Shown here piece after piece: positions 1 through 31,755 of a DNA stretch of 31,755 bases (positions are counted from its first letter, which is position 1; each line of letters begins with the position of its first letter). A model generated the notes under the pieces. It was given only the letters and a program-made list of their open reading frames with translations. It was not told the DNA's origin and did no database searches. Made by a program: the position numbers and the translations under genes. Source of the DNA: a virus. The stretch spans positions 1-31,755 of the IMG/VR virus record IMGVR_UViG_3300008448_000382; one strand, given 5' to 3'.

Positions 1-131
1 GTCACGCCTTGAAAAGCGGCAGTCAGTTTGGACGCCGCCGCATTTAATTTGCGATCCACATCCCCAACAGGCTCGCCGTTAGCGTTGAAGCCCGTGCCGA
101 TGTAGAATTTAATCTCGTATCTAGTTTCCAT
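1..131 (-). CDS. Partial early-region hypothetical protein (C-terminus beyond window)
   Basis: Reading leftwards from ATG at 131-129 gives an open frame of 43 codons that runs off the left edge. It begins METRYEIKFYIGTGFN and continues through a polar stretch with an Ala-rich helix. I do not recognise the family. The start is supported by a complete promoter directly upstream (TTGACA, 17 nt, GATACT, then 5 nt to ATG), the same geometry as the other early genes here. No Shine-Dalgarno precedes it, so the message is probably leaderless. It follows the minus-strand gene at 175-780 but has its own promoter in the 43-nt gap. Confidence 0.65.
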   Translation of the reverse strand, partial: METRYEIKFYIGTGFNANGEPVGDVDRKLNAAASKLTAAFQGV

Positions 132-136
132 GATTA

Positions 137-165
137 AGTATCCCATCTTTCCGACTTGTTGTCAA
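137..165 (-). promoter_or_regulatory. Early sigma70-type promoter for the leftmost minus-strand gene
   Basis: On the minus strand TTGACA (165-160) is followed by 17 nt and GATACT (142-137). The ATG at 131 follows after only 5 nt (taatc). The predicted RNA start therefore falls at or next to the start codon. It is one of four early promoters with identical spacing. Confidence 0.7.
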
Positions 166-174
166 GTCTTTTTA

Positions 175-780
175 TTAAACTTTGTGAAGTCTTTTCCAAA
201 CGCACCACGTAATAGCCTGAACCTGATGACCTGCAATAGCTAGTTCTTCGCCTACGGTCAGATACGCGCGTTCACACGTCCGATAGTCTGGTGCGCCTAT
301 AACAACCGTGGTGGTGGTGAAACGCCTATTAGACGCTACGCTAAACGCATGAACGTCTACCGTGATACCATGTGACTCCCAAGGTCTCTCAATAGTACGC
401 GCAAATCGCGTCACTTTAGGACCGCTGAGAATCCCATCGTAGGGAAGACCCGCGACAGCCGCGCGGAAAATTGCGCCAGCTTTTGCCCGATTTAGTCCAT
501 AGGTCTGGACTCGAACGGATTCAAGCGCACCACCAGACGACAAAACACCACACAGGGTATAGGCGTCAGCGACATTCCTCTCCCAACGCGCATTTGGCGA
601 CAGGGCAGCGATTATTTCAGACGCGGCACGCACGGGGATTCCATACGTCGATGATAGCGTCACAGCGTGCGAATGCGCCTCGTCATACCAATGTAACCCT
701 CGCTCTACTTCATCAAGCGTAGCGAGCCCATACACCTTGCGTATGTTTTTAAGAGCCGTTCTGTAAGCTAATCGAACCAT
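175..780 (-). CDS. Phage HhH-GPD-like protein (DUF7178-type), early gene
   Basis: This 201-residue protein has ALSPNARWERN at 59-69, a GPKV motif at 120-123, VDVHAF at 141-146 and QAITW near the C-terminus (188-192). From memory this pattern fits an uncharacterised phage family (DUF7178-like). It resembles the glycine/lysine loop and catalytic Asp of HhH-GPD DNA glycosylases, with D142 as a candidate catalytic residue. A DNA base-excision or DNA-binding role is inference. A longer reading starts at TTG 786, but ATG 780 sits 5 nt after the -10 of a perfect promoter, so I use it. The gene is divergent from the small plus-strand gene at 884 and is expressed on its own promoter, probably early and leaderless. 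Confidence 0.7.
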   Translation of the reverse strand: MVRLAYRTALKNIRKVYGLATLDEVERGLHWYDEAHSHAVTLSSTYGIPVRAASEIIAALSPNARWERNVADAYTLCGVLSSGGALESVRVQTYGLNRAKAGAIFRAAVAGLPYDGILSGPKVTRFARTIERPWESHGITVDVHAFSVASNRRFTTTTVVIGAPDYRTCERAYLTVGEELAIAGHQVQAITWCVWKRLHKV

Positions 781-785
781 ACCCA

Positions 786-814
786 AGGTTAACAGGGATT
801 CAAGGGGATGTCAA
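786..814 (-). promoter_or_regulatory. Early sigma70-type promoter for the HhH-GPD-like gene
   Basis: Minus strand: TTGACA (814-809), 17 nt, TAACCT (791-786), then TGGGT and ATG at 780. The stretch GTTAACCTTGGGTATGG closely matches the plus-strand promoter at 850-886 (GTTATCCTTGGTTATGG). The two form a divergent pair in the 103-nt gap. Confidence 0.75.
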
Positions 815-849
815 TGGGAAAGTTTGGGGAAAATAAAGGAACAAAAGTG

Positions 850-878
850 TTGACACGGGATCGAAACCGGGTTATCCT
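850..878 (+). promoter_or_regulatory. Early sigma70-type promoter for the 55-residue gene
   Basis: TTGACA (850-855), 17 nt, TATCCT (873-878), then TGGTT and ATG at 884. The hexamers and spacing are near the sigma70 optimum, and the start codon lies where transcription should begin. Confidence 0.8.
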
Positions 879-883
879 TGGTT

Positions 884-1051
884 ATGGAACAAATCAATCA
901 AAAACTGACTGACGCGGAAAAGGTGCTTGCCGAACTCGTCTCTGACGTGGAAGCTGTAGGCGGAGGGAAATATCTCGGTCATGAATGGCCCGATCTGCTT
1001 ATCACTTACAACAAAGCGAAGCACATTTTGAACCAAGCGAGCAAGCGCTAA
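884..1051 (+). CDS. Small early protein, 55 residues, unknown function
   Basis: A short open frame, ATG 884 to TAA 1051, begins MEQINQKLTDAEKVLAEL and ends in KHILNQASKR. It is predicted to be mostly helical, with an acidic first half and a basic C-terminus. No family is recognised. The case for a gene is the promoter: TTGACA, 17 nt, TATCCT, with the ATG 5 nt after the -10. There is no Shine-Dalgarno, so initiation is probably leaderless. The next small gene (1090) follows after a GC-rich hairpin and does have a Shine-Dalgarno, consistent with a two-gene early unit. Confidence 0.65.
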   Translation: MEQINQKLTDAEKVLAELVSDVEAVGGGKYLGHEWPDLLITYNKAKHILNQASKR

Positions 1052-1054
1052 ACC

Positions 1055-1072
1055 CGCGCCATTGGCGCGTTT
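1055..1072 (+). terminator. Weak intergenic hairpin, possible attenuator
   Basis: CGCGCC (1055-1060), loop ATT, GGCGCG (1064-1069), followed by TTTAAT. The 6-bp GC stem is stable but the T-run is only three long, so at most this is a partial terminator or RNA-stability hairpin between the 55- and 60-residue genes. Confidence 0.35.
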
Positions 1073-1089
1073 AATAAAGGATTATCAAA

Positions 1090-1272
1090 ATGACTATCAA
1101 AGTACAATCATGCTGGGCGGGCGGAGAGATATTCCAGCGCTTGCTAATCTGCGGCGGACTTCGCATAAACGAACCTTCCTGGAACCGCCGCGCCGCTCGA
1201 AAGGCGCTAGACCTTCTATCCATCGAACTCCCCAACGTCCCGCGCCGTTCAATCCGGTTCTACCACTCATAA
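1090..1272 (+). CDS. Small early protein, 60 residues, unknown function
   Basis: ATG 1090 is preceded by AAAGGA at 1076-1081 with 8 nt spacing, a good Shine-Dalgarno. The product begins MTIKVQSCWAGGEIFQRLL and ends in a basic stretch, VPRRSIRFYHS. It has two Cys and several Trp/Arg residues and no recognised domain. I prefer this frame over a longer overlapping TTG-started frame (1062-1319) because only this one has a ribosome site and ends before the large hairpin at 1306. It probably shares the 850-878 promoter with the gene before it. Confidence 0.5.
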   Translation: MTIKVQSCWAGGEIFQRLLICGGLRINEPSWNRRAARKALDLLSIELPNVPRRSIRFYHS

Positions 1273-1305
1273 ACGCCGCTTATAGGTATCATAAGCAAAA
1301 CGAAT

Positions 1306-1354
1306 ACCACAAGATGTAGTGGTGACAGTCAAAAACACCACAATATCTTGTGGT
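1306..1354. other. Long imperfect hairpin (RNA element or operator)
   Basis: ACCACAAGAT (1306-1315) pairs exactly with ATCTTGTGGT (1345-1354). Inside, GTGGTG (1319-1324) pairs with CACCAC (1336-1341) around an 11-nt A-rich loop. The 3-by-3 junction adds a G-T and a T-A pair, so the stem approaches 19 bp with one mismatch. No T-run follows, so it is not a standard intrinsic terminator. It lies between the 60-residue gene and the next early promoter. Confidence 0.7.
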
Positions 1355-1384
1355 CGGCACTGACAAACAAATACAATAAAAAGG

Positions 1385-1413
1385 TTGACTCTCACACGGA
1401 AAAGGGTTATTCT
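1385..1413 (+). promoter_or_regulatory. Early sigma70-type promoter for the 61-residue gene
   Basis: TTGACT (1385-1390), 17 nt, TATTCT (1408-1413), TGGTT, ATG 1419. The block GGGTTATTCTTGGTTATGG nearly repeats that at 870-887, so the two plus-strand early promoters are paralogous copies. Confidence 0.8.
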
Positions 1414-1418
1414 TGGTT

Positions 1419-1604
1419 ATGGTTAACAACAACTCAATCACTCATCCCGCGTGGGCTAACTTCGCCATCGTCGATCAGTTGTCCGCGCCGCCTATCGCGT
1501 GGTACGTTAGCGTGGATAACGCGCGTAGGGAACTAGCGCGGCTTGCAGATCTAGGCCATGATTACTCGCTCATCCACGCCTCAGAGGTGCCGCTATCGCG
1601 GTAA
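1419..1604 (+). CDS. Small early protein, 61 residues, unknown function
   Basis: ATG 1419 to TAA 1604 encodes MVNNNSITHPAWANF..., continuing with a predicted helix rich in Arg and Leu (NARRELARLADLGHDYS). No family is recognised. The start is fixed by the promoter at 1385-1413: the -10 ends 5 nt before this ATG. An in-frame TTG at 1413 overlaps the -10 and is not credible. There is no Shine-Dalgarno, so the message is probably leaderless. It is the last recognisable gene before the 670-nt region without genes. Confidence 0.6.
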   Translation: MVNNNSITHPAWANFAIVDQLSAPPIAWYVSVDNARRELARLADLGHDYSLIHASEVPLSR

Positions 1605-1666
1605 CACCCTACACCCTCACACTATAAGCCCGGGTTATACTAGCACCACTTAGCCCGGGCACCACA

Positions 1667-1682
1667 TGTTCCACGTGGAACA
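1667..1682. promoter_or_regulatory. parS-like ParB-binding palindrome
   Basis: TGTTCCACGTGGAACA is a perfect 16-bp palindrome; with flanking A and T it extends to 18 bp (1666-1683). The bacterial chromosomal parS consensus is TGTTTCACGTGAAACA, and the C/G variant seen here is, to my knowledge, used in Pseudomonas. A second CACGTG core lies at 1706-1711 but without matching flanks. No ParA or ParB gene is visible in the window, so recognition by host ParB is the natural hypothesis. Confidence 0.7.
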
Positions 1683-1715
1683 TCATTCAGCGAAACCACC
1701 ACCCCCACGTGGTGT

Positions 1716-1739
1716 AGTACGCCCAGTACGCCCAGTACC
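1716..1739. repeat. Tandem 9-bp repeat AGTACGCCC
   Basis: AGTACGCCC occurs at 1716-1724 and 1725-1733, followed by a partial copy AGTACC at 1734-1739. It lies just downstream of the parS-like site and resembles a minimal iteron array. Confidence 0.6.
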
Positions 1740-1762
1740 AAAAAAGAAGGTTCCTTAACGTA

Positions 1763-1804
1763 CCCCTGGTACCCCAACCCCTGGTAGTACTAGTACTGAG
1801 GGGA
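1763..1804. repeat. Direct repeat ACCCCTGGTA and overlapping palindrome
   Basis: ACCCCTGGTA occurs at 1763-1772 and 1778-1787. The second copy runs into the perfect palindrome AGTACTAGTACT (1787-1798), flanked by CCCCT (1779-1783) and AGGGG (1800-1804). The whole is a near-symmetric protein-binding-type site. Confidence 0.55.
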
Positions 1805-1813
1805 AAAGGCAAA

Positions 1814-1837
1814 AATGAGCGCGAAGCGGCTCATTTA
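1814..1837. other. Hairpin with GCGAAGC loop
   Basis: AAATGAGC (1814-1821) pairs with GCTCATTT (1830-1837). The loop contains GCGAAGC, a sequence known to form an unusually stable mini-hairpin in DNA. Only a short T stretch follows, so termination is possible but weak. Confidence 0.5.
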
Positions 1838-2000
1838 GTGTTCCGGCGCGCTTCCGTTCTCTAAATTTTTTTTGCAAAATTTGAGGACTTTTCGGTCGTT
1901 GAAACGTATTATACGGAGGCGCTTTCGATTGACGTTTAAACGGCGGATTTTAAAAGCGCGGTTTGTGCGGAGATTAGGGAGGTTATTCTCCGCGGAGTCC

Positions 2001-2015
2001 GGGGTCGCAGACCCC
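2001..2015. other. Short GC hairpin
   Basis: GGGGTC (2001-2006), loop GCA, GACCCC (2010-2015). It is followed by GGAAGG and a four-codon start-stop frame (ATG 2029). Function unknown. Confidence 0.35.
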
Positions 2016-2083
2016 TGTAGGAAGGATCATGTTTACACTTTGACGCATATTGCTAGTTGGTGTAGATGAACGCCGCGTTTAAA

Positions 2084-2103
2084 ATATCCACAGCTTTTCC
2101 ACA
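2084..2103. promoter_or_regulatory. Pair of DnaA-box-like 9-mers
   Basis: TTTTCCACA (2095-2103) fits the DnaA-box consensus TTWTNCACA. ATATCCACA (2084-2092), 2 nt upstream in the same direction, differs from TTATCCACA only in its first two bases. Tandem boxes next to A/T-rich DNA are typical of origins using host DnaA. Confidence 0.45.
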
Positions 2104-2218
2104 GTTTAGTTTGCCGTAACTACAACAAAGCAAACGACTTAGCTCAACTTTAACTACTCCGCGTAAGCCGCTGACATGACGACACTTATAAAGCGGCTCG
2201 CTTCGCTCGCCGCATACC

Positions 2219-2244
2219 TTCGCGGTTCCCGAAACGCGAATTTT
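2219..2244 (+). terminator. Possible terminator before the late block
   Basis: TTCGCG (2219-2224) and CGCGAA (2235-2240) flank a 10-nt loop, with TTTT at 2241-2244. The stem is short, so this is a weak candidate. It lies just ahead of the first late promoter. Confidence 0.35.
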
Positions 2245-2264
2245 AAACGCGCGGTGCATCAAGG

Positions 2265-2270
2265 GATAAT
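2265..2270 (+). promoter_or_regulatory. Late -10 element, leaderless type
   Basis: GATAAT ends exactly 6 nt before ATG 2277 (spacer AGAGTT). No -35 is visible 17 nt upstream. The predicted RNA start is the A of the start codon. Confidence 0.6.
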
Positions 2271-2276
2271 AGAGTT

Positions 2277-3134
2277 ATGGCCGACTTCCCGCAGGCGCAG
2301 AACCTCAACCCGCTATTAACCGGCGCTCTCCGTGACCCCGCGAAGATGCAGAAGGATCAGGTCATGGCTTGGTTGGCGGATAAGCAGAAGGAACAGGCGA
2401 TACAAGCCCACGGCGGTGGTGGTTTTGTACAAGGTCTCGCCCCGATTATCGCTGCACTGACGGCGACTAAGGCCCCGGCTCTCGGGATACTCGAATTTTT
2501 ATCTCAATTCGAGAATAATCGCGCTGAAAAAACTCGACGCCGGGATATCAAGGAAGAAGAAATCCCTGACCTCGGAATGGCCTTCCCTGTCTTCGGCGTA
2601 GGAAAAACAGGCCGGTTAGCCGCGGCTCATCGTCGTCTCCAGGGCAACCAAACCAAAGAACTCCCGATGTTCTCCGACACTGGCTTAATGGCCCCGGCGC
2701 GACAACGAGAGCTTGAAAAGCGAATGCGTGAGTGGATTCCGCAGACGTCGACAAAAGAACCCGAACATCTAACCGATTTACTCAACAAGTTCGTCGCTGA
2801 ACGCCCGGGTTGGGGTAAGGTGCCGATGGAAAAAGGTGGAATGACGGATAAGATGCATTCGAAACTCCGCCAGTCCTACTACCAAGCGTTGAAGGAAATG
2901 GGTTACGGCGGTATTAAATACCCGGAAGTCCGCAACTACAACCCCCGTGAAGCAACCGGCACAACCCGGCCCGTTGAAATTCTAGGAGGCCCGGTTCGGC
3001 CATGGGAGGAAATACTCCAGTTCGAGCAAAAAGGTAACGTCCCTTCGGGCTGGGAAGCCGCGTTCAAGGCTCTTCAAGAAATCGAAGCCGCTAAACCCCC
3101 GCGTCCGAAAACCAAAACTGCAGGAGGTCGTTAA
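2277..3134 (+). CDS. Unknown protein, 285 residues, sister of the next gene
   Basis: The protein begins MADFPQAQNLNPLLTG. It has a Gln/Lys-rich helical N-terminus, a hydrophobic segment around residues 48-75 (LAPIIAALTATKAPALGILEFL), and a central charged part. A late motif, MGYGGIKYPEVRNYNP (near 211-226), resembles C-terminal motifs of some phage-encoded ADP-ribosyltransferase-like proteins, but this is weak. It ends KTKTAGGR, a tail shared with the next protein (KTKTAGR). Both open the late block directly after the putative origin. A virion-internal protein injected with DNA would fit, but that is only inference. The -10 lies 6 nt before the ATG, with no Shine-Dalgarno. Confidence 0.6.
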   Translation: MADFPQAQNLNPLLTGALRDPAKMQKDQVMAWLADKQKEQAIQAHGGGGFVQGLAPIIAALTATKAPALGILEFLSQFENNRAEKTRRRDIKEEEIPDLGMAFPVFGVGKTGRLAAAHRRLQGNQTKELPMFSDTGLMAPARQRELEKRMREWIPQTSTKEPEHLTDLLNKFVAERPGWGKVPMEKGGMTDKMHSKLRQSYYQALKEMGYGGIKYPEVRNYNPREATGTTRPVEILGGPVRPWEEILQFEQKGNVPSGWEAAFKALQEIEAAKPPRPKTKTAGGR

Positions 3135-3135
3135 T

Positions 3136-4143
3136 ATGGCAGATCCGAAGCAGGCGGCGCAGGTCAGGGCTTTTCTGGAGGGGCTTCAGAAGGAGCGGCA
3201 GGAGAAACTCAGCGAAACCTCCGGCGTCGGTGACCTCCTCGCGCTCGAAAAGCCCATGGCAATGCTCATGGGGTCGATCTTAGCCGGTGCGGATCAAGGG
3301 ACTCGCATCACCGACACGCCCTACTACGGCTCCGTCGTATCCCCCGCCGTTAAAAAGTCACGCGCCGGGATTTTAAAAGCGGCGTTAGAGAACAATCGTC
3401 CAAAAGCGCGTCTTGATGCGGTTCCGCAGAAGATGTTTGACTACGGACCTGACACCGAACGACGCAAAGCATTAAATGATCTTAATGTCTACGTGAATCC
3501 TAAAAACGAAGGCTTCTGGGGTTATGAGGGAAAGTACAACAAAACGAAAAACTACGAGATTCTAAAAAATAAAGAATCTCACAGCGGTCTATCCGCTACG
3601 GCTCCGGATCTGCGTGATCTCGAAAAGCCGCCTGCCGTCAAACTCGATCTCCAGCGACGGGCTCCCCTAAAAACTCTCGAAGACTACGCGGTAAGAACAA
3701 AGCGGGTAAAGGATCTTCAGAAGGATTACTGGGATTCGGAAGAAGCCTTTCAGAAAACATACAATCGCCTGTACGATGAATCGCGGTTCGATGATATTCG
3801 AACACTCCGAGAACAACGCGAGGCTTTACGAAATAAAGCCTTTGACTTTGATAACTACCCGACTCCTCCACAGAACATGGGAAAGGCAGAATTAGATCCG
3901 ACACTAATCAAGCCACTCGGACGCTTTATTGCCGCGCGTTACCCCGAAGCTACCCACGCCGGGGGTTACCGTGTCTCGGGTATCCGTCAAGGGAAAGCGG
4001 GTAAAGGCCCCGCGGACACCTCTATCCCCCTCCCTAAACTCTCTGACACCTCCCGCCTCGCCACTCTCCAGCAATTTGAAAAGTGGCTGCACGAGAAAAT
4101 CAACACACGCGCTACTCCAAAAACCAAAACCGCCGGTCGCTGA
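3136..4143 (+). CDS. Unknown protein, 335 residues, sister of the previous gene
   Basis: The start at 3136 is preceded by AGGAGG (3122-3127), 8 nt away, inside the end of the previous gene, so the two are co-transcribed. The protein begins MADPKQAAQVRAFLEG and has a hydrophobic stretch near 36-50 (LEKPMAMLMGSILAG). The rest is highly charged, with many Lys/Arg/Asp/Tyr. It ends PKTKTAGR after HAGGYRVSGIRQGKAG. It shares the MAD start, a hydrophobic N-terminal third and the C-terminal tail with its neighbour. No family recognised. Its stop TGA forms the TGn of the next extended -10. Confidence 0.6.
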   Translation: MADPKQAAQVRAFLEGLQKERQEKLSETSGVGDLLALEKPMAMLMGSILAGADQGTRITDTPYYGSVVSPAVKKSRAGILKAALENNRPKARLDAVPQKMFDYGPDTERRKALNDLNVYVNPKNEGFWGYEGKYNKTKNYEILKNKESHSGLSATAPDLRDLEKPPAVKLDLQRRAPLKTLEDYAVRTKRVKDLQKDYWDSEEAFQKTYNRLYDESRFDDIRTLREQREALRNKAFDFDNYPTPPQNMGKAELDPTLIKPLGRFIAARYPEATHAGGYRVSGIRQGKAGKGPADTSIPLPKLSDTSRLATLQQFEKWLHEKINTRATPKTKTAGR

Positions 4144-4160
4144 TACAATAGTTCCAGGAG
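4141..4160 (+). promoter_or_regulatory. Late extended -10 with Shine-Dalgarno at predicted RNA 5' end
   Basis: TGA-TACAAT (4141-4149), where TGA is also the stop of the upstream gene. The predicted start of transcription, about 7 nt on, is the A of AGGAG (4156-4160); the ATG is 12 nt further at 4173. The word ACAATAGTTCCAGGAG recurs nearly unchanged at 5062 and 23664. Confidence 0.65.
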
Positions 4161-4172
4161 CCACTCTCACCA

Positions 4173-4613
4173 ATGCCTAACTCTTCCTACTCGATCTACG
4201 CGGCCAACAACGGCAGCGGTGTTTTCACTCCAACGGCCCGCCGTAACCCGACCGCCGCTTCCGGGGGTACGACCCTTTCCCTCCCCTCCGGTGAGTTCTT
4301 CAAAGGCACGACGGCGACGTCGACGAACCTCTTGTATCTCGCCATTGACGCCGCGAAACGCCGGATTTTGGATGACTACACGGCCACCGCCGCGGCTGCT
4401 CGCTCCTACTCCATCGACGTCACCAACGACGGCTCCGACAACTACTCCGTCGTAATCCGCTACAACCCCACGGCTCCTTCCGGCGGCACGACTCTCACCC
4501 TCCCTTCCGGCGAACTCTTCGCGGGCACGACCCAAACCACCACTTCCCTCCTCTACCTCGCCATCGACGCTTGCAAACGCCGCATCCTCGACGACCGCGC
4601 GGCGGGTAACTAA
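4173..4613 (+). CDS. Small virion-type protein with internal duplication
   Basis: The 146-residue protein consists of two tandem copies of one unit, about residues 6-72 and 78-141. Each copy contains NPTA.SGGTTL.LPSGE, then GTT and LLYLAIDA.KRRILDD; the two are roughly 70 percent identical by eye. The unit looks like a compact beta/alpha domain. A virion decoration or assembly role is inferred from its place among small beta-rich structural genes. No family recognised. It is a single-gene unit: a promoter with AGGAG before it and a strong terminator at 4644-4672 after it. Confidence 0.65.
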   Translation: MPNSSYSIYAANNGSGVFTPTARRNPTAASGGTTLSLPSGEFFKGTTATSTNLLYLAIDAAKRRILDDYTATAAAARSYSIDVTNDGSDNYSVVIRYNPTAPSGGTTLTLPSGELFAGTTQTTTSLLYLAIDACKRRILDDRAAGN

Positions 4614-4643
4614 AACACTCCCACCGTCCCGCTCCTCGAAGAG

Positions 4644-4672
4644 AACCCCGGTTACCGCCGGGGTTTTTCTTT
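4644..4672 (+). terminator. Intrinsic terminator
   Basis: AACCCCGG (4644-4651), 6-nt loop, CCGGGGTT (4658-4665), in a TTTTTCTTTT run. A classic rho-independent terminator closing the 146-residue gene. Confidence 0.85.
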
Positions 4673-4679
4673 TCCCTCC

Positions 4680-4688
4680 TGAGACAAT
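4680..4688 (+). promoter_or_regulatory. Late extended -10, leaderless type
   Basis: TGA-GACAAT (4680-4688) ends 6 nt before ATG 4695 (spacer AGAACC). It follows directly after the terminator, marking a new transcription unit. Confidence 0.65.
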
Positions 4689-4694
4689 AGAACC

Positions 4695-5051
4695 ATGGCG
4701 ACCACTGACACGACCCTCCGCATGGTGCGAAACTCCGACTACACCTTCTCCGCGACTCTCTACCGCGGCGGCGACGTCATCGACTTAACCGGAGCCTCCC
4801 TCACTTTCACCGCGAAATGGACGCCGCGCGACACCGACACCATCTTCGAACTCACCGAAACTGACGGTATCAATGTCACTAATCCGACAAACGGCGAAAT
4901 CACCGTCACCATCCCTTCCACCGCCACCACCACCCTCCCCTACGACGAAGTTCGCCTCGCCTACGACCTCTACGTCCTCACGTTAACCTCCGTAACCGGC
5001 TACCCCCTCCGCGGCACCCTCGTCGTCTCCCCGAACATAACTCGCCCGTAA
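4695..5051 (+). CDS. Small Ig-like virion protein (BppU N-terminal-like)
   Basis: The 118-residue protein has the pattern DYTFSATLYRGGDVIDLTG followed by alternating strands and VTNPTNGEITVTIPS. This resembles the Ig-like N-terminal domain of baseplate upper proteins and related small phage structural proteins (charged start, DLTGASLTFTAKW, then -GEITVTIP-). The role would be a virion accessory or adhesion-plate component; the exact function is not known. The start codon is 6 nt after a GACAAT hexamer with no Shine-Dalgarno, so it is probably leaderless. Confidence 0.6.
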   Translation: MATTDTTLRMVRNSDYTFSATLYRGGDVIDLTGASLTFTAKWTPRDTDTIFELTETDGINVTNPTNGEITVTIPSTATTTLPYDEVRLAYDLYVLTLTSVTGYPLRGTLVVSPNITRP

Positions 5052-5057
5052 CCCGCG

Positions 5058-5077
5058 TGCGAAAATAGATCCAGGAG
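5058..5077 (+). promoter_or_regulatory. Late extended -10 with Shine-Dalgarno at predicted RNA 5' end
   Basis: TGC-GAAAAT (5058-5066) followed by AGATCCAGGAG. The predicted RNA start falls at AGGAG (5073-5077), and ATG 5090 is 12 nt further, the same layout as at 4141-4173. Confidence 0.6.
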
Positions 5078-5089
5078 ACTTCTTTCAAC

Positions 5090-5374
5090 ATGCCTATTCT
5101 TGTCGGTTCGGGGATGCGCCAGATTGTTTACGCCGCGACGGTGAATCCCGCTAATATCTCGGCTAACACCACCGGGGAGACGAGCGTTACGATTACCGGC
5201 GCTGTTCCTGGTCAGGTTTTCATTGTCCAGCCGCCCGCAGACCTCGATTCCGGTATTATCTGCGCCTCGGTCGCCAACTGCTCGACTGCGGGAACTGTGA
5301 CGCTCCGGCTCGGAAATGTCACCGTCGGCGATATCAACGTCGCGTCTTCCACCTTCAACTTCATCGCTCTCTAA
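5090..5374 (+). CDS. Small beta-rich phage structural protein
   Basis: The 94-residue protein contains VNPANISANTTGETSVTITG, then VPGQVFIVQPPADLDSGIICASV and a final run of beta strands. This layout (VNPA-IxANTT-xxxVTITG-VxGDxVxV) is a recurring small phage protein family without assigned function, probably a virion surface or head-associated beta-sandwich. It opens a five-gene unit (5090 to 8000) whose later members each have good Shine-Dalgarno sites or overlaps. Confidence 0.6.
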   Translation: MPILVGSGMRQIVYAATVNPANISANTTGETSVTITGAVPGQVFIVQPPADLDSGIICASVANCSTAGTVTLRLGNVTVGDINVASSTFNFIAL

Positions 5375-5386
5375 GGAGCCTCATCC

Positions 5387-5713
5387 ATGGCAACCCTTTC
5401 GTCTGCGAACTACGTGGCTTTTCGGAATTCGCTCCCCCACTCGATGACGGCGGTTCCAACGAACCTCACCGACATCTGTACAACGGACGCGTATATCTAT
5501 CAGGTCCATGTCTCAAACACCACTGCCGGGGCGCTGACCTTTCTTCTCCAAGATAAGCAAGCGACCCCCGGACAGTTGACGCCGACGGTTTCCATCGCGG
5601 CTAACACGGCCTACATCCTCGCTTGGCCGGAAGGACAGTTCGCTGAAGACGGCATCTCTGTCCAAGGCTCCGGCGCAGGGCTTCAAGTGGCCTTCGTTGG
5701 AAGCTACAAATAA
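5387..5713 (+). CDS. Small beta-sandwich virion-type protein
   Basis: ATG 5387 is preceded by AAGGAG (5373-5378) with 8 nt spacing. The 108-residue product has alternating beta strands: YIYQVHVSNTTAGALTFLLQD, then PTVSIAANTAYILAWPEGQ and a final GLQVAFVGSYK. Such folds are common in phage decoration or head-fibre proteins. No specific family recognised. It sits between another small beta protein and the first signal-peptide-bearing gene, in one operon. Confidence 0.55.
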   Translation: MATLSSANYVAFRNSLPHSMTAVPTNLTDICTTDAYIYQVHVSNTTAGALTFLLQDKQATPGQLTPTVSIAANTAYILAWPEGQFAEDGISVQGSGAGLQVAFVGSYK

Positions 5714-5722
5714 GGAACTCTC

Positions 5723-6604
5723 ATGCTTAAATACGCCCTCTTCGTACTCGCCAGTGTCGCCGCTTTTGGTCAAATCACGCCGATTCCGGGACCGAGCGGG
5801 GGCGGAGGCGGCGGTGACGTAGCTGGCGGGACTAACCTAACGACCGTCGGCGCGGTCCCTTATGTCTCCGCGGCGGCTACTTTGGACGAAGATGGGTCTT
5901 TTCTGCGGGTAGCGAACGGACAGTATACTCTGTACGACCCTACAGCGGTGACGGGTGTTTCCACATTCACTATTCGAGCGGGGGCTGGGCAATCGACCAA
6001 CTATCTGACCGCGTGGAAGGATGCCGCTAACACCTCCATTCTGGCCGTCCGCGACAACGGCGTGACCGTGTTTGTCGGCAATGAGACGTTGGTGACTAGA
6101 TCCGTGCAGTACGGCACGGACCGATTGGGCATGTTTGTGCCCGCCGCAGGGACCGGGTCGTCTCTGTACACATTGGACTCCGCGGGTATTGTCCGCTGGG
6201 ATAGTGCTACCGGTTCCGGGACAAAGGATATTGGCTTTGCCCGCAACGCCGCGGGTATTGTTGAGGTTAACGACGGGGTTACTCCCGGGACGCTGCGTGA
6301 TTTAATCCAACGCCATCCTTTAGCCGGTGGTACGTCACCGACAATCACCTCCGGTTTCGGCACCACGCCGTCCATCGCAGGAAAAGATGCCGCAGGTCGG
6401 GTGACTGTAGGCACAGGCGGCACGGCGGCGACGGGGACGATCACATTCGGGACGGCTTGGGCTACGGCCCCGGTTTGCACGGCAGCGAACGAAACTACGC
6501 AATTGGCTCTATTCCCTACGGCGTCGACGACTACCTTGGTTCTCGCGTCCACCACACCATTTACCGCGGCAGATAAACTCGTCTACCAGTGCATTGGATA
6601 CTAA
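5723..6604 (+). CDS. Tail-fibre-like protein with signal peptide
   Basis: AAGGA at 5712-5716 lies 6 nt before ATG 5723. The 293-residue protein begins with a clear secretory signal, MLKYALFVLASVAAFGQ, followed by a Pro/Gly-rich linker (GPSGGGGGG). The middle is beta-rich and repetitive. The C-terminus (TGTITFGTAWATAPVCTAANET... to VYQCIGY) matches the terminal domain of many phage fibres, with two Cys that could pair. A signal peptide on a fibre-like protein is unusual, since virions assemble in the cytoplasm. Either it is exported, or the hydrophobic start has another use. It is first in a run of four adjacent genes, three of which carry signals. Confidence 0.65.
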   Translation: MLKYALFVLASVAAFGQITPIPGPSGGGGGGDVAGGTNLTTVGAVPYVSAAATLDEDGSFLRVANGQYTLYDPTAVTGVSTFTIRAGAGQSTNYLTAWKDAANTSILAVRDNGVTVFVGNETLVTRSVQYGTDRLGMFVPAAGTGSSLYTLDSAGIVRWDSATGSGTKDIGFARNAAGIVEVNDGVTPGTLRDLIQRHPLAGGTSPTITSGFGTTPSIAGKDAAGRVTVGTGGTAATGTITFGTAWATAPVCTAANETTQLALFPTASTTTLVLASTTPFTAADKLVYQCIGY

Positions 6605-6605
6605 A

Positions 6606-7703
6606 ATGATAAACCGAGAAAAGCTACTCCTCATACTCACTGTTTTTGTCGGCTTGTTCCTTGGCCGATCACTTGCAGCGCAGACGGCTGGAACGCCATC
6701 GCAGATCAAAGGTACCGGCACTCCGTCATCGGGGCTTTGTATCGCCGGGTCGGTCGGCCAGGAATACTTCCAAACTGACGCGACGGCTGGGCAGAATGTC
6801 TACAAATGCACATCTGCTGGTGTCTGGACTCAGGCCAGTGCGGCGACGACGGAGATCCAGAGCGGCGGAATCTCGTATTGTGCTTCGGCTACTACTAACG
6901 ACTCCTACGCCTGTAACTTCGCCCCCGCCTTCACGGCTTACGACGCGAACGGCACCTGCGTAACAGGCGAAGTTTGCACAGGCACAGTGATTCAGTTCTA
7001 CGCCGACGTCCAAAATACCGGAGCGGCGACGTTCGCCCCGAATGGGTTGGCAGCTAAAGCCATTCGCAAGGGCGGAAAAAACGCTGCTCTTACCACCGGA
7101 GACATCGAAGCCGGTCAGGTCGTCACCCTCGCCTATAACCGGGTAGCCGATGTTTGGCAGTACCAGAGCCAACTCTCGACCGTGGTCAACCCCGGCATCC
7201 CAACCGTGGAGTCTCAGACCGCCAGTTCTTCCGCATCCCTGAACTTCACCACTTGTATCACTTCGACGTACAACACCTACATGGTGGTCGTGAAGGGGAT
7301 GCACCCGTCGAATAACCTGGATACCCTATATATCAAACTGTCTTCGGACGGCGGGGCTACCTGGATCAGCGGCGCATCCTATGCGACAAACCTGAGACGG
7401 TGGAATGCTTTTGGGCAGGCATACGACGGTAGCTCCTCCACGGCGGCGTGGAACCTCAACACCCAGCAAAGTAATACATCCACGACCCAAGGCTACAGCG
7501 GGGTTTTCTACATCTTTAACCCGCTCTCTACTACCCAATCCAAGAGCATTGTTGGGCACGGCACAGGGTACACGACCGCCAGCGAAGGGTTCGACGTTGC
7601 GGGTTCGTATGCCTCGACCACCGCCATTAACGCCTTCCAGGTCATCGCCTCGACTGGTAACCTCCTGGACGGTACGGTTACTTGCCAGGGTGTGATTCAG
7701 TAG
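6606..7703 (+). CDS. Fibre-like exported protein with Cys module, 365 residues
   Basis: I use ATG 6606, directly after the previous stop, instead of TTG 6594. The N-terminus MINREKLLLILTVFVGLFLG with RSLAAQ is a signal peptide or anchor. It is followed by the module GTGTPSSGLCIAGSVGQEYF...NVYKCTSAGVWTQ (about residues 30-75), whose two Cys could form a disulfide. The next section has more Cys pairs (SYACNF, TCVTGEVCTG) and ends in a beta-rich domain with a closing Cys (TVTCQGVIQ). The module is duplicated in the next gene. Likely a host-recognition or cell-surface protein; the precise role is unknown. Confidence 0.6.
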   Translation: MINREKLLLILTVFVGLFLGRSLAAQTAGTPSQIKGTGTPSSGLCIAGSVGQEYFQTDATAGQNVYKCTSAGVWTQASAATTEIQSGGISYCASATTNDSYACNFAPAFTAYDANGTCVTGEVCTGTVIQFYADVQNTGAATFAPNGLAAKAIRKGGKNAALTTGDIEAGQVVTLAYNRVADVWQYQSQLSTVVNPGIPTVESQTASSSASLNFTTCITSTYNTYMVVVKGMHPSNNLDTLYIKLSSDGGATWISGASYATNLRRWNAFGQAYDGSSSTAAWNLNTQQSNTSTTQGYSGVFYIFNPLSTTQSKSIVGHGTGYTTASEGFDVAGSYASTTAINAFQVIASTGNLLDGTVTCQGVIQ

Positions 7704-7721
7704 GCCACAAAGGAATTTAAG

Positions 7722-8000
7722 ATGAGACTGCTTCTACTTATTACAATTACGGCTACCGGCATTTTGGCGCAGACGCAGGGAACGCCAGCGCAACTCAAAG
7801 GCACTGGTACCCCGTCATCTGGCCTCTGCGTAGCTGGATCAGTCGGGCAAGAGTATTTCCAAACTGACGCCACGGTCGGGCAGAACGTGTTCAAGTGTAC
7901 AAGCGCCGGTGTGTGGACGCAGATGAGCGCGGCTACCGGCGAGGTGCCGATTGTTGGCGGCTCCGCTCCAGCCACCCTCGCCTACCCCACGGTTCAGTAA
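7722..8000 (+). CDS. Short paralogue: signal peptide plus Cys module only
   Basis: ATG 7722 follows AAAGGAA (about 7708-7714) with good spacing. The 92-residue protein has a signal peptide, MRLLLLITITATGILAQ, then GTGTPSSGLCVAGSVGQEYFQ and NVFKCTSAGVWTQMSAATGE. It is nearly the same as the N-terminal module of the gene before it. It then stops after 19 further residues (VPIVGGSAPATLAYPTVQ). It is either a free-standing version of the module or the remnant of a longer spike that lost its distal part. It is the last gene of the unit that begins at 5090. Confidence 0.6.
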   Translation: MRLLLLITITATGILAQTQGTPAQLKGTGTPSSGLCVAGSVGQEYFQTDATVGQNVFKCTSAGVWTQMSAATGEVPIVGGSAPATLAYPTVQ

Positions 8001-8020
8001 CCCACCCCGCCCCCATAAGC

Positions 8021-8026
8021 GATAAT
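8021..8026 (+). promoter_or_regulatory. Late -10 element, leaderless type
   Basis: GATAAT ends exactly 6 nt before ATG 8033 (spacer AAAGTC). It decides the start of the 527-residue spike, for which an open frame extends further upstream to 7895. Confidence 0.6.
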
Positions 8027-8032
8027 AAAGTC

Positions 8033-9616
8033 ATGCCAGCCTACCCGACAACTGTAGCCACCGACGCGACTTTAATCGCCGCAGATAATCGCGCGTCGAC
8101 TACACTCCTGGGGACGATTTCCTCCGGGGCTACTACAATTGTCGTAACCTCCGGCGTTTTCTCTGCGTACTCCGTTGTCACTATCGAGAACGAACGGATT
8201 CTTCTCGGCTCAATCTCCGTCTCCGGCACCTACATCAACTGCACTCGTGGCTACGACGGTTCTGCCGCCGCGGCTCATACCAACGGGGTCGCTGTCAAAG
8301 CAAACGTCGTCGCGGCGCATCATAACGTCCTGGTCGACGAACTAATCGCCGTCGAAGGCGCACTCGGCGCGAATCTCCGATTTGTCCAGAAAGTCTTCAA
8401 CGCCGACGGCTTCACCTTCACCTTCACCGGGACGACCAACCTCGTCGGTGCCACACCCGCGACCGTCGTCATCGACCCGGGCCCGGCGGGCATCACCACT
8501 GCTTCGATCAACAAACATTACCTCTACATCACCGACGGGGCTTCCTCCGAAGCCGTTCTCCTCACCAACGTCACCGTCGGAGCCTCTACTACCTCCGTCA
8601 CCTTCACGCCCGCCAACTCCCACACCTCCGGCCAGTGGACCATCGGTTCGGCCTCCGGGGGTATTCAAGAGGCGATTAAATACGCGGAGGCTCAGGTTGG
8701 CGGCGGCGCGGTTCAGCTACCTCGCGGCTCTACGACTATTCGGCAAAAGATATTCCTCTCCGGCACCCCGGCGATTGAAGTCTATGGAAGCCGCCAGGGA
8801 TCGACTCTCGCTCTCGGCACCTCCAACACCTTCGACTGCGTAGCCGCGACACAATCCTACACGCTCCGTGACTTCTTCATCAGTTATACAAACGGGGCTT
8901 CCGGCATCGCGCCCGCGATCAACGCCGTTAATGCGTCAGCCGGGAATGTGATTATCGACAATGTTCAGATCAACCGCGCCTACATCGGTATCAACCTAAC
9001 CACGATCCTGCAACCGATTATTCGGAATTGTAAAATCTGGGAATGCGAGCGCGAGGGGATTTTAGCCACAAGCGCATCTGAAGGGTTTATTGTCAACAAC
9101 GTCTGCTACGACAACGATCAGTCGGGTGCTACGAAGGCCGGGATTAAGATTGACGGCGGGGGTAAGATCAGCGTCATCGGCAATGCGTGCTACAACTCCG
9201 GCGGTGTGACACAGGATTACGGGATTGAACTTACCGGGACACTGCCGTACCTCACCATGGTCGCGAATTCCTGTTTTGCGAACAATACGTCGAATTATGT
9301 AAGCACCGGCCCGGCGACATTCTGGACGATAGCGGCAAACGGCGGCGCGGATACTACACTGGGGGCAATAACCGCCGCGGCTACGGTAACGCTGCCAACG
9401 TCGATGGCGAAGTTAACTGTAATCTCCGGCACCACGACTATTGATACGATTAACGGATACTGGGGGACGGGGCATGAAGTTATCTTCGTTTGCCCGAATT
9501 CGCTAACCTTCTCCGCGGCGGGCAATATCGCCGTCGCCGTGACCACCACTTTCGCAAATCAAATCGTCCGCGGGATCTACAGCGCCACCGCGGGCAAATG
9601 GTATCTCTACGCCTGA
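8033..9616 (+). CDS. Tail-spike protein with beta-helix, 527 residues
   Basis: The N-terminal part contains TTIVVTSGVFSAYSVV and TRGYDGSAAAAHTNG (about 69-85), a motif also present in the tail hub at 25764. A connector follows, about residues 160-225, ending SASGGIQEAIKYAE. The rest is a right-handed beta-helix of short Asn/Ile/Gly-rich coils (VIIDNVQINRAYIGIN, RNCKIWECEREGILA), typical of pectate-lyase-like spikes that bind or cleave surface polysaccharide. A C-terminal beta domain ends GKWYLYA. Unlike its neighbours it has no signal peptide when started at 8033, where a -10 lies 6 nt upstream. I reject the 46-residue upstream extension. Confidence 0.75.
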   Translation: MPAYPTTVATDATLIAADNRASTTLLGTISSGATTIVVTSGVFSAYSVVTIENERILLGSISVSGTYINCTRGYDGSAAAAHTNGVAVKANVVAAHHNVLVDELIAVEGALGANLRFVQKVFNADGFTFTFTGTTNLVGATPATVVIDPGPAGITTASINKHYLYITDGASSEAVLLTNVTVGASTTSVTFTPANSHTSGQWTIGSASGGIQEAIKYAEAQVGGGAVQLPRGSTTIRQKIFLSGTPAIEVYGSRQGSTLALGTSNTFDCVAATQSYTLRDFFISYTNGASGIAPAINAVNASAGNVIIDNVQINRAYIGINLTTILQPIIRNCKIWECEREGILATSASEGFIVNNVCYDNDQSGATKAGIKIDGGGKISVIGNACYNSGGVTQDYGIELTGTLPYLTMVANSCFANNTSNYVSTGPATFWTIAANGGADTTLGAITAAATVTLPTSMAKLTVISGTTTIDTINGYWGTGHEVIFVCPNSLTFSAAGNIAVAVTTTFANQIVRGIYSATAGKWYLYA

Positions 9617-9780
9617 TGAGCTACTTCGACACATTCCTCTTCGACGAAGACCTGTTCGACGATCAGGGCGCTATCTCCGGGCCGGTGTACGCGGTTATTT
9701 CAGATCGACTCGACTTCCGCGCGGCTATTACCCCAGGCTCGGCGACCCCCGAAAGCGCGCCGGTTGCGGGCACCGAGTAG
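9616..9780 (+). CDS. Small acidic protein, 54 residues
   Basis: ATG 9616 overlaps the stop of the spike gene (TGATG), so translation is probably coupled. The product, MSYFDTFLFDEDLFDDQG..., is strongly acidic at first, with repeated FD/LFD motifs, then ends in a Pro/Ala/Glu-rich tail (ATPESAPVAGTE). No family recognised. Longer in-frame readings from 9490 overlap the spike out of phase and lack support. Its TAG stop (9778-9780) is the first half of the next gene's -10, TAGAAT. Confidence 0.5.
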   Translation: MSYFDTFLFDEDLFDDQGAISGPVYAVISDRLDFRAAITPGSATPESAPVAGTE

Positions 9781-9783
9781 AAT
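9778..9783 (+). promoter_or_regulatory. Late -10 element, leaderless type, overlapping a stop codon
   Basis: TAGAAT starts with the TAG stop of the upstream gene and ends 6 nt before GTG 9790 (spacer ACCTAT). The same 6-nt spacing with a GTG start supports the spacing rule. Confidence 0.6.
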
Positions 9784-9789
9784 ACCTAT

Positions 9790-10281
9790 GTGCCGACCCC
9801 ACCCGCGTTCGAAATCCGCTGTGATCCACGGTTAATCACGGAATTCCGCCACGCGGCTAAGAAGGCGTTTCCCAAGGAAATCTACGGAGTTTTTCTTGGC
9901 GTGTTTGATGAGCCGGATGTGGTGGAGGTTGTGGAGATGCTTCTTTGCCCGAAGGAGGAGACCGTTAGGTCGACGCAGTGGATTGTCATGCCGTCGGAGG
10001 CTTGGTTGGCGGAGGTAGAAAAAGCCGGGCGGGAGGACGATTTAGTCATTGTTGGAGACATCCATTCCCACTGTTCGACGAGAGAAAACGGGTTTTACTG
10101 CGAAACCGCTCCCTCCGAAGGCGACTGGGAGTCTGTCCCCCACTACCAACGGCTGTTTAAGGACAACTACACCTTCATGGCGATTATGGCTTTGAATAAG
10201 GGGGAGACGAAAATACGGACGAAAACCAACTTCTGGCCGCTTCTCCCGCCGGTTAAGGTAACCTGGAGTGAGCATGAGTAA
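9790..10281 (+). CDS. JAMM/MPN (JAB1) metalloprotease-like protein
   Basis: The 163-residue protein carries a JAMM signature: a Glu near the start (E30 in KEIYGVFLG), then GDIHSH (H92, H94), then S109 and D112 in SEGD. These are the usual zinc ligands and catalytic Glu. The H-to-S gap (14 residues) is longer than the usual 7 and includes two Cys (C95, C104). The family cleaves isopeptide or peptide bonds; in phages JAB domains occur in tail-assembly proteases. Here it stands alone, and its 3' end overlaps the terminase start by 8 nt. Possible roles are virion-protein maturation or removal of a ubiquitin-like tag made by host defence; neither is proven. Confidence 0.7.
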   Translation: MPTPPAFEIRCDPRLITEFRHAAKKAFPKEIYGVFLGVFDEPDVVEVVEMLLCPKEETVRSTQWIVMPSEAWLAEVEKAGREDDLVIVGDIHSHCSTRENGFYCETAPSEGDWESVPHYQRLFKDNYTFMAIMALNKGETKIRTKTNFWPLLPPVKVTWSEHE

Positions 10282-12067
10282 CGAACTGTCGATGGACGAG
10301 CGGATTAAGCGGATTCGGATCGCGCGGTGGAAGGCGCGGACGGACTTACGGTGGTTTGCGAACGAGATTTTGGGGTATAAGGACGTTTCTGAAGAGGTTC
10401 ACGGCCCGCTTTTATCCCGTTTGCAGAAATTCCCGAGCCCGGATACTACTAATTTCGTCCAGAACGACCGTTTTAACAATGGCCGGTGGGAGTACCGCCC
10501 CCTAATACCCATGATGGACCTCCCGGGGAAGCGGCGTTTGCTCATCCTCGACTCCCGCGGTTGTCTAAAAACGACCATAAACGCCATTTCCCACACAATC
10601 CAGTGGATCATCAACTACCCAGACATCGCAATCGCCGTCATCCAGGCTAACTTGGACAAAGCCGAGGACATTATCTCGGAAATCAAGAACCACTTTACGA
10701 AAAACCCCCGTTTCCGAGAACTTTTCCCCGAACACTGCCCGGATTTGAAGAAAGTCGAGTCGTTTGGTACGCAAGCGGAGTTCACGACTAAAGCCCGCGG
10801 CCCGGCGGTTACCCGAAAAGAGCCTACGGTACGCGGCGCGTCTATCGAAAAGGGCCTCGCGGGGTCGCACTTTGACTTGATGAAGTATTCCGACATCGTC
10901 GACGAGAATAATTCGAACAACGCGGAGATTTGTAAGACGATTTTCCGTAAATTCGTCCTTTCCCAGAACCTCTTGGTGTCCCCGCGCTTCTGGATCGACG
11001 TGGAAGGCACAAGATACGACGAAAAAGACACCTACGGCGAGATTATTCGAGGCCAGGAGATGTTGGCCGAGGAAAAACGCGACTGGAACATCTTCGTCCG
11101 CGGGATTTTCAAAAAAGACACCGGAGGGAGGCCACGGCAGTACACCTACGCGGAGGTTAAGCTCCCGGATCTCCTCGATGAGAACAAACTACCCATCTCC
11201 ATCTGGCCGGATCGCTTCCCATCGGATGGCATCCTATCCGAATACGCGATGGACCCGTATTTGGTCAGTTGCCAGAAGTTCAACTTCCCTAACCACGCCG
11301 CGGGTGGTCAAACCGTCTTCCCTATCGACGACAAATACCCGGCTTGGAAGTCGCGCGTTGACTTCGACCAGCGGGTTCTCGTCTCCCACTACGAAATCCG
11401 TGTAGATACCGCCCAGACCATTGGCGAACGCTCGAACCACTCCGTTATAACCGTCGGGGCCTGGGACGCCGCCGGTCGACTCTACATCGTCGACATACGT
11501 CGCGGGAAATGGCTCGCCGCGGAGTTAATCGCTCAGATCATAGCCGCGTACACCACCTACCAGAGAAAGTCGCGTAACGGCTTCGTGAGAGTGGCTATTG
11601 AGGAAACGGCTTACGTCACCGGACTAATGCTCGGCTTCAAACAATACTGCGACCAGCGGGGCATCCACATCCCCCTCGAAACGGTGAAGATCGACAACAC
11701 GAAGTCGAAGACCGAGAATATCGTTCGCACCCTCCAATACCCGTACATGACGAAGCAGATCATCTTCCTCGACGATCTGAAGGAAAAGGAGGCTTTACTA
11801 AGCGAACTCGGCGGAATGCCGAAGCCGCTGACCGACGACATCCTCGATACCCTGGCGGCTTTCTTTAAGGGAAAAGAGTGGCTTGGACGTTTAAACGTGC
11901 GCCAAGACCCCACCCACATCGACCAAGTGGTGCAAAACCGGCTCTCCCCTGCGGACTCCTATCGACAAAAACAATTCGCCCGGCTCCTCGGCTTAACCGG
12001 GGACTACGACTCCCCCTCCGACTACACCGGTATGCACCCGGACCTCGCCAAAACCGGAGGCCTGTGA
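10274..12067 (+). CDS. terL: Terminase large subunit
   Basis: The 597-residue protein is the DNA-packaging motor. An adenine-binding/N-terminal part is followed by a Walker A-like motif DSRGCLKTT (D93-T101, K99) and a Walker B region, FDLMKYSDIVDE (200-211, D210-E211). The C-terminal RNase H-like nuclease begins YEIRVDTAQT with D378 as the likely first metal ligand, and has further acidic residues in LTDDILDTLAAFF. Length is normal for TerL. I choose ATG 10274 over GTG 10268 because GGAG at 10265-10268 is 5 nt from the ATG. No small terminase is recognisable nearby. Confidence 0.9.
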   Translation: MSNELSMDERIKRIRIARWKARTDLRWFANEILGYKDVSEEVHGPLLSRLQKFPSPDTTNFVQNDRFNNGRWEYRPLIPMMDLPGKRRLLILDSRGCLKTTINAISHTIQWIINYPDIAIAVIQANLDKAEDIISEIKNHFTKNPRFRELFPEHCPDLKKVESFGTQAEFTTKARGPAVTRKEPTVRGASIEKGLAGSHFDLMKYSDIVDENNSNNAEICKTIFRKFVLSQNLLVSPRFWIDVEGTRYDEKDTYGEIIRGQEMLAEEKRDWNIFVRGIFKKDTGGRPRQYTYAEVKLPDLLDENKLPISIWPDRFPSDGILSEYAMDPYLVSCQKFNFPNHAAGGQTVFPIDDKYPAWKSRVDFDQRVLVSHYEIRVDTAQTIGERSNHSVITVGAWDAAGRLYIVDIRRGKWLAAELIAQIIAAYTTYQRKSRNGFVRVAIEETAYVTGLMLGFKQYCDQRGIHIPLETVKIDNTKSKTENIVRTLQYPYMTKQIIFLDDLKEKEALLSELGGMPKPLTDDILDTLAAFFKGKEWLGRLNVRQDPTHIDQVVQNRLSPADSYRQKQFARLLGLTGDYDSPSDYTGMHPDLAKTGGL

Positions 12068-12081
12068 TAATAGTATCGGAG
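12063..12081 (+). promoter_or_regulatory. Late extended -10 with Shine-Dalgarno at predicted RNA 5' end
   Basis: TGT-GATAAT (12063-12071) overlaps the terminase TGA stop (12065-12067). The expected RNA start is about 12078, the first base of GGAG, which is 5 nt from ATG 12087. Confidence 0.6.
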
Positions 12082-12086
12082 ACCCC

Positions 12087-12308
12087 ATGAACATCCGAAC
12101 GGCTGTCCTTACTATCGTATACACCGCGCTGTCGTCGGTTCTGAACGGCTTCGTTCTAAACGCCATTGTTCCCGAGGTCTTTGCCGACCCGAAGAAATTC
12201 TGGACCCTCATTGCCGTCGCCGCGGCTAAGGACGTGTACTTGCTGCTCAAAGACGTTGGGTTTCAGAAAGTTCTGGGTATCTACATCTCTCAGAACGAGG
12301 ACAAGTAA
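12087..12308 (+). CDS. Small probable membrane protein between terminase and portal
   Basis: The 73-residue protein has a hydrophobic segment at about 6-30 (AVLTIVYTALSSVLNGFVLN) and a second, weaker one at about 39-52 (WTLIAVAAAKDVYLLL), with a charged C-terminus (ISQNEDK). It has one or two membrane spans. A holin-like role is possible but its place is unusual: between terminase and portal and far from the endolysin. GGAG lies 5 nt upstream. Its stop overlaps the portal start (TAATG). Confidence 0.55.
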   Translation: MNIRTAVLTIVYTALSSVLNGFVLNAIVPEVFADPKKFWTLIAVAAAKDVYLLLKDVGFQKVLGIYISQNEDK

Positions 12309-14587
12309 TGCCGACTTATGAAGACGTTCCGCAGCTAGACCTCGTCGATCTCGACTCAGCCGCGCTTAAACTGCCGGAGCAGCCGGTTGACGCCGAGTAT
12401 GCAATTTCCATGGTGACTAACACCATGCGCTCCTGGGAAGGGTGGCGGAGGAATAATTGTGATCTGAAGTGGCAGGCGAACGCGGGGCTTTATTTCGGTA
12501 CTATCGTCCCTCGCACATGGCCTGGATCGACGGTTCCGCGGTCTTCTCTCCCCTTCCCAATCGTCTTCGACCATGTGGAATCGGCTCTCCCCGTCATCAC
12601 CCAAGCCCTCTTCCCCTCCGACGACTGGTTCCAGGTGGTTCCGGAGAGTGGTACGGCTCCGGAGGCGGCTAAGGACGTTCGGGATAAGCTGTTTTATGAC
12701 TTCGAACACGCGCGTGGTAAGTTCCGCGGTTCGGCCCGGCCTGAAATTGCCCGCGCGGTTAAGCAGTTGTTGTTAGATGGAAACGGCGGGGTGATTGTTC
12801 GTTGGGATGATAAGGCGAAGCGGTCGATTGCTGAGTTCTTGGATGTTAAGGACGTTTACACGGACCCGGGGCTTTCTTCTCCGGATGTTTCGCAAAGCGC
12901 AGGCATCATCATCAAAGCGAAGATGACTTTGGCCCAGGTGCGAGCGTACAAAGGCCAAACCGGCTTCGATATCCCGAACGACGACCAGTTGTACGGTTTA
13001 ACCATGGGCCAGTCGATGACTTCGGGCGATAATACGAAGCAAATCACCGAAGCCTTCCGCGGCGTCAACTACTCCCCCGGCTCATCCGACTACAACCCCG
13101 TCCCCTCCGACCGCAACATCGAACTTCTCGTCTACTACTCCCCGGCGCGGATCATCTGGGTCTTAGGCCGCAAATGGGTGATGTATAACGAGCGCAACCC
13201 CTATGGATTCATCCCAGCCGCCTTCGCCCCTTGTTACGAAGTCCCCGGACGCTTCTACGCCCGAGGAATCGCCGATGTACAAGAAGGAAACCAGCGATAC
13301 ACTGAGGCGCTATTTAATGCGCGTCTCGACAACATCAACCTTGCCCTTAATCCTCCCCGAGCGATGCGTAGAGGTCAAATCCTAACTCCGGCGCAACAGC
13401 GGTGGTCGGCGGGTGCAACTTACCAAGTTGATAACCCGAAGGAAGATATTCTGAGTCTCGCGCCACCAGATGTGACGGCTAACGTCTACGCGGAGCTTCA
13501 GTACATCGGAGCCGCAGCGGAGAAACGGACCGGTATCGACGGTTCCGGCGCACCTCGGTCAGGGAATATGTCGCGAACCGCGACGGGTGTCCAGGCTCAA
13601 ATGACCGGCTCCGCGGCTCGGATGCAGCAGATTGTTTCGAACATCGAAGACTACCTGATAACCCCGATGCTGTACATGATGTACTACATCAATCGGTATC
13701 ATTTGACGCCGGAAGATCAGGTTCCTGCGGCGGAGTCGACGTCCTCGCCCGCCCGCACGGTCTCTGGCGCGGCTTTCTTCAATGACGTTTCGTTCAGAAT
13801 CGTAGCCGCGTCTAAAATGCTCACGAAGGAACGTCTCCAGCAAACCCTTCCGATGTTCTTCCAGTACGGCCTCGCCGGTCCTCTCGTCGGAGAACTATCC
13901 AAGATCAACATGACCATCGACGTTAAGTCGTTGACGAAACTGGTCCAGGACGCGACAGGTACCTCGGAACTCTACCCGCTCTACCGCGAAATGACTCCGC
14001 AGGAAGTCCAGATGACCCAGCAGGAGAAGCAGCAGCAGGCGCAGCAGGCTCAGGCGGGTAACGACGTCCGTCTGCAACTCGGCCAGATGAAGGCTCAGTC
14101 GGAGCTTCAAAAAGCCCAGATCATGAAGACTCCCGAACCGCCCGATCCAAACGCGGCGGCTATGGAGCAGATGAAGATGCAGATGGAGCAGCAGAAGCAC
14201 CAGATGCAGATGGAACTGGAGCAGATGAAGGCTCAGACCCAGGCCGCGCTGGCTCAGATGAAGATGGCGTCGGAGCAGCAGAAGTTACAAATGGCCGCGG
14301 CGAAGCAGCAGATGGACCTACGGATGTCCGTCGCCCAACAGCAGCAGAAGATCCAGCAGGGCGAGCAGGAACATCGGTTTAAGCTGCAATCGGCGTCCGA
14401 AGAAGCTCAGACCAACCGCTTCCACTCGATGCTCGACTCCGAAGTCCAGCGTAACACCGCAGTGAAGATGGGCGAGGCGAAGATCGCGCAGCTAAAAGCC
14501 CAAAAGTCCGTCGGCTCCCAGCCCGGGCCCACTTCCGAACCGAAGAAGAAGGCCATGTCGAAGCCCCGGCCTAAAGAAGCGAAGTGA
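12308..14587 (+). CDS. Portal protein
   Basis: A 759-residue protein with the features of large podoviral portals (N4 gp59 is of similar length): RSWEGWRRNNCDLKWQANAG, then HVESALPVITQALFPSDDWF, GNGGVIVRWD, and a crown/stem region with QYIGAAAEKRTGIDG followed by SRTATGVQAQMTGSA. From about residue 570 the chain becomes a long Gln/Met/Lys coiled coil (MEQMKMQMEQQKHQMQMELE) to about 720, then a basic tail. The role is the dodecameric ring at the capsid vertex through which DNA passes. GAGGA ends 6 nt before ATG. Its TGA stop is the TGn of the next extended -10. Confidence 0.88.
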   Translation: MPTYEDVPQLDLVDLDSAALKLPEQPVDAEYAISMVTNTMRSWEGWRRNNCDLKWQANAGLYFGTIVPRTWPGSTVPRSSLPFPIVFDHVESALPVITQALFPSDDWFQVVPESGTAPEAAKDVRDKLFYDFEHARGKFRGSARPEIARAVKQLLLDGNGGVIVRWDDKAKRSIAEFLDVKDVYTDPGLSSPDVSQSAGIIIKAKMTLAQVRAYKGQTGFDIPNDDQLYGLTMGQSMTSGDNTKQITEAFRGVNYSPGSSDYNPVPSDRNIELLVYYSPARIIWVLGRKWVMYNERNPYGFIPAAFAPCYEVPGRFYARGIADVQEGNQRYTEALFNARLDNINLALNPPRAMRRGQILTPAQQRWSAGATYQVDNPKEDILSLAPPDVTANVYAELQYIGAAAEKRTGIDGSGAPRSGNMSRTATGVQAQMTGSAARMQQIVSNIEDYLITPMLYMMYYINRYHLTPEDQVPAAESTSSPARTVSGAAFFNDVSFRIVAASKMLTKERLQQTLPMFFQYGLAGPLVGELSKINMTIDVKSLTKLVQDATGTSELYPLYREMTPQEVQMTQQEKQQQAQQAQAGNDVRLQLGQMKAQSELQKAQIMKTPEPPDPNAAAMEQMKMQMEQQKHQMQMELEQMKAQTQAALAQMKMASEQQKLQMAAAKQQMDLRMSVAQQQQKIQQGEQEHRFKLQSASEEAQTNRFHSMLDSEVQRNTAVKMGEAKIAQLKAQKSVGSQPGPTSEPKKKAMSKPRPKEAK

Positions 14588-14593
14588 TATGCT
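14585..14593 (+). promoter_or_regulatory. Late extended -10, leaderless type, using a stop codon
   Basis: TGA-TATGCT (14585-14593): TGA is the portal stop codon. The hexamer ends 6 nt before ATG 14600 (TGAGGC, which could also act as a weak Shine-Dalgarno). Confidence 0.6.
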
Positions 14594-14599
14594 TGAGGC

Positions 14600-14962
14600 A
14601 TGGAACAACGTGAAATAACAAACGACGAACAACGGGCGCTTCTCCACACCTCGGAGACGCCCGGTTTTCGCCTCTACTGCGATTTACTGCAGAGCGAAAT
14701 CGACAACACCATCGGTTTACTCGAATCCTGGGATCTAACCGAAGCCCAAGAACGCCGCTACCTCGCGTACATCCGCGCGTTTCGACGTACACTTTTCTTG
14801 TTTAAACACACGACTTTGTCGCTCCAACTCGCCCTCCGCCAAACCGTCGACCCCACCGCAACCTCCGCCCTCTTCACGCCCGGCGTCTCCGAATCCCTCG
14901 ACGTCGACTGGCCGCATCCGGAAGAGGCCCCGCTATTAGCCCCGCACGTAGGTGTAGAATAA
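14600..14962 (+). CDS. Helical hypothetical protein between portal and scaffold
   Basis: The 120-residue protein starts MEQREITNDEQRALLHTSET. It is helical through about residue 90 (IDNTIGLLESWDLTEAQERR, RAFRRTLFLFKHTTLSLQLA), with a Pro/Glu-rich C-terminus. No family recognised. Its place between portal and scaffold in a packaging/head module suggests a role in head assembly. It ends VE-stop, where GTAGAATAA contains the -10 of the scaffold gene. Confidence 0.6.
   Translation: MEQREITNDEQRALLHTSETPGFRLYCDLLQSEIDNTIGLLESWDLTEAQERRYLAYIRAFRRTLFLFKHTTLSLQLALRQTVDPTATSALFTPGVSESLDVDWPHPEEAPLLAPHVGVE
14955..14960 (+). promoter_or_regulatory. Late -10 element, leaderless type, overlapping a stop codon
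   Basis: TAGAAT (14955-14960), preceded by GGTG, ends 6 nt before ATG 14967 (AAACAC). It encodes the last Val-Glu and stop of the upstream gene. Confidence 0.65.
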
Positions 14963-14966
14963 ACAC

Positions 14967-15746
14967 ATGTCCCAACCAAATATGGAAGATTTTGACGCGC
15001 TAGTCGCCGAACTGATCGCCGGAGACGGTTCTCAAGGCGAAACCCCGAAGGATGACAGTTTTAAGCTCCACCTCGGCGGGAAGGATTATAAATTCGCTAC
15101 TCAAGAAGAGGCGGAGCGCGCGGTCGAAACGCACATGGCTCGGTTGGAGGAGCAGGCTCGAAACGCCAACGCCTCTGCCGCCGCGGCTTATCAACCTCCT
15201 CCGGCCCCCGCCGCCCCAGCGCTAAAAGAAGGCGAAGTCGACCCGCGGGTTAAGGATTTCGTGTCCGCCTTAGAAAAAGGCGATTTCAAAACCATGTCGA
15301 ACATCATGTTGAAACACGGTGTCTTCGACGGTAAGATCGACGATCCGGGTGCCGTTCTCACCGACTCCCTCCTCCGCACGGCGCAACTCGACCGCCAGAC
15401 CTCCGTCCAGCAATTCATCTCCGCCCACCCCGAACTCGCCACCGACAACGCCGCGGCCTCCGCCGTCGAACAGGCCCGGCAGTTCCTCAACCTCCCGGCC
15501 TCCCCGGACGGTTTCGAAGCGGCTCACGCATACGCCGAACGCCGGGGTATGATTCGTCCGTCCGGTAACCAAATGCAGAACTCCTACCCAAACCGCCCCT
15601 CCGCTCCTCCTTCTCTACCCTCTTCGCGAGGCTCCAACACCGGCTCGGGCCAGCCGCAAACCGACGAAGAATGGTCGCGGTTCTACGAGTCCCAGTCGGA
15701 CGAAAACCTCGACAAACTCATGAAAGCGGCTTACGCTAACCGCTAA
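14967..15746 (+). CDS. Scaffolding-like protein
   Basis: The 259-residue protein lies directly between portal and major capsid, the usual place of a scaffold. It has an acidic start (MEDFDALVAELIAGDG), a short beta motif (FKLHLGGKDYKF), an Ala/Pro-rich linker, a long helical centre (DPRVKDFVSALEKGDFKTM) and a flexible Ser/Pro/Gln-rich stretch. It closes with an acidic helical tail ending in basic residues (DENLDKLMKAAYANR). This architecture matches phage scaffolds, though sequence alone cannot prove it. It is predicted to be leaderless. Confidence 0.65.
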   Translation: MSQPNMEDFDALVAELIAGDGSQGETPKDDSFKLHLGGKDYKFATQEEAERAVETHMARLEEQARNANASAAAAYQPPPAPAAPALKEGEVDPRVKDFVSALEKGDFKTMSNIMLKHGVFDGKIDDPGAVLTDSLLRTAQLDRQTSVQQFISAHPELATDNAAASAVEQARQFLNLPASPDGFEAAHAYAERRGMIRPSGNQMQNSYPNRPSAPPSLPSSRGSNTGSGQPQTDEEWSRFYESQSDENLDKLMKAAYANR

Positions 15747-15761
15747 TCGCCCTTTGAGTAA

Positions 15762-15776
15762 CGAGTCTGCGACTCG
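15762..15776. other. Small hairpin between scaffold and capsid genes
   Basis: CGAGTC (15762-15767), loop TGC, GACTCG (15771-15776), without a T-run. Possibly an RNA-stability or processing element ahead of the capsid promoter. Confidence 0.4.
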
Positions 15777-15800
15777 GGGCCATTAGTAAATCCTAACTCC

Positions 15801-15809
15801 TGGTACAAT
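15801..15809 (+). promoter_or_regulatory. Late extended -10 of the major capsid gene
   Basis: TGG-TACAAT (15801-15809). The expected RNA start is near 15816, giving a leader of about 36 nt with AGGAG (15838-15842) 9 nt before ATG 15852. This is the only late unit with a normal-length leader, fitting the need for high expression. Confidence 0.65.
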
Positions 15810-15851
15810 AAAAACGCAAGGGCGTCGGCCCGCGCACAGGAGATTTTACAA

Positions 15852-16841
15852 ATGGCCTACGCGCCTTCAGGAAACGCTACTACCTCTCCGGGTCTTGCTC
15901 ATCTTCAAAACGTATTCATCAAGCGCAAGGCCCTTTCGCGGCTTCAGAAGAAGTTCCGCTTCCGTGACGCTTGCATGGAGGACAATATTCCGGCGCGCTC
16001 GGGCCGTACCGCTCAGTGGTATCGGTACTCGAACCTCGCCGCGAATACGACTCCGTCGACCGAAGGCTCGGTCGGAACGTCTCAGTCGTTGACGTCCAAG
16101 ATCGTCTCGGCTACGGTGTCGGAGTATAGCTCCTTCATCACGGTGTCCACCTTGCTGGACGAAACCGCCCCTGACCCTATTCTCCAGTCCGCTGGTGAGT
16201 TGCTCGGCTACCAAGGCGGTCTCTCCGTCGACACGATCACCCGTAATGTAATCGACGCCGAGTCCACCTCCACGAACCAGAACCCCATCGCGACGTACCT
16301 CAAGGTCGCCGATATCCGCGCAGCTGTCCACGGCCTCCAGGGTATTGACGTCGAGCCGTTCGAAGACGGTCAGTTCTTGGTGGTCACCTCGCCGTATAAC
16401 AGCTACGACCTCGCCAATGACCCGGCGGCTAACGGTCTGGCCGATATCTTCAAGTACACGAACCCGGACAAGGCCAATCTGGTTAACCGCCAGGATCGCG
16501 GCCAGTTCGCTCAGGTGGCTGGCTCGAAGATCATTGAGTCCACGAACGTCTACTCCTCGGGCTCCCCGGCGAGCTACCGGACGTATGTCTTCGGCAAAGG
16601 CGGCATCGCCTGCACCTCGCTCGAAGGCTCCGTGCCCTCCAAGGTCACCGACCCGACGAAGCAGGGCTTTAATGTGCGAGTCGTCCGCGGCGGAGTGCCC
16701 AGCATTCCCGATCCGGAAGGGATGATCGGCGGCGCTGTGAGCTACCGCTTCACCTATACGGCAGTCGTCATCGACGGCACGACCGGCGTGGGTGGAAGCT
16801 ACCGCTACCGCACAATCGACGCGCAGTCGACCATCGCCTAG
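15852..16841 (+). CDS. Major capsid protein, N4 gp56 family
   Basis: The 329-residue protein has the pattern of the N4-gp56 capsid family. A basic N-terminal arm (KRKALSRLQKKFRFRDACM) is followed by RSGRTAQWYRYSNLAA, LTSKIVSATVSEYSSFITVS, LLDETAPDPILQSAGELLGY, then DTITRNVIDAE. The C-terminal part includes the axial-domain-like RAAVHGLQGIDVEPF and SYRFTYTAVVIDGTTGVGGS. It adopts an HK97-type fold in known members and forms the shell. It is monocistronic, with AGGAG before it and a strong UUCG-loop terminator after it. Confidence 0.88.
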   Translation: MAYAPSGNATTSPGLAHLQNVFIKRKALSRLQKKFRFRDACMEDNIPARSGRTAQWYRYSNLAANTTPSTEGSVGTSQSLTSKIVSATVSEYSSFITVSTLLDETAPDPILQSAGELLGYQGGLSVDTITRNVIDAESTSTNQNPIATYLKVADIRAAVHGLQGIDVEPFEDGQFLVVTSPYNSYDLANDPAANGLADIFKYTNPDKANLVNRQDRGQFAQVAGSKIIESTNVYSSGSPASYRTYVFGKGGIACTSLEGSVPSKVTDPTKQGFNVRVVRGGVPSIPDPEGMIGGAVSYRFTYTAVVIDGTTGVGGSYRYRTIDAQSTIA

Positions 16842-16861
16842 TCCGAAAGCACTAAGGAATA

Positions 16862-16890
16862 AGGCCCCTCTTCGGAGGGGCTTTTTCTTT
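16862..16890 (+). terminator. Intrinsic terminator after the capsid gene
   Basis: GCCCCTC (16864-16870), tetraloop TTCG, GAGGGGC (16875-16881), then TTTTTCTTT. A very strong rho-independent terminator. Confidence 0.9.
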
Positions 16891-17008
16891 ACCCCATGCT
16901 ACCCTAAAAATAACCCCGCCCGGTCAGCCCCTATTCTAGCCAGCCGCCGGGGATACCTCGCTAAGTTCCGGTGTCCGATGCCGGAATTACTACCAACCCA
17001 CCAACCGG

Positions 17009-17037
17009 CCCCGGCGTAAAAACCGGGGTCTTCTTTA
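17009..17037 (+). terminator. Second terminator before the next unit
   Basis: CCCCGG (17009-17014), 8-nt A-rich loop, CCGGGG (17023-17028), then TCTTCTTT. It backs up the terminator about 140 nt upstream. The stretch between them (16891-17008) shows no gene. Confidence 0.65.
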
Positions 17038-17044
17038 AGCCCGG

Positions 17045-17050
17045 TACAAT
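17045..17050 (+). promoter_or_regulatory. Late -10 element
   Basis: TACAAT (17045-17050) followed by AG, 9 nt before ATG 17060. The spacing is 3 nt longer than the usual 6, so the leader would be only a few nucleotides. Confidence 0.5.
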
Positions 17051-17059
17051 AGTAGCGTA

Positions 17060-17824
17060 ATGGCGTCACCTCAACTTCCAAGGTTCGCGAGATTCGATCC
17101 GTCCGTGTCTGTGACATGGGACGATGGCTCGGCTTTGACCGGTTTTTTGCTCGTCGGCTTAGTTCTCCCGACCGGTTACGCCCAAGGATATTACGCCGCG
17201 ACCTACCCGGATGTGGCGATTCCGACGTTCTTAAAAGTGCCGATTATCAACGGCTCTTTTCACACCGCTGAGTCCATCTGCTACAACGCCGATATCGAAC
17301 CGCCGAACTCGCGCTACGTCGCTTGGTACTACGACTCGACAGGTCAGCAGATCGCAGGCCCTACGGCTTTATTTAGCGTCTCCACCACCACCTGCACGCC
17401 GCCGTCCCTGACCCTCCCGACGCCCGCTATCGGCCTCATCCCGCCGGTTCCGAATTCCGGCCCCACGGTTACCTCCAACATGCCTATCTACTACAACGGC
17501 GGCTACTACGTCGTCGACTACGATTCGACCCTCACCCTCGACCTCGCCGACGCGCTTTCTCAAGAATGCGTACCGACAGGAGCCGTGACTTTGTCGACGC
17601 CGATCTACACAGGCGGCACCATCGTCCCGGGCATTATCCTCACGTATAAACACACCCAGGACGGTACAGGCGGGCGAACCCTAACCTTCGGAGCCATCTT
17701 CGACGGCATCACCGACCAAGACCCGGATCTAACCGCTAACACCTACACCCAGTACGTGTTCCAGTACACCACCTCCTCCCGTTGGCAGCTTCTCGGCACC
17801 CTGAAAGGACTCGTCAGTGCGTAA
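17060..17824 (+). CDS. Fibre/spike accessory protein, 254 residues
   Basis: The N-terminal domain runs from MASPQLPRFARFDPSVSVTW through YNADIEPPNSRYVAWYYDST to GPTALFSVS, followed by a Pro/Thr-rich linker (about 110-140). The C-terminal domain includes TYKHTQDGTGGRTLTFGAIF and ends RWQLLGTLKGLVSA. The QDGTGGRTLTFG motif is widespread in phage fibre and spike proteins. It probably attaches to the virion through one domain and displays the other. It overlaps the next spike gene by 8 nt, so the two are translated together. Confidence 0.65.
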   Translation: MASPQLPRFARFDPSVSVTWDDGSALTGFLLVGLVLPTGYAQGYYAATYPDVAIPTFLKVPIINGSFHTAESICYNADIEPPNSRYVAWYYDSTGQQIAGPTALFSVSTTTCTPPSLTLPTPAIGLIPPVPNSGPTVTSNMPIYYNGGYYVVDYDSTLTLDLADALSQECVPTGAVTLSTPIYTGGTIVPGIILTYKHTQDGTGGRTLTFGAIFDGITDQDPDLTANTYTQYVFQYTTSSRWQLLGTLKGLVSA

Positions 17825-20000
17825 GATTCTCCCCCTCCTACTCCTCACCTTCTCCGCCTATGCTCAGTCTTCCACGAAAGTCACTATCGTTCCAAAACAG
17901 AACGATTCTGACACGGGAGTTATCGAATTTCGAGAAAAGTACGCGAATGGGACTAATAAGGTAACCATCCAAGCCCCCGACGAACTACCCACGAGCTACA
18001 CCGTCAAGTACCCCCGAGTCGCCCCCGCGGCCAACCAATGCGCGGTCTACAACGGAACCTCCTTCAACTACGTCCAGTGCAACGGCGATTTAAACCCCGC
18101 GGACTACAACTGGTCGCGATCCCCCGGCGGCTCCGTCGCGGTCGGCGCGAATAGCAAAACGCTAACCCCTTGTCCTGAAGGAGTCGCGCCTCTCACCCCG
18201 CATCATGCTGTGAGAATCGCAAACGGCGTGGGAACTGCGGAGACGGTACTCCTGGCAGGCGTCACTGGAAGCGGTTCTTCCTGCACAATAACCTTCACCG
18301 CGGCTAACACGCACTCCGGCGCGTACACCATCGCCTCGGCCTCCGACGGCCTCCAGGAGGCTATTATCCTCGCATCCTCCGGAGCCAAGCGCGTGACTAT
18401 CCCGCTCGGGCTCACGACTCTGGATGCCGCGGCTCCTGGTGAGGTCGCGACGGTTTATGTCCAAGGGCCGTTGACCATGACCGGCATTGATAACTCGATC
18501 AACGGCGGTTCGGAAGTAATCCTGGCTTCCAACAACTACGCCATCTCTGTCGGCCTCGGAGCCGATTCCTACCCGGTTAATTTCTCCAACTTCGCAATCC
18601 GCGGAGATAACATGGCTTCCGGCGGGGGTATTAAATTCACCGCCGCGTCGGTGCATAATTGCTACTCCGCCGTCCAGGACATGCAGTTATACACTCTCCC
18701 GACGGGTATTGATTTCGAAAAAGGCTGCGCGGCTCAGATTCATCGGAATCTCTTCTACGGCTACACGGATATTGGTCTTCGCATTCGAAATACCTATGAC
18801 GGAGATGTTGGAGACCACGCGATTACGTCGAACAACTTTTTGGTAATCGGAGCCGGAGGTATCGGCACTACGGCGATCTCCTGGGAATCCGGCGGCGGCT
18901 CTAAGATCGTGGGGAATAAGTTCAACACCCAGGGCGCGGGCGTGGATATGGCGATGACGGGGGCGACTATCATCGCTGTTGTCGCGGATAACTCGTTCGA
19001 TAACCAGACGGAGTATTCCTTCCGCGCGAGAGGCACTTCGGGCTTTCTTGGGATTACGGTAACGGGGAACGTCGTGACCGGCGCTGGAGACGCGGCTTAT
19101 ATCGCTTTCGACATCGGCGACGACACGACGGATGATATTTCGAACGTCGTCATTGCGAACAACTCCATGCAGGCGGTGGGGACGGCGATTAAAATCGGGG
19201 ATGTTCAGAATGTCGATATTAGTGGGAACGTCATCGGCGTCTTCACCATCGGGTTGGATATTAAAACGGCGGCGGTCGGAGTCGCGATTGGGAAGAACAA
19301 CTTCTACACCGTCGGGACACCGATTCTCTACGCTTCGCTGGCTTCCATAAAGCCCACGTCGCCGGGGACATCCACGGGCTACTTCGGCTGGGCGTCATCG
19401 CTGACTAACACGAAGTCGATTCATGAGTTCCTCCCGCCTTCCTCCGGCGCGGTTAACAACGCGATTATGCTCGGAACTACGGGAACTGGGACGGATTCTC
19501 AACGCGGCATTTCGTGGAACAACTCGGGGCGGATGGCGTTATCGCGCTTCTCCGAAGATCGAACGACCGCGGAGAGTGATGATCTTGTCATTTCCTCGGC
19601 GGGAATTGTCACCGTGAGTCAGAAGCTAGGTATTCAGACGACCCCGGCGGGGAGTAATTTACTCGACGTCGCGGGGGAAGCGCGGGCTTCTAAGTTCAAC
19701 TCCGCGACCATCTGCACGGACGCCGCGGGTGCCGCCGCTTGTGGTTCGGCCTCGGCGGGCTTCGTCGTGGTCGACGCGGGGGCGACTACGGTGGTGGTTT
19801 CGACGACCGCGGTTACGGCGAATTCTCAAATCTTCCTCAACATGGATATCTCAGCCGCGGCTCAGTTAGGTATTACGTGTAACACGAACTTCGCCGATTC
19901 CTATGTAAGCGCCCGAACCGCCGGGGTTTCGTTCACCATCACAACGGCCTCCGCGCCGGTTACGAATCCCCGTTGTCTCAGCTATTTTGTTGTGAATTAA
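17817..20000 (+). CDS. Large spike with signal peptide and beta-helix, 727 residues
   Basis: Starts at GTG 17817, with AAAGGA (17804-17809) 7 nt upstream, overlapping the previous gene. A textbook signal peptide, MRKILPLLLLTFSAYAQ, is followed by VTIVPKQNDSDTGVIEFREK and a Cys pair (NQCAVYNGTSFNYVQCNG). Around residues 115-190 is a connector (ETVLLAGVTGSG... SASDGLQEAI) that matches the 527-residue spike at 8033. A right-handed beta-helix then runs to about residue 510 (NVVIANNSMQAVGTAIKIGD), followed by fibre-like repeats and a Cys-containing C-terminus. Likely a receptor-binding or polysaccharide-degrading spike; the signal peptide is unexpected. Confidence 0.72.
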   Translation: MRKILPLLLLTFSAYAQSSTKVTIVPKQNDSDTGVIEFREKYANGTNKVTIQAPDELPTSYTVKYPRVAPAANQCAVYNGTSFNYVQCNGDLNPADYNWSRSPGGSVAVGANSKTLTPCPEGVAPLTPHHAVRIANGVGTAETVLLAGVTGSGSSCTITFTAANTHSGAYTIASASDGLQEAIILASSGAKRVTIPLGLTTLDAAAPGEVATVYVQGPLTMTGIDNSINGGSEVILASNNYAISVGLGADSYPVNFSNFAIRGDNMASGGGIKFTAASVHNCYSAVQDMQLYTLPTGIDFEKGCAAQIHRNLFYGYTDIGLRIRNTYDGDVGDHAITSNNFLVIGAGGIGTTAISWESGGGSKIVGNKFNTQGAGVDMAMTGATIIAVVADNSFDNQTEYSFRARGTSGFLGITVTGNVVTGAGDAAYIAFDIGDDTTDDISNVVIANNSMQAVGTAIKIGDVQNVDISGNVIGVFTIGLDIKTAAVGVAIGKNNFYTVGTPILYASLASIKPTSPGTSTGYFGWASSLTNTKSIHEFLPPSSGAVNNAIMLGTTGTGTDSQRGISWNNSGRMALSRFSEDRTTAESDDLVISSAGIVTVSQKLGIQTTPAGSNLLDVAGEARASKFNSATICTDAAGAAACGSASAGFVVVDAGATTVVVSTTAVTANSQIFLNMDISAAAQLGITCNTNFADSYVSARTAGVSFTITTASAPVTNPRCLSYFVVN

Positions 20001-20021
20001 AGAAAAAGGAGCCCATGTAAA

Positions 20022-20258
20022 TTGTCATTTGCCGACGAGATCAACGTAACACCCCGAGAGTTTCTCGCAGGAGTTGTTGCCGCACTGTCACTCTGCGGGT
20101 CTCTCGCTTTTGGATATGGTGTAAAATCACAGCAGGTTTCGGAATTGCAGGTAATTGTGCTTCGTCACGACGCCGCGATTCAGGATCTGACAAAGGAGCT
20201 TACCTCGCTGCGCTTAGTCGTGGCTGAGCTAAACGGCACCTTGACGAAAGGGAAATGA
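20022..20258 (+). CDS. Membrane-anchored coiled-coil lysis protein (holin or spanin candidate)
   Basis: The 78-residue protein has one membrane span (about 14-34, FLAGVVAALSLCGSLAFGYG), then a coiled coil (ELQVIVLRHDAAIQDLTKEL) and a basic end (LTKGK). This fits an inner-membrane spanin or single-span holin, and an endolysin follows two genes later. The start is TTG 20022, with AAGGAG at 20006-20011. An ATG at 20015 sits in another frame and is followed at once by TAA, so it cannot start this protein. The next gene overlaps by ATGA. Confidence 0.55.
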   Translation: MSFADEINVTPREFLAGVVAALSLCGSLAFGYGVKSQQVSELQVIVLRHDAAIQDLTKELTSLRLVVAELNGTLTKGK

Positions 20259-20920
20259 TGATTGTACGTGATGAGGCGGCTTTAGATCGGTTGGCGGAGG
20301 AAGCGTTGATTGACGCTTATTTCGAACGACTGGAGAAGCACAAAGAAGCCACGTTAAGCCAAGCCGTGTGGATTGATTCCGCCGATGACCCGACTTCGGC
20401 TGCGCGTCTCGCCACCGGGATGAACACGGACGAGTTCGAAAAGAAGGTCGCGCGTTTAAACGGTCGACTTCGTTTCCGCACTCTTCCGATGAAACCGGAT
20501 AAGCGTGTCGTGTTTGTCGAGCGGCGGGGTGTGGCTACTCCGATTTGCGTGTACGAGAGTGGCTGGTTGCCGGAATATTCGTTGCGCGCTCGGAAAACTG
20601 AGATCGTGCAGAACTCAGATAACACCCTGACGACCCGCGGCGGGCATCTTCATCACCACCTGGAGAGAGCCGACTTCCCCACCTCTCACTGGGACGACGA
20701 AGCAGGCGAGTTTAAATTCGACGGCCTGCGCCCGCATGAAGAAGCGGTCGAACTCCCCTGGTCGGAGGTTAAGCGCGGTTACCGAACGGTTCTTCTGTAC
20801 CTACTCGAATCCGGCGAGCTTGACCTAGATCAGGTGGAAACGACCTTTGGCTGCGGTTCCTCTCGCGGCTGGGCGGTTCATACGGGGAAACGGACGGATA
20901 TCGAAGGGACTCCGGCGTGA
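20255..20920 (+). CDS. Hypothetical protein in the lysis region, 221 residues
   Basis: Starts at ATG 20255 (a second ATG follows immediately) and overlaps the previous stop, so expression is coupled. The protein is charged, with an acidic helical N-terminus (DEAALDRLAEEALIDAYFER), a central beta part (KRVVFVERRGVATPICVYES), an HLHHHLERADFP segment and a C-terminal Cys/Gly patch (FGCGSSRGWAVHTGKR). No family recognised. Its position between the membrane protein and the endolysin suggests late expression but not necessarily a lysis role. Confidence 0.6.
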   Translation: MMIVRDEAALDRLAEEALIDAYFERLEKHKEATLSQAVWIDSADDPTSAARLATGMNTDEFEKKVARLNGRLRFRTLPMKPDKRVVFVERRGVATPICVYESGWLPEYSLRARKTEIVQNSDNTLTTRGGHLHHHLERADFPTSHWDDEAGEFKFDGLRPHEEAVELPWSEVKRGYRTVLLYLLESGELDLDQVETTFGCGSSRGWAVHTGKRTDIEGTPA

Positions 20921-21369
20921 CACCGAAGATGCTGACGCCTAACTTTTCGGTGGACGAATTCGCGTGTAAGCACTGCGGGGTATGTCGCGCGGAGATGTCG
21001 TTCGTCCGGATTATTCAAAAACTAAGAGACGAACTCGCACGGCCTTTGGAAATCAACTCCGGCTTCCGATGCGCGGCTCATCCGGTGGAGCGGTCGAAAC
21101 CCCCGGGCTCCTTCTCCGCGCACACCTATGGAATCGCCGCGGACATCCACTGTCCGTCGCTGTCAATCCAGGCCCTCTTCAACGCCGTCCTCCAACACCC
21201 GGAGCTAAAAGGCATCGGCGTAAACCCCTGGCAGAACTACATCCACGTCGACGCCCGCTCGAAACCAGCCCGCTGGGCTTATTCCCGTATGAACGCCACG
21301 GTCCCGTGGTCGGGGAAGTGGGACGATTTGGAAGCGGCTACTGGATTCGTTTTCAATAAGGTAGACTAG
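20917..21369 (+). CDS. Endolysin: M15 peptidase (Peptidase_M15_3-like)
   Basis: The 150-residue protein has the zinc peptidase pattern of the M15A family: INSGFRCAAHPVE, then SAHTYGIAADIHC (H69, D76) and YIHVDAR (H110). H69, D76 and H110 are the expected zinc ligands and D112 follows. An N-terminal FACKHCGVC stretch is common in this family. The enzyme cleaves the peptide cross-bridges or stem peptides of cell-wall peptidoglycan, releasing progeny. GTG 20917 overlaps the upstream TGA (GTGA). Length is normal for a single-domain phage lysin. The terminal GTA GAC TAG carries the next gene's -10. Confidence 0.85.
   Translation: MTPKMLTPNFSVDEFACKHCGVCRAEMSFVRIIQKLRDELARPLEINSGFRCAAHPVERSKPPGSFSAHTYGIAADIHCPSLSIQALFNAVLQHPELKGIGVNPWQNYIHVDARSKPARWAYSRMNATVPWSGKWDDLEAATGFVFNKVD
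21362..21367 (+). promoter_or_regulatory. Late -10 element, leaderless type, overlapping a stop codon
   Basis: TAGACT (21362-21367) ends 6 nt before ATG 21374 (AGGGGC). It overlaps the last codons (Val-Asp-stop) of the endolysin. Confidence 0.6.
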
Positions 21370-21373
21370 GGGC

Positions 21374-21700
21374 ATGGACCCACAACTCAAAGAATACATC
21401 ATCGTTTTTGCTCAAGGCTTCAGCGATCTTCGGCACGACCTGACTGATCTGTACCGCGCTCAAGGACTTTCTCAGAAACTGGCCGAACTATGCGCTGAAT
21501 CGCAACTCGCAGTTCTCGACAACATGTGGCGTAAAATCCTACGCCTTGTTGAGTTGGGAAAAATCGAAGAACCTGTCGCTACATTTTCCGCAGAACTGGA
21601 CGATTCCGTTCGTTCCGAAAAGCGTACTCCCGGGGAACTCGCGGCGATTTTCAAAGCCCGCTGCAAAGACTATGACAAAACGGAAGACAAGGTAGAATAG
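21374..21700 (+). CDS. Helical hypothetical protein, 108 residues
   Basis: The product starts MDPQLKEYIIVFAQGFSDL and is almost entirely helical and charged, with two Cys (C60 region and near C-terminus) and an end KDYDKTEDKVE. No family recognised. It has its own -10 6 nt before the ATG and is followed by another such promoter at 21693, so it is predicted to be a single-gene leaderless unit. Small helical genes at this place in podoviruses are often assembly factors; this is a guess. Confidence 0.55.
   Translation: MDPQLKEYIIVFAQGFSDLRHDLTDLYRAQGLSQKLAELCAESQLAVLDNMWRKILRLVELGKIEEPVATFSAELDDSVRSEKRTPGELAAIFKARCKDYDKTEDKVE
21693..21698 (+). promoter_or_regulatory. Late -10 element, leaderless type, overlapping a stop codon
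   Basis: GG-TAGAAT-AG: TAGAAT (21693-21698) ends 6 nt before ATG 21705 (AGGCGT). The same bases encode Val-Glu-stop of the upstream gene. Confidence 0.65.
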
Positions 21701-21704
21701 GCGT

Positions 21705-22145
21705 ATGTCGGACAAAACTCAAATCAACATCTCTGCGGCCCCTCCAGTTAAACCCCCGAATAACGGGTCTTACGACCCTGAGTTGGCGGAACTTTCGAAG
21801 CGGCGCGAACTACTCCAGATCAAGCAGTTGGAGCAGCAACTCGCGCTTCAGCAGGAGGCGCTGGACGTCCAGGCGACGAAGAAGGCTGAAGGGCAGGCGC
21901 TTCGCCTCTCCACCGTCAAGCAGTTGGAAATCGGTAAGGCGGGCCGGAAATACGCCCAGGACGCCTGTATGCACTTGAAGGAGAACGGGAAGACCGCCGT
22001 CGTCGGCCAGCGGGATTCGAAACGTGTTTACCACTGGCTGTGTCAGAACTGTCAGAAAGAGTTCACCGGTATCGACCCCACGACCGGCGGTCTCCCGATG
22101 CACCTTCGACCTGACCCCTCCACCGTCGGCGGTCCGGACTTCTAA
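21705..22145 (+). CDS. Coiled-coil and zinc-ribbon-like protein, 146 residues
   Basis: A Pro-rich start (PPVKPPNNGSYDPELAEL) is followed by a coiled coil (about 26-60, LLQIKQLEQQLALQQEALDV) and then C88-x-H90 and C113-x-x-C116 (HWLCQNCQKEF). The Cys/His spacing suggests a small zinc ribbon. The C-terminus is Pro/Gly-rich. It could bind nucleic acid or act in assembly; a small-terminase role is conceivable but unsupported. It opens a unit with the two connector-like genes that follow. Confidence 0.55.
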   Translation: MSDKTQINISAAPPVKPPNNGSYDPELAELSKRRELLQIKQLEQQLALQQEALDVQATKKAEGQALRLSTVKQLEIGKAGRKYAQDACMHLKENGKTAVVGQRDSKRVYHWLCQNCQKEFTGIDPTTGGLPMHLRPDPSTVGGPDF

Positions 22146-22147
22146 AA

Positions 22148-22849
22148 ATGGCCTCCACCTACCGTCCCATCGACGCATTCAACTTCTCCAAGGCGTTTAT
22201 TAAGCTAATGCCTCTGGAGGAAGCTGGTCCGCTTATTTTGGACAACGCCATGAAGATGTTCTGGATGGCGGCTCCGTGGCGTTGGACGTTAGGTGATTTT
22301 CCCGTCGTTACTCTCGAAGCCTCCCGGGTTAACTATACGGTGGTTGATCCGGCGGACTTCTTAGTGTTGGTTCCTGGGTCGGCTTACATCTCCGCAGGCG
22401 ACTCCGACGTAGGCCGGGACATCGACGCCGTCGCGCACATCCACACGTCGGTTAAGCGAGTCTCCGCGCTACCCACGCAAATGACGCACCCCGCGGCGAA
22501 TACCGTCCGGGTGTCTCCGAAACCCGGCGCTACGGTTACCTCGGGTACGCAGGTGATCTCGCTGTATAAGAAAACCTGTCCGATTATAACCGCGGAGAAC
22601 TCTCACGAAGCAGGCGTCCAGGTATTCGACGACGAGTGGTTCCATGTCTTTGTCTCCGCCGTCCTCTACCAAGCGTATCTCTTCGCCGACGACGGTCGCG
22701 CGGGCGGCGTTCAGTACACGGATGGCGGGCAGGCGACTTTCACCGGGCAGCGGGGCGTTTTCGAAGCTAACATCCAGCATATGCGGGAGACTGAGCCCAT
22801 GTTGATCCAGCCGTCGCCGCCCGTGGATACCGCGAAGAAGGGTAAGTAA
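22148..22849 (+). CDS. Connector-like structural protein A, 233 residues
   Basis: The protein begins MASTYRPIDAFNFSKAFIKL and contains a Trp-rich motif, MFWMAAPWRWTLGDFPVV, then NYTVVDPADFLVLVPGSAYI. The pattern of (I/F)W..PWRW...LP and a following Y..P.DF motif is typical of podoviral head-tail adaptor or virion proteins. It is a paralogue of the next gene (shared TYR.ID.FN start, W.W motif, DF motif). It starts 3 nt after the previous stop with no clear Shine-Dalgarno, so translation is probably coupled. Confidence 0.6.
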   Translation: MASTYRPIDAFNFSKAFIKLMPLEEAGPLILDNAMKMFWMAAPWRWTLGDFPVVTLEASRVNYTVVDPADFLVLVPGSAYISAGDSDVGRDIDAVAHIHTSVKRVSALPTQMTHPAANTVRVSPKPGATVTSGTQVISLYKKTCPIITAENSHEAGVQVFDDEWFHVFVSAVLYQAYLFADDGRAGGVQYTDGGQATFTGQRGVFEANIQHMRETEPMLIQPSPPVDTAKKGK

Positions 22850-23559
22850 TGGCTATCACCTATCGGTACATCGACATCTTCAACATGATCCGCGGTTCTT
22901 TGGGTATGTCCGAGGAGGACAACAAAGCCGTCGCGATTTGTAACATGATGAACGAGAAGATTTGGAACTCGTACAACTGGCGGCAGTCGTTGGCGATTCT
23001 ACCCCCGTTCGGTCTCGTCCCGCAGCAACAGTATTATGGCGCTCCTGAAGTAGCGGTCCCCTCCGACTTCCAGGGCTTCAACCAAGCATTTCTCGCGCGG
23101 CCTACCGTCATCCCAGTGCAAAAGTTCGAACTCCACACCCGCCGGGATCTCCGCGAAACCCACATCCGCAACTTCCCGACCTACATCTCCTACGACGGAG
23201 CTACCCAAGCCTTCAAACTCGACCGGCCCGCTCCAGACAACACCTCCGGGCATGAGTGGATTATCATCGGCGAGTATAAGAAAAATCCGACAAAAGTAAC
23301 CTCCTCCCTCTTCGGCACCCAACTCCTCCCCTACGACGACCGGCATCTCTCTTCCATGGTAACCGTCATGCGATGGGCGGCTGGGGTCGCGCAGGGGTCC
23401 AAGGATGTCGCCGACCGTGAGATCCTCGCGATCCGCGCGATTAACAACATGGCGGCGGCGGAAGGCTTCGAAATGGGCGATCCGAACATTGCTCCGGAAT
23501 CTTCATTAGTCCCCGGCTTCTCCAACACTCTAATCCCCGGCGTCTTCCCCTGGATATGA
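22849..23559 (+). CDS. Connector-like structural protein B, 236 residues
   Basis: The start ATG overlaps the previous stop (TAATG), with AAGGG a few bases upstream. It begins MAITYRYIDIFNMIRGSLGM and has IWNSYNWRQSLAILPPFGLV and VPSDFQGFNQAFLARP, paralleling the gene before it. The later part has a beta segment (EWIIIGEYKKNPTKVTSS) and a helical C-terminal domain (DREILAIRAINNMAAAEGFE). It is likely part of the head-tail connector. The pair probably arose by tandem duplication and diverged. Confidence 0.6.
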   Translation: MAITYRYIDIFNMIRGSLGMSEEDNKAVAICNMMNEKIWNSYNWRQSLAILPPFGLVPQQQYYGAPEVAVPSDFQGFNQAFLARPTVIPVQKFELHTRRDLRETHIRNFPTYISYDGATQAFKLDRPAPDNTSGHEWIIIGEYKKNPTKVTSSLFGTQLLPYDDRHLSSMVTVMRWAAGVAQGSKDVADREILAIRAINNMAAAEGFEMGDPNIAPESSLVPGFSNTLIPGVFPWI

Positions 23560-23780
23560 CCTGGGAGGAGTTCGTGGCGCAAAAACCGGCTCGCGGGTTC
23601 GCCTCCGTCGACACGTTTAAACGCCGCGTTCTCCCGGTTTACTACCGCGTTCCAACACCAGTTAAAATAGGTGCAGGAGCTAATACGAATGTTTGTTGTG
23701 AAACCGGAAGATGTAACGAAGCCTGCGTTGGAAACGCCGAAGCCGGAGCCTGTAAAGCCGAAGGAAAAAGCCGCGGCTAG
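23556..23780 (+). CDS. Small overlapping frame, 74 codons (uncertain)
   Basis: ATG 23556 overlaps the stop of the previous gene (ATGA). The first 45 residues look plausible (MTWEEFVAQKPARGF..., then FKRRVLPVYYRVPTPVK). The last 29, rich in Cys and Gly, overlap the start of the next gene in another frame and look like out-of-frame translation. The promoter and Shine-Dalgarno of the next gene lie inside this frame. It may be a true small gene with an overlapping tail, or its C-terminus may be non-functional. Confidence 0.4.
   Translation: MTWEEFVAQKPARGFASVDTFKRRVLPVYYRVPTPVKIGAGANTNVCCETGRCNEACVGNAEAGACKAEGKSRG
23663..23679 (+). promoter_or_regulatory. Late -10 with Shine-Dalgarno at predicted RNA 5' end
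   Basis: TAAAAT (23663-23668) followed by AGGTGCAGGAG. The expected RNA start coincides with AGGAG (23675-23679), 9 nt before ATG 23689. AAAATAGGTGCAGGAG closely matches 5062-5077. Confidence 0.65.
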
Positions 23781-24186
23781 GCCGGTTTTAGAGAAACTCG
23801 AATACAACGGCCTTTGGTACGCGCCGGAGTTGAAGAAATTCGTCGACCCGGAGACCGATAAGCCGATCTCCGACTTCACCTTCGAACACCCGGTTAGTCA
23901 GCAGTTACTCCACCTGCCCCCAGGGAATCCGATTCACTTCCCGTCCGAGGACACCGTCGATTGGGTGTTAGAAGTCGTTAAATCCCTCCCGAACTTCTGG
24001 TACGCGCATAAGTTTGAAGTCAAACCGCTATTCTTCACGAATACCGCGAAGCAGTGGTCGGTGGAAGTGACAAAGCGGGATGGGAAAAATCTCGCCTTCA
24101 ACCCCGGCGTCTTTGCCATCGCGCTTATCAAACACGGCGCGACCATCGCACTCAACGCCCTCGACGCTGAATTTCCGAAAGGCTAA
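23689..24186 (+). CDS. Hypothetical protein, 165 residues
   Basis: I choose ATG 23689, 9 nt after AGGAG, over GTG 23671, which overlaps the promoter region. The N-terminus is a Lys/Pro/Glu-rich linker (KPEDVTKPALETPKPEPVKP). The folded part contains YNGLWYAPELKKFVDPETDK, HFPSEDTVDWVLEVVKSLPN and a final helix (PGVFAIALIKHGATIALNAL). No family recognised. It opens the unit that leads to the low-complexity protein and the tail hub, so a virion or tail-assembly role is likely. Confidence 0.6.
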   Translation: MFVVKPEDVTKPALETPKPEPVKPKEKAAARPVLEKLEYNGLWYAPELKKFVDPETDKPISDFTFEHPVSQQLLHLPPGNPIHFPSEDTVDWVLEVVKSLPNFWYAHKFEVKPLFFTNTAKQWSVEVTKRDGKNLAFNPGVFAIALIKHGATIALNALDAEFPKG

Positions 24187-24191
24187 CTTCC

Positions 24192-25763
24192 ATGGGACAA
24201 TTTGAGCAGAGCTATCAACCCGGGTTCAACAACTACTCGCAGAACGACGGTTTCTCCTCGTCGACAGATCCTTCAGAAACACCACTTGGAAGTGGTGCGC
24301 CTCAAGGCGGCGGGGCTAACCCGGGTTTCGCCAGCGGCCCCTCGTCCTTCGTCCCTTCCGCCGTTTTCAGCGGCGCGGCTACGAATCCGAATCCGACCGG
24401 CGCGCAGAATAATCAAGCCGGGCCGAATAACATCCCCCCGCCGCAGAATCAAAACTCCTTCGGCAACCCCGGATGGAAACCGACTTACTCCGCTCCCGGC
24501 GGCTACAACCCGATGCAGTATGCCGATGATAATACGGCGAATCAGCTCGCGCAGGGGCTCGGAGGAACCGTCGAACGGACGAAAACCCTCGGACCCTTCG
24601 GCGACTTCGGCCAGAATCAGATCAACTTCGGAAACGGGAATCAACTAAACGCCGGTCTCCTCGCGGATCGCTACACCAAATACGACCGCGCGACCGCCGA
24701 CGCCATGACCGCGGCTGAGAAAAACGCGGGCCCGGCTGTGACGAATCCAAACGCGGGGGCCGTTTATCTCACCGGGAACCCGATGATTAACCCGTCGCAA
24801 ACCCCGGGATACCACCCTCCTGGTGCCCCCGCTCATAACCCCGCGCAAAACCCCCTCCTCAACCCCGGCACGAATCCTCAAGGAACCGGGCCTCAGCCCG
24901 GGGCAGGTCAGCAGCCGGGCGGGGGTCAGCAGAATCAGTTGATGCAGTTGTTGCAGTTACTTGGGTTGGGGGGTGGGCAGTTACAAGCGCAAAATCGCCA
25001 ACCCTACGCGAACTCGGGGTATTATCCGAATCTCCCGCGCGGGGGGAATCAGATGAACCCGCTGACGCCGTCGCTACAAGGAACCGGACAATTCCAATCT
25101 ATCGGAGCCCAGGCCGTACAGCGTGGAGCGGGCGGACAACCCGGTATAGCCCTACCGCCAATGCCCCAGGAATATGTAACGGCTCGTGATAATTTCAACA
25201 ATTACCGAAATGACATGTTTAAACGCTTCGCCCCTGCAGGGTGGAATAGCGCAACATCGCAGGGCAACGAACCCTGGATGCAGCAGGCGGGCGCAAGTTT
25301 AACAGCGGACCCAGAATACAAGCGCCTCCAGGCCGAAATGAGCCGCACTAATCCGGAGTGGAATAGGACGGTGAATAATTTGAACTCGCGTCCTGTCGGG
25401 ACCAGACAAGTTCCTATGCCGCAGGGCGGTCCTAATCCGATGAATACTTACTCCGACTGGAGAAACAGTCCCGAACAAAACGCACTAAACGCCTATGTTC
25501 AGTCTCGCGGCCCAAATCCGTACCAACCGGCGGGCTACGACCCTATGGCGATGCAGTCGCAGGAAGTTAAACCCTGGCAACAGAAGTATAACGACGAGTT
25601 GAACCAAGATCCGGAATATCGACGTCTCTACAACGCAGCAAACCCCCAAAACGGCGCACTGCCTAATCAACGACCTTCGACTAGCACTCCGCAACCACAA
25701 AATCAAGGTCTCTCCCAAAACAACGTACAGCAACAACTCCTCTCCCTCCTCCTCGGCTTCTAA
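24192..25763 (+). CDS. Low-complexity Asn/Gln/Gly/Pro-rich protein, 523 residues
   Basis: The first 250 residues are dominated by Asn, Pro, Gly and Gln with recurring NP motifs (NPMINPSQTPGYHPPG, NPAQNPLLNPGTNPQ). A short hydrophobic Leu/Gly/Gln helix follows (QNQLMQLLQLLGLGGG). The second half has more ordered segments repeated loosely (AGWNSATSQGNEPWMQQAG, DPEYKRLQAEMSR and again DPEYRRLYNAANP) and ends in another Leu/Gln helix (NVQQQLLSLLLGF). It is probably a virion protein ejected with or beside the tail; the family is unknown. AAAGG (24178-24182) within the previous gene is the likely ribosome site. Confidence 0.55.
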   Translation: MGQFEQSYQPGFNNYSQNDGFSSSTDPSETPLGSGAPQGGGANPGFASGPSSFVPSAVFSGAATNPNPTGAQNNQAGPNNIPPPQNQNSFGNPGWKPTYSAPGGYNPMQYADDNTANQLAQGLGGTVERTKTLGPFGDFGQNQINFGNGNQLNAGLLADRYTKYDRATADAMTAAEKNAGPAVTNPNAGAVYLTGNPMINPSQTPGYHPPGAPAHNPAQNPLLNPGTNPQGTGPQPGAGQQPGGGQQNQLMQLLQLLGLGGGQLQAQNRQPYANSGYYPNLPRGGNQMNPLTPSLQGTGQFQSIGAQAVQRGAGGQPGIALPPMPQEYVTARDNFNNYRNDMFKRFAPAGWNSATSQGNEPWMQQAGASLTADPEYKRLQAEMSRTNPEWNRTVNNLNSRPVGTRQVPMPQGGPNPMNTYSDWRNSPEQNALNAYVQSRGPNPYQPAGYDPMAMQSQEVKPWQQKYNDELNQDPEYRRLYNAANPQNGALPNQRPSTSTPQPQNQGLSQNNVQQQLLSLLLGF

Positions 25764-28091
25764 ATGGCCCAGAACCAACAGTTCGACGTATTAGAGTTTG
25801 AAAACCTCGAACTCCCGTATAACCGCGTCCTCCATCCGCTGGCTAAACCCCCGCGGTTAGTGGGCGGTTATGACAACTACGTCACTTTGGGCGGAGCTTC
25901 GGTGAAACGCCCGGGAACTCTCACCGTCTCCCCGCGGCCAGACCAAACCCGTGTCGACCGGCTTTGGATCTACCGAACCATGGAAGACACGCCGATTACC
26001 TACTTCCTGGCATCCGTCCTGGACTCGGTAACCGGCCTCTACTACCTCGAATACTGCAATGTGACGACTAACCCCACCACCTGGGTATCCGCGGGCTCGT
26101 ATCGCTCCATCGACGCCTCTGTGACGCCGCACGAGGGGGTGGCGGCTAGGGGGCGGTTTTACATCAAAGCCTTTCCGGGGGCATCTACCGGGGAGAAACT
26201 CGGCTCCGTCATCTTCGACGGGACCGGGGGCGTCGTCACCGTCCGTCCGTGGGGCGTTTTAGGTCCGACAACCGCCGCGCGTTTAAACGCTGTGGTGGGG
26301 AAGGTCACCGCGGCTTTAACCGATACTGCGACCACCGTCTCCTGGTCGACCGCCGTCAGCACCTTTCCAGTAGCCTACCCCTTCACCATCCAGATCGAGT
26401 ATGAGGAGATTACGGTTACTTCGCTCGCGTCCCCGGGAGTGTTCAACGTAACCCGCGGGGCTAATGGAACTGCCGCCGCGGCTCATGACGTGGGGACTTT
26501 GATTGTTTACAGAGACGGCTGGGCGACTTCAGATCACGTCGTGGATGTTTCGCAGGGGTGGTTTTACACTTTCGCGTACAAATCGCTCACCGGAAATGTA
26601 TCGAACCGCGCGCCGCTTGAGGAGAACCCCGATTACCCGCCTTCCGGAACCGGGCCGTTTAAAAACCTGTGTCCGAAGATCGTACTAAACCTAACCGGCT
26701 CGGATACCACGAACTTCCCCACGATCTGTATCTACCGGACAACCGACGGCGGCGGGACTTTCTATAAAATCGACGAGGTTACTAACACCGGGGCTTCTTT
26801 AACCTACGAGGATAAAACCTTCGGTTCCGGAGCCGCTGGAACGACCGAAAACGACCCGGTTCCTGATGCCTTTGTAAACACCGCGGAGGTGGCACCTTCC
26901 CTAACCTCCAACTCGCCTCCCCCGTCCTGCACGGCCCCGAAAGTCGTCGGTGTCGACGCGATTCAACAATCCTCCCCGCTTGCCTACTACCAAGGTCGTA
27001 TCTGGTTCTGGATCGAAAACATCCTCTTCTACTCCGCGCAAGAGGAGCTAACCGAGGGAATCCCTGAAGAATGCTTCCCCTCCGGTCTCTTCGGTAACTT
27101 CTTCCGTCTTCAGGAAGAAGGCCAGAACATCCTCGCGACAAACTCCGCCCTCTACTCCTGGTCGGAAACCACCACCTACATCCTAACCGGGTCGACGAAA
27201 GAAACCTTCAACATCCAGCCGCTCTACGATAACTACGGCGCGGCTATCAAACAGCATCGGGCCGTCACCCGCTACGGCTCCAACGTCGTCTTCCTAACCG
27301 GCGACTTCCGCCTCGCCGTAATCCGCGACCCGGGGGCGAAACAACCCGACATCATCTCCGACCCCTTGTACGACGACTTCCGCCAAATCCTCGAGTCCAA
27401 CGACGAAACCTACTTCGACATCGAATACTGGGCGGACCTCGAAAAAGAATGGCTAGTCGTCGCCCTCTGCACGCCGCTCGCTGTGGAAAACTCCCGCGTC
27501 TTCGTCTACGATATTAAAAAGTCGCAACAGAAAAACGGCGACTTCTGGAACACACCGTGGACGATTCCCCTCACCGCTCTCACCTCCGGTATCATCCCGG
27601 CGAACCCGTCGGAGCAGAAGCGGTTGCTTTTCTACCTCACCGACTCCACCGAAGACTCCTGCGTCAACTACATCGACCCGCGGATTAACGTCGGCACCGA
27701 CTCCTTCAACGGCGTTCAGAGACCCTACGGCTGGCAGATTCGGACTTCTCTTTTAACCAACCCTCCGGGGAATCACGTAAACGCCCTAAGAGAACCCGCC
27801 TTAGACCCGGATCTCTACGCGGTAACCTACGACCGCGTTCTCTACCCCGGCGACCTCGACCCGTCCGTCTTCCTCTACGTCGACGACTTCTGGACGTCCC
27901 CTGAGTCGTTAAACTACGTTAATCCTCCGTCTCGGCGCGGAGCTTCGAAGGGATACGCTTCTCGGTTACTAACCCGCCTCGGAGTCGGCCACCGCTTCGC
28001 CGTCGAAATGCAGCGGGACGCCACCGCCGACCTAATCGAAGTCCTCAACCTCTCCCTCGTCTTCCAGCCCGAAGCCGGATCGGGGCCGTGA
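25764..28091 (+). CDS. Tail hub/nozzle protein (P22 gp10-like)
   Basis: The 775-residue protein matches the general layout of podoviral tail nozzle or stabilisation proteins: PRLVGGYDNYVTLGGASVKR at the start, YYQGRIWFWIENILFYSAQE and FFRLQEEGQNILATNSALYS, then SETTTYILTGSTKETFNIQP with DNYGAAIKQHRAVTRYGSNV. These are beta-propeller-like blades. About residues 228-245 hold TRGANGTAAAAHDVGT, also found in the spike at 8033, probably a small inserted beta domain. It forms the tube distal to the connector. It begins at the base after the previous stop without a Shine-Dalgarno, so it is translationally coupled. Confidence 0.72.
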   Translation: MAQNQQFDVLEFENLELPYNRVLHPLAKPPRLVGGYDNYVTLGGASVKRPGTLTVSPRPDQTRVDRLWIYRTMEDTPITYFLASVLDSVTGLYYLEYCNVTTNPTTWVSAGSYRSIDASVTPHEGVAARGRFYIKAFPGASTGEKLGSVIFDGTGGVVTVRPWGVLGPTTAARLNAVVGKVTAALTDTATTVSWSTAVSTFPVAYPFTIQIEYEEITVTSLASPGVFNVTRGANGTAAAAHDVGTLIVYRDGWATSDHVVDVSQGWFYTFAYKSLTGNVSNRAPLEENPDYPPSGTGPFKNLCPKIVLNLTGSDTTNFPTICIYRTTDGGGTFYKIDEVTNTGASLTYEDKTFGSGAAGTTENDPVPDAFVNTAEVAPSLTSNSPPPSCTAPKVVGVDAIQQSSPLAYYQGRIWFWIENILFYSAQEELTEGIPEECFPSGLFGNFFRLQEEGQNILATNSALYSWSETTTYILTGSTKETFNIQPLYDNYGAAIKQHRAVTRYGSNVVFLTGDFRLAVIRDPGAKQPDIISDPLYDDFRQILESNDETYFDIEYWADLEKEWLVVALCTPLAVENSRVFVYDIKKSQQKNGDFWNTPWTIPLTALTSGIIPANPSEQKRLLFYLTDSTEDSCVNYIDPRINVGTDSFNGVQRPYGWQIRTSLLTNPPGNHVNALREPALDPDLYAVTYDRVLYPGDLDPSVFLYVDDFWTSPESLNYVNPPSRRGASKGYASRLLTRLGVGHRFAVEMQRDATADLIEVLNLSLVFQPEAGSGP

Positions 28092-28336
28092 TGCGCTTCG
28101 TCCTAGTCCTCTACCTCGCCCAGATAACCAGCGCGACCCAGGCCGACATCGTGCCCGACATCCTCGCCTTTGAAAAACACTGGACACCGTTTCTCTACAA
28201 ACTCGCGGGGTGTGAGCAAACGAAGACCTTCGAACGCCCCGTGTGCGCGCCGAGTAAGCGCGAACTCGACCGTGTTCTTTTTCTAAAAGCCCGAAAGGCC
28301 GCGGCTAAACTCTTCGATTTGAAGGAGCCGGGTTAA
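28091..28336 (+). CDS. Small exported protein, 81 residues
   Basis: GTG 28088 and ATG 28091 are both possible; ATG 28091 overlaps the previous stop by one base (TGATG) and I use it. The N-terminus MRFVLVLYLAQITSATQ is a signal peptide or membrane anchor. It is followed by a helical charged part with two Cys (AGCEQ and RPVCAPS) that could pair if exported, and a basic C-terminus (KARKAAAKLFDLKEPG). No family recognised. Because it sits among tail genes, it may be virion-associated or act at the envelope. Confidence 0.55.
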   Translation: MRFVLVLYLAQITSATQADIVPDILAFEKHWTPFLYKLAGCEQTKTFERPVCAPSKRELDRVLFLKARKAAAKLFDLKEPG

Positions 28337-29004
28337 TGGAATACAACCGCGAAGACCAATTCAGTCTCGACCGGCTGATTAACAAAACGAACGCCGCGGA
28401 GGGGACGGCGCTGCCGCCTCAACAGCGCGGCTTCTACCGCATCCCTTTCGTTACGTCTGTAAAAGCCGTACCGCTCGGAAACTCCCAGTACCTCGTATCC
28501 TGGCGAGAACCCGAAGGCTTCGCTGGGAAAATCGGCCAATACAACGTCTTCGCGAAGATCAACAACAGTTCCGACCTCCCGACGCAGTGCGGGTCTTCCG
28601 CTAAATCCCCCGCCTCCGTAACCGTCGACGCGGCTCCCGGGGATCGGATTACCTTTTCGATACAAACTCAGCTAACCTCGGGCTTCACCAACCCACCGGG
28701 GGTAGGTCCGGTCGCGACCGTAATTGCTCTTACCGGAGTCCAAAGTCTAAGCTCCGGCCCTTACACGATAAAAGCGGACAAAACCGTCTACCTCTGCGAC
28801 ACCACCGCCGCGAGCTTCACTATCTACCTCCCCGCTTCTCCAAAAACCGGTTTTATCGCACATGTGAAAAAACTCGTCGCGGCTAACACCCTCACTGTCG
28901 ACGGCAACGGGCATGATATCGACGGCGCAGCCTCCCTCGCCATCACAACGCAATACGTCTCCTACTCGCTAATCTACAACGGATCGGAGTGGTGTATCAT
29001 TTAA
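28336..29004 (+). CDS. Fibre-associated protein with FnIII-like domain
   Basis: ATG 28336 overlaps the previous stop; AAGGAG (28322-28327) is 8 nt upstream. A helical start ([20 protein letters not shown]) precedes an FnIII/Ig-like domain (about 38-118: [20 protein letters not shown] and following strands). A C-terminal beta domain has TYTIKAD-like strands and ends [16 protein letters not shown], a signature found at the ends of phage fibre or spike subunits. It probably attaches to or forms part of a side fibre with the next gene. Confidence 0.6.
28995..29000 (+). promoter_or_regulatory. Late -10 element, leaderless type
   Basis: TATCAT (28995-29000) ends 5 nt before ATG 29006. It lies within the last codons of the upstream gene. 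Confidence 0.45.
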
Positions 29005-29005
29005 T

Positions 29006-30880
29006 ATGAGCTACGAAACCCCTATCGGAACAAGTGGCGGCGGCGGATTAGCAGACCCTGGAGCTAACGGTATTGTTGTCCGCACAGCACTCGACACGAC
29101 GACTGCAAGAACAATTGTCGCCGGGTCTACCGCAGTCACGATCTCTAACGGAAGCGGTACGGCGGGCAACCCGTCAATTGACGTCGATGAAGCTCAATTC
29201 TCTGGAATCCCACAATCAGCGGTTACTAATTTAACCACGGATCTTGGAAATAAGCAACCCCTCGACGCAACTCTCACAGCACTCGCCGCCTACAACACCA
29301 ACGGACTTCTGACACAGACCTCGTCGGATACTTTTACTGGGCGAACCTTGACGGCGGGGTCTTCGAAGATTGACATATCTAACGGAGACGGTGTTTCCGG
29401 TAATCCCACAATCGACGCGAATTCAGCTAATATTCTCGCCGGGGGTAGTACGACTTCGCTCCCAGAAGGGACTAACCTCTACTTCACCGATGAGCGCGCA
29501 CAGGACGCAGTGGGTGGTATTGTCACAAACTCCACCACGGCATCTCTGAGTTACTCCGACGGGACCCCGTCACTAACCGCCGCGGTTATCACGCAGCTTT
29601 CTGTAACTTCCGATGCGTCGGGGGTTAAGTTATCCGGCGACAGCGCATCTCCGGGCAACAGTAAATACTACGGAACCGATAGCGGCGGGACAAAGGGATT
29701 TCACTCACTCCCCACGGCGGGTTCCGGAACGGTTACTTCGGTGTCAGTCACAACCGCAAACGGCGTCTCCGGCACCGTGGCAACGGATACAACTACCCCG
29801 GCGATTTCACTTACTCTCGGCGCAATCACCCCGTCCAGTGTGGCGGCGGTCGGGACCGTGACTGGTTCAAATCTAAGCGGCACTAACACGGGAGATCAGA
29901 CTTCAGTATCCGGTAACGCCGGGACTGCTACAGCCTTAGCGACTCCAAGGGCTATCTACGGAAATAACTTTGACGGAAGCGCCGCGCTAACTCAGGTAAT
30001 CGCCTCCACCTACGGAGGAACCGGAAACGGATTCACCAAAGTCTCCGGCCCCACGACGGCAGAAAAAACATTCACACTTCCGGACGCATCGGCCACAATT
30101 CTCACGACCAACGCCTTAATCACCCCGACACAAGGCGGAACGGGAGCAAACCTATCCGCAACGGGAGGCGCAAGTCAGGTTCTTCGACAGTCTTCCGCCG
30201 GGGCGAACATCACAGTAAGTCAACTCGCCGCATCTGATCTCTCCAACGGCACGACCGGAACTACGACAGTAGTGCTATCTGCATCCCCGACTCTCACCGG
30301 AACCCCGATAGCCCCCACGGCAGCAACCGGGACGAATACGACACAGATCGCGACTACCGCTTTTGTAACAGCCGCGGTACCCAATTCCTCGTACCGTACA
30401 ATCCTTACAACCTCGGCTTCTCATATCGCTGGTCGTACCGCCAACAAATACGCCCTTTGTTACGGAAACCCCGCCGCAGTCACAGGTGTCGGTACCTTGT
30501 ATGCGTGGGGCGTTATCCAACTTGTGGCAGCGGATTATCCTTCGGTTAATGGGTTTGCTCCTAAATTGAGAATTCGCGCTCAATTATTCACCAATGACGT
30601 TGCTCCGACAGGAAATTACACGTTTGGCCTATACCCAATCACACGACCGGCTACCTCGGGCGGCGCGGGCTTATGTATCTATACAATCGGAACCGTCATA
30701 GCTGGCTCAGACGGCGCGACCTTCACAACCCCCGCTGCCGATCTCCTCGGCTCTGCCGTTGGGTCGGATTTCACCTTCCCCGCAGATGGCCCTTATATAA
30801 TCGGAGTTGTGACAACCGCAACAGTTGCCGCTAACGGACTCGTTCACATGAACGCGCACCTTCAAATCCGAAACGCCTAA
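29006..30880 (+). CDS. Tail fibre protein, 624 residues
   Basis: A Gly-rich beginning ([15 protein letters not shown]) is followed by repeated beta segments with the typical fibre words [57 protein letters not shown] and [15 protein letters not shown]. The shaft ends at [19 protein letters not shown] distinct C-terminal globular domain of about 170 residues (from [15 protein letters not shown]) presumably contacts the host surface. The start is 5 nt after a TATCAT hexamer. It ends 46 nt before the last gene. Confidence 0.8.
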
Positions 30881-30900
30881 GTCTCAAACGCCCCGAACGG

Positions 30901-30926
30901 TAGAATAGATGTGAGGACTCACATCT
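30901..30926 (+). promoter_or_regulatory. Late -10 with palindrome covering the Shine-Dalgarno
   Basis: TAGAAT (30901-30906) is followed by AGATGTGA-GGAC-TCACATCT (30907-30926), a perfect 8-bp inverted repeat ending at the base before ATG 30927. The Shine-Dalgarno GAGGA straddles the loop. It may be an operator or a hairpin that controls access to the ribosome site. Confidence 0.6.
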
Positions 30927-31755
30927 ATGGCTGGTAATTCGACAAACGCGGGCGGCGGTGATGCTTCTTCGCTGATCTCTTCCTTCCTCGGCCCTATTGG
31001 ATCGCTAGGAAATCTCTTCGGCGGCGTCATGTCGGGTATTTCCGGCCAGCAGGCGCTTGACTGGCTACATTCTGCGTACACGAACAACCTCAACTTTGGT
31101 CGCGGGCAGTATGAAAACTGGCAGAATCAGTTTAATAACGTCTTCAACCCGGCGCGAGATCAGGCACTAGGTGCGGGCGACCGATTCTCCCAAATGGTCA
31201 ACGGGGCGCTCGGTCCGTATATGGACAACGCCGCGGGGCTTTCGGGGCAGATTCCGGGTCTTTTCTCTCAGTATGGCGGGTCTTACAGCAACGATCAGAT
31301 CTCCGGCGCTTCCGGTGGCCTAGCCGAACTCCTCGGCGGGGCTAACTCCATCTTCGGAGACCGCGGCTGGACTCCTCAGAACTACGCTCTCTTCGACCAA
31401 GGTCAGCAGTTCGCAACCGGTCAGAACGACCCGATGCGGAACTTCTCCGAACGCGGCCAGGACATGATTAACTCCGGCGGCGAGACGAATCTGAACCGCG
31501 GCTACCAAGACCGGGCTCTGGACGCCGTGAACGCCGGGGGTATGACGGACATCCTAAATTCCGTCCTCGGCGGCGCACAGGGCATCCAGGCGCAGGGAGG
31601 GGCTACTTCTGGCTCTCAGACCGGGATTCAGCAGGCCTTGGCGATGCTGATGAACGGCGGGGCAACGGCAGGCACTGGAGCCCTGGACGCCGCGGGTCAA
31701 CAAGCCCTCGAAGGCAACCTCGGAGTAGCCGGGCTGACGAAAACCGGCGCGCAGG
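30927..31755 (+). CDS. Gly/Asn/Gln-rich virion protein (partial, runs off right edge)
   Basis: An open frame of 276 codons with no stop before the window ends. It begins MAGNSTNAGGGDASSLISSF, continues with LGNLFGGVMSGISGQQALDW, a Gly-zipper-like region that could insert in a membrane, and is then rich in Gly, Asn, Gln and Ala (NNLNFGRGQYENWQNQFNNV). Such composition is typical of podoviral DNA-ejection or internal virion proteins. Position after the tail genes fits an ejection protein. The C-terminal part is not visible. Confidence 0.6.
   Translation, partial: MAGNSTNAGGGDASSLISSFLGPIGSLGNLFGGVMSGISGQQALDWLHSAYTNNLNFGRGQYENWQNQFNNVFNPARDQALGAGDRFSQMVNGALGPYMDNAAGLSGQIPGLFSQYGGSYSNDQISGASGGLAELLGGANSIFGDRGWTPQNYALFDQGQQFATGQNDPMRNFSERGQDMINSGGETNLNRGYQDRALDAVNAGGMTDILNSVLGGAQGIQAQGGATSGSQTGIQQALAMLMNGGATAGTGALDAAGQQALEGNLGVAGLTKTGAQ

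Follow-up and report, generated by a model that had tools for sequence, protein, structure and literature searches.

The window analysed here is the whole 31,755-nt virus record IMGVR_UViG_3300008448_000382, which is the late half of a tailed soil phage. It carries the terminase, portal, major capsid and M15 endolysin genes (Table 1) together with genes encoding beta-helix and tail-fibre-like proteins. The leftmost 2.2 kb belongs to the margin of the early half, the remainder of which lies outside the record. Gene order is common to the window and six relatives, namely G001 (32 kb; over the longest aligned block, ~82% DNA identity to the window), G002 (62.7 kb; 63% identity between its terminase and that of the window), and G003, G004, G006 and G007 (64–68 kb). 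The longer relatives have their late genes on a single strand, opposite to that of most early genes. Gene starts of the relatives were called mechanically, and their sites were divided into early and late by strand; a division by coordinate misplaces late-strand sites, such as those at 57980 and 59533 of G002, among the early ones.

Several further features were observed in the window and its relatives. At 1667–1682, in the early–late boundary region, lies a perfect palindrome, TGTTCCACGTGGAACA (0 expected in shuffles), which we take to be a match to the chromosomal parS (ParB-binding) consensus and which is present in one other fetched locus (L048). Two TCCACA repeats resembling DnaA boxes (tatccacagcttttccacag) are found at 2077–2112 beside a poorly coding stretch, a possible replication origin. 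The adjacent genes 6606–7703 and 7722–8000 have a similar N-terminal region, and the second resembles a shortened duplicate. Early regions of the relatives encode proteins matching Gad1 (Gabija anti-defence) and a Tad2-like domain in G002 (L061, L062), as well as RNA ligase and polynucleotide kinase matches in G003 (L070–L072). Just past the capsid region of G001, a 222-aa ORF at ~13804 on the minus strand, antisense to the late genes, is preceded by TTGACT-17-TATAGT-6-ATG and is probably an inserted gene.

Table 1. Genes, predicted promoters and terminators in the window
Feature	Position	Strand	Description
Early-type leaderless promoter	129..165	−	TTGACA-17-GATACT-5-ATG; gene runs off left edge
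Early-type leaderless promoter	778..814	−	TTGACA-17-TAACCT-5-ATG
Early-type leaderless promoter	850..886	+	TTGACA-17-TATCCT-5-ATG
Early-type leaderless promoter	1385..1421	+	TTGACT-17-TATTCT-5-ATG
Late leaderless promoter	2265..2279	+	GATAAT, 6-nt gap, ATG 2277 (first late gene)
Late leadered promoter	4144..4175	+	TGA+TACAAT, AGGAG, ATG 4173, gap 23
Intrinsic terminator	4641..4668	+	Directly upstream of 4683 promoter
Late leaderless promoter	4683..4697	+	TGA+GACAAT, 6-nt gap, ATG 4695
Late leadered promoter	5061..5092	+	TGC+GAAAAT, AGGAG, ATG 5090, gap 23
Late leaderless promoter	8021..8035	+	GATAAT, 6-nt gap, ATG 8033 (beta-helix protein)
Late leaderless promoter	9778..9792	+	TAGAAT, 6-nt gap, GTG 9790
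Terminase	10268–12067		
Late leadered promoter	12066..12089	+	TGT+GATAAT, GGAG, ATG 12087, gap 15
Portal gene	12308–14587		
Late leaderless promoter	14588..14602	+	TGA (portal stop)+TATGCT, 6-nt gap, ATG 14600
Late leaderless promoter	14955..14969	+	TAGAAT, 6-nt gap, ATG 14967
Late leadered promoter	15804..15854	+	TGG+TACAAT, AGGAG, ATG 15852 (major capsid gene)
Major capsid gene	15852–16841		
Terminator	16861–16884	late	Upstream of 17045 promoter
Terminator	17007–17030	late	Upstream of 17045 promoter
Late near-leaderless promoter	17045..17062	+	TACAAT, 9-nt gap, ATG 17060
M15 endolysin	20917–21369		
Late leaderless promoter	21362..21376	+	TAGACT, 6-nt gap, ATG 21374
Late leaderless promoter	21693..21707	+	TAGAAT, 6-nt gap, ATG 21705
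Late leadered promoter	23663..23691	+	TAAAAT, AGGAG, ATG 23689 (likely start), gap 20
Weak candidate	28995..29008	+	TATCAT, 5-nt gap, ATG 29006
Late leadered promoter	30901..30929	+	TAGAAT, GAGGA, ATG 30927, gap 20

By reading the sequence directly at −12 to −7, we found at eight late genes a −10-like hexamer separated from the start codon by exactly 6 nt, as the first-pass annotation had proposed. A ninth, weaker candidate lies at gene 29006, for the start of which no homologue was found in the relatives compared. The hexamers had been described as TANAAT-like with TGn before several of them. All nine are indeed −10-like, of which only three are literally TANAAT, while G is the first base of three and two have -GCT or -ACT at their end; TGn, the known signature of an extended −10 promoter, precedes only two of the eight leaderless hexamers (genes 4695 and 14600). 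Gene 9790, a JAB-domain gene immediately 5′ of the terminase, has TAAAAT-6-ATG at its equivalents in L004, L006 and G002, and the same TAAAAT-6-ATG precedes the G003 homologue of gene 2277. Between the endolysin and gene 21705 lies a small gene, 21374–21700, with its own leaderless promoter. A tblastn search found no homologue of it in G001, where the homologue of gene 21705 comes right after the endolysin and a single copy of the promoter is present, as if gene 21374 and its promoter had arrived together as one cassette.

To evaluate whether such hexamers are specific to gene starts, we compared the 34 gene starts of the window with 487 internal ATG/GTG codons. TANNNT was found at −12 of five starts and three internal codons (Fisher P=4e-5), [TG]ANAAT at six and one (P=3e-7), and hexamers with at most two mismatches to TATAAT at nine and ten (P=4e-7). 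The enrichment peaked at −12 relative to the start codons, and the observed counts were not reached in any of 2000 rounds of dinucleotide shuffling applied to the upstream regions (P<0.0005). The hexamers are also conserved: 101 of 102 hexamer bases are identical in G001 and L003, whereas the flanks are 89% identical, and the promoter at 8021 is kept in both even though its upstream flank is not. More widely, the hexamer is kept at orthologous genes of more distant (~60%) relatives despite diverged surrounding DNA.

The gap of exactly 6 nt holds for the leaderless sites and thus covers only about half of the late promoters, because [T/G]ANAATA, the late hexamer, is found before Shine-Dalgarno leaders too, at gaps of ~12–25 nt. 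By sequence, the late promoters of the window comprise eight leaderless, one near-leaderless and six leadered ones, of which the last seven had been overlooked in the first-pass annotation, and at the gene equivalent to 12087, L004, L063 and L006 have TAGAAT or TACAAT plus a Shine-Dalgarno site. Across 27 related contigs with 432 late genes (some contigs being mutually close), the spacing between TANAAT and the start codon had a peak at 6 nt (15 cases), no cases at 7, 10 and 11 nt, and a broad second group at 12–25 nt, which is the pattern expected of promoters yielding leaderless or leadered mRNAs. TGn was found before 15 of 68 leadered late hexamers against a background of ~5% (P=8e-7), and before 2 of 22 leaderless ones. 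Some promoters follow terminators: the terminator directly upstream of the 4683 promoter and the two upstream of the 17045 promoter are the three GC-richest on the late strand, and at site 59533 of G002 the arrangement seen at 4641/4683 recurs as ccggggcttttt followed by TACAAT-6-GTG. Since terminator-like matches overall were not in excess over shuffles, these terminators lend support by position only.

The late sites had been said to lack any TTGACA-like element, in contrast with an early class. No match of five or more of the six bases was indeed found at the nine sites, while matches of four of six are present at gene 2277 (TTTAAA, 17 nt upstream) and gene 29006 (TCTACA, at 16 nt). Across the window and relatives, late-strand leaderless sites had a mean TTGACA match of 2.42/6, compared with 2.34 in controls (P=0.5), whereas leaderless sites on the opposite strand, only 15 in number, had 3.60/6, compared with 2.65 (P=0.01). 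At the early edge of the window, TTGAC(A/T)-N17-TANNNT-N5-ATG occurs three times, with 0.01 occurrences expected; the early timing of these left-edge promoters would follow from their position and strand. Thus, a −10-only, presumably late class with a leaderless subset stands against a −35-bearing early-edge class, but the view that leaderless messages mark the late genes is not supported, because early promoters of the window share the leaderless arrangement, with a gap of 5 nt, and roughly half of the late ones are leadered.

We consider it likely that the hexamers are −10 elements of host promoters of the sigma-A (housekeeping) type, which need no −35 element and in part are extended −10 promoters. 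The late consensus would be [T/G]ANAATA, in many cases immediately preceded by G or TG. A hexamer ending 6 nt before the codon would place the transcription start on the first base of the codon and yield a leaderless mRNA, on which an intact 70S ribosome could initiate, while a hexamer ~12–25 nt upstream would give an mRNA with a short Shine-Dalgarno leader. Many such minimal promoters would be spread along the compact late operon, several of them sharing bases with the stop codon of the gene before or lying just behind an intrinsic terminator. The genes at the early edge would be served by −35-bearing promoters that are leaderless too, and both classes are probably read by the host RNA polymerase. 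Plain host RNA polymerase explains this promoter anatomy, and the pattern, which is genuine and conserved, is accounted for well by principles already known.

A temporal switch from −35-dependent to −35-independent promoters had also been suggested, brought about by a phage factor or a modified host sigma factor. A phage factor acting on the host polymerase could displace sigma region 4, in the manner of gp39 of P23-45 and AsiA of T4, or could itself be a phage sigma factor comparable to gp55 of T4. The difference of the two promoter classes in the −35 element is in line with such a factor, and G002 encodes in its early region (L062, 5426–5890) a protein of 154–170 aa with sigma region 4 only, which matched Pfam Sigma70_r4 in two scans (E=3.9e-13 and 5.2e-15) and has its best solved match at residues 80–138, that is, region 4. 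Both gp39 and AsiA act on this region (PMC7403470). Nevertheless, this protein, for which the AlphaFold model is of low confidence (pLDDT 56), was found in G002 alone among the records of the viral collection, and none above the cut-off was found in G003–G007, even though they belong to the family and carry some of the −10-only sites. Likewise, no sigma region 2 was detected in G000–G008 and G010–G012, the distant G009 alone having one; when the early proteins of G002 and G003 were scanned against Pfam and PHROG, no further transcription factor was identified, and among the early proteins shared by G002–G007 none was shown to be one. A search for T7-type RNA polymerase found none in the relatives closest to the window, which is weak evidence because the search matched no control genome either. 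Phage transcription factors could lie outside the window, since its early half is missing. Overall, we regard a switch factor as rather unlikely. Slightly less probable still is that this uncultivated soil phage family, with hosts outside the Thermus group, independently evolved a genome-wide shift between early promoters that carry a −35 element and late ones that are −10-only, through a phage factor disabling sigma region 4, such as a free-standing region-4 protein of the kind encoded by G002.

Two further readings dispense with a promoter, and both appear very improbable. The hexamers might be a by-product of tight gene packing, in which upstream TAG, TAA or TGA stops and AT-rich junctions yield TANAATA. 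An upstream stop does lie inside or overlap the hexamer at 9778 (where TAG is the stop codon of the upstream ORF), 14955 (where the last T is the first base of the stop TAA), 21362 and 21693, and a TGA stop abuts it at 4144 and 14588, but the same [T/G]ANAATA is found with no stop overlap at 2265, 4683, 8021, 15804 and 17045. Moreover, dinucleotide shuffles of the same upstream regions fail to reproduce the counts, and packing does not predict the spacing peak at 6 nt with absence at 7, 10 and 11 nt, so that this reading is largely refuted already. The element might instead be a translation signal, an unusual ribosome-binding site, as its constant distance from the start codon at the leaderless sites could imply, but it also occurs 12–25 nt upstream, before ordinary Shine-Dalgarno sites, and downstream of terminators, its TGn enrichment is a promoter feature, and the equivalent motif of Deinococcus binds RpoD and cannot be replaced by a ribosome-binding site (PMC12340547).

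Homology points to a host that is probably a member of Acidobacteriota, an assignment that is suggestive only because distant homologues alone support it. The terminase relatives with a known host, from the Tunturiibacter phage Tunturi_3 and a Candidatus Sulfotelmatobacter genome, are both of Acidobacteriota at 25–43% identity, and a third distant terminase match lies in another Acidobacteriota genome. A nucleotide similarity search of the phage collection gave no match to the window, and no convincing spacer-like or prophage match was found in the host search of ~400 genomes of one class. On the host side, one Acidobacteriota genome had eight sites at −12 compared with 2.8 expected (P=0.009), and the other four of the five samples had no significant excess at −12; a scan of TANNNT-to-ATG spacing in host DNA that was independent of gene starts was too noisy and revealed no visible peak.

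The promoter pattern resembles those of known Thermus phages and the leaderless genes of several bacterial groups. In work of Sevostyanova and colleagues from 2007, early promoters of the Thermus phage phiYS40 are said to have −35 and −10 elements, and its middle and late promoters a single −10-like element. The window has a comparable early −35/−10 class and late −10-only class, here predicted from sequence, and differs from phiYS40 in phage family, probably in host phylum, and in having leaderless early promoters and a large share of leadered late ones. The late promoters of T4, TATAAATA, which are served by gp55, gp33 and gp45, are also −10-only. They share with those described here the A after the hexamer, but T4 has the phage sigma gp55, whereas sigma region 2 was not found in the closer relatives of the window; to our knowledge, T4 late messages are not generally leaderless. 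Most middle and late transcripts of phiYS40 are leaderless (PMC3594737). In the Thermus phage P23-45, middle and late promoters are of the extended −10 type and gp39 moves sigma region 4 (PMC7403470). Its late promoters are −35-independent like those of the window family, in which TGn is enriched before part of the late hexamers, although most of these lack it.

Among bacteria, TANNNT leaderless genes were reported in all three Acidobacteria investigated, amounting to 9.7–19.4% of genes (PMC3160421). The −10-only TANNNT promoters of Deinococcus are functional and bind RpoD, and in D. radiodurans the −10 element alone is sufficient while a −35 element added at 17 bp raises output (PMC12340547). 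The phage sites are like the leaderless genes of Deinococcota, Actinobacteria and Acidobacteria in having TANNNT ~12 nt before the start, usually without a −35 element (PMC3160421, PMC12340547), and differ from them in being concentrated in late operons and in their tighter consensus, [T/G]ANAATA.

Because the hexamer fixes the start, the pattern would provide a practical rule for start-codon annotation in such phages. If RNA mapping agrees, transcriptional control in the style of phiYS40 would be a recurrent strategy and no peculiarity of Thermus, and would extend to phages probably infecting a common soil phylum.
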